NCBI GenBank assembly: GCA_002964805.2
Contig: PUDQ02000113.1
Location: 906,581-970,580 of the forward strand
Reading direction: 5' to 3'
DNA: 64,000 nt
DNA from: Trametes villosa
Taxonomy: Eukaryota; Basidiomycota; Agaricomycetes; Polyporales; Polyporaceae
The translations under genes and the position numbers were made by a program. A model generated the notes under the pieces. It searched no databases and was not told where the DNA came from. It saw only the letters and a list, made by a program, of their open reading frames with translations. Shown here piece after piece: positions 1 through 64,000 of the stretch; within the stretch, counting starts at the first letter, position 1, and the number at the start of each line of letters is the position of its first letter.

Positions 1-1414
1 GGGAACATCGGCGAAGAAGAACTCTACGCTCTCCTCGAGACACATACCACCATCCACGCCTCTCACATCGCAAGCGCATTCCAAGCGTCTCGCGGCACCA
101 CAAAAGTCAGCGCAGAAACCCTCGAACTCATCCGCCACCTCAAACTCTCTACCCGTCTTCGCGTCTATGGCGTCTTGAACAGCTCCGCGACGGACTGGCA
201 GCACCTCGGCGGTACGATCACGTCGGACGTCTGGTCCACTTTCGCCGGGATCGTCGTCTCTGCTCACGCGGGAGAGCGGATGCCCAACCTCGCGTTCTTC
301 CATCGTTTCCTTTCTCAGTATAACCTGGACCCGACTCGGACCGTTTTCATCAGTGGCAATGTCGAACACCAGATCTCCGCCGCGTCTCTCGGGATAACCA
401 GCATCCCGCTCACCTCCTGCGACGACCTCGCAGGTGTACTACGTGTGCTCACCCGCGATGCCGTAGCTGATGGGGAGTCCTATCTTCGCGCTCATGCTGG
501 GTTCATGTGGTCGACGACGAACACCGGAGTGGAGCTGCGGGAGAACTTTGCTCAGCTGCTCATGCTGGAGGTCACCGGTGACGCGAGTCTGGTTGATATG
601 CCAACACCGGAGCGTAGGATGCGGTTTTTCAGAGGTACGCCAGGAGGCGGCGTATCATGCAGAACCTGACTGACGCGCTGCAGGTGAGGGGGTCCTCACG
701 ACGAAAGACTTCCCTCCAGATATCGACACGACTTCTATCGCCTGCACGGCCATGGGTAGCCGCTACTCCGACGATGAGAAGAATATCATCATGGACGAGA
801 TCGCCACACTGCGCAACGAGGACGGGATCACCCTCACATACTTCGATCCCGGCCGCCCGCGAATAGGTGCGTACTGTGTGGGTCGTGTATCCAGCGGATC
901 TATCTCGTAGTTGACCACATCGCGCCTGCGTAATGGTGCAGACCCCGTCGTATGCGTCAACGCGCTCACGCTCTTCCACTCGAATGGTCGCGGCGAGGAG
1001 CTCCCAGAAACGCTCGACTGGGTGCACAACGTTCTCCGCACTCGGGCCTACGCCTCGGGCACGCTGTACTACCACGGCGCCGACCCCTTCCTCTATTTCC
1101 TCTCTCGCCTGCTCGCCATCCCTCGGCCTCTACTCCTCCACCGGGGCCTCGCCGACCTCTTCAAGGAGCGCATCGCGGAACGGTTCGGGGAGCCGGGAGA
1201 TGCGCTAGCGCTGTCCATGCGCATCCTTGCTGCGGCCTCTATAGGCTTGTGCGATCCCCGCAGTTACCACCGACTTCTAGCGATGCAGGAGGCGGATGGC
1301 GCGTGGCCGACAGGGTGGATGTACAAATACGGAATGAGCGGCGTCTTGGTGGGTAACAAGGGTCTGACGACTGCCATGGCGGTCGCTGCGGTTCGCAAAT
1401 TCCGGGGATGGTAG
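1..1414 (+). CDS. HAD-type sesquiterpene cyclase (drimane synthase-like), 5' end outside window
   Basis: The frame is open from base 1, so the start lies to the left. Exons are 1-634, 684-866 and 942-1414, all with GT-AG borders. The N-terminal part matches the HAD-like half of fungal drimanyl diphosphate synthases (AstC/AncC type). The C-terminal part is terpene-synthase beta-domain-like. The key motif DIDTTSIA, just after the first intron, is the DxDTT acid of protonation-type cyclases, so the expected reaction is cyclisation of farnesyl diphosphate to a drimane skeleton. The C-terminus has repeat-like Trp/Gly motifs (GAWPTGWMYKYG, GNKGLTTA). It shares exon borders and most motifs with the cyclase at 5532-7117, so the two are paralogs. 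No P450 or phosphatase partner is visible in the window. Family assignment is good; the product is inference. Confidence 0.85.
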
Positions 1415-1640
1415 ATGATGAACATACAGGAGAACGCAGAATTCTTCCGTTTGTGTGCCATAATATATGCTACAATATACACGCGGCCTCCGCCACCATC
1501 CGCTCTGTATACTGCCCTCTGCCACTGCGTAGGCTCTCAACGTCGTCATGAAATCGCTCAGGATTGTTATCGGTACGACAGGAACTTGTGGTCGGACGGT
1601 CAGAAGGAGGATCACACGAAGTTTCCTTACACACCTGAGT

Positions 1641-3759
1641 CTACTCATCTTGCTCGCCGTCTGCAACGTCCTCTGAATCCTCCTCGCTATCTTCGCTCGG
1701 GTCGTATGGCACCGGAATGGGTCGGCTCTGGCTCCGATGATACATCTTCAGGATGTGCCGGCGAACCTCCTCGTTGCTCGGGTCGTAGTAGCCCTCTCCC
1801 TCGTCTTGGAAGATCCCGTCCCTGTCCGAGTCCCCTGCAGCAGACGAAACGTCGTCGTCGCTCGTCTCCACGTCCTCGCGTTCGCTCGGCTCGTACGTGC
1901 TGTCTTGGAGGTCGTCCTCGTCCTCCCGCTCCGTGAACATGCGCAGCGCCAGGTCGGGCGGGTCGTACAGGACGAAGCGGCCAGTCTGCACGACGCAAAC
2001 GCGCAGGAACGAGTGCACGATCCGCATGTCCGGCTGATCCTCCGGGATGAGTGACGGATGGCATGCGTGAGTGTAGAAGGCGGCTTGGGGGGCGACGATG
2101 CGGAAGGAGGAGAGCAGGGGCACTTTCGCGTCCTGTGCGAGCTCGACCTTCGCCAGGAGAGGGGACTTCCACTTCGGCAGCGCAAGAATGTCGATGTGGC
2201 GCAGCGTCGAGGATTGGACGTGCAGCGGTGGAATGTCATCCTGCCAGTCTGAAAACCACGTAGGAAACACGAGGTGTTCTATCTCCGGACAAGAGGCTGC
2301 GAGCTGCGAAAGGAAATCCCGCGCTTCCTCCATCGACATAGGCTCTTCGAGGTGCCACGATAGGTACTTGAGCCGTGCGCCGTGCTTTTGCAACCATTGT
2401 GTGGCATCAATGTCAAATCTGCGGCAGCCGACGACGGTGAGCGCCGACAATACTGGGAGGCTCCACTGTAGGACGTAGGTTTCGAGAGCGGAAGAAGTGG
2501 GGGCGATTTGCAAACATTCGAGTGACGGAAAGGCGACCGACGGGAGGGTCTCCGTGTCCCATTTCGTCCAGGAAAAGGGCCCGATGACGAGAGAGGTGAT
2601 GCGTACCAGGGAGGAGAGGAGAGGGAAGACTTGCTTGAAACACACCTCGGCCGGAGCTAGGTGGAATTCTCCTGTTGGCGTACCCCACAGGCTAGGTGTG
2701 AGCTTGAGTGGAAACGGGCCCATATCGGACTTCACTTGGTCTAGAAACCGATAGTTGGGATCTTCTGAGTAACCGCTCAGGCTCGTAGCTTCGCGGGAGG
2801 AGAAGGATAGAAGGCGAGTACACGAGCGCAAAACAAGCAGGAGGTCTTCGCGAACGACCTCGGAGAACCGAGGCAAGACGATGCAACCATGCAAATGAAT
2901 ACCGCGTACAAGGCGCGAGAGGTTCCCGAAAGGCGGCTCTTCGCGGAAAGTGCGAGCTAGAGCCGCGACTTGGCCAGCCCGTGTAAAGACGATGTTGGCA
3001 TATAGGAGCTCGGTAGCAGGACCATACCATGCTTTGCAAACCAGCGCGAGGGACTTCGCGGTACGGATAGTTTTGAGCCATGGCTGTCGTGGGCCCCATG
3101 CGACGGATGGGTCGCATCTGTATTCGATAGGCCACGTTTCCTCAAAGACGTTGAGGAGAATTTCGTGTGGTAGGTGGCTCCAGTCTGCCGTGTGTCCCGA
3201 GCGATGGCTCTATTCAAGAGAACCGTGCATCAGTGAAGAGCTCTAAATAGGAGTACAAGACAGCGAGAGTGCGCAGCATCTTACCAAAGCGGCGATGTCG
3301 AGACGGAGGCGAACCACTTCGGTAGAAAGTCGCGCACATCGCAATGTAATCTTCGCATTCTCCTTCTTGAGATCATCAAGCTCTCCTGCGTCGAGCCGCC
3401 TTTGGGTGAGCATGTTCTTCAAGTGCGCACATTCATCGATTCTGTCGACGAGTGCATACCATGATGGAGTCATCAGCATCGCTGACCGGCTTCTGGGATG
3501 AGCTGATTGCACGAAGTGGACATCACCTGAGTTGACGCTCTGCGTCCCAGAGACGCTTTTCATGGCGTAGTTTGAGAACCTCCTTTGCAATGCTTTTCAC
3601 AGATCGCTTGAAGAATTCTCCCATTCTTCCCGGTGGTGGAGGCTGGTCCATTGGCATGGCTACCAGGGACTCTGAATGCCAAGTCCCAACTGAAGGCGGG
3701 TTGATCGGCCGACGCGAGATGATACCTTCGAACCCAGTAGGAACCAGTGTCCGAGTCAA
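1641..3759 (-). CDS. F-box / leucine-rich-repeat-like protein
   Basis: Three exons on the minus strand: 3759-3527, 3492-3285 and 3209-1641, about 669 residues. Introns are 34 and 75 bases and keep frame. Residues ~75-145 form a helical, coiled-coil-like stretch (LDDLKKENAKI). An F-box follows directly, beginning LPHEILLNVFEETW and continuing through SLALVCKAWYGPATELLY. This coiled-coil plus F-box layout is typical of the large Agaricomycete F-box families. The middle ~300 residues have LRR-like Leu patterning (SLECLQIAP, LKYLSWHL). The last ~80 residues are very acidic (EREDEDDLQD, SEDSEEDSEDVADGEQDE). The likely role is substrate adaptor in an SCF ubiquitin ligase; the substrate is unknown. 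The start at 3759 is the first Met in the open frame; a start at a later Met of exon 1 is possible. Confidence 0.8.
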
Positions 3760-4439
3760 GTACTTGCAGATGTAGTGATTCTGAAGTGCAGATACAAGGT
3801 AGGAGGAGCGAACTTGCTCGCGATTGACACCAGTACGTAGAGCGTGATGTTAACGTCGTCGACGGCGTAGATTTCGATTATGATTGAGATATCGCGCGTG
3901 GTTCCATGTGGTCGTGGCGCGTCCAACACGCAGAGTTGCGGCCTGGCACGGGACGGAGCGGAGCTTCGGTCCGTTCGCATGGGGCAGACTCCAGCCTGAG
4001 CATGCCTTTGCGGCTTCTTGCTATCTGACTCGGTTGGACAGTCGAGAAATCCAGCCGTCGAGAGTGACAAACGAGGGGTTCTGGTTGTCCTGTACAGTAG
4101 CGTCGTGGTACAGAGGCAAACAGATAGTGTACAGAAACGGAACCGGACGCGATACTGAACGCTTCGGCAAGCCCCGGCGAGCAGGCGCTCGCTCGCTCAA
4201 ATCCAAAATCCAACAACATCCTGCCAGCAGTTTACAGGATGAACCAGTCCAATCTGCACGAAACGCTTTCACTAGCGCCTCGATACGAGAATCGCTATCG
4301 TATCTTCTGTTGCCTTGCAGTGGAGTAGGTATGTGTAGCTTACACCGTTGTCACCTTCAAATGCCGACCTGCCGCCTGGGGCTTACTCAGACCCTAGGCT
4401 TTACCCCCCTACTACCCTCTGACAGTCTTGTGCATCCAC
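3760..4439. other. intergenic, nothing recognised
   Basis: It separates the F-box gene from the cyclase relic. Open frames here on both strands lack recognisable motifs and disagree with any spliced model I could build. Confidence 0.4.
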
Positions 4440-4800
4440 GCTTGCGTTCCGAGTACGCAGTACTACCACAGTGTCGATCTCAAAAGACTTACTCCTCGCC
4501 TGTTCGCCGTCTTTCCAACCCTCCGCCTCCAATAGACCTCACCGAACTTCTCAAGGAGCCGATCGGAGAACAATTCAGAGAGCCAAGAAACGTGCTTGTG
4601 CCGTCACAGTGCACGTCCTTGCCAAAGGTTCGGTCGCCGTGGCTACGGTCATCTACGGAGGGCAAACGGCGAGCGGCCCACAGGGTGGATGTATAATCAC
4701 GGCTTGAGCTTGGGCGGCAAGTTGGTAACTAACATAGGGCTCACGGCCGCGCATGGAATCGCTGCGCTCTGTTCAGTTAGAGGGCTGCAAGGTATGTACT
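4440..4800 (+). pseudogene. relic of a third HAD-type terpene cyclase (3' part)
   Basis: Pieces of the third exon of the flanking cyclases survive in different frames. TELLKEPIGEQFREP near 4539-4583 corresponds to the ALFKERVMERFGEP segment of the intact copy. GWMYNHG near 4684-4704 matches GWIYSYG/GWMYKYG. GGKLVTNIGLTAAHGIAAL matches the GNKGLTTA segment. Frames shift between the blocks and stops intervene. No HAD half or DxDTT motif is visible. Its place between two intact paralogs points to a decayed tandem duplicate. Confidence 0.75.
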
Positions 4801-5531
4801 CAATTGACCTAATCGTGTTCAGGTCTGTGATGCTTCTTCGCTGGTGGTCTAGTGTTCGTGGCAGGTGTCGGCTATGCCCTCCCCGACTTCGTTGTGCAAT
4901 TGTGAGCCTTCCAACCTTGGCGGTTATCTGTCTAGCGGGCACAAGATGGAAATGCTATATCGGCCTCCAGCCCCCTCGAGCATCAACTCTTTTTTCACTA
5001 GCGCCTCACTCGTATGGGCAGAAGCAAAGTTGCTGCAAATGAACTGATGACATGCTGTCCATAGTGGCAATGGGGGTTCCACGCTGTACCACGATACAAT
5101 ACTCAAACCGTCGCGTGAGCACCGGTGAGACGCCACCGTCGTACCTAACTGTCAATGAAGCTAACTGAGAACCTCTCGCTCGTCGGGGATAACGTCGCTG
5201 CCTCAGTATCGACGGCGGCCCGAGCGCACGCCACAGGTTTCTCGTAATCCGTCGTGAGGGGTCCGGCATTACCAGAAAGGTGGGTGCAATCCTGCACGCA
5301 TATGGTAGCTTATCTCTACTAGCGTAATTATGCTTCCTTTCCGGCAGTTTTATGTGCAGGCCATAGCTTCAAATGTGGTCGGGGTTCGGTATGAGCGCCA
5401 GAAATCGAGAGAATCACCGAAGACATGTCCCTGGACAGTGAAAGTCTCGGAGCCTCATTTATACTCGTCGACCCAGGATCCCAAGTACCCCAATCATCCC
5501 ACTCACCAGCCACTAAAACTCCCTCACTGCC
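4801..5531. other. intergenic, upstream of the second cyclase
   Basis: No gene is supported. The last 200 bases should hold the promoter of the cyclase starting at 5532, but I see no clear TATA box. Confidence 0.4.
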
Positions 5532-7117
5532 ATGGCCCGCAATCGAATGTGCGACAACTTCATTTTCGACCTCGGCGACATTCTCCAATGGTCCCTGTCT
5601 CCCCATCCCGCGATACCGGTCCGCACGATGCAGCGCATGATGCAAAGCGCGCCGTTCTTTGACTATGAGCGGGGCAGGCTTGGCGAAGACCAGTTGTACA
5701 CCCGCCTCAGCTCTTTGTTCTCCTTGCCACGCTCGCACGTCGCAGACTTTCTTAACGCGATCCGAACGGGCCGGAAAGTCGCCGAACCAGTCGTACGCTG
5801 TATCCGTCGCTTGAGGGCGGCAGGCGCGGGCCTACAGGTCTACGGGGCGTGGAACATCTCGGCCCCCGACTGGGAATTCCTACTCCACACCGCCCTCTCC
5901 GACGTCTTGACGGAGTTCGACCAGGTCTACCCGTCGGCCCGCACAGGCGAGCGTATGTCTGGCCTCGCGTTCTACCGCCACCTCCCGGAGTCTATCTCGC
6001 AAAACCCGAGCCGGTGCGCTTTCATCAGCAGCACGGTTGACCACGTCATCGCCGCAACTTCCTTGGGCATGGTCGGCGTCCACTTCAAGAGCGAGGAGGT
6101 CGCCGATCTCGAACGCAGCTTGAACGCGCTCGTTCGGGATGCAGTCTTCGATGGGGAACGGTATCTCCGCGACCACGCTGGCCGGATGTGGTCGACGACG
6201 AACACCGGCGTCGAAGTGCAGGAGAGCTACGCTCAGCTGCTCATCCTAGAGGTCACCAGAAACCCGCGCTTAGTCAACTTGCCGTCGCCCCAGCGCCGCA
6301 TGCACTTTTTCGCAGGTACGATGGTTATTTTCCGCTACTTCGCATGTTGTACTTAGCTTGCCGGACGCAGGCGCCCCTGTCCTCACGACCAAAGACTTTC
6401 CCGCGGATGTGGATACAACCTCGATTGCTTGCACGGCGATGGGCGACCGCTTCACGAAGGACTTAAAGAACAGCATCATGGACGACATCCTCACCGTTCG
6501 TGACGAAGACGGACTCCCGTTCGTGTATTACGATGATCAAGTGCGACCTCGCATTGGTAGGTGTTGTCTCGCTGTTACGCCGTCGCACCCCGCAGTGAGC
6601 TCACGGTGCCACTTCCACGCCCCCTCTTGTAGACCACGTCGTATGCATCAACGTGCTCACACTCTTTCACTCCCATGGGCGCGCCAGCGAACTTCCGCAG
6701 ATGCTCGATTGGGTGTATAACATCCTGAAAACCCGCGCCTACGCCTGGGGCACACGCTACTACATCGGCGCCGACCTCTTCCTCTACTTCCTCTCTCGCC
6801 TCATCGCGGTCCCTGCTCCCATTCCACGCCACGCGGACATCGCTGCACTGTTCAAGGAGCGAGTCATGGAGCGATTCGGAGAGCCCGGTGACGCCTCTGC
6901 GGTGGCCATGCGCCTGTTCGTCGCGGGGGCTGTTGGCCTCCAAGACCGCCGGGGCTACGATCAGCTCCTGAAGATGCAAGAGCCGGACGGCTCATGGCCG
7001 TCGGGGTGGATTTACAGCTACGGCGTGAGCCCCATCTTGATAGGTAACAAGGGTTTGACGACCGCTATCGCGGTTGCTGCGATTAGGAGATTCCGGGAGC
7101 TCTCAGACGAGTACTGA
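5532..7117 (+). CDS. HAD-type sesquiterpene cyclase (drimane synthase-like), complete
   Basis: Exons 5532-6315, 6371-6556 and 6633-7117 give 484 residues with GT-AG introns of 55 and 76 bases. The start is the first Met, followed by FIFDLGDIL, the HAD motif I position. FISSTVDHVIAATSLG around residues 165-180 is the HAD motif IV region. The beta-domain acid motif DVDTTSIA lies directly after intron 1. WSTTNTGVEVQESYAQLL and the C-terminal GSWPSGWIYSYG and GNKGLTTAIAV blocks match the paralog at 1-1414. In this family (AstC, AncC and related drimane synthases) the DxDTT Asp protonates farnesyl diphosphate; some members also remove diphosphate with the HAD half. Whether this one releases an alcohol or a diphosphate cannot be read from sequence. 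The three-copy arrangement (two intact, one dead) shows local duplication. Confidence 0.88.
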
Positions 7118-8286
7118 GTAACAGCAGGATTGAATGGTTCAGATGTACCACGACACTGTCTAATGTTATCGCTACCGTGTGCTTCGTATGCGGCGACACC
7201 TTTGTTTGATGAGAGCTGCCGCATAGTGCGGTATGAGCGGGGCTCCGGTCCGCTTGTAGCATCTCAGACGGTTAAACTTATTGGCGCTCGCGCTTGTCTT
7301 CAACGACGTCGTCGTAAACTTGGCCACGGAAATCCACTACACTATCTAAACTCGAGTCTTCGGATGCTGTGTTTACCTCTGAACAAGCACTCCTCCGGAA
7401 TCAGCTGCATGAACGCACTCCCTGGAGTATGCAGACACCAGTCACCAACTGCAAGTATGTATTGGCGTCGCCGCATCCTACATCATATGCTGTCTCCAGC
7501 CAGCGTTCGTTAGGTTAGCACGCACGATTGACCGGCTACCGTTCATACCCTCTTCCTACCTCTCCAAGGATCTCGAACTGATATAACCAGCACTCCGTGT
7601 CGTTGTAGTCTGTTGCAACGCTTGGTGCGCGATGCCTGACCCCGCGTATGCACCGCAGCGCTTCTAAGGCGGTGATACCTCTGTGCATCTGCTCTTCCCT
7701 GCCACCTTTCGGCCGCCCGGCCATACCAGAGGGTGTACCGGCGCAGGCACCGAGGCGGAAATTTCAGCGAAGGCCACGTCCCAGATAGGCACATCCTTCG
7801 CCGGTCTACGAGAACTCCGTTTTGCCACCGCCGCTGGTACCTATCAACACGACTCTCCATCACATTCGCTGTCTAGGCCAGGTCCTCTCGGTTCTCTGGC
7901 GCTGCTTTCATCCCACTTGCCTTCCCCCGGTACAGAGGCCGTCCCTTCGTGGAATGTCGCTCGGGCTCTGTTGCGGTGTTTGACTGGGCTTTCCACCGGC
8001 CTGCTCCCCCCTACGCGATCCGTGCCACCACGTCCATGCACGTTGTGGTCTACGACTGAACATGGGCAGGAACGCGTATGGTGCTTCCTTAGGCAACCCG
8101 GTCAACTGGCTTGTGAGCTAAATGATCGATCCGTCCCTCCTACACACCGGGCCCCCAGCGGGCATCACAGTCCCAGCTTCTCGTACCTCTCCGCGAGCCA
8201 TATAAACCGGGCTCTTTTCGTTCTCCTTTCCGCAAGCGTACTGACAGCTCAGACATCCCGTCTTCAGCACCCGCACACACCTCGTC
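7118..8286. other. intergenic, with the WSC gene promoter at its right end
   Basis: No coding region is supported. Long open frames around 7683-8576 run through the start of the WSC gene in another frame and are shadows of its GC-rich coding sequence. Confidence 0.45.
8201..8207 (+). promoter_or_regulatory. TATA box of the WSC gene
   Basis: The sequence TATAAAC lies 80-86 bases before the ATG at 8287, in a CT-rich setting usual for fungal core promoters. Confidence 0.5.
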
Positions 8287-9029
8287 ATGGCTTTCCGCGC
8301 AACCTCTCTCCTCCTGCTCGCCCTGTTCCACGGCGCCAGCTCCTTCCGCACGGAGACAATCCCGCTCAATTGGACGACGCTCTCCGCGTGCGCGATCGAC
8401 AACCCCGCGCGCATCCTCGCGGGCGACGTCACGACCCAGGTCACGAACAACACGGCCGCCTTGTGCGTCACGTCTTGCGCCGCGCAGGGATTCGGCTACG
8501 CGGGCGTCGAGTTCGCGAACGAGTGCCACTGCGGCACCGGGCTCCTCGACGCGCTCCAGCCTGCCCCCGCGACTGACTGCAACATGGCCTGCGCGGGCGA
8601 TAGCAGTGTCGCTTGCGGCGGTGCTTGGCGCATCCAGGTTCGTTCCCACCTACTCCCGCTCCATGATCCGGTATATGCTAACGCTGCATGGACGGACAGG
8701 TCTACAGCTTCCCTGCTCTACGCCCGGGCAGCTGGGCGTTCGAGGGCTGCTTCGTCGACGCGCCCGCGTTCACGAGCGTCGCGACGCACACGTTCGCGAC
8801 GAACCTCGACTTCGTGAACCAGTGCCTCCAGGCGTGCTCGCGCGACGGATTCGCGTTCGCGGGCGTCGAGGACGCGGGCGTGTGCCAGTGCAGCGGCGGC
8901 GCGCCCGTGGCCGCGGCGCAGAAGGTCGACGAGGGGGAGTGCAGCTCGCTGTGTCCCCTCCCTGGCGATGCTGGGTTCGAGTTCTGTGGCGGGGTGGAGA
9001 GGCTGGGTGTTTACCGGTTTTCGGGGTGA
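8287..9029 (+). CDS. secreted protein with two WSC modules
   Basis: Exons 8287-8637 and 8700-9029 give about 226 residues. The N-terminus is a signal peptide (FRATSLLLLALFHGASS). Two WSC-type Cys modules follow. In the first, GYAGVEFANECHCG, a Cys-x3-Cys pair and CGGAWRIQVY are visible. In the second, FEGCFVDAP, FAFAGVEDAGVCQC and FCGGVERLGVYRF. WSC domains bind carbohydrate and occur in cell-wall sensors and fungal wall-active enzymes. This protein ends right after the second module, with no transmembrane helix, GPI-like tail or catalytic domain, so it is probably a free secreted wall- or glucan-binding protein. Confidence 0.85.
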
Positions 9030-9248
9030 GCAGCAGGTACGGGGAGTGTCAGAAAATCATTGTATTGGTTGTCTGTGGTTCCCGGACTGGAGTTCGTGGT
9101 TTGACCTGGGTTGTCTGGTTGTATCATAGAGTAGGGCGTCTGAGGCCGAGCGTTATGTACGAAAACACCCAACAATGTGGCAATACATATCCAACTAGAT
9201 ATACAGAGATACAGCAGCGCGATAGACAAACAAACATACACCACACCC

Positions 9249-11371
9249 TTAGTCCTCATCGTCCTCAATGTCCCCATCCGCCTCGGCGTCCTCCATCTCA
9301 TCGCTGACCTTCTCCCGAGCCCGGGCGCGCGCACCTCCCCTCGTCCGTGCCCGCGCTCCGCCGCGCGCCCTCGGCTTCCCCCCGTTCACCATGGCGGCCT
9401 CCGCACCTGCCCGTGCACCCGCGCGTTCGCGCTCCGTCATGACCTTCTTGACCGGGTCCCAGTCTGCGAGGCTCTGGAAGAACCGCCGTTTGCCCGCCCC
9501 GGTCGGGAGCCCGGCGCGCGCACTCGCCCACGCTGCATGTTCGTGTCCGTGTCCGCATCCATCCTCTTCATCGACCATCATGGCGTCTTGCTCGTCGAAG
9601 TCGGGCGGCGGCCGGGGCACGTCGAAGTACTTCGAGGTCATGATGCTCATTCGTTTCTTCCCGCCGCGGATCTTGCGTGCAGAGCGGCCGCGCGCGCGGC
9701 GAGTCGACGAGGTGTCGGAGTCGGCCTCGCCCTCAGACTCGGAGTGCGTCTCGTCCGACTCGCCCTGGAGGTCGTACACGAACCGCGCATGTTCTGTACG
9801 CCAGGGTCAGCACAGTATCAATGGAAGGCAGATTAGGTAAGCGTACGTGCGAGCCGCTCGTCCATGTCGTCGATTGGTCCCTGGGCGCGGACGCGCGGGA
9901 GCCCGAGGTGTTCTCCGAGGCCTTCTCGAGGCACGTCCTGCATTCCTACCGAGGGCGCCGGGCGCAGCTCCGATAGGTGCTGCAGCACGGTCTGCCTGCA
10001 TGGAACACGTCAACCTTGAGCCCCAGATAGAACGCGTGCACCGCGCGGTGCGCGTACCTGATGTTATCCAGGCCGCCGTTGCGGGTGTTCAGGTCCTCGA
10101 GGTTGCTCTCGAGGACCTCGAGCCGGTAGCGCGGCCCGAACCACTCAAAGTACTCGTTCCAGGGCAGGTTCGGGTCGATGTCGCGCTCGATGCCGAGCGC
10201 GCACGCGGTCTCGTACGTCCACGCGCGCGCGACGTTCTTCACGGTGTACCCGCCGCCGCCGAGGAGCATGAGCGGGATGTTCTTCGCGCGCACGTACTGC
10301 ACGCAGTGCGCGTGGCCCTGCATCGTCAGGTTCAGCCCGCCGAGCTTGTCGCCCGAGAGCGAGTCCGCGCCGCATTGGAGCACGATCCCGGACGGGCGGA
10401 AGACGTCGATGATCTTGTCGATGATCTGTGCGCGCGTGTGTGTGAGCGCGCCGCTTGACGGGGAGTCGGGAGTGCGCGAAATGACGTACTGGCTCGAAGA
10501 CGCTCTTGTATGACTCGTCTGTGATACCGTCCTTGAGCGGAACGTTGACCGCGTAGCCGCGCCCCGGGCCGCGTCCTCTGTCCTCGATCTGTCCAGTGCC
10601 AGGGAAGAATTCGCCGAACTTGTGGAAGGACGCGGTCATGACGCGGTCCGTGGTATAGAACGCCTCTTCGACACCGTCGCCGTGGTGGCAGTCGATGTCT
10701 ATGTAGAGCACTCGGGGCGCGTAGCGGAGCATCTCGAGGATGCCGAGGACAATGTCGTTGATGTAGCAGAAACCTGAAGCCTCGCGTTTCTTCGCGTGGT
10801 GGAGGCCTCCGGCCCAGTTAATCGCAATGTCTGCTTGTCCCTCCATGAGCCGCTTCGCGGCCGCTAACAGGTGTCTTGAGCTTGAACTTCTGCCCACTTG
10901 CAGCTAATCCGGGGTGACGCACCTATGGAACCTCCAGCAGAGATGGACGAGAACTCGAAGACACCTTCAAACGGGGGATTGTCGTCTCCAACGAGAAAAC
11001 GCGAGCCCTGGTAAGTGAGCCTTCGCGCATTCTCGGGGGTGACCTTGGAGAGGAAGTCGATGTACTCGTCCGTGTGGAAACGCGTCATGGTCTCTGCTGT
11101 GGCGCGTTTCGCGCGCTGTGGCGCATGCGTCAGCTCGTCGTATCGCCCACGCGGGCAAGCACACGTACCAGGACGTGCATCTTCGGGAGCATGTCGTATG
11201 CTGAGACGAGCTCGTGCGTGATGCGCATGCGTTGTGGCTTCATGGCGTGTGTAAGGCCATATGTGTACGAGCCCACGTCGGCTGTGGGTATGCACGATGG
11301 GTCGGCAGAATATAGGTGAGTAGACCGTTCCACTCACGGTCATAGTAATACGCCACTCGTCTCTTGGACAT
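9249..11371 (-). CDS. class I histone deacetylase (Rpd3/Hos2 type)
   Basis: The product starts [11 protein letters not shown], and exon 2 gives [15 protein letters not shown] after a GT-AG intron. The catalytic core is intact: [19 protein letters not shown] (active-site His pair), [18 protein letters not shown] (zinc-binding Asp/His), [16 protein letters not shown] (second zinc Asp) and [16 protein letters not shown] (Gly-rich loop with Tyr). [13 protein letters not shown] and the late [15 protein letters not shown] are closer to Hos2/HDAC3 than to Rpd3 proper, from memory of the families. The enzyme should remove acetyl groups from histone tails in a nuclear co-repressor or Set3-like complex. 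Beyond the core is an acidic/Ser tail and then an unusual Arg/Ala/Gly-rich stretch ([16 protein letters not shown]), ending in an acidic cluster ([17 protein letters not shown]). Confidence 0.9.
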
Positions 11372-11948
11372 TGTTATATAGTCCCTCTCTGCTCTACTGC
11401 CAAGTTACTGGAGCGCGGAAGAGAGATGTTCGAAATGGGAGACTCGGGAGTGGGGTCTCCCTTAGGCGGTGAAGTGCAGGCCGCTGAGAGAAGAGCTGTG
11501 TAAGATGATAGCACGAGCTTTGTAGGTGAGCGAGCAGAGGCAAAAGTACGATCGTGTTTGGGCGTAGTCGCAGAACAAAGCAGAGGAGTGTTGGGGGGAA
11601 GAGAGTACAAATGCAAGCGCAGGCCAGTCGCTGTGGCGGAGGTCGTCCGCTTAGGCGCCCATAATGCGCATGTCATTTTGCCGCCGATCGCGATCGAATC
11701 TCGATCCTGGGCGTCGGCCCGCCAACCCGTGCGCGTAAGGCTGCCCATGTTACTATTAGTGCGCCGTTCTCTGTCTCGTTCCACTGTGAGCAGGCAAGAC
11801 AGCTGCAGTACACTTGGCTGCTACGTATACATGAATGGCATTGATAGATAAGCATCCTCGTACTGAATCGTCCTGTGGAATATTGTGGAAACGCTCCGCG
11901 GGGCAAGAGTCCAACGACTGGGATACCGACCCCGCACCCCCTCTTGAA
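11372..11948. other. intergenic between HDAC and the first family relic
   Basis: It contains the HDAC upstream region. No gene is supported. Confidence 0.4.
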
Positions 11949-12590
11949 TCAAATAATGGCAGCATTATACGGCGGAGGGGCGCTGCTCTCAGAGAGTAAC
12001 CGCGAGTACTACCCCGTTATCTCCCCCAGGTACTCTCTCGAAGCGACCTTGCGTGGTAGGGTACTTCGCGGCGAGGGCGTCCAGCACGTGTGGCACGCTG
12101 CAGAACGCGGCCCCGGATATGACGGTGGCCATCTGGGGTCGTATAGCCGCCGTTGCGCGTGCGTAAGCCCCATCGAAATATCTATGGCCTCGCGAGTTGG
12201 GGATGATAGTCCGTCGGAGGGGTAGCTGCGCGTCATCGAAGTAGTGGAGAGGCGATTGCCTGGGGCCTCGATAACTTGGCGACCATCTTCTGCGCTCGTG
12301 GGCGCGCTGTCCGCTGGACACGTCGAGTCAGTAACGCGCCATAAAATTCAGAGAAGCCGCCTACATTCAACCTCGCACAGACGTCGAACAAGCACACGCT
12401 TTCGCATGAGGGAGATGCCCAACGCAGCGAGGAGTGTTAGCGTGAGCGCTGCACCAACTACCCCACCGACGATGGCACCGGTGTTCCGAGGACGAGGAGC
12501 CGCGGGGATTGAGTCTGAGGTGGGTATCGATGCGATGGGCGACGCGACGCCCGAGGGTACATGCGAACGACCTGTCGACTCTAAGAGCAA
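11949..12590 (-). pseudogene. relic of the PPxY-tail membrane family (copy A)
   Basis: A single transmembrane segment is clear at ~12470-12390 (GAIVGGVVGAALTLTLLAAL, then Met-Arg-Lys-Arg). The tail frame ends SAPPPYNAAII at 11949, matching the (P/L)PxY ends of the other copies. In that same frame a TAG stop follows GEITG about twelve codons before the end. No N-terminal domain with the DDxDPRI motif can be read upstream. I call it a decayed member; a very divergent functional copy with an unusual splice cannot be excluded. Confidence 0.6.
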
Positions 12591-13312
12591 TGCCCTCAGA
12601 TCCGAACGCGATCAACTTCTCTGCCACAGCCTACCTGCAGTATCTATCAGGCGGAAGCTATATGAAAGCACCTATCTTTCGGATTTGCTGACGAAGCGAA
12701 CCCTGCTTCGGGGGTGTACTACCAGTCATTGCGCCCGGTGGGATCGCTCGAGAGCACTGGCGCCGCCATCGTCACTAGCATCTGAACTTAAGAGCAGGGC
12801 CCGACATAGTTTTGGAAAAATATTCAGGAGGGCTCCATTCATAGCGGGCGATCTCTGGAGAGCCTTCCGCGAGGAGCTCGAGACGGTTGTCGAACACGTC
12901 CAGCGTCGAGTTGATCACTTCGACAGTTGAGAGGAAAACGCCGCTTGAGTGAGAGCTACGGCGGAGAGTCAGGGGAAGAATGGGTTATAGCCTCTAGAGT
13001 CGAGCAAAGTATACGACGAAAGCAGGAGACGGAGCGCGGCGGTCGGGGAAAAAGTGCAGGTCGTTGTGGTGTCGAAGTAGCTCATTTAAGCGCTCAAAAT
13101 GCGCATAGCCCTTGCCTGAGAAGGTGCCTCGTAACGTCAACCTCGCGGCTCTGTACTTCGCCAACTTCCCCGGGATCTCCACTCTGATTTGCTATGTTTT
13201 GGCTTGTGCTGCAACAATTCACTAGTATCAAGGTCTTTGCGCCATACAATATGACCCCATGCGCCCAAGTGAACGAGGTGAGTCTGGGATAAGTAGGTAC
13301 TAAGTATCCTGG
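12591..13312. other. intergenic or decayed family sequence
   Basis: The stretch upstream of copy A is where its ectodomain should be. One minus-strand frame near 12930-12780 is open (NSTLDVFDNRLELLAEG) but does not match the family ectodomain. Confidence 0.3.
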
Positions 13313-14818
13313 CTAGTTCGGAGCGTCGCTGCTGTAGGGCGGTGGCATGCTTCCCTCCGCATGAGCTGTCGCAGCATCCGACCATGCTCGGGAATTCATC
13401 CTCCTTAGGAACCCACTCGCAAGAAACCCTCGCGACGAAGGCGTCTGCGACGGACTCCGGGACCCCGCAGATCGCTGGGCTCCGAGCGGATCGGCGAGAT
13501 TGTCGGTGGTCTGGAGATGTCGGGGGCGGGAACGCTCCGGAAAGAGGGGAGGGGGTGACATGTCGCCTGAATCGCAGGCCGAAGCGAATGTTCTCATGGA
13601 CGGTGCTCTACCCGAGCGACTTGTAGAGCCATCACCCTCGGAGGGGGTCAGTAGCGAGCGCCTGGCTGTACGGCATGGCAAACATAAGTACGTACACCAG
13701 TGTCAGAGGTGTTGGTAATACATACCGTCGGCATGCAGCTGACGCCGTGAAAGAGTGTGCTTCAGCAAGTAGTAGTTGCCCAGGGTCGCCAGGAGCACCA
13801 CCGCAAACGCCGCGCCAACGGCCACGCCTATGGTGGCCCCATTGACCTGTCCAGTAGGCGTCGATGTTGCACACGAGGCGCCCAGCGACGCCAGAGGCTT
13901 CATTGCCTCGGATGGACAGGGAGTCGTTCCGGACGCGCAGGATTGCGATGATATCCTTGAGGCGAAGAGTTGTACGTTTAGTCGAGAGGCCCGAGCGTGC
14001 CTATGGAGTTGAAAGCCGAGAACTCACTGAGAAGATTCTCCCGTATTTGTCTCTGTAGGATCCGAAGGGATGTACTGTACCCGCCAGACGTTAAGCGATG
14101 TCCCCTGTCCCGGGGGCCTCGTCGCCTCGCCTATATGGGCGCTTGTCCCCATGTCCCCGGCCACTCATCGCCTACCCTCCTCCTTCCCAATTCGGTAATT
14201 TTTCAAGGCGATGGGCGCTTGCGGGCGCTTAGCCATCGCCAGGCCAATGATATCGCCTATGTCCCCCTGTCCCCGGCCACCCATCGCCTGGGTGCCCCCT
14301 TCCCACGCCCTAATCTAGGGTTACGTCGCTTCGCTTAACGTCTGGCGGGTACAGTACCAGATCGAGTCGAATAAGAACACGTTCGGCGGAGTCCCGTTCA
14401 TGTTGACGAGGGTTATCGTGTGTTCTCCTGGAAGGAGGACGGGAGATTGGAACAGCGACATGTTGTATAGGAACTCCAAGGGCGGATCTGCGAGGGACTC
14501 CTCTCGAAGTAAGTAGTTCCACCCGTCGACGATGAACGACACCGCAGGAAAGCCGTTGTAGCGCGTGTTTCCGGTGATTCCCCACACTCCAACTTGCGTG
14601 CCTATAGACAAGTAGTCTCAGTGCTGAAATACGCGGTGTTAGTGCCGGAGATATAGCTGACCTGTAAACGTGAAAGTTGCTGTCGATCCTGCATCGCGGC
14701 CCAGATGAAGCGAGTTATTGTATGCGTCGTTTTGGTACTTGTTGTCCCAATGCATCGAATACAGAATGCGTGGATCCTGGTCATCTACGAGAATGCGGGT
14801 TCCTGAATTAGAGCTCAT
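13313..14818 (-). pseudogene. PPxY-tail membrane protein, copy B, split by a MITE
   Basis: Exon 1 starts at 14818 and reads GTRILVDDQDPRILYS. Exon 2 carries GEHTITLVNMNGTPPN and FDSIWY. Directly after the Trp-Tyr codons the coding sequence is broken by the element at 14076-14353 and its target duplication; the frame then hits a stop after CTRQTLSEAT. If the element plus one GTAC is removed, the frame resumes as WYIPSDPTETNTGESS and leads on to the stalk. The transmembrane helix is GVAVGAAFAVVLLATLGNYY, followed by KHTLSRR. The tail ends SMPPPYSSDAPN at 13313. All else looks intact, so the insertion is probably recent. Confidence 0.8.
14076..14353. mobile_element. MITE (non-autonomous DNA transposon) with 23-bp perfect TIRs and GTAC target duplication
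   Basis: The element is 278 bp. Its ends, 14076-14098 and 14331-14353, are perfect 23-bp inverted repeats starting TGTACCCGCCAGACG. It is flanked by GTAC at 14072-14075 and 14354-14357. The interior has no open frame of note and contains repeated GGCGATG and TGTCCCC motifs. The target site is inside a conserved exon of the family gene, and excision of element plus one GTAC restores the conserved WYI reading. Superfamily is not assigned: the 4-bp duplication could also be read as 3 bp (TAC). Confidence 0.88.
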
Positions 14819-15973
14819 GGGATAGCAGTGTAGTAGCCGGGCAGCGGGGAGAGAGGCGGCGGGGGTCGCTGAGGACAACAGGGATTGTTGCAGTATATAT
14901 CCAGTTCACTCACCAGTCATATGCAGCCAGTCGCGTCGGATCATGGTGTTCAGCACATGGAACTGATCCATCCTGACAGCGATACTACTGACGACAAAGC
15001 TGTTAGCATCATCTTTGCGGCGTTACAGTTCAAAAGCATGTCAACTCACCTCGCCGAGGGCGTGATATCATCAACGCGGGTCGCGAGGGGGTTAGGTTAC
15101 GGACTCGGTGCGGGCCGCGCAACCGCGTTCGAGTGCATGGCGAGGGCACGGGGGGTGCAGCATACTTATGCCATTAATGCCGGGCGTAGCAGTCGGTGCA
15201 GCAGATATGAGTAGGCGCGTTCCCGGTAGAAGCTTTCTCTGTATCTTAAGCACCGACATCTAGTAGCTTAGAATGAGCACACGTCGCCACAGAACATTGC
15301 ACGCAGCCAGGAACATACCTCTCACGATGTACCTTTGACATCATGCCACAGCCTAAGATCGTGAAACTGCCACTGTTGTGCAGGCTGTCAGCGAACAGAG
15401 GCATCATATCGGCTCGGACACCTGATAAACTCCTGATCAAGACGATGCCCCGTGTTCTATCAGACAGGATACTCTAGCAGAGATGTTAGGAGGATTCGGC
15501 GGCGTGGACCGCGGGACATATCCATCCCACGGGAGTTTCCCCGCCGCACTTTCCCGGGCGTTCTCGACCATGGCATAGATAACGCAACATCAGCTCCGGA
15601 ATATATATTGTGCGCATGCGAGGTTGGGAACGTACGGTTATTGGGGAGTAGCTGCTACTATTTCAGTCACGGATAGACCTTAGGGAGAGGCATGTGGCTC
15701 GGTTACAGCAATGCATGGGTCACGGTCCTCGGATGGCATTGCGTGAACCTAATCATCCGCCTCTCGAGTGCTTCCTGCCGCCGAATTCGCACAATGGTAC
15801 CAAACTCGATCGTATAGTGACTAGGGTTCATATACCGTGACAGTGTAGTACCTTCGCGCGCGGAGGGATGTCTGTTAGCATGTCTGATTGACATGGGTCA
15901 GTGTCGTGATGCAGGAGTTGTGCGCAGCAATCTTGGTCGACGAACCTTGCATCGGAAGGGTGAGCGAGTGCCG
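14819..15973. other. intergenic between copies B and C
   Basis: No gene is supported. A TATA-like ATATATAC on the minus strand near 14891-14898 sits about 75 bases upstream of copy B. Confidence 0.4.
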
Positions 15974-17290
15974 CTACCGGGTATATGGTGGTGGAGCATC
16001 GGACTGGTGCATAGATAGAGGTCTGTTGTGAAGAAGACGAGGGCGGTCGCTCGGTGCCACGGCGGCGCCGAGGCGGTCCAGCGAGGTATGCGATGTATAC
16101 GGCGGGACGGTAAGCAACGAGGATATTTGGGATATCCGCGAATGCGTAGTCGGAGGTGCTGTATTAGACAGTTGAGTTCTGGGCGGGGATTTGACATCAG
16201 AGGGGAACTGTTGTGCGGTTCCGGAGATCGTTGTGTTGCGCGACCGTGAGAGGGCGGCTGCTCCTTCCATCGCCCTCGTGGAAGGCATGACGGGAGTTGA
16301 CGTTGCAATGACGCTGCGTATCGACGGTCGCAGATCTTCATGCCCTCCTCGAGATGGGAGAGTGGTCCATGTTGGGCCGCCCTCTGTATTTCGAGCTGTA
16401 GCGCGTAAGGACGTAGTCAGTTCCAAGATTGCTAGACTGAATAGACAGCTCTGATACGTACGGATGCTGAGGGCCCCCGGCTGTTCCAGAGCGGCTCTGC
16501 GCCTGGACAGATAGCAGACGGCTAGTAATGTAACAAGAAGCAGAGCGGCGACTGCTCCTCCCACCGCCCCGCCTATGGTCGCCGCAGCGTGCGACGGCCG
16601 GCTCGTCGGGGAGCTCCCGCTACTTGCGATCGTGTCACTGGAAGTCGTAGGTGCTGGAGTTGTGATCGAGGTTGGAGGCGTCATGGACGAAGCCGTGCGA
16701 GATGAGCCCGTCGTTGACAGCACGCCGGAGCTGCATCAATGTCGGTTATAATCCGATATATGTTCGAGAGGGCGAGATACCAACCTGGAGGACTTCGCAG
16801 GGAGCGACGTTGGCACGCTAAGGTCGTCTGCGGCGATGTACCAAAAGCGGTCCAGCCACAGCGTGTTCGGCGCAGTCGCGTCGAGATTCGTGACCACAAG
16901 AGTATGCTCGCCGGGAGAGAGCGAGGGCGACGAGAAGAAGGCGAAGTTGCACAGGAGCGATTCCGGGATTACGTCCGGGGTGACGCGAACTTCGTAGTTC
17001 TCGCCGTCTACAACATACGACGCAGAGGGGGAACCCCACTGGACGACGTCCCCGTCGCACCCAACGACGCCGACCATCGTTCCTGCATGGAGCTATGTCA
17101 GTTGCGAAGTGCGATGAAGCGGAAGGACGACGGCACCTGTGAACTTTAGGGTGGCGGAAAGACCTTGGCCCTTTGCGGAGTGCGCAGTCCCGTTGAACGC
17201 ATCGGCGACTTGTCCGGTACCCCAGCCGCTCGAGTAGCGGATGCGCGGGTCTCCATCGTCCAGGTAGATACGATCTCCCACGGAGTCCAT
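15974..17290 (-). CDS. PPxY-tail membrane protein, copy C
   Basis: The start at 17290 gives MDSVGDRIYLDDGDPRIRYS with no signal peptide. The first intron follows ATLKFTG, as in all members. The second exon has MVGVVGCDGDVVQWGSP and SPGEHTLVVTNLDATAPN, then FWYIAADD. A Ser/Thr/Pro-rich stalk (SSMTPPTSITTPAPTTSS) leads to the transmembrane helix around 16600-16510 (AALLLVTLLAVCYL) and the stop-transfer SRRRAALE. The C-terminal tail is Ser/Thr/Pro-rich and ends DAPPPYTR. By the positive-inside rule the N-terminal domain should face out and the tail the cytosol. The ectodomain is probably a beta-sandwich, possibly sugar-binding; this is inference. Function unknown. Confidence 0.8.
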
Positions 17291-17910
17291 GGCGCTATAA
17301 CCTTGATTCTGCGGGAGGAGGAGCAGAGCCTGCCGGGGAGGGCGCTCCGGGAGAGGGTGATAGTTGATATCCCGGGCAGGTCGCGCAGGATGCTCCGTAT
17401 GGCGGCCCTATATGTGAGGGTTAGAGGCGATGCGGTCGCGCATCGAAGCTAAGGTTTCTGGGGGTGAGTTCGCGGCATTGATTGATCGTATCGTCGAACA
17501 TGCTCACAAGACGACTGCGAAGGCCCAATTGCTACTGCATCCGCGGACAGCCTGGGACGTCCCATTGTAGTCTAGGCACATGGTCAGGGCAGCTGCGTAG
17601 ACGTTCGAAGTACGGCATCCCGGAGGGATGCACGGGAATATTGTTCATACTAGCGTTCGCCAGCTGTGCCGCACCTACGGGGACAGGAGCGTCCTAATGA
17701 ACACACGGCTCTCGTACTTCGTCCGTCCGTTACAGTACGGCAGGGATGTCGCCGGGACGATGTCTGAACGTCAAGATGGACGTGCGGTCTGCGAAAGCTT
17801 GATAAGCGAAACGCTACGCATACATCGTACGGAGATAGCTTCAGTCCGTTCGGGGGAAGCGTTAGAGCCAAGGTAGACGAAAAGATGAATGACCGTCCGA
17901 GAGTACTGAT
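17291..17910. other. intergenic between copies C and D
   Basis: No gene is supported; short open frames here have no family motifs. Confidence 0.4.
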
Positions 17911-19090
17911 TTAGGTCCTATCCCTCCCGATATACGGCGGGAGAGGATCTTCGTCCATGTCGCGCAAGCGAGCGTTGTCGCGCGTTGGGACGTCAGAGTG
18001 GGCCGAGGGGATGTACGACGCTTTCGAGAATGAGTCCGCCGAAGGGGTCGTCCAAGGCGTATACGTCGCATGCGTCGGCGAGAACGAGGATGTGCGGCGG
18101 GACTGTTGCAGGCACGTGAGCCCGGATTCCAACGTCGGCGCGGGTAGGTCGTCTGCCCCGCGTGCTTGATGTGCGGGTACCGCTCCGTCGACGGCTATGG
18201 TAGAACTTCGCTGATGAGGGGCGGCTCCTGCTGGGACAAGCTGAGGTCTATGTCCCATCACGGTGGGCGTATATGTTCTCGAGTCGCTGTCTTTCGCGCG
18301 TATGACACAAGATCAGTTCACAACAACATAGGATGGTACTTGAATCGCGTACCGATGCTCCGTGCGCTTCGGTGCGACCTACGCCTGATGAAGCAGAAGA
18401 GGGCGAGGCTCGCCAGGAGCAGTACCACTGCCCCGCCCACGGCACCGCCTATGATGGCGCTGTTGTTATGGCCGCCGCTCGTCGCGGGTGCCGGACTAGG
18501 AGCGGAAGACGGGAGGGCGGTATTCGACCTGCGAAGTGCTAGTGAAGCTCTCACGTCGCTGCGACATGAACGACTGTGACTCACGAAGCCGACTGGCTGC
18601 CGCTCGAGCTGGGTTCTGCGACATCCGCTGCGATGTACCAGAATCGATCGAACACGAGCAGGTTCGGCGAAGTTGCGTTCAGATTCGTCATCACGACCGT
18701 GTGTTCTCCGGGAGCGAGGGTCGGTGAGGTGAAGCGCGTGACGTTGTAGATGGTCGGTCCTGGGCGTGCGGGTACAGGAATGACGTTGGCGTTGTAGTTT
18801 GTCCCGTCGATGAGGACCGAGATTGACGGGACCCCCAGCTCGGCTACGTCGCCTGCGCATCCCATGATTCCGACCATCGTACCTGTAGCAGTATGTAGTG
18901 AACGCTAGGCTAGCGGACACCCGGGGGAAGACGGACCATTGAAAGTCAGTGAGGCTGTAGAACCTTCCTGTAGGGCGTAGTGCAGGGTACGATCGAAGGC
19001 TTTCGGTGACACGACCTGACTCCAGTTGTCCGAGTAGACGATTCGGGAGTCACTGTCGTCGACATCGACGCGAGTACCTGATGAGGCCAT
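17911..19090 (-). CDS. PPxY-tail membrane protein, copy D
   Basis: The start at 19090 gives MASSGTRVDVDDSDSRIVYS. After a first intron with GTCCGT donor and TACAG acceptor, exon 2 reads MVGIMGCAGDVAELGVP, then APGEHTVVMTNLNATSPN and FDRFWYIAAD. A second intron joins to a stalk (LPSSAPSPAPATSGG) and the transmembrane helix VVLLLASLALFCFI followed by RRRSHR. The tail exon ends DEDPLPPYIGRDRT at 17911, so the terminal motif is LPPY, a weaker (L/P)PxY form, placed six residues from the end. All splice junctions examined keep frame. It has the GC(A/D/G)GD Cys signature of the minus-strand subgroup. Confidence 0.8.
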
Positions 19091-20683
19091 GATATGCGAT
19101 TGTTGGACGGAGAACTGAGTCGCGGGCGGAAGATCGTGAATGAGAGACCGCGGAGTGGTGGAGGCACAACACCTTATGTGCCGTCCGGGCGACGCAGCAG
19201 GCCCCATCTGTCACGTACGAGCTTCTTATTTCCGCCACGAGCGGATGCTGTGTACCCCGAAAGGAGAGCCCTTCTGCGAGACGTCGGTTAGCAATGCTGA
19301 TGGCGTGGAAACGAATGACACTTATGACCTCTCTCACTCGGACGTCCGGTAGTCCTGGGGAACGCGAGAAGCAAAGATGTGCCGGTTTTTGTTCGACCTA
19401 TCGAATGCCTGCTACGCAGGCAGCCGGGAGGAGATGAGACTCGAAACTGATGTTGAAGAGTCGTGCTGAAGAGCCGTAAGTGTCCTTTGCTATCAGCGAA
19501 CGTTTTCCTTCCCTCGTCCCGTTTGCACGCATCAAGTAGTTGTAAGGTGAGTAGTAGGAGGTAAACGATGCATGCTTGACGGTAGGATGTCTGAGCGGTG
19601 TTGCCTTCTCTCGTCCTCGGCATGAAGAGAGCGGCAGCACGGCCGGCAGACAATGCTGGCTGCGAAATCTAATCAGACACGTCGCACCTGATTGTACATC
19701 TTCAATTCTCAACGCACTATGATGATGACCTGTCGCGCACAACAGCGTTGCACAGAGCTACGGAAGTCAACTTGAACGTGATGGAAGAGCGGATGCAATG
19801 AGAGTACTCACCGGCTTACAGCGGACTCTCGTCCGCAATGTGGCCCAGCTCGGAGACATACCAGGTCAATCGTTTTCTGGTAATTTTCTCACTGCGACCA
19901 TATCCTTAAGTCACGTAGTAGCTTGCATAAAGGACCAACGTGCAACGGACGGTGGTAGGAACCACAGACAGGCGCCCAGTGTTTGCGCAATGGCGTCGGA
20001 AACGTTAACGATCCCGATCAGATCTGGCCTTCCTCCTTTCTCCTCACTCGAACCGATGCTACTCGTTCAAAATGCCGATACACACGGGGAGTGGACCGGA
20101 ATTGAGCCAATGAGGAACATCATGCAGCTGCGGCGCCGAGTCTGTGGCAGGGGCTACCGAGAACTTCGCGGGCGCGGTGAGAGAGCTAGACAGAGCTTCT
20201 TTGGTCGCCGGGGAGCAACATAACAAGCACGATCGCTCCCGCGCAACTCACAAGGACGCGAAGACTGCATAACTGAGAGAGGCGCGTGGGGGCAGAGGGC
20301 GTCCCAGACGACTGGAGAGACGCCAGAGGAGCGACGCCGCGAATTCGGTGACCTGCTAAGGTTTGTGTGTAATACAACACTAGTAGCCGCCTCAAAGGCC
20401 TGCTCGTCGAGGGAACCTCGGCGGACGGAACGTGACATGGAAGCGAAGATAGAGGAGATGCCAAGCCATATCATGGAGATGTCGGACCTGTGTAAGATGG
20501 CAGTTGCAGAATCAGACGCAGCGCGACCGCAGCCGCGAGCATCGGACAGGGTGTGAGGAGGATGTGCGCTGTCAGGTCACTCATGTCCGACGATAGATAA
20601 TCGGACAGCGCGCTGGCGAAAGAGATATGAGCGTAGGAAGTGCTAGAAGATGGCAGCCTCGTACTCGTCTCCAAGTTGACGCA
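19091..20683. other. intergenic between copies D and E, 1.6 kb
   Basis: This is the longest gap within the minus-strand array. Two minus-strand frames (20674-20471 and 20474-20154) have hydrophobic stretches, such as MLAAAVALRLILQL, that could be exons of an unknown membrane protein, but I could not assemble a convincing gene. It may also hold a heavily decayed family member. Confidence 0.3.
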
Positions 20684-21871
20684 CTATCCGGGATATGGCG
20701 GGAGCGAGTCTGTGGCTCTCGTCGCGGGGAGGTGGCGGCATGACAGTCCGAGCGGACCGTCTTGGACTTGGTAACAATACAAGCGCTGGTTTCGTGGAGA
20801 TATTCGGTGAGGAGTTCGCAGGCAGATGTGGATGGGCAGGCGGTGGTGTGGAAAGCGGAGCGTGTTCTGGTAGATCTGCGGGTCCCGGAGCATACGAGGC
20901 GAGGGGAGGCGGGTTATTTCCCAGTGCTTGCATTGAAGGTACCAGCCCTTCCGAGTCGTTGTTACGCGCAGCGTCTATGGCAGATACGTGACTAGACGCG
21001 GCCGCTACCGGGGTGAACCATGGCAGAAGGTGCGTCGACGACGCTTGGGCCATGCCGGGGTCCATAAAGGCCGCTGTGCCATGCAAGTATGGTCAGTTGT
21101 GCTCTACATGCAACGTTTACGAGCGTACCAATTTCCTGCTTCGGCGATCTCTTCCCCCGCCTGCGCTTCATGAGCCAGCAGGCGACAACCGTTGCAAGCA
21201 TCACGGCAGCTGCCCCGCCCACTGCGCCGCCTACGATAGCCCCGGTGTTCTTCGAAGGCGCGGAGTTGTAGGAGGTTGGAGGCGCTGTGTTTGTCCTGTG
21301 GTTCTAGTCAAGCTCGCCACTCGCAACGCGGATTCCGATGGTACTACGTACCCTGAAGGTTGCATAGATGACTGGCTCGCACTCGTGGTGTCTGAAGCGA
21401 CATACCAGAAGCGGTCAAGCACCAGCATATTCGGGTGCGTCCCGTTCAGGTTGGTCAGCACGATGGTGTGCTCCCCTGGCGCGAGTGTTGGCGACGCGAA
21501 GAGCATGAGATTGTACTGGAGAGAAGCGTTCGGGGGTGCGACCTCGGACAGGTCGTTCAGGAAGATGTTCTCGTTCTGGCCGTCGATGACCACGGACATT
21601 GAGGGCGACCCAAACTCAGCAGCATCCCCTCCGCATCCCGTGACGCCGACCGCCGTACCTACAAGAAAGGGTTCAGAGGGCGCTGGGTAACGTTTCTAAA
21701 TATAATCCGGGACATACCGGTGAATGTCAACGTGGCTGTGAGTCCAGCTCGTGCGGCGGAATGCAAAGTGCGATCGTATGCGTTGTCGGATAGAGCGGTG
21801 CCCCAGCCTGCGGAGTACTGGATGCGCGGATCCGCGTCGTCGATATCGACCCGGGGACTCGGCAAACTCAT
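20684..21871 (-). CDS. PPxY-tail membrane protein, copy E
   Basis: The start at 21871 (MSLPSPRVDIDDADPRIQYS) fits the family better than the in-frame Met twelve codons upstream. Exon 2 reads VGVTGCGGDAAEFGSP, APGEHTIVLTNLNGTHPN and LDRFWYVASD. The third exon carries the stalk and the transmembrane helix AAAVMLATVVACWLM with KRRRGKR behind it. The tail frame ends DSLPPYPG at 20684, giving LPPY as the terminal motif. An alternative tail frame ending at 20643 is open but lacks the motif, so the tail splice is the least certain part. Confidence 0.75.
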
Positions 21872-23006
21872 AGAGAATGCTGCGGTTGTACGAGCCTGGG
21901 ATGTCAATGATTGATACTAGCTAAGCAGGGAAGAGGGAGGCCAGGAACTGCCGTCGTATACGGCCTTCGTTCTTATACGAGCCTTGGCTTCGTCGTCGCA
22001 TGGCATGCCTCGGGACTTCTAGTGCCGTTGCGCTGGTGATGGCCGTCACAGCTTCAAACGCTGCCGCGCGCGCAGCTAGGGTGAGTTGACTCGGAGGACA
22101 CGACCCAATGTACCGACCCGTATCGCAGAGAGAGCCCTACAGAAAACTGGTCAGCACAGAACTTCACCTTCGCATACACCCGCATCTGAAATGGTTCATT
22201 ACCCTGCTGTCTATACCCGCTGCTGAACTGACAACGCAATCTTGAAGAGAACCAGAGGGGGTTCCGGGGTGAATTCTTAGTTCGACGCAGCTGCAGGGCG
22301 ATGAGAGGCGATGGCATCAAAGCTAAGTTGCGGCACGCCAGCGTTGGTCGTGACGTTCGGGCGCCCCATGCCACATGGACTGCGACGCCTAAGGTACAGA
22401 GACTCCGGAAGCACGCTCATGGATATTACAAGCGGGAGGGTCAATTCGAACACCTTCATCTAGTCTGTGAGGGTGCGAACTACATCACTAGAGTGAGGAA
22501 GAATCAGGAGTAGCGACCACGGTAAGTTCGCTGGCGGACTCACCTGAGAAATTCCGTTGCTTAAGTGAAGAGAGCTAGTTATGAGTGTCAAATTGGGCGC
22601 AGCGGGACTCGAGCGTGCCCTAGCGTCATTGCGACAGCCTTTGGGTCGTGTTCAACTGTGGTGCATGGCGGTAAGAGCGAAGTTGCTGACAAGCGCTCGT
22701 AGAGCGCTCCTGTTCGCTAATGCGTTCATACGCCGCTTGACTCCCCGAACACGTCCGGCGGGGGAACGCAGTACTCATCTTGGCCACCCGAAAGGCTATT
22801 TCAACCTAAGCAGGGTGCGTCTGAAAAGTACCCGGGAGGGCGACTTCTGGCCGTCAGGGTGTCGACCATTCAAAACTCACACGTACTAAACTGCCAACGA
22901 CACACCCTTGCGATAAGAAGCTATTATAAATGATTACTGTACATCGAGAAGCCAGAAGGGATGCACCTACACCCCGCACCATGGATACCCATCGACCGAC
23001 ACCGAA
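21872..23006. other. intergenic between copies E and F
   Basis: No gene is supported apart from the promoter of copy E at the left side. Open frames near 22300-22900 have no recognisable motif. Confidence 0.4.
21972..21977 (-). promoter_or_regulatory. TATA box of copy E
   Basis: The minus strand reads TATAAG about 100 bases upstream of the start at 21871. Confidence 0.45.
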
Positions 23007-24421
23007 TCAATCCGGTGTGTATGGCGGAGGCAGCGTCCCAATTACACTCTCATCCCGAGGTAAGCGGAATCCAGAGTCGACTTCTTGCTCTGGAGGTGGC
23101 GGAGCTGAATACCTCAAGCGTTGTGCTAGCGTGCGGACGTGCGACTTCGCCCGGGCAGGTCGAGATGCTTCCGGAGGTGAGGTCGTGGTTTCGGCTTGTA
23201 TAGGGGGCGCCGCGGCGTTCGACCCGCCTCCAGAGTGTGGCAGCGAAGCACTCGCGCTCTCGGGGACGGTGCTGGCTTGGCCACAAGCAACCGATTCCTT
23301 CTGAACGCTTGACAATGACGCGGTAGGTGCCTGATGGAACAGAGAGTATGGCCTCTCTACCATCGGGCCGGCCATAACATTGGCCGCCGTTACTCCTGCA
23401 AGGACAATCGGTGAGCATGGAATCATCTGATCTGCGTCGCGCATACCTCACCTTCGGTCGTATCCCAGTTCTCCTTCCGACGACGTGAGCGACGGAACGC
23501 CAGGATGCCCACAATCAGCGCGACAACTACAGCGCCTGCCACGGCACCGCCGATGATAGCGCCCGTGTGGTTCGTGGTGGCCGCGGAGCGGGGAGTCCCC
23601 GAGTCGGACCCGGACTGGCTGGGTGTGGGGACGCTACTGATAGAACCAGAGCCTGGGGTATTCGTAGCGTCATTGGTTGAACTAGAGCCCGGGGGATTCG
23701 TTGCGGCCGCCGTTGAGCTGCCTCCGGTTGTGATGGACCCTGGGGACGTCGAAAGAGATTCCGGTGCCGACGACGACGCACGCCCTTGGGAGACAGAGCC
23801 AGGGAGCGGGGTCGTGCCTGAGGGGGAAGAACGTGATACCGAACCGGAGGCGGAGCTCGCGGACGGGGATCCTGAGGGCGTAGTGAGCGATACTGAGGCG
23901 GACCCGGGGCTCCCGGGAGGACTAGTGCCGGCGTTATCGAGGGGCTTGTAGAAGATGTAGTCGAACCAGAAGGTGTTCGGCGCGGTCCCATTCAGGTTTG
24001 TGATCGTGAGGAGGTGCTCGCCGGGCGTGACGGGCGAGTCGAAAAAGGTGACGTTCGTGAAAAGGGTGGTGGCCGAGATGCCTGGGGGGAAGGTGTTCGT
24101 GTATTGCTGTACTCCGTCGATTGAAAAGTCTACCGCTGGCCAGCCGTAGACGTCCGTCATGCCCGTCGTGCCAATGACGCCGACTTCCGAACCTGACATA
24201 GACTGTTTGAGAAAGCGATGTATACGAGAGGCGATTGTGTACTTACCGGTGAACTTCAGAGTCGCCGTGATACCCTGAAAGGTAGCCCCATGCAGCGTAC
24301 CGTCAAACACGCCCGACTGACTCGAGGGCCCGTCCTCCTTGGACGCTGTCCAGTCCCCGCCGGAGTATACGATGCTCGGATCGGTGTCGTCGACGTACAC
24401 CCAGCCGCCGTTCGTCGTCAT
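23007..24421 (-). CDS. PPxY-tail membrane protein, copy F, long stalk
   Basis: The start at 24421 gives MTTNGGWVYVDDTDPSIVYS. The frame also stays open upstream to 24757, but that extension adds no signal peptide and crosses a TATA box, so it is not used. After the first intron the protein reads EVGVIGTTGMTDVYGWP and TPGEHLLTITNLNGTAPN, then FWFDYIFY. The stalk is the longest in the family, over 120 residues of Ser/Thr/Pro/Gly, likely O-glycosylated. The transmembrane helix is AVAGAVVVALIVGILAF with RRSRRRKE behind it. The tail ends EVDSGFRL, a gap, then TLPPPYTPD at 23007. The EVDSGFRL block links it to the plus-strand subgroup (DVDSGLRL), although its strand and position belong to the other block. 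Confidence 0.82.
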
Positions 24422-25116
24422 TTCCCGACCGTGCGGGAAGCGACAGACGCACTTGAGTACAAGGAGTAAGATAAGAGTGACGGGAATGCGAGGGGAAGGG
24501 GAGACGTACGGGGAAAGCGCACGCGTTCCTTTATAGCACGTCGCGGCCATGCGACGTACGATGTCAGTCGAGCGCGAGGCACATTGACGAACTGTGCGTA
24601 TTTCACATCCTTCGCGGACGAACCCTGCAGAACGAGATTTTGTGCGGAGGGACGCGCTGGATCCGCGGATGGCCGGTGCACTGGTCATGGGCGCCCATGG
24701 GCCATGGTGCGGGCGCCGACGCCCACGCAGGGGGGCATCAACAGTGTCAAATGCCATGCGACGGACGCGGGTCGTGACGAGCGGTGGTCAAATTCCGCCT
24801 TCGACCACTTACGCTGCGAGCAACATGGATGCGCCGGAAAGGCGATGCGATTGGGACGACTCCGAGTCGAGGTCTCCATCAATGCTGCTCACCCAGGCAC
24901 GCCCGATGGTCGACCCTGGGCGTCTCGCGAGGACACCTTTGACGACTCGGTCGTAGCATCCTGTGTAGACGTCGCACACATTAGCAGCAGAGTGCCCGAG
25001 GAATGGAACTAAATCGAAATACAGTACTCCACAGCACCTATAACAGACGTGCTTGGCCTACCTACCAAGTTCCATCTCGAGAAGAACAATAGAATCGCAG
25101 ACATGGAACGACCGGC
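24422..25116. other. intergenic between copies F and G
   Basis: No gene is supported beyond the copy F promoter. Confidence 0.4.
24529..24535 (-). promoter_or_regulatory. TATA box of copy F
   Basis: The minus strand reads TATAAAG about 110 bases upstream of the start at 24421. It lies inside the upstream open frame, which supports the shorter protein start. Confidence 0.55.
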
Positions 25117-26388
25117 TCAATCTGGAGTGTACGCCGGGGGCAAGCTGAGCACCGTCTCTGGTATCTCGTGCATCACCGCGGGGCCGACCGGCTCGCCGTA
25201 GTTCGACGCGCTCGGTGTCGACGTCGGCGTCGGGAAGAGTTCTGGCGTTGATGGGCGCTGCTTGTGCATCGACCTGAACCGGGATATCTGCGAGCGTGCC
25301 GGCTCGGACGTAGACGCGCTCGTTGAGGGACCTTGGGATGGCGGCCCGCGGCTTCCCGTGCGCGACGAGGAGGCTGAGTCGGAGTAGGGAAGCAGCCCTG
25401 CGGCCTCGGCGGCGGTGGATGGTAGAAGCAGGCCGGACGGCGTGATGGAGCTTGGGGGCGGCGCAGAGAGGCGGAAGAGCGTGCGGCTGCGGCCGAGCTG
25501 CCCGTTCGAGGGCTTGTCGCGCTGAATCCCTGCAAATCGCACATGAGCAACGTAGAACCAAACGCTGGGTTGATCATACTGACTATGCACCGGGCCTTCG
25601 CGCTGCTGGGAGTATCGTCGCTTCAAGAAGAAGTACACGCCCAGGACCGCAAGCGCCGCGAGGAAGACGACGCCGCCGACGGTGCCTCCGATGATGGCAC
25701 CCAGGTTCTGAGACTTGCCGGACACGGTGGGCTGCGGGTCTCCTACGTTCGATGCACTTGGTGCGGGTACGGAGGCGGACGCAGAAAGGCCGGCCGAGTC
25801 GGTCGTCGATGCGGGCAAGGAGGCCGTCGCCGCACTGCTATCCGTACTTGAGGCGCCAGACGACGTAGCGTTCACGTTCGCGGTCGCCTGCGCCCCCGCC
25901 GAGCCGCTCGTCGGCTCCACCACGAAGTCCGTCGCGAGGTAGCTGATCCAGTCGAACCAGAACAGGTTCGGCGCGGTGCCGTTCAGGTTCGTAATCACGA
26001 GCGTATGCGGGCCCGGCTCCAGATCGTCCGCCTCAAAGAAGGTGACGTTGTAGAAGAGCGTGTCCGGGGAGGCGGTCCGGTCGGGCGTGAGCACCTTGTA
26101 GCGATGTCCGTCGATGTCGTAGGCGGTCGAGGGCCAGCCGTTGTCGTTCGTGGCGCCGCCGCAGCCGAAGACGGAGATTTGCTTGCCTGTGGGGGAGGTG
26201 AGTGGTTGGTGCGCGGCGTGTGAGTTGGAGAGGGTGGATGGCTCACCTGTGAACTTGAACGTCGCGGTCAGGCCGGTCACCTGGGCGGCGTGCAGCGTGC
26301 CGTCGTATGCGTTCTGCGCATTCGAGACCTCCCAACCGTCGGAGTACTGAATGCGTGCGTCGCGGTCGTCGACCTCGACGTATGCCAT
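25117..26388 (-). CDS. PPxY-tail membrane protein, copy G
   Basis: The start at 26388 gives MAYVEVDDRDARIQYSDGW. The genomic frame happens to stay open through both introns, so an unspliced 423-residue reading exists. The GTGAGC...CCACAG intron after ATFKFTG matches the family position and is probably real. Exon 2 reads ISVFGCGGATNDNGWPS, EPGPHTLVITNLNGTAPN and FWFDWISY. The stalk is Ala/Ser/Thr-rich. The transmembrane helix is VVFLAALAVLGVYFFL with KRRYSQQR following. The tail is Ser/Pro-rich and ends VLSLPPAYTPD, so the terminal motif is PPAY. Confidence 0.83.
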   Translation of the reverse strand: MAYVEVDDRDARIQYSDGWEVSNAQNAYDGTLHAAQVTGLTATFKFTGEPSTLSNSHAAHQPLTSPTGKQISVFGCGGATNDNGWPSTAYDIDGHRYKVLTPDRTASPDTLFYNVTFFEADDLEPGPHTLVITNLNGTAPNLFWFDWISYLATDFVVEPTSGSAGAQATANVNATSSGASSTDSSAATASLPASTTDSAGLSASASVPAPSASNVGDPQPTVSGKSQNLGAIIGGTVGGVVFLAALAVLGVYFFLKRRYSQQREGPVHSQYDQPSVWFYVAHVRFAGIQRDKPSNGQLGRSRTLFRLSAPPPSSITPSGLLLPSTAAEAAGLLPYSDSASSSRTGSRGPPSQGPSTSASTSEPARSQISRFRSMHKQRPSTPELFPTPTSTPSASNYGEPVGPAVMHEIPETVLSLPPAYTPD

Positions 26389-27531
26389 CGAGGGACTCGT
26401 TCTGCAGGCCTAGAGTGAGGGCGCAAAAGGGGCCTCGTCGCAGCGAAGGTGGAGGCCTTATAACCTACGCAAACCGCGTGGGTCCGTCTCATTGCGAATG
26501 TCCGTCCCCGACATCCTGTGTCTCAGCGCATACAAGAGGTTTAGCCGAGCGATGGGCAAGCCGCAGATGACCGCCGGTAGTACTTACCGCTGCACGCGAC
26601 ATCCCCTGGCCCGTGTTAGATTTCTTATTTTGGGCGTCGCTGCGATGCTTGATCCGTAAGTTACGTCGGTGTAAGTACATCGACTATGAACTTGAATAGA
26701 GGGGTACGATATGCAGTGCATCGTGCGCAGAGGTGGTGGTTCGCGAGGAACCCGGTCAGGCACGCACGCCGCCGGGTTCAACGAAATCGATCAAGCGCCT
26801 GCATCCCAGTGCATCCCGCGTGAGCCCCCTCCGACTTTCCCGGACCCAATATTACAGAGTTGCCTTCCTCGCAGCTTGCCATGCCAGTGCGGCATTATCG
26901 CCAGATCTCTCCGCATTTTCTCGCCAAAGGGTCGCGTGCGCTCACAAAATCTTATATTGAATCGGTTTCACAGGATATACATACTACCCAACTGGAGGAC
27001 ACCCCACTTCATACCATAAACCGGCTGTCTAGATATCTCGTTACGGTCGTAATACACAAGTACGTCGTAAACCAAAGCCCACAGCAAGCCACAACCCGAA
27101 CAGAAAGCCCGAGACAACATCGTAACATTAGGGATATAGAGGATAAGTTAGACCAATGTCGCAGCCTCCCTCCTCGGGTATCGCGCAGTCCTCCACATCC
27201 ACAACTGCGTCCACGACTACGACCGCGACCGCGACCACATGCTCGCATATATAGTAGCTGGAGCCCGCGCCCGCCTACTGTCCAGTACGCAGTGCACAGC
27301 AGGCACAGACGCGAAGTGACTCGACTGTCCACAGGTGTCGCAGGAGCCCAGAAAGAGACCGCTCAGCCAGAGTAGCGTCCACTCGCGCGACGTGTCCATC
27401 AAGTCCAGGAGAGCGCGACAGCAGCCGCTGCGCAATCGTAGCCACGATTGTCTTGCCAATCGATCAAGGCCGTAGTAGTCCGGGGTCGGAGGTATCAACC
27501 ATCAAGCGCTCTCGCGCGCGGCGGGCGGTCG
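26389..27531. other. intergenic between copy G and the DUF6699 gene
   Basis: Both neighbouring genes are on the minus strand, so this holds the 3' flank of the DUF6699 gene and the copy G promoter. No further gene is supported. Confidence 0.4.
26457..26462 (-). promoter_or_regulatory. TATA box of copy G
   Basis: The minus strand reads TATAAG about 70 bases upstream of the start at 26388. Confidence 0.45.
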
Positions 27532-28518
27532 CTACCGCGCAGGCCCGACGAGGAGCTTCATCTTGGAGAAGCCGTCCTGGAGGTTGTCGCGCACGAGCCC
27601 GCGGAAGAGGTAGCAGTCGAGGAGGTAGTCGACGCGGCGCACGCCCTGCGCCTCCTCAAACGCGGCCGCGCTCGGGAACGTGCGGCAGCGGCGCGTGTAC
27701 GCGGCGGCGACCGCGTGCGTCTGCGCGCGCGTGAGCCGCGCCCAGTCGACGTGCGAGATCTGCCGCTGCACGGTGCGGTGCAGCGCCATGAGCACGTCGT
27801 ACACCGTGATCGGCTCGTCCGCCGCCGCCGCGGGCGGCACGCCGAGGAAGGGCGAGCGTTCGCGCGAGCGCTCGCGCGAGGTCGAGTGCGGCTCGAGCAC
27901 GATCGGCCACTCGGGCAGCTTCTCGCACTGGATCGTCATGCGGTGCACGGCCGGGAACGTCGCGGGCTCGCGCAGCTCCTCGAGCGTGAGCGGCGTGCCG
28001 GACGTCTGCGAGAGCGCGGTGACGCGCTGCGGGCTGAAGGTGTTGAGGGAGAGGTCGAAGAGGAGCATCGGCCCGCCCGCGTTCTCGCCGTTCAGGAGCG
28101 GGTGGATCGCGGGCGCGGGCGGCGTCGGTGGGTGGTACGCGAGCGGCTGGACCATCGTCGGGTACGTCACCCACGCCGGCTGCGGGAGGCAGCTGTCGGA
28201 CGAGCGCCGCTGGTGCGTGTAGTACGGCTGCGTCGGCGGCGCGAGCGGGACCATGTGCGGGAGCGGGGTGACGATGATCGGCGGCGAGGGGAACGGCTGC
28301 GGGTTGGGCGGGGGGACGAGCCCGCCGTGCCAGGAGGGGCGGCGCTGGCGCTGGTAGGGCTGGTCATCCCAGTGCACGCGACGCTCGTCGCGCGGGGGGA
28401 GCTGGGGAGAGCCGGGGAGCATCACCGGGGGGATAAACGGCGACACGTAGGGCTGGTGGTAGTAGGGCTGGAGGTAGGGGGTGGGGTAGTAGAACTGGGG
28501 GTACGTGTAGGACGCCAT
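27532..28518 (-). CDS. DUF6699-type protein with Pro/Tyr-rich N-terminus
   Basis: One uninterrupted frame of 328 residues. The first ~130 residues are low-complexity Pro/Tyr/Gln (YPTPYLQPYYHQPY). The C-terminal ~190 residues fit the DUF6699 fold of Agaricomycetes: a beta-rich start (LLFDLSLNTFSP), ITVYDVLMALHRTVQRQ, and GVRRVDYLLDCYLFRGL near the end. The family has no known function and is strongly expanded in mushrooms. It separates the minus-strand and plus-strand halves of the membrane-protein array. The start is the first Met. Confidence 0.8.
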   Translation of the reverse strand: MASYTYPQFYYPTPYLQPYYHQPYVSPFIPPVMLPGSPQLPPRDERRVHWDDQPYQRQRRPSWHGGLVPPPNPQPFPSPPIIVTPLPHMVPLAPPTQPYYTHQRRSSDSCLPQPAWVTYPTMVQPLAYHPPTPPAPAIHPLLNGENAGGPMLLFDLSLNTFSPQRVTALSQTSGTPLTLEELREPATFPAVHRMTIQCEKLPEWPIVLEPHSTSRERSRERSPFLGVPPAAAADEPITVYDVLMALHRTVQRQISHVDWARLTRAQTHAVAAAYTRRCRTFPSAAAFEEAQGVRRVDYLLDCYLFRGLVRDNLQDGFSKMKLLVGPAR

Positions 28519-30749
28519 TGCAGATGCAAGAGTTGGTGGTGGTTGGGGGTAAAGTGTTGATGCTAGCAGCGAGCAGGAAAGCGGAGCCCTTTATAGAAAG
28601 CAGACAAGTCAGAGAGTGGCCAGAAGCAGGGAAGGACAATCGGTACCGCAGCTGAGCTCAGGCCAAGTGAGGCAAGTAAGTAGTGGTCGTGCGAAGAAAG
28701 GCTACGCCAGGTAGGGGCTTCGGAAGGACCGACGCGGAGGCGGGCGCAGGCGGTGCGAGGAGGGCGGCGGCGAAGAGGGAGGAGCGCGAAGGCGGTGGGA
28801 TGGGGGTCGAGACAGCGAGAGAGGGAGAGCACAGCGTGTGGTCGATCGCTAGCGTGCGCAATATATCGGATTTGCAAAGGCTGGGTCACGACGACGCGAG
28901 GGCGTGACTCCGCGACGGACGGCTAGAGCTGCGTGGCATCAGGACATTGCATCAGTACCTGTGGGCGCGGGCGCTGAGCGGAGAATAGAGAAAGGAAGAG
29001 GGTAGCGCGCCGGGCGGGGGAGGACGAGAGGGGATATCGATAAGGATCAACGTCTCACCTTGATGGACAGTGCTGCTCAGGCTGATCGCGGCTCCGGAGC
29101 TTGACCAGAGTGGGCTCGGGGCGGACTGAGGCGCAGCGCAACGCTAAACGTGATGAACGTTGCTGTAGAGAAGGCGAAGGGAATGGGAGGGAGAAGAGAA
29201 GTGCTTCATCTCCATCCTTTTCGGAGGGCCATTTGTACGGCACGAGGGCGTCTGCACAGAGTCTGCGACCGGGAGCCGGGGATATTGGCCAGGTAAGTGA
29301 GAGATCTTCCGCGGGCGACGGCGGGCATCTGCATGCGGAAGACTTTGTTGTGGACGAGGGCGATGGCGGTGAGAACGAGAAGAACGTCGCGCTCGACGCC
29401 CATCAGCCCCGCAGGCGCCCATGTTCCCCGCCACGGGTGGCAGTGTTTTGCACTCGATCGTGTTCCTCCTCTTCTGTACCGCCTCTTTCTTTCCCCCCCC
29501 CACTTGTCTGGAATCGCTGTGTGCATCACGACGGTATGTTCTCTGCCACAGATGCAGTGCGAAGCGTTCTCTCAGTTGTACTACGCGCCGGGCGACAGAC
29601 TAGACGCCGGACTGCCGACGCCACACGAGTGTCAATCACGACAAGTTCAAACTCGACGCAATTGCATCCCTCAACGAGATACGCTGCAGCCACCCGCTGA
29701 TTCTGGTCCTGGCGAGTATCCATTGCCAGAATACATGCATTGTGTGCTGACCAGGAGTACTACTCGGCCGTTGACAGAGCCCGAAGAGGCGTTGTAGTAT
29801 TACTTGACAGGCTGCCTGCCATCGGGTGCGCAATGGCGGCGGCCCTTGTCTTTCGCTTCCGAGCCGTCTCACAAGGAGACTCGGCCAGAAAGGCCTGTAA
29901 CGGCTGCCTCAGTCCACTTCGTGTGGAGGAGCCTACAAGGACTTTGCAGCAGGAACCATTCGCGCGCAAGCAGCTGTAGTACAAGGTCAGCACGACCGAT
30001 GTGCTCCCCAAGACGGGTGCGCATCGCTGTCCACAAGGGACATCCTCAAGCAGGTGAGTTTCGGCCACCCCAGCGAAGAGGCATCTACTCTCATCCGATG
30101 CGCAGCCTCCTGCAGACGCTTTACGTTACGCGTCGGCCACAAGCGATGTTCTGCATACGACCGCACGAGTTCGCCGTGAATCTCTCAGGCGGGCGACGTA
30201 CTCACTCGGAGCACCTGCAGAAGATTGTAATCAAGTCCACAAAGAAGATCCGAAGGCGAAGCTTGTCCACAGAACGCGCTCTTAAAGTCCCTCGTCCGAT
30301 GCCGCCCCGAACACCCACTGCAGACGGCCCTGAGACAGATGAACATTTCTTCTCGAATGTGCGCGAGGGCGTCAGACTCCACGCTGTCGTAAACCCAGCC
30401 GCCTTACTGGTCGGTCTCACGACGGATGTACAACACCTTTCCAGGCGGCGCGCTCTTTGCCTGGGTTGGTGCGTCATACGGAGCCGCGGATGACTTCTCT
30501 GACTGCGAACCGTGCAGCCTACTCTGGACGGTTGTATGCATCTTTGTGGCACCTTCTCGATGCTTTCTGCCATCTGCCTCGCTTCTCCGGCGCCACAGGC
30601 TTGCTCGCCCGCACCTTGCGCTGCGTCACTCATCCACCTGGCTCGGAACGTCTGCCGGATGGTCTGGCCGGCGTCCGGCATTCGCCTGATCGTGCTCTCC
30701 GGATCCTCCGTCTACCGTTTAAACGTTTACCCCGCATTCTCTGCTCTGC
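28519..30749. other. intergenic, 2.2 kb, nothing recognised
   Basis: It lies between the divergent DUF6699 gene and the duplicated block that carries copy H. Open frames around 29100-29800 and 29800-30490 have no motif or consistent splicing. Confidence 0.4.
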
Positions 30750-32130
30750 TCGACTCCTCCCTCGGACGGAGCACAGTACCACATCGACATCTGCGTTTCA
30801 CCCACCCGCGTCTACTGTCTCGAAACGCAAACAGGGGGCCGCAGCACCTGGAATCCGAGTTCGTTTGATCCTCCCCTTGTGGCTCGAACCCCCTGGCGCA
30901 GTCGACATACATAGCTTGTGGTTCGCGCCCGCAGCGAGCGCGCGCCATACCGTTCCCCCGCCCTTCCTTGTGCATGTAGTGCGGCGGCGCCCCCCTTGCA
31001 GTGTACTGTAGTCTGGTGCTTGGCGGTCGGGGCGAGCGGCACCGGCGCCGGCGCCGTGTCGACACCTGGCCGCATGGGCGCGAGACGCGGGGCGGTGCTG
31101 TTCGTAAGAGGGCGCGTTGCGTTTGACTCGTCCTGCCAGTGCGCGGTATGTTACAGTGGTTGCCGACGGAAGACGTCAGCGTGTGGAAGCTCTTCTATTG
31201 TGCCCACGCTGCGAACGACCTATTGGTTGTGCGATTGCGCGAGTGCAACGGTGAGCCTTGGGTCCGTCAGATGGCACGTTGAGTCGTCTGTTCTCTTCTC
31301 CCTCCCTCTGCTATCAATTCTGACGGGGCTCACCTCTCGATAGGCCCTCTGTCCCCCTGCGTATCCGCCGTTCTGGCTGATACTCCTCGGAGCTAACAAC
31401 CTGCTACCCGTTCGCGCTCGATTGTAAGCTCATTCGTCTGTCTGGTACTCTGCGTTCTAGCGAGCTTATAGGCAGACAGCGCTCCTCGATGCTGCTTGGG
31501 ATGGGCCCGCCGAACAACTTCTGGCGTGGCAGATTGTTATGACTCCTCGGGAATGATGAACTCTAACTCTGACCCCAGCAGCACGCGTTCGCTTTCCTCC
31601 CGCGTTGTCCCCACTGCGACGCCAGCTCCCTCCCCGTCTAAAACTCGACGTCCTTCGCGACTCCCTGTATAGGATGCGGTTTCTCTAGGGTGGCCGTCAA
31701 TCGCGCATGTCCAAGGTCACCCTGGTACTCGTACATGACCGAAAACCTACGTCAACAGTGAAGCCACGGTACGTACTTGCGAGCTATCATCGCCGCGTAA
31801 CCGAGCGCAGATGATTCCAACCTTGTTTCGTTCGTAATCTTTCTGCAAAGACAGATATCTGATGGTCTACGCCAGGAGCTTTGTTGGGGTTCTGATCAGC
31901 CAGTGATACCTCCACAATCCGCACATTTCGCTGCCGCATACAGGACCGTGCGCGAGATGGGCAGCGTAAACTGCGACTATAATTCCACGATTGTAGTCTC
32001 GCGCGTACACCGGATCCTGCGGCCTGCCTGGCCATATCCCATCACTCACACGTTTGCTTGATAGCTTCTACATCTGTGAAGAGGGGCACGGGCAGGCCGT
32101 CTAGACGATGCATATCACATCGCTTCGGCG

Positions 32131-32138
32131 TATAAAAG
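32131..32138 (+). promoter_or_regulatory. TATA box of copy H
   Basis: TATAAAAG lies about 95 bases before the start at 32233. The matching site upstream of copy I has drifted to CATACAAAT, so the duplicate may be expressed differently. Confidence 0.6.
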
Positions 32139-32232
32139 CGCACATCGCCCCCTAAGGACGACGCCGAGTTCCGTATCCGACCCGCGGAGCATCAGTGCTG
32201 CACGGAGGGCCCTAGCTTCGTCGAACTCGCTC

Positions 32233-33791
32233 ATGTCGTCTACCGTTACCACACTCACCATCGACGATGCCGACCCCCGGGTTCAGTACCAACCAGGGTG
32301 GACTTCGAACCCTGATGGATTGACGACCCCAGGGGTGAACGGGACGCGCCACACGGTGTCGACGGAGGGTGTTACGGCGTCGTTGACTTTGAGGTGTACG
32401 TCCCCTCTAAGTTTCATTCCCTACGTACCCGAGATACTGATGCAGCTCGTGTGATTACAGGCACGAGTTTTCAAGTCATCGGCACTCTCGGGGAAACGCA
32501 GACATATGGTCAACCCCAGACGACGTTTTCTATCGACGGGAACGTGATCAGGACGGTTCCAACGTTCTTTATCGCGCCGGGGCATACCATGAACAACGTC
32601 ATCATATTCACCTCGGCCGATCTGCCTTTGGGCGACCACGAGTTGCTCATCACAAAGGCGGATGAGGGGTCGCCCTCCAGCCCTAGCACCTTCATACTAG
32701 ATTTCTTCATAATCCGCATCGCTTCCGAGTCCAGCGCACCGTCACCGCCTCTCTCAACGTCAATTATACCTCCCACAACCCAAAATCCACCACGCTCTTC
32801 CAACTCTATTGCTCACCCCTCTTTCTCATCGGCGCTCAACATAATCGCTTCTCCCTTGTCGGAGTCTTCTCCCCCAAAATCTCCTTCCTTGGTATCTTTG
32901 GCTTTCTCTACCTCGACGTCTTCTTACTCAAGTTCCTTCACTACACCCCTCCCACCCTCGGTGACCTCCATGGCCCTCCTTCTCACCTCCGCAGCTCCCT
33001 CCGTTGAAAGCGACACGCCAGGCAGCCCTCTGACTCAGAGTACTGCCACATCAACAACAACCGATGATCCTACAAGTAGTCCCATTGCTGCTTCATCTTC
33101 GACGCATATCGCCCGTTCATCCGTCCTCGAGATCGCAGCCGCTGCCTTGAGCTGCGCTGCCGTACTCGCTGCCGTGGCTGTACTCCTTCTTTGTGTAAGG
33201 CGTCGACGCCGACGCCGCCACGGAACAGGTGCGTGTGTGTTCTGGATCTCCGCCACTACGTCTACTAAGGCTCATCGTCGCTGGATACCTGCAGCCGTCT
33301 TCGACAGCCGAAGGGAGCGATTGACAACACATGCTCGCTCTTTCCCGAACGATAACATACCGCCGTCCTCCGAAGTTCGCTACTCCAGGTTGTTCACAGC
33401 GGATAGTGCGTCACTCGCCGCCGAACGGCCGACCTCCCATATCGTGCCACCGCCGACCTCGACGTGCCAGACACTCAGCACAGGAGATTTTGCGAAGCCG
33501 ACTACCGAGCCGGCGCCCGGCAGAGACGACGGTACCTCAACTACGCGAAGTCGAGTTCGCCGGCCCCTCCCTGCTCCGTCTGTATCGGCTCCCTCTACTA
33601 TCGAGGACGGGCTCGCCCTCGGCTGGCAGCAGGTCATACAGCCTTCCGCAACGCAGTCGCGTCCGCAATCGGGCACTTCGCTTCACTTCGGGCGCGCGGC
33701 GGGGGCGCCTCCGAGAGTGGCCCAGGACGTCGACTCGGGGCTGAGGATACATGATGATGCCGTGCCGCCGCCGCCTTATACGCTGCACTAG
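32233..33791 (+). CDS. PPxY-tail membrane protein, copy H
   Basis: The start at 32233 gives MSSTVTTLTIDDADPRVQYQ, no signal peptide. The first intron follows ASLTLR and ends TTACAG at 32460. Exon 2 reads SFQVIGTLGETQTYGQPQ, then LPLGDHELLITKADEG and TFILDFFI, the plus-strand variant of the ectodomain end. The stalk is long, Ser/Thr/Pro-rich. The transmembrane helix is LSCAAVLAAVAVLLLCV followed by a run of Arg (VRRRRRRRH). A second intron begins GTGCGT at about 33229 and ends at 33298. The tail ends DVDSGLRIHDDAVPPPPYTLH at 33791. It is the tandem sister of copy I. Confidence 0.83.
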
Positions 33792-34109
33792 CTCACGGTC
33801 GGCCGCAGATGCTCGCTTCTGCGAAAGCGCGACTCCGGACACGAGCGAAGACGTTTGGCTTCGTTTTGTATTCTGTGCGACGGTATCGAACCTGGTCACT
33901 GACACTCCGTTGGCGGCGCGATGGTTATTCATGTTTCTCTTGATACGTACTTGGACTCCGCGCTTGCTCTCCTACGTCTATTCCCCTGGTACGTTTGCTT
34001 GGTTAGCGTTCATTGTCCACGGCATCCACTCTAACATCCGTCTACCTTCAGATCACCCGCCGGCGAGCAACCTGGGCACCTGCTGATCGCGTGCCCTGCC
34101 GTTTGCCAC

Positions 34110-36840
34110 ACTTGTTCTGCTAGGCTCGACTACTCCCTCGGGCGGAATATATCGCCATGCCACACCTATGGTTCACTTACCAGCGCCTGCAGCACCTGGA
34201 TCTCGACTTTGTTTGCTCCTCGCCTTGTAGCCCGAACCTCTCTGCGCAGCCCAGTACAGCTTGTGGTTCGTGCCCGGGGCGAGCGCGCGCCCGACGCTTC
34301 TTCCGCGCTCAAGAGCGCATATGGCGTGGCCGCCGCCGCCCCGCAGGATCCGGTGGCGATCTGGCCGCAAGATCTGGGGCAGCGGCGTTTACAAGGAGGC
34401 GCGCTACGTTTAACGCTTACTAGCCTCACAACGGTCGTCTCTGAAGGCTGCCGGCGCGTGATAGCGGGCAAGTCCTCGACTGCCGTGTCTACGTTGCATA
34501 TTGGCGTTAACGATGCCGGAGCCACGGGTGCGTACCCGCATGTAGCTTCAGCGTGTTTCCGAGCTCATAGCATCTTTATCCGCATTCGCTTGCCATCTGT
34601 CCGCAGAGACAGGTGCTGGACGTCCAACACGTCGAACATTGTTAGGCCGCCACCTCACCGGTGATGTCTCCTCACGCCGCGCACCTCATCACCTTACAAC
34701 AACGCATGAGACACTGACCATACACTGCGATGATACTTCCATGATCGTAAGCTCGCCAGGGCCGCGCACGTTTGATTCTACGCCGCATCTGCTCATATAC
34801 CGTCACTCATACCTTTGCTTGACAGCTTCGACGCCCGAGAAGATGGGCACAGGCAGGCCATCTACACCCCGTCTCTGCATCACATCGCACTGCGTCGGCA
34901 TACAAATACTCCCTTGACGTCTAGATACGACGCCGAGCCCCGTACTCCACCCGAGCAACACAAGCGACGCTGGCGGACCTCTAGCTGTGTCGAACTCGCG
35001 GATGTCGTCTACTGCTTCCCCCATCCTGGTCGACGACACCGACCATCGCGTCCAATATCATGCGGGGTGGAAATGGGTCCCCAAAGGATCTGGACTACTG
35101 GAGGTTGACGGGACGCGACATACAGTATCGGCGGTGGGTATTACGGCGTCGTTGACCTTCAGATGTACGCCCGCTCTTGCTTTTTCTGTCGATGCTCGCG
35201 TCATCCTGACATGCAGCCGGGGGTACAGGTACGGGCTTCCAAGTCGTCGGTACCCTGGGAGAGTCAGCGACGTACGGCCAACCCCGGACGACGTACTCTA
35301 TCGACGGAGCCCAGGTGGATTCGTTCCAAGCACCCTTCGTTGCGCAGGGGGACACCCAGTACAATGTGACTTTCTTCACGTCGCCGGAGTACCCTTTGGA
35401 CGACCACGAGGTCCTCATCACCATGGAGGGCGGGGCCGCCCCGGGTCTTAACACCTTTATACTGGATTACTTCCTAGTCAACACCGCCTCGGGCGGGTCC
35501 TCACTACCCCCTACAACACCGGACCTACCTCCCGCGGCTCCCGATCCCCCACGTTCCTCAAGCTCTACTACTTCAAGCTCTTCCTTCTCACCGGCGGCGG
35601 CCATTATCACGACTTCCTTTCCGACGTCGTCTTCCTTAATACCTCCTTCGGTGTCATCTTCGGTGACATCGTCCTCGACGGCTTCGTCCTCGACGTCTTC
35701 TTTCTCGACGTCTCCATCTTCGTTATCCTCCCCCTCGAGCTCGCGCTCTGCATTCTCTATACCCTCATTGGACTCCGCATCCTTCTTGACCCGCTCCACC
35801 TTCGCCTCCTCTGCGCCGTCCGCGGTGCCCTCCGCCGCAGATCCCACAAGTAGTGCTATCATCGCCGCTCCTCCTTCAGCACATTCACCCCATCTTTCCG
35901 TCCTCGAGATAGTAGCCGCTGCCTTGGGCAGCGCTGCCGTCCTCGCTGTCACGGCTATTATCCTCCGATGCGTAACACATCGGCGCCGACGTCGTGCCAC
36001 CATCGGTGAGTGTTGGCTCTGTGCGCTCGCGGCAGCGACTTGGACTCATCGTCCTCGGATCACTGCAGCCGTGGTTAACAAGTCCAAAGAGGACTTGGTT
36101 CAAACACGCTCTCGCTCTCTCTTGGACGATACCACGCCCCCGCCTTCCGCTCGCTACTCCACGTCGTCTTCGGCGATCGCGTCACTCTGCGCTGAGTGGT
36201 CGACCTCCCAGATTATGCCGTCCCATCCCTCGCAACCCCGCCCGCTCAACGTCGGAGATGCGGCGAAGTCAAACCGCGATTCCCCGCGCAGAGTCAGCCG
36301 CCCGGACGCTGTTCCTTCGGCAACGAGCACAGGAGCCGAAAACCACACACTGCGAAGCAGGCGAACTCTCTCTGCCCCGTCGGTATCGGGCTCTTCTCTC
36401 GACATCACTGCGGGGACCGAGTTCGGCCTCGGCTCGCAGCACGGCGCGCAGGCGTCTACCACGCAATCCCGCCCGCATTCGAGTTCTTCGCTATACGCTG
36501 GTCGCGCGGCAGGTGCGCCTCCGAGGGTGGTACAGGACGTGGACTCGGGGGTGAGGATCCGCGGCGATGTCGTGCTGCCTCCGCCTTACACACTACATTA
36601 GCGCGCTGTCGGCTGCGGGTGCTCTATCCCTCGCACGTGCAACGGGCATGAGCGAAGATGTTTTCCTCTCGTCTCGTTTGCAATGTGACGCCGGTATCGA
36701 ACATGGCCGCTGAGGCTGACATACCCTTGAAGTTCTGTCATTAGCGCTATCCCTATCCTCCTTTCTCTTAATACATATCTGACTTTCGCGATCACTCTCC
36801 TATGTCTGCTTTCTAGGTAGGCCTACTTCAAGGCTAGCAT
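34110..36840 (+). repeat. tandem duplication unit 2 (contains copy I)
   Basis: This is the second unit, collinear with 30750-34040 but ~0.5 kb shorter; most of the difference lies upstream of the gene. Clear identity remains in the noncoding flanks, so the duplication is not ancient. The 961 bases between copies H and I that are not 3' flank belong to this unit and contain no supported gene. Confidence 0.72.
35002..36601 (+). CDS. PPxY-tail membrane protein, copy I
   Basis: The start at 35002 gives MSSTASPILVDDTDHRVQYH. Introns are 35165-35228 and 36005-36068. Exon 2 reads GFQVVGTLGESATYGQPR, YPLDDHEVLITMEGG and TFILDYFLV. The stalk has about 130 Ser/Thr/Pro residues, including a run of Ser-Thr-Ser coded by TCG/TCC/TCT repeats. 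The transmembrane helix is GSAAVLAVTAIILRCV, with THRRRRR behind it. The tail ends DVDSGVRIRGDVVLPPPYTLH at 36601. Extracellular N-terminus and cytosolic tail are inferred from the Arg cluster. Confidence 0.84.
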
Positions 36841-37787
36841 TGTAGGGATTCCCTCCATACCTGCGGCACGCATTACGCTCACCTCTGAAGCTCTCCGTAG
36901 GTTTTGTCTGACCCGTTCGCTCGGGGTCGATCACGGTCCGATCTGAATCGACATAATTTCGATCGGTACTCGATCCAGACAAAGCCGGCGGAGCGCGAGG
37001 CGGTCTGCCACGTTTTTGCACATCCGGGGTCCGCCACAGATATGCAGTGCACTGCTACGCGACGACGGTGCAGCAGGCGATCGTCGATCGACCCTGTCCT
37101 GAACTACCATGTCCGCGTCCTCACATTGTAGGCCGTTGTGGGTCCGTCGCACAGGTCTTCGGAGTATTGGCCCAGGGTACCGCCGGCAGAAGCGGTATTC
37201 GCGCTATCAGGTGATTTCCAGCCTAGACTTTCGCTGCCGCGTGGCTCACTCCCCAGTTGATCAGAAGCACGACAAACGTTCCCTCGTCCGAGTCGTGCGT
37301 GCTGATCGCCCAGTCCATCATGGGGGACTATCCTCTGCGCAACCTGGTTGGTTACTGGGACTACCCAATTGTAGGACTCCTCAATGCCAGCAGGTTTGTC
37401 GGGTATGTTGTTGCAGGCTGAGGAACCCATCCTCAATAGCTCGGCGCTGGCGTAACGGTACACCGCCTGGAACACGGAAGGCCACTTATTGCCGTCTCCA
37501 TACTTAGCGTGTGCTGCGACTGAGGACGAGCCAGTGCTGTTGCAGCGCCAGATCACTGACTTAGTCTGACGCTCTTGCTGTTTTAGCACTAACACTCACT
37601 TTGACAGATGTTTCTAATTTCTCCCATCAGCGTCCATCAGGTGCCGCCCCATCACGCCGATACCTTTCCCGTGCCCGGGATATAACCCTGTCGCCCGCAG
37701 AGACTCCCACCCCTCTCCTCTCATCTTGACGTCTTCCTTCTAGCCGGGGCGCTTCTCTCAGGCAACCGCGCAGGTCTTTCGGCGGCG
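36841..37787. other. intergenic between copies I and J
   Basis: The region holds no supported gene. A TATAAC at 37681-37686, about 105 bases before copy J, may be its TATA element. Confidence 0.4.
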
Positions 37788-39293
37788 ATGTCTTCAACCA
37801 CGGTCGCGAGCGAGTTGGTGGACGACAGCGACCCGCGCGTGCAGTACCAGCCTGGCTGGATATGGGACCAGGGCGTCGCAGAGCTAGATGCGACCCGGCA
37901 CGGGGCGAGCACCGCAGGACTGAGGGCGTGGCTGACCTTCACTGGTAAGTGTCCCCGGTGTCTGTTGCGCTCGGCGAGAGCTGAATGGGAACCACATGCT
38001 GTGCAGGTACCGGCGTCCGTGTCATTGGGACACTCGGATCTTCCGATACGTTCGGCCAGCCGAAGACGACGTACCTGGTCGACGGCAAGGTCGCGGGCAC
38101 GTACAGCGCCCCGCTCACGCCGTCTGGGGAGACACAGTACAACGTGACGTTCTTCTCTGCGCGGAACCTCTCCCCGGGGAGCCACATCGTGCTCATCAAC
38201 AACACGGACGGGACCGCGCCCAACACGTTCTGGCTGGACTACTTCCTCGTCGATCCTATACCGGGCTCGAGTGCCAGTTCTGGTGCTCCCTCCCCGACAC
38301 TTGTTTCGGATCCGGTGGCTTCTGATTCAACTGCTGGGCTCTCGTCCGGGATTACGTCGACGCCGAGCGTGTCTGCGCCCGCGGGTGTTGCGCAGACCTC
38401 TGCGCCGAGCAACAATGTGGGCTCCGGATCCTCGTCCGCATCGCATTCGAATGCGGGGGTGATCGCCGGAGCTACTGTAGGCGGCGTTGCGGGTCTGGCT
38501 ATCCTAGCACTCCTGTTCTTCTTCCTAAGGCGCCGTCGCCGCCCGGACACAACGGAAGGTGCGTAGCTTTGTCGTGGCACATATACATCTCTTTCGGGCC
38601 TTCTCTGACTTTCCTGCAGCAGGCACAGTTGCGCCCTTCGCCTACTCCCAGGACCCGTTCGTGTCCCGCGAACTCCCTCCAAGCTCACACCAACCTTCTA
38701 TGCGGTATTCCTCAAATGCCGGAGCGCCCCTTTCCACTGGCTCTGCCGGCCACTTCAGCCACAGGCCGGCGACTGCGCCGCCATCCGAAATCGCGCCGGA
38801 GAGCGTCGTAAGCCAGTCCGAGTCTTACACTCCCTCCGCGTCTTCCGGGTCTGCTCTGCTCGCCCCTGTAAGACGCCCCGCTTCCCCTCCCTCCCCCTCC
38901 GGTCTCTCCCCCGCGCCGCATCGCCCTCCCCCGATTTTGGAGAAGAGCACCACATCTATCGCTCCCACTACGCCCTCGCTTGGATACACGACCACACCCG
39001 GCACGGGTCCCGAGTCCTCGTACTCGTCGAGCGCACCGCAGACACCCGCGTCGCCCGCATTCTCATCCGCGAGCGCCACGTCGCCGCTCGTGGCCCCCGC
39101 TGCGCTCCCTCCTGGGGCGTGGCACGCGCCCCCGGACTCGCATGGGCGCGCACATACGTTGCTGCGTTCGCTGTTCTCGCGAGGGTCGCGCGCGGTCCCG
39201 GATGGGAGCGCGGCGGCGGCGCCGAGGGATGTGGACTCGGGGTTGCGGTTGTATGATGAGGTCGTGCTGCCGCCGCCGTACACGCAGGAGTGA
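37788..39293 (+). CDS. PPxY-tail membrane protein, copy J
   Basis: The start at 37788 gives MSSTTVASELVDDSDPRVQY. Introns are 37945-38006 and 38559-38622, both phase 1, at the positions used throughout the family. Exon 2 reads GVRVIGTLGSSDTFGQPK, SPGSHIVLINNTDGTAPN and FWLDYFLVDP. The stalk is followed by the transmembrane helix VGGVAGLAILALLFFFL and the stop RRRRRPD. The tail of about 220 residues is Ser/Pro-rich, has the block PPGAWHAPPDSHGRAHTLLR shared with copy K, and ends DVDSGLRLYDEVVLPPPYTQE. Confidence 0.86.
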
Positions 39294-40556
39294 TAGGTTG
39301 GGTGCGCGTTGGACTACCGGGAGTGGATTTTCTTCGTACTTTACTACTGTCGTGTGTACCTACTACACGTATTTTATGTTCGAGTTATGCGACACCTGGG
39401 ATGCATTCGTAGGGTCCTGACATACATAACACCGTAGCGGGGGTGTGGGCCGAAGCTCTGGATTCCGGAATTGTCGGAATAGGGCGGCGCATGCGCGCTT
39501 AGTCGACGACTGCTGTTTGAACACGACCACCATCTCCAATACTTGCACATCGACCTCGTCCTCCGGGCATGGTTGCGCTTCCCTCATACGGGATACCTGA
39601 AGGCAGGGCGACCCGCGCTTAGTATGAACAGGTGGGCTGATTGGTAGTAGCAGGCCTCGCGAGACCGCGGGTCTGCGTGTGCCTGCTACGATGTCGCTTT
39701 CTTCGTCTCCTCCGACGTCACCCTCGTTCGTGAAGATTCTGCCCACGGAATGGCGCCGGATCCGTCTCGCATGCTCTCAGCTGGTGGCCCTTTCTACTAC
39801 TGGGACTTGAGGTCTGCGGTTCGGAATACTGGGGTCTCTGTGAAATGGCGTGGTTCTTCTCAGTTTGCGCTGTCCGCCTATGCTTGAGGCTGGACGGAAA
39901 GTGTCCAGGCAAGGAGACTTGGCCGTGACGTATAGTGGGTAATTCCTCTCTTATAAGCCCGACTCCCAGATGCTGATGTCTGATTGGCAGGGATTCGCGC
40001 GAGAAAGCTTGAGCCTGCAACGTTTGTTGCAGCTGGCACGCGCTCACCTGAGATCGCGTCTCACGGCGAAAGTCGATTGCACTACCCAGTTTGCCTGTAT
40101 CACCCTCAGAACTCTCTTCGCTCTCGGGCCTTACACCAGCGTTCATGGTAACGCAAGAAGGCTCCGAGTCCTCACGTCGAAGCCCATGAGGTATTGTCCT
40201 GGATACCGGAAGAGCTTGAGAACGTCCTCCTCGCGCCGCCGGCAGCCATCCCGTGGGCGCACAGCTTCTGTGTACGGGCCCCGCCCATGCTGCGAACAGG
40301 AATGCATCACCGCCGTGCCTGCTCCTCCGCACGACTGCTCTCACCTCCCTGCCAGGCCCTCCGGCTCCCATCACCCATCCATCAGGCGCTGATCCCTCCT
40401 CCCCATGCTCGCGCTCGCGCTCGATAAGTGTTAAGTACGGGGCCCATCGCCCGAGGGCGTGCGCATTTTGCTCCCTCTCTTCCACGACGAGCGTCCGTCT
40501 CGCACGAGCACTAACCTGGACTCGGACTCGCACGAGGAGGCGGGGCTGCTGCAGCG
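39294..40556. other. intergenic between copies J and K
   Basis: No gene is supported. A minus-strand open frame at 40533-39718 is rejected below. Confidence 0.4.
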
Positions 40557-42393
40557 ATGGGGAGCACGCTGGTGGACGACACGAACCCGGACGTGCAGTA
40601 CCAGCCTGGGTGGATCTGGGAGCAGGGCGTCGCGGAGGTGGACGCGACGCGGCACGGCGCGGCTATCGCTGGCTTGCGCGCATGGCTGACTTTCTCTGGT
40701 GAGCACCGCCCTCCCTCACAAACCCACTTCTCCTTCTTGCGCTTGAACAGTAAAACTGAATGAAAGCGGGCGTATGTAGGAACGGGCGTGCGCGTAGTTG
40801 GCACCCTCGGCCCGTCCGACACGTACGGCCAGCCGCAGACGACGTACCTGCTCGACGGCGTCGCGGCAGGCACGTACAGCGCGCCGCACACACCATCAGG
40901 ACAGATCCAGTACAACGTCACGTTCTTCGAGGCGCGCGGGCTCGCGGACGGAAGGCACGTCGTGACCGTGGAGAACACGGACGGGACAGCGCCGAACACG
41001 TTTTGGCTGGATTTTATCGAGATCGACCCCGAGGGGAGTGTTACGCCCGTGGTTGGGGGCGGGGGAGGGGGAGGGGGGACGCAGACACAGGCGGTGACGG
41101 TGACGCAGACACAGACGAAGATCCAGACGCAGACGCAAGGACAGGGGCAGGGGCAGGGGACGACGCAGCCATCGGGGCCGGGGCAAAGCTCGAACTCGAG
41201 CCCGAGCCCGACGAAGACCGCTGGGCTCGCTCCGTCTAACGCGTCAAGCTCGGGCGCAAGGTTCGCACCCTCTGCCGCCTCAAGCCGGGTCGCAAGCTCG
41301 AAGCTGACCCGCACTGCCCCTACTAGCACGCCTGCGTCCTCTGGTTCGCACCCCCTGACGGCCGTCCCCAACGCGTCGATTGCGTCTTCTTCGGCGGCGA
41401 GCGGCGCGGGGAACTCGTCCGTCTCTGTGCAGTATGTCACCTCGGTCAATGGGGACGCGACGGTCGTGTCGACTATCAGCTTCACCTTCGCGGACGGCGC
41501 GCCCGCGCAGACGTCTGCTGCAGGCGCGAGCGTGAACGGGAACACGAGCACGAGCCCGAATGGCACTGGCACTGGCCAGGGTGCGGCCGCGGAACACGGG
41601 TCGCGGACAAACGTGGGCTTGATTGCTGGGGCTGTCGTCGCTGGTGTCGCTGTGCTGGCGGTTCTTGTGGTCCTGTTTTTGTGTTTGCGTCGGAGACGTC
41701 GTGCTGAGCTTGCCCGAGGTAAGTGATTCCTGAAGGGCCGCCCCCGGCTGATATCGCTCTAACCGCCTTTTCGCAGAAACTCCCGCTCCTTTTTCTTACT
41801 CCCGAAACCCACCCCAATCACGCGACCCGCCGCCCATGCGGCACGCCGGATACCCCAACAACACACTCGCTGCCGAACGACACTTCGACCCCGAATCTCC
41901 CAACTCCCCCTACTCAGAATACGCTCCCGAGAGCGCAGTGAGCCTCGCGGAGTCTTATACCCATTCCGCCGCGTCCGAGACGGGCCTTCTCACCGCCCAG
42001 CGACGCTCTTCGATACTTTCTCCCTCAAACTACCGCCCGCCGCCATCCTGGGAGAAGGGCCCGAGTGCGCCGTCACCGTCGAGCCCCGATACCCCCTCCC
42101 TGGGCTTCACGAACTCGCGCGGCCCGCCCTCTGAGTCGGTATATTCAACGGACCCGCCGCGGACGCCCGGGTCGCGGTCGAGCGGGACGGCGACGCTGGT
42201 CCCCCCTTCGGTCATCCCGCCTGGGGCGTGGCACGCGCCGCCGGACTCGCATGGACGCGCGCAGACGCTTTTGCGCTCGCTGTTCTCGCGCGGCTCGCGC
42301 GCGGGCTCTGTGGCATCGGTGCCGAGGGACGTGGACTCGGGGCTGCGGCTGTACGACGATGTGGTGCTGCCGCCGCCTTATACGCAAGACTAA
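40557..42393 (+). CDS. PPxY-tail membrane protein, copy K
   Basis: The start at 40557 gives MGSTLVDDTNPDVQYQPGW. Introns are 40699-40779 and 41719-41776. Exon 2 reads GVRVVGTLGPSDTYGQPQ and TVENTDGTAPNTFWLD. A stalk with a Gly run and a Thr-Gln repeat follows. The transmembrane helix is AVVAGVAVLAVLVVLFLCL with RRRRR behind it. The tail shares PPGAWHAPPDSHGRAQTLLR with copy J and ends DVDSGLRLYDDVVLPPPYTQD. J and K are close paralogs. The 3' half of this gene plus its downstream flank was copied to 45290-46040. Confidence 0.87.
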
Positions 42394-42560
42394 GTTAAGT
42401 TATGTTAGGACTCGATGTTGTGTTTATTGGCGTTCGCGCCGCCACGTTCGTTCTTCGGCCAGCTCTCGTTTGATGCTACCTTATCACTGTTGTTTGTACT
42501 ACCCCAATCGAATGCCTCAATCGCGAGAGGTGTGTACCCGGACTGCGGGAAGATTGTGGA
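41800..42560 (+). repeat. source of a segmental duplication (3' end of copy K plus flank)
   Basis: The downstream flank 42395-42560 matches about 45855-46030: both have TATGTTAGGA, GTGTTTATTGG, TGCTACCTTATCACTG and TTTGTACTACCCCAATCG in the same order. The tail-coding part matches the relic at 45290-45860. The 516-base stretch 42394-42910 upstream of the HET gene is otherwise empty of genes. Confidence 0.75.
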
Positions 42561-42910
42561 TGAGTGTAGTGGCCGCGCGCGCAGTGGGTGTCTTCGCAAA
42601 CATCGCGGGCGTGCCCTGGTGGATAAAATGTTGTATGGAGGTGCGAGCTCCCGTGTCACGATCCTCGCGCATGTGTCGCGCGCTATTCATGCATGATGCA
42701 TTGGAGCGCTCGCGGCCGCGGCATGAATATATTGTATCGGCGGCAACTGACTCCTTGCCATCAGCCCTTCATCACCTCCGACCCGCGTTCCCCTCTGACT
42801 TTCTTCTGGCTGCGTGGAGATTTGCGACATAAGTGCGACGATTCTGCAACGCGTAGCATAGAACGAGTCGCTCACATTAATCCGTTGGCGTCCTTCGCAC
42901 TGTTCGCAGC

Positions 42911-45103
42911 ATGCCGCGCTTCCTGAACACCTGGACAGGGCAGTTTGAGTGGCACAACGACCCGGCGAAGGTCCGGTACGCGATCCTGTCGCACGTCTGG
43001 AGGACACCCGAGGAGGGAGGCGAGCAGACTTTTGAGGAAGTCAAGAAGATCCAGACCGATTTGCGAAAACTTCGAGCTCGACTGAAGCGATTCCCGTCTC
43101 GAGTTATCGCTTGGCCCGCCGTATTGTACAACTCTCGCCGCACACCGCCGAACTCGAACGCTTACAGCGAGATATTCGCGGGCCCCTCTCCCCTCTCGGA
43201 CAAGATCAAAGGCCTTTGCAAGGTCGCGCGCGAGGCCGGCTTCGATCTGGTCTGGAACGACGCATGCTGCATCGACAAGTCGAGCAGCGCGGAGCTCTCG
43301 GAGGCAATCAACTCGATGTACGAGTGGTACCGGCTCTCTGACATGTGTTACGTGTACCTCGCGGACGTCCCCGATGGCGAGGACCCACGGCGTTCGTTTT
43401 CCTGTTTCCGGACGAGCAAGTGGCATTGGCGCGGGTGGACGTTGCAGGAGCTCGTGGCACCGGGACGCATCGAGTTCCTGACGAAGACATGGACCTTCAT
43501 AGGAACGAAGATGGGATTAGCCGATGATCTGGCTGACAGAACCGGGATCCACCTCGACATTCTCACCAGCAGAGCCCCTGTGGATTCGGCCAGCGTCGCC
43601 CAGAGGATCTCATGGGCTGCGCGGCGGCAGACGACACGCGTCGAGGACCAGGCATACTGCTTGATGGGTCTCTTCGGAGTCCACATGTCGCCCATCTACG
43701 GGGAGGGTGCGAACGCCTTCCTCCGTCTCCAAGAGGAGATCGTCAGGACCATCCCGGATCAAAGCATCTTCGCCTGGGGGGCAGAGTACGCTCCGATCAT
43801 ACACCCTCCGGAGGAGAGAAGGGCCTGGAGCTTCTGGGGCTACCGTCGCTGGGGCGGCACATCTGACCCTGGTTTGTTAGCGTCCTCTCCGTCAAGCTTC
43901 TTCTGTGCATCATCTTTCAGGCCAATACCACCCGCCGATTTCTCATCGCGGCTCCAGCTCAAAGGAATCGAGGACGTCCCGCCGTTGCACTGTATCTTCA
44001 CTCCCGAAGGTGTCCGCATGCGGCTAGTATGTCTCAACTTCACTGATATACCACGAGATATCCAGGCCATTCTACGGGGCATGCCACCTGAGCGTTTGGT
44101 CCTGCGTTGGTGTGAGCACTGCATGCGACGCGCCCCGGACAGACTCGCCCTACTACAGTGCGAGGACGACCACGGAAACCTCCCTGCCCTCCCTCTTCAT
44201 TCGCCCCTCGGCTCCGAAGCTGTCGGGATGATCGGGCGCGGTTCCCCCATCGGTGCCTTCGTGCGATGCGACCCCTGCACATGCGAATATCGATACGAAA
44301 CTCTTCACGCCATCCTCTTGTCTCGGGAGACGCTCGCGATAATTCTGGATTATGCTGGCACCAAACCGGAGGCGGCCGAGGTTACCATCCTGCATCACTA
44401 TCCAGACCCCCCGAGATCAAAGTCGCTACGGAACACCTCCCTACCCTGTCTTGGTCTCTGGCCCCGTTTCGGTCGTGGCGAGGACGGCCTGAACTTCGCC
44501 CTCGCACCGCGTATCATCAGAGACCTGCGTGCCCTCGGCTTTACGACCTCCCCGTTGCAGGTTACGCGCGACCGCTCCTGGACGCGGACCACCTTGGAGA
44601 CCACCCTGACACTTTTCGAGAAGGAGTCCCGGCGTTGTAACAACCAGTGTCTCCAGTCCATTCGGCTGCGGCTATCTCTCGACAAACTATCGACACCAAT
44701 GCCACTTGGCGACCATGGTGGCAGCGATACCAAGTTCTGCTTCTCTATCACCAATCTCCTCCACGCTCAGTCCCCCAAAACGCCCTCACCGCCAGGTGTA
44801 CCACGTGGCTCCACATCCACGGAAAGTATGATCAGTGCTATGAAAGAAGTGCCCTGCGCCGGTGGTGGCGAAAGGATAGAAGTACTTCCAACCGAGCATG
44901 TTGAATACGAAATTGTACTTGCCTCGGCCGACTTCCTCGTCCCTGCCTATCCAGAACTACCAGGCCAGATGCGACTACTGCGGATTTCTCTTGAACGCGC
45001 CCCTGACAGCCTGAAATCACCGCTTCAGCAGTCCTGGACGGTCTGGTTGGTGGTTGAGATGAGCGCCGCGCATGGGCAAGACGTTAGTTCCTCCGGAAGC
45101 TGA
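42911..45103 (+). CDS. HET-domain (heterokaryon incompatibility) protein
   Basis: One uninterrupted frame of 730 residues. The HET domain fills the first ~290 residues with its three conserved blocks: RYAILSHVWRT (block 1); VWNDACCIDKSSSAEL and YEWYRLSDMCYVYLADV (block 2); and WRGWTLQELVAPGRIEF (block 3). EDQAYCLMGLFGVHMSPIYG and FLRLQEEIVRTIPDQSIFAW follow, as in most basidiomycete HET proteins. The C-terminal ~430 residues have no recognised domain. HET domains, structurally TIR-like, execute cell death in fungal non-self recognition. It lies between copy K and a broken duplicate of copy K. Its partner and trigger are unknown. Confidence 0.9.
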   Translation: MPRFLNTWTGQFEWHNDPAKVRYAILSHVWRTPEEGGEQTFEEVKKIQTDLRKLRARLKRFPSRVIAWPAVLYNSRRTPPNSNAYSEIFAGPSPLSDKIKGLCKVAREAGFDLVWNDACCIDKSSSAELSEAINSMYEWYRLSDMCYVYLADVPDGEDPRRSFSCFRTSKWHWRGWTLQELVAPGRIEFLTKTWTFIGTKMGLADDLADRTGIHLDILTSRAPVDSASVAQRISWAARRQTTRVEDQAYCLMGLFGVHMSPIYGEGANAFLRLQEEIVRTIPDQSIFAWGAEYAPIIHPPEERRAWSFWGYRRWGGTSDPGLLASSPSSFFCASSFRPIPPADFSSRLQLKGIEDVPPLHCIFTPEGVRMRLVCLNFTDIPRDIQAILRGMPPERLVLRWCEHCMRRAPDRLALLQCEDDHGNLPALPLHSPLGSEAVGMIGRGSPIGAFVRCDPCTCEYRYETLHAILLSRETLAIILDYAGTKPEAAEVTILHHYPDPPRSKSLRNTSLPCLGLWPRFGRGEDGLNFALAPRIIRDLRALGFTTSPLQVTRDRSWTRTTLETTLTLFEKESRRCNNQCLQSIRLRLSLDKLSTPMPLGDHGGSDTKFCFSITNLLHAQSPKTPSPPGVPRGSTSTESMISAMKEVPCAGGGERIEVLPTEHVEYEIVLASADFLVPAYPELPGQMRLLRISLERAPDSLKSPLQQSWTVWLVVEMSAAHGQDVSSSGS

Positions 45104-45289
45104 TAGCGAGGATATATTTCTACTTCCCGCCCGCGATCTACCATCCAATGACTCGGTGAGTCTGTGCCTCGAACAAAGACCGAAAAACACTAACCCGTGC
45201 TCGCCAGTCTCGCCCCTCTTACAAGGTGTCATGAACTCTGTACCGCGCCGTCCTTCCCCTTAGTCCAGGCTCGCGATGGGAGGCCAAAG

Positions 45290-45860
45290 AAACCATCCCT
45301 CCTCTCGATGATTCCCGAGTCGAATCCGAACCACGCGCCTCGCCGCACAGCACGCTCGCTACAGCAAATCCCCACTTGCCCTACTCCGACACCGCGCCCG
45401 AGAGGGCCATAAGCCTCGCGCTGTCCCACCTAATCTGAACCACACAACGCCGCGGCATGACTTTGTCGACACTTTCCGCTTCAAGCTACTGCCTACCTGC
45501 ATCCTGGGAGAAGGGCGCGAGCGCATAGTCGCCGTCCGAGAGCCCCAATCGATAATCCCCCTGACTGGGGATCGCGACCTCACACAGCCCGCCCTCGGGT
45601 TTGGGACGTGCCGCGGACGGCGCCCGGATCGCGTTCGAGCGGTACGCCGACGCTGGTGCCGATGTCGACGATCCCTCATGGGGCGTGGCACGCGCCGCTG
45701 GACCCGCATGGGTGGGCGCAAACGCTTCTTCGCTCGCTGTTCTCTCGCGGCGCCGCGGCGGACGCGCGGGGTCTTTACTGGAGGCGCCGCGGGACGTGAA
45801 CTCTCCACGGCTGTATGACTCCGAGGTGTTGAGCCTCGCTCAGTGCCGCCGCCGTTAATA
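45290..45860 (+). pseudogene. relic of a PPxY-tail membrane protein tail (copy L)
   Basis: Fragments of the copy K tail are visible. NPHLPYSDTAPERAISLA corresponds to NSPYSEYAPESAVSLAES. WAQTLLRSLFSRG near 45710-45755 corresponds to RAQTLLRSLFSRG. The terminal region reads EVLSLAQCRRR in one frame, while GTGCCGCCGCCGTTA in another frame is the mutated LPPPY end. Frames change several times and no transmembrane or ectodomain part is present. Confidence 0.8.
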
Positions 45861-46040
45861 TTATGTTAGGATTAGGTGGTGTGTTTATTGGCCTCCGCAC
45901 CGCGACGTTCGCTCGTCGGTTAGCTCTCGATTGGTGCTACCTTATCACTGTGGTTTGTACTACCCCAATCGTACCTGTCGAGTGACTCGAGCGATCGCGA
46001 GAGGATGATTGTATCCGGACGGGAGGAAGGTTGTGGATAG
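45290..46040 (+). repeat. target copy of the segmental duplication
   Basis: It is collinear with 41800-42560, extends past the coding end, and stops about 260 bases before the SSADH start. With the source copy it brackets the HET gene. The remaining intergenic DNA, 45104-45289 and 46041-46303, holds no supported gene. Confidence 0.72.
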
Positions 46041-46200
46041 AAGGATGCGGTCTTGTCGGGACCGGATGATCCCCATAGCCTCTCACGTCGACTGCGCTGG
46101 ACGAGCCTGGCCCTCGATCGAGGGAAGATAGGCTGCTCTTCGCCGCCGTGCAAGCTCGCGATGGGAGTCGGAAGGCGAGCGTAGGGGGATAAGCGAGCGC

Positions 46201-46211
46201 TAGGGTTAGGG
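46201..46211 (+). promoter_or_regulatory. telobox-like element upstream of SSADH
   Basis: TAGGGTTAGGG lies about 95 bases upstream of the SSADH start. Two-unit telomere-like motifs in promoters are bound by Tbf1/Teb1-type factors in yeasts. A function here is inference. Confidence 0.4.
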
Positions 46212-46303
46212 CGGACGATGTCATCGGCGTGCTTCCGGCTTTGCGCCCTCGTCCTTCTCCCTCCCTCCGCCGTACTTGTACTCAGCGTCGCCTGGTGCGC
46301 AGG

Positions 46304-48738
46304 ATGGCCCCCGCTCTCAGACTCTCCTCTCTTGCTGCTCCCCGCCTCGCGCCCCGCTTCGTCCCCAGACACTCCCTCTTCCGCTACAGGATGGCTAGCT
46401 CCGCTGCTGCTGTACGCCCTCCTTCCCCGCGTGCGCCCTTGGGTTCTGCGGCTGACGAGCACGCGTGCTAGTTTGGACTCAAGGACTCGTCCCTCATCCG
46501 CACACAAGCATACATCAATGGCAAATGGGTCGACGCGAAGGAAGGCGGTGTGATCAAGGTTACCAGTACGTCCCCTCGCGCTGTGTGCACTGCTGGCTGC
46601 GAACGTAACGCGCACTCTTGTAGACCCCGCAACCGCCGAGGAGCTCGGCACTATACCCGAAATGGGTCTTGAAGAGACCAAGGAGGCCATCGAGGCTGCG
46701 TCCGCCGCGTTCAAGACTTGGAGCAAGACTACTGCCAAGGTACGCCCTACCTTGATACCGCTCGCGCGCGGCACGCTCACGCGAGTACTCTAAAGCAACG
46801 GCATGACATCCTCAAGAAGTTCTACGCACTCATGCAGGAGAACACGGACGACCTCGCGCGTCTCATTGTGAGTCTTACTATGCTCGTGCGTCGCGCCCGG
46901 ACGCTGACTGCCGCGCATAGACTTTGGAGAACGGGAAGCCATTGGCAGAGGCCAAGGTAGCGCACCTCCCTCTCAAGTTCCGGGGCACCCCTAACGCTGT
47001 GCATACAGGGCGAACATACCTACAGCGCGTCCTTCATCGAGGTAAGCAATTACACGATGGTCTCGCGCGGACGGTCAATGAATGCTATCCCAGTGGTTCG
47101 GTAAGACGCGTCAAGTGCGCGCGTATGCTTAATCGCTGACGCTCGCGCGCATACAGCTGAAGAAGCTGTCCGGACATACGGAGGTAAGCCGTTTGCAATA
47201 CCCGCGAGACGCTCTCCACTCAAGGTTTGGTGTGTGGACCAGAGGTCATCCCCTCGCCGATCCCCAACCTACGAAACGTAGTCGTGAAGCAGCCCATTGG
47301 TACGCACCTCTCTCCCCTCGCATGTCTGTCTTCGTCTAACATCCTGTGCAGGTGTTGTGTACGTCGCGGAGCGCCTTCACTGACGGAACGAGCTCACGGA
47401 GCGCCCCCTCGCAGGTCCATCCTGACCCCATGGAACTTCCCGTCCGCGATGATCACCCGCAAGCTCGGCGCGGCCCTCGCCGCAGGCTGCACCGCGGTCA
47501 TCAAGCCGCCCCCCGAGACGCCCTTCTCCGCGCTCGCGCTCGTCGAGGTACGCCCCCCCTCCCCTTCCCCCTACCCTTCCTCATCCCTCCCGTCTCGCGC
47601 GGCTGACTGTGCGCCGACGTAGCTGGCGACGCGCGCGGGCGTGCCGCCGGGCGTGATCAACGTGGTGACGACGCAGGCGAACGTGGCCGCGGTCGGGCGC
47701 GAGATGTGCGAGAACGGGGCGGTGAAGAAGGTGTCGTTCACGGGGAGCACGCCGGTGGCGAAGATGTTGTATGGGCAGGCGGCGGGCACGCTGAAGAAGT
47801 GCGTTTCCTTCATCGCGTCTGGTACTTGGTGTGGATGCTGACGCGGAGGGCGGTAGGGTGTCGATTGAGGCGGGCGGGAACGCGCCGTTTATTGTGTTCG
47901 ATGATGCGGACATCGACGCGGCCGTCGCGGGTGAGCAGGTTTCCCTCTATGATGGAGGGCGTGTGCTCACGGGGGACCCACAGGCGCGATCGCGTGCAAG
48001 TTCCGGGGCACCGGCCAGACGTGCGTGTGCGCGAACCGGATCTACGTGCAGTCGTCCGTGTACGCCGACTTCGCGTCGCGCCTCGCGGAGAAGGTCGCCG
48101 CGTTCAAGGTCGGGAACGGCCTCGACAAGGACACGTACGTCGCCCCTCCCCTCCCCTCCCTTCTTCCTTTCCTCCAATGTGCGATACTAATGGGTATGCG
48201 CGCGACAGGACGCACGGGCCGCTGATCCACGACCGCGCGATCGAGAAAGTCGAGCGGCACGTCGCCGACGCGCTCGCCAAGGGCGCGCAGCTCGTGCACG
48301 GGGGCCAGCGGCTGCCCGGGCCCGGCTCGTTCTTCGCGCCGACGGTGCTCGCGGACGTGCCCGCGGACGCGCTCGTGAACGCGGAGGAGACGTTCGGGCC
48401 GCTCGCGGCGCTGACGCGGTTCGAGACGGAGGAGGAGGTGGTGCGGCTCGCGAACGACACGCCGTTTGGGCTCGCGGGCTACTTTTTCTCGAGGGATGTC
48501 GGGAGGGTGTGGAGGGTCGCGGAGGCGCTGGAGGTGGGCATGGTCGGCGCGAATACGGGCGTTATTAGTCAGGCGGTTATTCCGTTTGGGGGGGTGAAGG
48601 AGAGTGGGCTTGGTGAGTCGCGCCGTTGCTGTGTTTTGGGGGGAGGGGTGGGTGCTGATAAAATTGATAGGACGCGAGGGCGGGCATGGGATCGAGGAGT
48701 ACATGAACACGAAGTACATCGCGTTTGGCGGCCTCTGA
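46304..48738 (+). CDS. succinate-semialdehyde dehydrogenase (aldehyde dehydrogenase family), probably mitochondrial
   Basis: At least a dozen short exons can be joined in frame with GT-AG introns. The N-terminus [19 protein letters not shown] is Arg/Leu/Ala-rich, like a mitochondrial presequence. After intron 1 it reads [16 protein letters not shown], typical of SSADH. Further blocks: [16 protein letters not shown] (cofactor-binding), [16 protein letters not shown] (general-base Glu), [13 protein letters not shown] (nucleophile Cys), [12 protein letters not shown], and [11 protein letters not shown] joined by a last intron to [15 protein letters not shown]. The stop is at 48736-48738. It should oxidise succinate semialdehyde to succinate with NAD(P)+ in the GABA shunt. 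All catalytic residues are present. An earlier Met at 46229 is possible. Confidence 0.9.
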
Positions 48739-49846
48739 GGCGAACGAGAGGAAGAAGGCATAGCAAACTCCCGGAGAGGGAGATGTATACTGACTTACGC
48801 TTCGCTGGTTTTGTTCCGTTGTAGCACTATGCATGTTGCGATCATGTTTGGACAGTCAATCTAGTACGTATGTTTGAACTATCTCGTGAGAAGGGTAGGG
48901 ATGTGGCAGACTTGGTTCTACTATGAAGTTACATGCAAGAACCGGCTGTAGGTATGTGCGTCCCCAGTGTACCTCGCGATACTGTAACGTTGCTCATGCT
49001 GCCTGCAGGGAGATAACATGCCGTGCCGGCATAATGGCAGGGGGATGTGATGCGCTCACAGCGATCGCGCGACGCACCACGGTGCGACGGTAGGACAGCA
49101 GGGCTCGGATGCGATGCCTGCGCGCCTCCCCCTTTGCCTTTCTTCTCTCCGGCAGTTCTCCAGTTGGCGTCTACCCATCGGCTAACGGTCGGTACATACT
49201 TGCGTTTGCCCCCAGGCTGCGTTGCTGGAGGGGTGGTGGGAGCAGCAATGGGTGCACTCGGGCCCGGTCGATTGTTCCCTGTCGGCGCTCGCATGTGGGG
49301 GTGTGTAGGCGCTTGACTGTTGAGGGAGGCGTTGTTCTCGGGGCTCGCCCCGGAGACGATGTGTACGTCTGTCCATGATATTCGACGTAACAGACAGCTC
49401 GCTCATGTGCTCAACAGATGCAGGGACGCGAGGCGACCGGGGTAGTAGGTACGCGGCGGGGCACGCAATGCCTACTCGCTTCCCGCTCCGTCTTTGTTCT
49501 CAGCGAGCGTACTTGCATCCCTCGGCTAGAATACAACGACGCCGCGCCCCCGCATCAACGCGCCCCGCGAGCGCTGTCAAACGTCAACTCCGTGGCGACC
49601 TTGTCCGCACCCGCGGGGGCGTCCGCGCACTCCGGCGGCGCCAAGGGCAGTATTATAAGACCGCGCGGCGGGCGGGGTCGCGGCATCCCAAATCCTCGCG
49701 GAGTGCTGCAGCTGGAATATCTCTCCGCCTTTTATATCTCCGCGGATCTGTGTCGCTTTCGTTTGTTATAGGTGCGTGGGTGGCTGTGTGCGGTGGTCGG
49801 GAGTGAGCGCTGATGCGAGAGGGTGCGTGTGGATGCGTAGGTGAAG
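48739..49846. other. intergenic between SSADH and the MLKL-like gene
   Basis: No gene is supported. TTATAAGA near 49653-49660 could be a TATA element for the gene starting at 49847, but it is almost 190 bases upstream. Confidence 0.4.
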
Positions 49847-52800
49847 ATGGACGCGGTGTTGCAGGGTCTGAGACTGGCGAAGACGACGCTGGGCCTGGTG
49901 CCCGTGTCGGTGCCCGGGCTGGGCCCGGCCGTCGAGCTTGCGCTAAGCATTGCGGAACTCGTCCAGGTATGTAATGCTCTGGTCTCGTCTGTGTGCTCTG
50001 CGCTGACTTGCTCATAGGAGACGAAAGACGCAAAGGACGCATGCGCGGCGATGGCTCTACGCGCCGCGGAGTTCTCGCTCGGCATATACGAGCAGCTCAG
50101 GAAGGCAGGGCCGGAGGTGGATATGGCGAGCACTGCTGAGCACATCGCCGTGCTGCTCTGGTGAGTCACGGGCTGCGCGTAAGACCGTCAGCACAGCTCT
50201 GACCCTAAGTTGCTTCTGCTGTAGCGCCTTGAAGGATATCGAGGGGCTCATGCGACGCCACAAGAAGATGAACGCGATAAAGCTGTTCTTGAAGAGACAC
50301 GAGCTGAAGGAGAGCGCTGAGAAGATGGACAAGCGGCTAGACGATGCCTTCAAGCTGTTCAATGTACAGTGCACGACGCGGCTCGAGTTGCTGCACGACC
50401 GTCTCGCTCACTCAGTGTGTTCGCGCTAGGTCCAGAACGCCATCGCGGCCCAGCAGGGCTTGGCCGTCGTCACGACCCAGCAAACGCGCCTCATCCAGGC
50501 GGCGGAGGACAACGAGCGCGTCAACGAGCGGCTGCTCGAGCGCACAGGCGACATCGGCAGCAACCTCTTGGAGCTCATGCAGCACATCGCGGTGACCACG
50601 GTGGCCATGGACGAGAACGGGACGGTCAGGCCCACCCCTCGCACTCGTCACCCGACTAGGCCCGTACGCTTACAGCGCGCTCGCAATAGATGGTACTCCG
50701 CCAGGAAGACATCGTTCTCGTTCAGCAGCTCCATGTCGTAGCGATGGACGACATGGACGGCGAGCTCAGCCCGGAGGAGCGCACGGTGCAGTTCATGGCG
50801 CGCGTGGAGAAGACGGGGCAGTCGGTGATCGTGAAGAAGTACTCGACCAAGAGCGCGGCGTTCCAGGGCGCGCTACGGCGCTCGAGGGAGATCATGGAAC
50901 GCTCGAAGGACATGATGTGCGTATCTTTGGGGCCCTATGGTGCTTGCGGATGGCGGCTGACGCAGAGTTATGGCGTGCACAGGCGTAACCCGCACATCAC
51001 GGACCTCGTGGGCTACTCTACGCCAGACCTCTCGTTTGCGTTCGTCGCGATCGACGGTGCTAAGGGTGAGTCCTGCAATGTCTCGGCGCGCGCGTCGGTT
51101 GACACGCTCTTCGCGCGATAGAGCACAGGCCTTTCGAAGAGGTCTTCCAGGCGATGCACGGCATCGACAAGTACGTTCGGACTCTCGAAGTGGTACGTCC
51201 CGTGGCGAAATGCTCCGCCGTACAAGGTTGCTCACTCGAATACTTCCAGGCGAAGCAGCTGGTGGTGCGTCGGCTCACTATCCGCGTTTGGAGCAGCGTA
51301 CTGACGGCTGCTTGCCGGGCAGTCCGCGTTCGATTACCTCTCTAAGGACCTGAAGCTCGTGAAAGCGTATGGCAAGAGCAGCCCCACCGACCCCTGGGCC
51401 ATGGGCTCACGGGATCTCTACTTCACACCGGAAGGCACGATACGGTGGGACGCGAAGACGTGGACGGGCAAGATGCTCCCGAGCATCCTATGCATGGCGC
51501 AAGGCGTAGGTGGTCTCACGCCCTGCCGAGGACTGCAGGGTACTGACGGCGGTGCCAGTACATGGAGCTCGATGACCGTGATATTCTGGCTATCAGAGGT
51601 GCGTGTTGCAGAGGGACTGTCGAGGAAGCACAGTCTAACTGGTTGGGCGCGCAGAGGTGAATCCGAGGACTCTGCGCCAGCGACTGGGCGCGCCGAACCC
51701 GCTGGAGCGCGCGGCGACGATGATCATCATCTGGGACAAGCTGATGCAGTTCACGGACTTCAACCGCGACGTTGACTGCTCCTACGCAGTCAACGAGGAC
51801 TTCCCGTGGATCGGGGAGTGCATACAGAGCCGCGCACTGTGGGGCGCGGAGACGCCGGAGGGCGAGACCCTGCGCTGTGAGGATGGTATGATAGCGGTTG
51901 AGTGGCGGAGAGAAAGCGGACGGGCGTACATCTGCGAGTTCGACGAGCGGCTGCAGGAGGAGGAGCATTACGATATCCCGCACATGGGGTACCTGGATGA
52001 CTTGGGCACCGAAGCGCTCCGCGACTGCAATACGCGAATCACCAAGTGTATGACAACGCGGGACGGGCTTTGGGAGAGGTGAGTCGCCCGGTGGCCCGTG
52101 AACGCTGCGCCGATTCTCGGGCATGGCTGACGGATTGCAGACACACCGTGCTCGACATGGACTACAACGTGGGCTTCCGCACGGTCCAGAAGCTCGAGGA
52201 GATAGACAAGTGCCGCAGATTCTTCCTGGGACAGGCCGTGCACCTCGACGTGCCGCGCTACATGTCGGACATAGAGGACGAGATGGGTCCGGTATCCGTT
52301 GGTGAGCCCTCTACTTGGCACTGCTGAGACGCGTTTGGACAGACGTTGACGTCCGTGCAGTGCACGCGCTGCACTTTATCACCACCAGCTTCGTCGTCAG
52401 CCTTGGCCCCACGCCTGTCGGCAAGCCCCCGCGCCGACTCTACTTCTACTCGCGCGTGCACGACGGTAATAGCTTGTGGAACCCAGACACGCCGTGGGGG
52501 TACTGGTCGACGTCGCCCGAGCCGGTCCATATCAAACACTTTCCGGGCTCCGACCAAAAGCGAGGCCGGGAGTTCGCGGAGCGGTACAAGATGGACATCG
52601 AGTACCTCGGCTTCACGCCCAAGTTCAAGTTCGCGTGGCAGCAGAACCTGGCGGGGTTCATATTCCATACCGAGGTGATGTGCGTCGTGTTTCGGGTTGT
52701 TCGATGCGTGCTGGAGCGGATGGAAGCTGACGCGGTGCGTGCAGGGTCGTGGTGCAGAGCTACCATCTGACGGCGGACGAACGCTATATGATGAACGAGG

Positions 52801-52961
52801 TGCACAAGTGTCTCACCGAGGCGTATCAGCGGAATCCGAGGATGGAGGAAGAAGAGGTCCGGAAGAGCGTCCGCCGCAAGCGGGCGGAGATAGAGGAGAG
52901 CGAGGACTATGAGAACGCCGAGTCGATCGGTTGGTCTGCTAAACGCGTGCGGAGGGGCTGA
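49847..52961 (+). CDS. MLKL-like four-helix-bundle protein with a probable pseudokinase domain
   Basis: About 800 residues in a dozen or more exons, all junctions followed in frame. The start MDAVLQGLRLAKTTLGLVPV and ELALSIAELVQ begin a helical N-terminal bundle of ~150 residues (ACAAMALRAAEFSLGIYEQL, ALKDIEGLMRRHKKMNAIKL, NAIAAQQGLA). This resembles the MLKL N-terminal executioner domain found in many basidiomycete proteins. After helical DNERVNERLLERTGDIG comes a kinase-like order of blocks: QSVIVKKYS (VAIK-like Lys), a charged helix EIMERSKDM, NPHITDLVGYS, FAFVAIDGAK (hinge-like), a helix AFDYLSKDLKL, and DLYFTPEGTIRWD. No HRD or DFG motif is seen, so catalysis is unlikely. The last ~350 residues are unrecognised and end in a charged coiled helix. 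The bundle is likely; the pseudokinase is inference. Confidence 0.65.
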
Positions 52962-53103
52962 TACCTTACACATACATACCGGTTATGCCGATGGACGAGC
53001 TCGTCGTCTTGCAATACTGTAGCAAATAGTTTAGTGTATAATATACCGATGTGTATTTGCCACGGAGTAGGATGGTTGAATGGAGATGTGTGTAACGAGG
53101 ACA

Positions 53104-54546
53104 TCATCGCTTTGCGTGCCCTCGTACTTTACCGTGTCGTCTCCCGACGTTCCCTTCGTCCGGCGTATCGAGGAATCCACCCAGCTCGAGAGCGTTTCGA
53201 GCCGCTTGGTTAATGTGCTTGAACCGGTCCGGGCCGAGGTGGATACCACCGAAGTACCGCGTCACGACGACGAGGACGTTGTCCACTTCCTGTACGAGAC
53301 CGCGTCTGAGATCGGAGGTAGCAACGAAAAATCCTACAGCGCATACCAGGATCTGCAGGAGATGGGCGAGACGTCCGCCTGCTGCTGTCTCGCCGTCGTC
53401 ATCATTGTCTGGGCAAACAATCAGTGGTAATAACAAGTAGTACGAGTCGCAGCGACTTGCCTTGGTGCAGTATGTTGCCGACCTTACAGCGCCAGGCGTT
53501 GATGATCGGATGGGCGGCTCGTGCTATACGTCGGTCGGACATGAGGTGTTCCAGGATGGGCGGAACCTGTAGTTAACTTTCTGTCAGGATGCACTCATGA
53601 AACGAAGGCTAGGGACATACTTGCGATGGGTCGGTAATGCGGCATGCCCGACCGACGAAAGCGCTCTTGCGGTCCAAGATGGGTTCCGCCTCGATGATAG
53701 TGATACCTGGTGGCATCTCCGCTGGGACGGCAGGGGGCTCGCGTCCTGCCCGCGCACTTGGCTTCCCCTCGTCCTCGTGGCCGTCGGCCTGGTTGTTGTG
53801 CGCATCGTCGGCTCTTGCTCGCTCGTCGTCCCGCATGAGTTCGCCGATCTTGCGCTCGCTCATACGCTCGCCCAACCACTCTACGCAGCGTTCCTTGACC
53901 CACTCTAAACCGTCGAAGACGCAAACGCTTTCTGGCGTCCATTCGACTGCGCCGCGCGAGATGAAAGTTCGGAGGACGGTGCCAAAGAGGGGTGCGTCTA
54001 CACCGTATGGCCCGATGTAGCGCGAGAGTAATTGGAGCTGGGGCGGGGAGGAGGAGGGGTAGGTGGGTGGCAGAGAGACGAGGATGATGATCGAGTGAGA
54101 GGACTCTTCGCCGTCGTCGGTCGCAGGTGCATCTACGCTGTAGGGATGGTTTAGAATTTTATAGAGCTGTAGTGGTAGCCGTGTTAAACGCCTTACCTGA
54201 GGGTTACTTCTAACCGGATAGTATCCGGCTCTGTATGGCTCGAGCCATGTCCGTCGCGGTCGGGGGACTGGCTTCCGGAGTGGCTTGGGGGCGTCCATAC
54301 TTTGAGAGCATCCTCACCGTAAATGCTTTGGAGTACTTGTTGGGCGAAGAGCGGCAAGCCCGGTAGGGAAAGTTTACGAGAAGTAACGTCGAGTTGGAAA
54401 GAGAGGGATGAGGACTAGCTGGGTGCTGTCGCCATATGTAAAGGGCGCGCACCGCCGAGTTCAGACGCGATGGCCTCGCGCGAGGGGTCGGGGTCCACCG
54501 AAAGCCGTGCGATGATATCCTCAACACTTTCCGAGGCGGATGGCAT
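53104..54546 (-). CDS. YIH1: YIH1/IMPACT family regulator of Gcn2 (RWD + UPF0029)
   Basis: Five exons: 54546-54453, 54335-54197, 54137-53621, 53566-53488 and 53408-53104. Exon 1 MPSASESVEDIIARLSVD splices to VLQSIYGEDALKVWTPP, the RWD start. ILVSLPPTYPSSSPPQLQLL completes the RWD core, which in this family contacts Gcn1. The C-terminal UPF0029 domain has AEPILDRKSAFVGRACRI, ILEHLMSDRRIARAAHPIIN, NDDDGETAAGGRLAHLLQ and NVLVVVTRYFGGIHLGPDRF. Yih1/IMPACT competes with Gcn2 for Gcn1 and damps the amino-acid starvation response. The gene is divergent from the ATG29-like gene, 396 bases apart, so the two starvation-linked genes share an upstream region. All family landmarks are present. Confidence 0.9.
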
Positions 54547-54942
54547 CGTTAACTGCACTTCTTTCCAGCAGAGTCGGCGACGATTTATGAGTGGTACTTG
54601 TGCGTTGGGAGATCGGATTGAGAACCTCTGGATCGTGATTTACACACGCTCGAAGAAAGAATACAAGGATGCAGATGGTGGTGGTATTCGCGGAGAAGGA
54701 GGAGGAGGAGGAGTTGCTATACGAGATCTAGCCGATCAAACGGTAGATCGTAGATCTCACGGTAATAACCCTAACCTCAGACCTTAGATATCGCGCGAGA
54801 TGGGCGTCTATGGGACGTCCTCCGCCACCTCCCGCCACCACGCTCGCCGGGGTCGAGTGCTGCTCAACGCCGCGTCTGCCTTGCTCTACGCGCTTCTTGC
54901 TAGTCATACTAGTGACTTTGTGCGAGCTAGGAAACCTCTCCG
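54547..54942. promoter_or_regulatory. shared divergent promoter of YIH1 and the ATG29-like gene, with telobox
   Basis: This 396-base region separates two divergent starts. It holds TAACCCTAACC at 54766-54776, a two-unit telomere-like (telobox) motif in reverse orientation. No TATA box is obvious. Co-regulation of the two genes is inference. Confidence 0.5.
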
Positions 54943-56626
54943 ATGCCAGCTTGTCCGCCTGCTGTCCGGGTGATCGTGAGACTGCCCTACAACCGCCCCG
55001 AGGACGCCCCTCCGGACCCTCCTCGAGTGCGCCCACTTTCGCTGAGCTTGTGTGCGTCTGTGTGCTGAGAGTGTCGGATTCCGTGCCATACGAAACTAGG
55101 TGGAATGGAGCGCTGAGAAGGAGCAGATCCTATGGGAAGTCATCGCGAAGAGTCGTGCTATCGAAGGCGCGGGCACCGACTGTGAGTGATTCCCCTCTGA
55201 CAATTATGCTACCCGTGGGGTATGCCGCAGAGGAGGGAGCTCAAATACACGTAGGGAAGGGTCTCGCGGACCACTTGCAAGTCCCTCTCCCGTATATTCT
55301 ATACCGCGCTCAAGTACGGTATGAGGAGGACCTCCGGGGCCTCCAAGGCCTCGCCAACCGCAGCCCTACCGTCCCCTTTCCATCCGCCCCCTCACCTCTT
55401 CGCACGAACCCGCCAGGCGAGTACTTCCCGCGCGTCCCCGATCCCATGCGCCCATCCCTCCCTCACCGCGACTCGGGACACGGTCGGATCGGCTCCTCGT
55501 CCTCTACCGCTGGCGGGCTTGCGTCGACGTCTGGTACTGTACCGGGAACGAGTACTATTCGCCCGCTAGGCGTGCGTGCTAGGCTGAGCTCACTGGGGAA
55601 CGCGCGCGCGCATGCTCAGCTCAGGTCTCCGGTTCACACCGAAGCGAGTCATAGTCCGCTTGCTGGGCTGCCCACCACGAGTGCCACTCAACCCCCGCGC
55701 CAGACGAAGAAGATATCGTCCTCGTCGACTATCACGCTACAAGGCCCGAAGAGGACGCGCACCCCGCTTCGTCGGTTGTCCCCGACTTCATCCCACCCCG
55801 CCTCGTCTTCCGACGGTAGTGACTCGGAGGACTCGGACGAGCAGACGCGCAAGGAGGAAGAGGCAGAGCGGCAGGAGCTGCTCACGCGCAAGTTAGCAGC
55901 GCTCAAGGACATGATGACCGAGGACGCGCTCGGGCTTGTTGCGGATCCTGCGAGGGCGCGCGGGAAGCAGCGCGGAAGGGCGCGCCCGACCTCCGGGACG
56001 AGCACGTCTGGCGCGTCGCTCTCCTCACTGAGCGCGCGCAGGAGCTCGTCGCCGTCGCGCAGCCATGGTCACCAGAGCCTTTCGAGCGCGAGCGTGGACT
56101 CGCCCCAGGGCTCGATCCCGTCCATCCCTTCCCCGCCTGCGAACGCGCTCCGCCACTCTCAGCACTCGCATTCGCATGCACACTCGCGTCGGTTCAGCGC
56201 GAGCGCGCAAGCAACTCCGCAGCGGCCGACCATGCGACACCACTCGCAGTCGCTCTCGACGTCGCAGTCGCTTTCGCATTCGCAGTCGAGCGCGCAGTCG
56301 CCGCCGCGCGTGACGTCGCCGATGATGGGCCCGCGGCGCTTGGCAACGCCGGAGAAGAGCTCGAGTCCGCCCGCGGTCTCACCTGGGCGCGCGGTCGGGC
56401 AGCCGGCGCATGCGAGGAGTTTGCGGCATGCGGCGGTGGGGCTGACGGCGGTGAGCGGGACGGTGAGCGAGGCGTCCAGTTTTAGTGATTTGAGTGGTGA
56501 GTGATCTCGTGGGGAGGATGTTGAACGAAGTGTGGACTAATGTGCGCGGTAGATGCGGACTTGTCGGGGTCCGCGCTAGAGAGTGCGTTGATGTCGAATA
56601 CGCGCGGCGGTGGGTCGCGCTTGTGA
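54943..56626 (+). CDS. ATG29: autophagy-related protein 29-like (ATG29 N-terminal domain)
   Basis: Exons 54943-55026, 55100-55181, 55255-56496 and 56553-56626. The N-terminal domain appears only after splicing: MPACPPAVRVIVRLPYNRPE and PPDPPR, then VEWSAEKEQILWEVIAKS, then GAGTDW joined to KGLADHLQVPLPYILYRAQV. This is the ATG29 N-terminal signature, which in yeast helps scaffold the Atg17-Atg31-Atg29 complex at the pre-autophagosomal site. Beyond residue ~110 the protein is a long Ser/Pro/Arg-rich disordered tail with an acidic patch (DGSDSEDSDEQTRKEEE) and a helix (QELLTRKLAALKDMM). The much longer open frame starting at 54810 is an artefact of unspliced introns. Total about 490 residues. 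Confidence 0.82.
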
Positions 56627-57286
56627 GTGTTTTTACTTGATTCGTGTCTCGTGCCCTGCTGACTCGAACTGATAGCTCCTTCGCGCGAAGTCACCTATCT
56701 GGTGGACGCCGTGCGACGCGTGGGTAGACTTGGGTTTGCCATGTAGTATAGAGCGAGTGTTTGGGGAGCGCGATCGGCGACTGCGCGGGTGTCGCGCGCG
56801 ACGCGCTCGGGCGCTAGTAGTGTGTACTTGTACCTTCATCTTCCCGGCGGATGTCCGCCAGTATTCAGTGCTACCTCGGAGTTTTTCTCGCGGAATCCAG
56901 AAAGTTCGGCGAGTAACTGCGTGTGCACTCGAAAGAGAGATGTAAGGGCCTGAAGCGGGGCGCGGGAGGAGTGACAAAGCAGAGGCGCGAGGAGTACGCA
57001 AGCCCGATTCACAGCACCTGCTATATAAGCTCGCGCACTTTCCGACCTTCTTTCCCTTTCACCGCGTCTCGCCTCTCCTCACCCAAACTCCATCCTCTCG
57101 CGCTTCTGCTATCTGCTCGTCTATCTGCGACAACTCACTCCTCTCACTGATCCTGCTACGTTCTGCCACTGCACATAACCTGGAACAACCTCGCCCGCGC
57201 CCCGATCAGCCACCCGCGTCCCACCAAGCAGCACTCATCTCGTCCCGCCACTCTCGCGCATAACGCACACCTGAACGTACTTCACG
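56627..57286. other. intergenic, upstream of DDI1
   Basis: It holds the DDI1 promoter. The stretch 57040-57286 is CT-rich, as in many fungal 5' leaders. Confidence 0.5.
57022..57029 (+). promoter_or_regulatory. TATA box of DDI1
   Basis: TATATAAG lies 258-265 bases before the ATG at 57287, followed by a long CT-rich leader. This distance implies a 5' UTR of over 200 bases. Confidence 0.5.
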
Positions 57287-58921
57287 ATGGAGCTCACATT
57301 CATCACTGAGCTTGGCCAGTCGTTCGTCGTCGAGATCGACTCGAACATGGAGCTCGAGAACGTCATGGCTCTCCTCGAGGCTGAGGTATGTCCCTTACAC
57401 CCTTACCGCACCGCCGATCGCGCGTCCGTCCTCCGGCGGCCGCGGTCTTAATAGCAGGGCACGATACTGACGTGCGCAGTCTGGTATCCCAGTCGCGGAG
57501 CAGAGCCTCTCGCATGAGGGGCGCGATCTGAGCAACCCGAAGGCGACCATGCGCGAGTCCGGCGTCGGGGACCACGCGATGCTCCTCCTTCGGAGAAAGG
57601 TCCAAGTAGCAGGCCGGTGCGTGTTTCTTACTCCATCTGCTCCTCTTTTTCGCTCGCTCAAACAATGGACACATCGCGCGCAGATCCGTAGAGCAGGATT
57701 CGGAGATGATGCGGCTGCAGCTGCTCGGCGACCCCGCGCTCATGTCTCAGCTACGCACAGTACGTCTTATGACCGCCCATCGTGTCCTACAGAACGCCAT
57801 AACTCATATTGATTTCAGACAAACCCCGAAATCGCACATGCCGCACAAAACGACCCCGCCCGCTTCGCGGAGCTCCTCCGACAAACACACGCGCGCCAGG
57901 CGGACGCGGAGCGCGAGCGCTCGCTGCTCGAGGCAGACCCGTATGACATCGAGGCGCAGCGGAGGATAGAGGAGGCGATCCAGCAGCAGGCCGTCCTCGA
58001 GAATTTGGAGCACGCGCTGGAGTACTCGCCGGAGTCGTTCGGGCGGGTGACGATGCTCTAGTGAGTCCACATGTTTCTTCCGTCGCGTTGAGCAAGTGAC
58101 TAACGGAGGGCTTAGTATCCCGGTGGAAGTGAACGGACACCCCGTGAAGGCGTTCGTGGATAGCGGCGCTCAGTCGACGATCAGTACGTCCTCTCCGCGC
58201 CCCTTACGCGTCCTCGCGTCTGATCGCTTCCCTACAGTGAGCCCCGAATGCGCGGAAGCGTGCGGGTAAGTACTACGTTGACGTTCATTGCACGCCCCGC
58301 TGCTTACACATTCTTCCCTATAGAATCATGCGTCTCGTCGACCGCCGTTTCGCAGGCATCGCGCGCGGCGTCGGCACCGCGAAGATCCTCGGCCGCGTGC
58401 ACTCCGCGCAGCTCAAGCTCGAGGACCTCTACCTCCCGTGCTCGTTCACGATCATGGAGGGCCGCGACGTGGACCTCCTCTTCGGGCTGGATATGCTCAA
58501 GGCGCACCAGGCGTGCATCGACCTCGAGAAGAACGTGCTCCGGATCCAGGGCCGCGAGGTCCGCTTCCTCGCCGAGCACGAGCTCCCCGAGAAGGCGCGT
58601 ATCATGGACTCTGGCGAGGGCGAGGAGGGCGTGCCTGGACCGTCTACGGCGGGGGGTGCGTCGGGTTCGGGCAGCGCGTCCGCGCCGGCGCAGCCGTTCC
58701 CTGGGAGCGGGCATACGCTCGGCGCGGCGCCTGCTCCGGTGGGTGCGGGGAGGGGGCGCGCGGCGCCAGGGGCTCAGCCGCCGCAGGCGCAGGCGCAGAG
58801 TCGATACCCGGAGGCGTCTGTCCAGATGCTCATAGGGCTCGGCGCGACGCGAGACGCTGCGATCGGCGCGTTAGACGCCGCGGGAGGGAATCTCGACATG
58901 GCTGCCTCGCTGCTGTTCTGA
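57287..58921 (+). CDS. DDI1: DNA-damage-inducible protein 1 (Ddi1), ubiquitin-directed aspartyl protease
   Basis: Seven exons; the first is 57287-57385, followed by a 94-base intron. Residues 1-75 form the ubiquitin-like domain ([20 protein letters not shown], then [20 protein letters not shown]). The helical linker carries [17 protein letters not shown] and the [16 protein letters not shown] lead-in to the retroviral-like protease. The protease has catalytic [10 protein letters not shown] (Asp-Ser-Gly), [19 protein letters not shown] and [18 protein letters not shown]. The C-terminal UBA domain ends the protein ([20 protein letters not shown]). Ddi1 shuttles ubiquitinated proteins to the proteasome and cleaves long-chain ubiquitin conjugates. 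Start, length and domain order match the family; nothing is missing. Confidence 0.95.
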
Positions 58922-59686
58922 CCGCGGCGGGAGGGCCTCGGTGTTGAATGAAGAAAAGGGACGACGTTGATGTCAGCAGAAGTCCTGTTGTATAGTAGAT
59001 TGATTGCGTAAGGTGGCAGGAAATGTATTATAAAACAATATCGTCGGTGGTCACCTCGCGGCGGCAATTTCGGCACAGCCTCAGCACGTATGCCCTTGCG
59101 AGTGGGTGCGTCTTGTAGCTCTGAACGAGGGCTACATTTTCGTCCCTGGAGGCATGGTGATTGGGGGCCTGACTGCAGAGATACAGACAAGTTACTGACC
59201 TTGTCTTTGGGCCACATATACTTGTCTTCACCTTGCTCCCGGGGATTGCGGCATGGCCAGCATCAGCAAAACACCAACGCGCCTGGACGCGCCTGGACGC
59301 GCCTGGAGAGCCTCGTTTGCCCCTCCATCTAGCTCTCCAGGCGAGCAGACGCCTCCAGCTCCACAGCTACCCCCTCGGGCTGCATCAGGAAACCCCCTCA
59401 ATGCCCATTGCAGCCACCGGAATGGCATTGCGCCCCATTGCACGCATTGCACCTGATAGCACATGGGGTCACCATATAGCCGCCATAGCACTATATAGCA
59501 GTACATAATTATTGACGTTCAGCAATGCATGAAGTAGCCATCGAGCTTTCGAAGTAGTGATGAATAGGTTCTGCCTTAGTGACGGACCCAGACCGCGCTC
59601 AGACAAGCTAGTATATCAGCCACAGGCTACAATATCATGTCATTGCCGAGAATACACATTTCGATAACTAATCAGTAAGGGAATGA
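58922..59686. other. intergenic with a short GCCTGGACGC repeat
   Basis: Three adjacent copies of a GCGCCTGGAC unit lie near 59279-59309, and repeated GCATTGC/CCATTGC words near 59400-59450. No gene is supported. Confidence 0.45.
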
Positions 59687-60734
59687 CTACTGCGCCTCCG
59701 TCTCCGAGCCTAACAAGCCCCGCTTCACCTTGTACCGCTTCACCGCATGGTCGATGAACGCCTCCGGAGGAAGCTCCAGCGCAATGCGCTTGCGCGTCTT
59801 GGGCGTCAATTGGCAGCCGTTCACCATGTTCGGAAGGGGCACGTAGGACTAGGTGGGTGATGAGCTCGTTAAGTATGGCTCAAATAATAAGGATGTACGA
59901 TGACGTACCGGTGGCGGACTCTCGGGCTCCGAGTTGTCCGAAGGGCCCTCGGGCTCTTCTGCCTGGGCGTCCACAACACCACCGCCAGCCCGCACCTGGC
60001 CGCCGTGACTAGCATGGATGAGGTGCCCCAGAACGGTCCTTCCCGGATCATGCCGAGCCGAGGCATTCAGGAGCCCTTCCAGAAGGCGCAGACTATCGTT
60101 CCGCCCGTCGACGCGGCCGTCATAGTAGCCCAGGCAGTACGCGTCGTAGATCGGGTCGTGTTCCGACTCAGTGTCGGAGCCGGAATCGGCCGCAGCAGGC
60201 TGAGAGGTCGCGGTTGGTCCAGCGAGTGGAGGCGGAAGTTCAGAGAGGGGAATCAACGGAGAGAGAGCGCGGGATGGAGGAGAGGATGGCGACTGCCTAG
60301 GCGGCCCGGGGGGCTCGGTTGTGCGCACTTGCACCGACGCTCGATGCGATACAACGGGCACGGCTCGAGGGCGGTGCGATGAACGTGGTGTGGACGCCGG
60401 ACTCGAGCTCCGGCTACTTGTCGGTGTCCGGAGGAATCGACGAACCGCAGGCTTGTTCTGCGAGGCACTGCGCGAGGCTATCACTGCCGTCAGTCCGACG
60501 CCACAATGCAAGACATGAATACATACCTGATCCAGCTTCCGTGAGCGGTCCCGGAGAAAGGGATGCGCGCAACGGTGCGTTGCCCAAGTCGTGACTGCGA
60601 ACTCCAGTTAGCATGGGAGCCGACGGTTGCGCGACTTCAGGACCACGGCAGTCGCGACGATGGCTGGAGCCTGGGACCCGATGATGGCGCTCCGAGTGGG
60701 CCTGGCGGGCTGTGCCACCGGAGTCGATAGGCAT
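59687..60734 (-). CDS. unrecognised Ser/Pro-rich protein, three exons
   Basis: Exon 1 runs from 60734 (or the later Met at 60618) to 60527, then introns 60526-60484 and 59908-59849, both GT-AG and frame-keeping, and the last exon to the stop at 59689-59687. The middle has Ser/Pro/Arg-rich sequence, then a short conserved-looking acidic and aromatic block (EHDPIYDAYCLGYYDGRVDG). The C-terminus is basic and possibly helical (QLTPKTRKRIALELPPEAF, HAVKRYKVKRGLLG). I recognise no domain. Clean splicing across two introns is the main evidence that it is a gene. It could be cargo of the subtelomeric transposable-element region. Confidence 0.5.
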
Positions 60735-61185
60735 ATTGTACGCCGCGGCAGTCTGGAGTGTGCTGGTACTCGAGGGTTTGGAAGATGGCAGCCCTCGCCG
60801 ACGAGGGAGAGAGAGAGAGACGGACAGACAAACAGGGAAGAAAATACTCGACGCCTGCGGTGTCCCAAAAAGGACATAGGGCGCCTAAGGAGCTCGCAAG
60901 CTCGATGGGGGGCAATCCTCGTCGCGATATACCCGCTCTGACGAACATCAAACGAAGGAGCTCTTCTTGGATCAGCAGTGCTGTATTTGCAACAACATGC
61001 TAGCTGCGGAATTGAGGCTTATAGTAGCTGACTATCAAAACTATCCACAGCCGAGCCGACCTCGCCTTGACCTTCCGCAAGCTACGTCGACCGCTGTATA
61101 TACACAAAACCGATCGCGTAGGGTATACGGGAGACGGCCCAGAAGATCCGGGGGTCGGCGGGGGTCACGGGGGAGATAGCGCGGC
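60735..61185. other. intergenic, nothing recognised
   Basis: A GA-rich run (GAGAGAGAGAGACGGACAGAC) lies near 60806-60830. No gene is supported. Confidence 0.4.
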
Positions 61186-61465
61186 GGACGCAGGAGACAG
61201 GCGGGCGCGAGAGACGGGACGGCGCCGGGCGCGAGAGACAGGACGGCGCCGGGCGTGATCTCGACGGCGCGGGGGCGTGCGAGAGACGGCGCGGAGGGCG
61301 CGAGAGACGGCGCGGAGGGCGCGAGATACGGCGCGGAGGGCGCGAGAGACGGCGCGGAGGGCGCGAGATACGGCGGAGGGCGCACGACGGCGCGGGGGCG
61401 CATGACGGCGCGGGGGCGCACGACGGCGCGGGGGCGCGCGAGAGACGGCGCGGGGGCGCTGGAGG
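61186..61465 (+). repeat. subtelomeric GC-rich minisatellite
   Basis: Two related unit types. From ~61280 to 61380 a 21-base unit (GGCGCGAGAGACGGCGCGGA plus G) occurs about five times with single-base changes and one 3-base loss. From ~61378 to 61440 an 18-base unit (GCGCGGGGGCGCACGACG type) occurs three to four times. Degenerate forms extend to 61190. Frames across it are all open because no stop fits the unit. The 409 bases 61466-61874 to its right are GTGCG-rich, without a gene. Confidence 0.85.
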
Positions 61466-61874
61466 AGCTGCTTTGCGTCCTGGTCCCGTCCGTCGAGTGC
61501 TTTCGACCGGGTGTCCGACCGGGCGCTCCTGTTTGAGCGTGCCCGTCGTGTGCGAGCGTCCCTGGTGTGCACTCGTCCATCGTGTGCGCTCGCGTCCTTG
61601 CGTCCTGTGCGCCAGCGTCGGCGCGTCGAGCGCGTCTGCATCCCGGGGCCGCGCGTCGATCGGTATCGAGTCTCCGCGCCGCGCACGCTTGAGTCCGCAC
61701 GCGGTGAGCACGGCTGTGTGCGCGCGTCAAGCACGTTCCCGTCCGAGCATCGAGCAGCTTGGCGTCCAAACGTTGTGGACGTGCGCGTTCGATCGTCGTC
61801 CGCGTCCGCGTCCACACGCGCGAGTCCGAGCGTCGAGAGCGAGCAATTCCACGCAGTGTGAGTTTGGCCGGACT

Positions 61875-63820
61875 TCAGGACTCTGAGAGGTCGTGGAAGG
61901 TAGGGAAATCGAGGTACCGGTTGAATGCGAAGGTGATTGGTTCGTCTAGGAGGTCTGCAGCCGTCCAGTCGGCGTTCACGGCGTCCTGCCCGAATTTGGG
62001 GATAAGGTGACATGGGCGGATGAGATCGCGGGCCTCGACGACTGAAGCGTTCCGTTTGCCACCCCGGGTGGAGTGCGAGGTTGGCGGTTGTTTAGTTACA
62101 GTGTCCGGGGTTCGAAACGGCCGAAACCACTGTACATAGATCAATGGGGTATGATGGTTCATCCACTCAGGCAGACGGAATATCGCGCGGATGCGTCCGG
62201 CGCGCAAGCCTGCCCCGAAGCAGCTGTCTGTGAGATGAAAACAAGTACGAGAGTCTGAAGGTGCCACGTACCGTGCAGTCCGCCATCGCGGCGGAAAATG
62301 AATGGGTCCTGCACGAACAGACCACAGTCGAAGTGTTGGGGTTTGGGTGCACGGTCTCGGTCGCGGGCCACTGCAGGGCTGGCACGGATCTTGCAGAGGC
62401 GTTTGGTATTCGAGAAGTGAATGTTGGCAGGGCGCAGGAGTGATATGGAGTGGTAGAGGTCGAGTCGGATGGTCGACGTCGCGCGTAGATGAGAGTCGTT
62501 AGCTGCTAGATAGTCGTTCAGTGAATCCAGCAGGTCAGGCGCTCCGTACGCGGAGTTTATGCGGTCCAGCGTTACACGCGGCGCAGTTGGCGTGAGAGGA
62601 AGGTGGAAGGCGCGCGCAACGTTCGAATGAACCAGTTGGCGCAGCGCGTCCACTCCCACGTCGCCCTCCTCCTCTTCCTCGTCCTCTCCAATATCCTCGC
62701 CGCCTTCCGCCACGTCGACACCGCCCGCATCTTCCTTGAGCTCCTCCTCGAGCTGCCCTTCGATCCAAGCCAGGTACGCATCCCGGCGTTCGAGGGCCTC
62801 CTGCCTTTGGAGCCACGTCGTCATCTGCGAGAAGTACTCGCGTCGACTGCTCGCCCGGTAAGCTTTTTTGGCGTAATCGATGTGCAGCCTCTCTGACGTC
62901 TCCGTGTTGACCCCGTCCAGACATCCAAACCGCCGGATAGCGTCGATGTAGTGAACCATCGAATGAACCTTCGGTATGTTGAAGTGCTCGCGAATGCCGG
63001 CTTTGACGAAACCGTCCTTGTGTCGGTGGAAGAGTTCGAGCGCACGCTGCATGGCTAGAAGACTCTCCTCGGAATGAACCTCGTACTGCGCGTAGTAGAC
63101 GAAGTCCAGGATGCCGCGCGCCGCCTTCTGTATGTTTGAGTCAGCGCGACCCGCAAGCGCGCCGAGGAGAACCTTCTCGAGCTCTTTTGCCTCGCCGCCC
63201 GTCCACTGCGAGATGAGGGATACCCCGTTCTTGAAGTGGCGGAGGCCGTGGCTACCTGGCATCGCTGCGAAACGCGCGTCGAGGGCGTCCTTTCCCACTA
63301 CCTTCTGGAGCCATGGGAGCAGGTGATCTTTCACGACACCTTTGTGGAGCTGATGGAGGATGTCGGGGGTGATGCTCTCGAAGATGTCGGTGTGGGGGAG
63401 GTCAGCCCAGAACGGCTGGTAGACCGGGCGAAGCCCTTGAGTGGTGAACTGGGAAGGGGTGTCTCCATCGCCAGCGCGTCGCAGGTAGTTGGCGGTGGCA
63501 GCGTGCTGGCGCGCGGGGAATTTCTTCCGGCTCCCGCGTTGCTTACGCGGCACCAAACAGCGAGGGCACCGGTTTTCCTTGCAGCAAGCGATCAAGCATT
63601 GCTCGGGGTGGTCCGCGACGTACGCCGCGAGTATCGGATAGACGCGGCGGATGTGACCGTCCGCGCAGGTCATGAGTACCCCCGCCTCGCCGGCAGCAAC
63701 GAGGGGCTGTACAATCTTGGCCATGCACGTGTGGAACAGGCGATAGAGAGCCTCGGAGCGGGTCGCTTTCGAGAAGCATTCGAGCTTACTGACGGGAATG
63801 TATCCTAGGAGAATGGTGGG
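61875..63820 (-). CDS. Plavaka-type (KDZ superfamily) transposase, N-terminus replaced by the telomere
   Basis: Two exons: 63820-62272 and 62227-61875, with a 44-base GT-AG intron; 633 residues remain. The frame is open right up to the first telomere repeat, where TTA reads as a stop. The first residues, GYIPVSKLECF and EALYRLFHTCM, match an internal conserved block of Plavaka transposases, so there is no native start. Other family landmarks: RCPRCLVPRKQRGSR (zinc-binding Cys), DIFESITPDILHQLHKGVVK, FNIPKVHSMVHYIDAIRRFG, NTETSERLHIDYAKKAYRAS and, after the intron, HLIPKFGQDAV. Full-length relatives are about 1,000 residues; the zinc finger and first catalytic part are missing. It cannot be a functional transposase as it stands. 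Confidence 0.88.
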
Positions 63821-64000
63821 TTAGGGTTAGGGTTAGGGTTAGGGTTAGGGTTAGGGTTAGGGTTAGGGTTAGGGTTAGGGTTAGGGTTAGGGTTAGGGTT
63901 AGGGTTAGGGTTAGGGTTAGGGTTAGGGTTAGGGTTAGGGTTAGGGTTAGGGTTAGGGTTAGGGTTAGGGTTAGGGTTAGGGTTAGGGTTAGGGTTAGGG
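63821..64000 (+). repeat. telomere: 30 perfect TTAGGG repeats
   Basis: The run covers 180 bases without a single variant and continues to the last base of the window. G-rich strand orientation means the chromosome end lies to the right. Three extra G at 63818-63820 precede the first full unit. Confidence 0.98.

Follow-up and report, generated by a model that had tools for sequence, protein, structure and literature searches.

A subtelomeric array of single-pass, PPxY-tailed proteins with a CBM-like predicted ectodomain in Trametes villosa

Gene array and its chromosomal setting

The window analysed here, i.e. the whole stretch of 64,000 nucleotides, represents the last 64 kb of the 970,580-base contig C110 in the 46.7-Mb genome of Trametes villosa. 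Six-frame reading and spliced models placed an ectodomain of the DDxDPRIxYS type at ten loci, G2 to G7 on the minus and G8 to G11 on the plus strand, with one relic lacking the ectodomain at each flank (G1 and G12, Table 1), which bears out the array of twelve members in two opposite-strand blocks described in the first-pass annotation. Its location on a chromosome arm within 52 kb of the telomere was confirmed as well: the array is subtelomeric, 18–52 kb away from the exact telomere repeats, which begin at window base 63821.

Eight of the ten genes gave open models (G3, G4 and G6–G11). The apparent breaks in G3, G4 and G5 are accounted for by an additional intron in the stalk, about 50 bp long. 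The first-intron junction of G3 was set by hand, the automatic model having misplaced that intron; the open model of G4, which has a close copy (L009) on contig C15, allows several tail introns; and the frame and tail of G5 were read by eye from the sequence. The common plan of ectodomain, stalk, transmembrane (TM) helix and (P/L)PxY tail, initially ascribed to all members, applies to most of them, the exceptions being the two relics and G5, the open tail frame of which stops without a PY motif, an LPPYPG stretch occurring in a different frame.

Table 1. Features of the array, in window coordinates.
Feature	Position	Strand	Description
G1, relic	11949..12482	-	TM at 12396-12482; broken tail ending PPPYNAAII; no ectodomain found
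G2	13313..14818	-	Ectodomain, TM, tail end PPPYSSDAPN; broken by MITE-like insertion
MITE-like insertion in G2	14072..14357		Element and possible target-site bases; terminal inverted repeats of ~24-27 bp
G3	15974..17290	-	Open model, stalk intron, tail DAPPPYTR
G4	17911..19090	-	Open model, stalk intron, tail DPLPPYIGRDRT, an LPxY variant (LPPY)
G5	20643..21871	-	Ectodomain, TM, stalk intron; no full model
G6	23007..24421	-	Open model, 434 aa, tail VDSGFR...LPPPYTPD
G7	25117..26388	-	Open model, 385 aa, tail LPPAYTPD; pairs with Trametes pubescens TRAPUB_13165
G8	32233..33791	+	Open model, tail DVDSGLR...PPPYTLH
G9	35002..36601	+	Open model, tail DVDSGVR...LPPPYTLH; close copy L013 on contig C1
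G10	37788..39293	+	Open model, tail DVDSGLR...LPPPYTQE
G11	40557..42393	+	Open model, 565 aa, tail DVDSGLR...LPPPYTQD
HET-domain gene (PF06985)	42911..45103	+	Inside the array, between G11 and relic G12
G12, relic	45235..45860	+	Degenerate tail only; duplicate of G11 tail region

The traces of duplication, decay and transposon insertion reported earlier are equally apparent. Over 524 bp, G12 is 74% identical to the G11 tail together with its 3' flank, and G1 is likewise a relic. In G2, a MITE-like element of ~280 bp breaks the gene where the ectodomain ends; this element was found at 17 other places in the genome with 75–99% identity (three of the 17 being partial). Since copies up to 99% identical exist on other contigs, the element was probably active recently. 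A pair of repeats, 81% identical (30838–30946 and 34185–34291), is located upstream of G8 and G9 and perhaps marks a tandem duplication unit. A Plavaka-type transposase (PF18759) was detected on the minus strand near the telomere repeats (62162–63724). The HET-domain gene is probably a chance neighbour, the genome containing at least 150 HET matches.

The family, its ectodomain and membrane topology

Searches with single proteins revealed 61 family loci in the same genome, a number to be read as a lower bound. Sixty of them, ten in the window and 50 elsewhere, were examined, with C22:86912-87394 excluded; some of the 60 are weak matches (E 0.01–0.05), and in two the domain contains an in-frame stop. 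Two main branches were distinguished, the DDxD branch of the array and a sister branch starting with NRTIDDxxGDxxTG, and profile comparison identified them as homologous (probability 98.5%, E 3.7e-15, 124 columns). Sister-branch clusters on contigs C22, C83, C56 and C10 (L014, L016, L031–L033, L037–L041) mostly exhibit signal-peptide-like starts and a C-terminal PPxY, and in several tails of this branch a coiled-coil-like stretch was seen by eye ahead of the motif. Named protein matches were from polypores (Trametes, Cubamyces and others), relatives of G10 in other Trametes sharing 80–86% ectodomain identity. As the family recurs across the genome and in other polypores, the features of the array are more than chance. 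The array branch was studied further in 48 proteins, comprising 41 of 44 database proteins (P0004, P0039 and P0040 being left out) and seven window models (G3 and G6–G11), so that G2, G4 (LPPY) and G5 (no PY motif) stand outside this set.

The ectodomain of neither branch was named by Pfam, and no Pfam CBM match was obtained up to E 1, in the eight sequences scanned. Structure prediction, which had been recommended in the first-pass annotation, yielded a beta-sandwich of the CBM35/CBM6 superfamily for T. pubescens TRAPUB_10919, which is related to G10 and is not itself a window protein, and the family profile matched one solved CBM-like module by sequence. The fold alone is no proof of sugar binding, because its matches also include non-CBM proteins, namely gingipain adhesin domains, a Cry toxin and hinokiresinol synthase; many phage tail proteins were among the matches in a viral fold library. 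Single-sequence folding of P0001 resulted in a mean pLDDT of 43 and was of no use. The profile resembled the Flo11 adhesion domain weakly, with E 0.0068 in one comparison and 0.12 in another, and Pfam scanning of five proteins found no SPRY, WSC, Mid2 or signalling domain.

All parts follow one layout, with the N-terminal ectodomain succeeded by a Ser/Thr-rich stalk, one TM helix, a basic stop and the tail. A surface or lumenal ectodomain, in line with the cell-surface role proposed at first, was supported by three observations: in 39 of 41 proteins the segment following the TM was more positively charged than the one preceding it (means 3.85 vs -0.02; seven of the 48 were left out of the topology counts), N-glycosylation sequons in the ectodomain numbered 108 vs 51 in shuffled sequences (shuffle maximum 69), and 22 of 26 sister-branch loci have a signal-peptide-like start. 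No signal peptide was seen in the array branch, where the start codon stands directly ahead of the domain. The domain begins within 12 residues of the N-terminus in 43/48 proteins, the rest being gene models with extensions or with a missing N-terminus, and the highest N-terminal hydrophobicities among the 48 (1.19 and 1.11) both belong to gene models with long N-terminal extensions. TATA-like boxes were located 74–114 bp upstream of the ATG in five of the ten genes, including a TATAAA at 114 bp in G6. A hidden upstream signal peptide was considered and rejected, as eight of the ten genes have no in-frame upstream Met (the exceptions, G4 and G6, each having at least one). Judged from these sequence features, an N-out, C-in topology without a cleaved signal peptide is likely; because no signal peptide is visible in the array branch, the translocation itself is what we infer, and an outward ectodomain of this kind poses a topological puzzle.

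The C-terminal PPxY motif and a candidate ligase

A strict PPxY, defined as lying at most 20 codons from a stop and 350–2300 nt downstream of the ectodomain, was present on the sense strand at 46 of the 60 loci, compared with two on the antisense strand; the former count includes L022, the motif of which is out of frame with its likely tail (LPAY). Among the 14 loci without it, two (G4 and L009) have LPPY in its place, one falls in an incomplete region, and the others are partly explained. At the protein level, 43/48 array-branch members terminate with PPxY, with two to three residues after the Tyr. The remaining five are three short gene models (202, 254 and 260 aa), one model marked partial and Earliella scabrosa 862827 (444 aa), which is an exception. 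None of the 43 proteins has a second PPxY, and shuffling of the last 150 residues produced a C-terminal PPxY in a mean of 0.37 of 43 (maximum 2). A DSGxR block precedes the motif in 33 of the 43.

The tails are mostly disordered and have few lysines: beyond the first 12 post-TM residues they number one to three and are never absent (41 proteins, with seven of the 48 left out). Per 100 residues there are 1.68 lysines in clade A and 0.78 in clade B (see below for the clades). Such numbers would suit a controlled ubiquitin site, an argument that is weak because lysine content varies widely in other window ORFs and the sequences are related. Depletion of lysine as proof of an adaptor role was dropped, given that Lys/(Lys+Arg) across five other window ORFs ranged as widely (0.07–0.36) and that, of the 29 clade-B tails, no more than 15 had the recurrent EK-type lysine.

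PPXY and LPXY are known PY motifs for the WW domains of Rsp5 and are used by several yeast membrane adaptors (PMC2810449). A membrane span combined with a predicted cytosolic PPxY or LPxY, as in Rsp5/Nedd4 membrane adaptors, was found in the array proteins, and a ligase with WW and HECT domains is encoded in the same genome: at C10:951635-953497, the one such locus, a HECT domain lies downstream of three WW domains on the same strand, which is the plan of Rsp5.

Constraint, age and possible function

The locus had been proposed as a candidate hypervariable one, which the ectodomain comparisons made here do not support. In 14 hand-picked close pairs, with five of the 48 proteins left out and with four ectodomain ends shortened by the boundary rule (Tmey_1007173, Tsan_1077927, Tcoc_1472668 and Pilj_1029453), ectodomain identity exceeded that of the stalk in 14/14 and that of the mid-tail in 13/14; the last 45 residues matched at least as well as the ectodomain in five of the 14. 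The comparison of selection on ectodomain and tail, suggested earlier as a check, pointed the same way in three paralog pairs, where dN/dS was 0.16–0.23 for the ectodomain and 0.28–0.47 for the tail, with 0.57 for the single stalk compared alone; some dS values were near 1, and these differences are descriptive. The gap was small in G10/G11 (0.23 vs 0.28), and the TM segment equalled the ectodomain in G9/L013 (0.16). Two gene sets of T. versicolor were compared as well, FP-101664 SS1 and the VTO73 records, presumed to represent a second strain: 124/125 and 118/125 ectodomain residues agreed (94–99%) in two gene pairs, which lean to divergent ones because they are visible only through clustering of the database at 90%. 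In the pairs compared, purifying selection acts on the ectodomain, which is the best-kept large region; the hypervariable-receptor reading was rejected on the close-pair identities and dN/dS.

In the phylogenetic tree the minus block (clade A) was split from the plus block (clade B) with support of 96/89, the bootstrap being not settled. Clades A and B are old, because both include genes of other polypores, and a recent species-only expansion was rejected for both clades as such on the same ground; G8 and G9 had no other-species sister in the tree. In T. pubescens, T. cinnabarina and T. coccinea, the locus numbers of A and B members are adjacent or nearly so, or the members sit on equally long contigs, a pattern that points to a conserved cluster. 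From the sequences compared, we read the array as old and its ectodomains as constrained.

The explanation we favour, and to which we attach an even chance, is that these proteins would be single-pass receptors that bind glycans, or else adaptors for sorting, and that Rsp5 ubiquitination would set their own surface life or that of their cargo. The ectodomain would bind a polysaccharide or glycan, be it of the substrate, the own wall or a glycoprotein cargo, the PPxY tail would dock on the WW domains of the Rsp5-type ligase encoded at the C10 locus, and the ligase would ubiquitinate either the receptor, at its one to three tail lysines, or the bound partner. Glycan binding would thereby set surface residence, sorting or turnover, and the many paralogs would cover a range of glycan specificities, all reporting through one ligase. 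The same plan, PPxY included, recurs in the diverged sister branch with its signal-peptide-like starts.

Two rival interpretations each appear unlikely to us. Long Ser/Thr stalks and large families are commoner in wall or surface proteins, which speaks against lumenal lectin-type sorting adaptors of the Golgi and endosomes, in which the CBM-like domain would read cargo glycans and PPxY would recruit the ligase onto the cargo, like Ear1, Ssh4 and Bsd2. The C-terminal PPxY is in favour of such adaptors, as are the lysine-poor tails, which would fit an adaptor more than a substrate, the latter point being offset by the equal variability of the other window ORFs; Bsd2, Ear1 and Ssh4 are membrane proteins passing through Golgi and endosomes (PMC2810449). 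For wall-to-membrane tethers or adhesins, with the CBM-like head tying the plasma membrane to wall or substrate and PPxY serving routine turnover only, we see a similarly small chance: the CBM fold with a stalk, the lack of a Pfam signalling domain in the five proteins scanned and the weak Flo11 similarity are in their favour, and a PPxY so constantly positioned at the C-terminus, with DSGxR ahead of it, seems beyond the needs of routine turnover.

The first-pass annotation had instead proposed possible wall or non-self recognition at a hypervariable locus. The CBM35-like predicted fold fits the former; the latter found no positive evidence, and we consider a hypervariable non-self locus very improbable. 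The subtelomeric array with its relics and transposon hit, and the HET-domain gene inside it, would be in keeping with such a locus, but the conserved ectodomains, their low dN/dS and the old clades common to other polypores oppose it, and the HET gene was set aside as evidence in view of the abundance of HET matches. Extending the favoured receptor or adaptor explanation, polypores, and perhaps mushrooms more widely, might possess a kinase-free receptor class, in which dozens of putative glycan-binding single-pass receptors with different heads, coupled by one C-terminal PPxY to a single Rsp5-type ligase, would let outside glycans choose surface proteins for ubiquitination and removal, the array branch moving its folded head across the membrane via a TM signal anchor; this we put forward tentatively, as rather unlikely.

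Known systems resemble the family in part. The WSC/Mid2 wall-stress sensors of fungi are also single-pass, with a Ser/Thr-rich stalk, basic stop and cytosolic tail, whereas the array family has no WSC/Mid2 match in Pfam, no signal peptide seen in the array branch, and a PPxY tail. The CBM35, CBM6 and CBM36 modules compared are parts of enzymes or isolated modules, while the array proteins have a membrane anchor and PY tail. The family gave no Pfam CBM match in the sequences scanned, and its binding of carbohydrate is putative. In Neurospora, CWR-2 is a membrane protein. The CWR-1/CWR-2 allorecognition system exemplifies a polysaccharide-active protein serving recognition in a fungus, and its locus is described with six haplogroups in populations (PMC9550227), unlike the array ectodomains, which are conserved in the pairs compared. 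Yeast Rsp5 adaptors (Bsd2, Tre1/2, Ear1, Ssh4 and possibly Rcr1/2) are likewise membrane proteins with a PY motif, PPXY or LPXY (PMC2810449); the array family differs in its CBM-like domain, its dozens of paralogs and the fixing of PPxY near the C-terminal end, and in place of the SPRY domain of Ear1/Ssh4, not found by Pfam in the five proteins scanned, has a predicted CBM-like fold.

Our literature search, largely confined to papers outside subscription journals, found no description of the family; fold and motif are already known, and we did not find a published account of their combination, scale and missing signal peptide. To our knowledge, the way in which wood-decay fungi perceive their own wall or insoluble polysaccharides is poorly known, and the family size, CBM-like head and constant ligase-docking end provide a concrete hypothesis on such sensing. 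Dozens of related membrane proteins in a wood-decay fungus, with an outer part predicted to resemble a sugar-binding module and an inner end that usually carries the docking motif, suggest that surface sensors or receptors for sorting form a large class here, and polypore proteins named 'hypothetical' in databases gain a predicted fold and architecture.

Two further observations concern individual database proteins. Homolog tails, e.g. residues 396-425 of P0005, contain a conserved PPGxWHAPPxxHxRAxxLLRxLFSR block with a predicted short helix (411-419). P0044 (source lgn) has two apparent ectodomain-like repeats, followed by one TM and the tail DSGVR...LPPSYTPS, and is a possible two-headed member.
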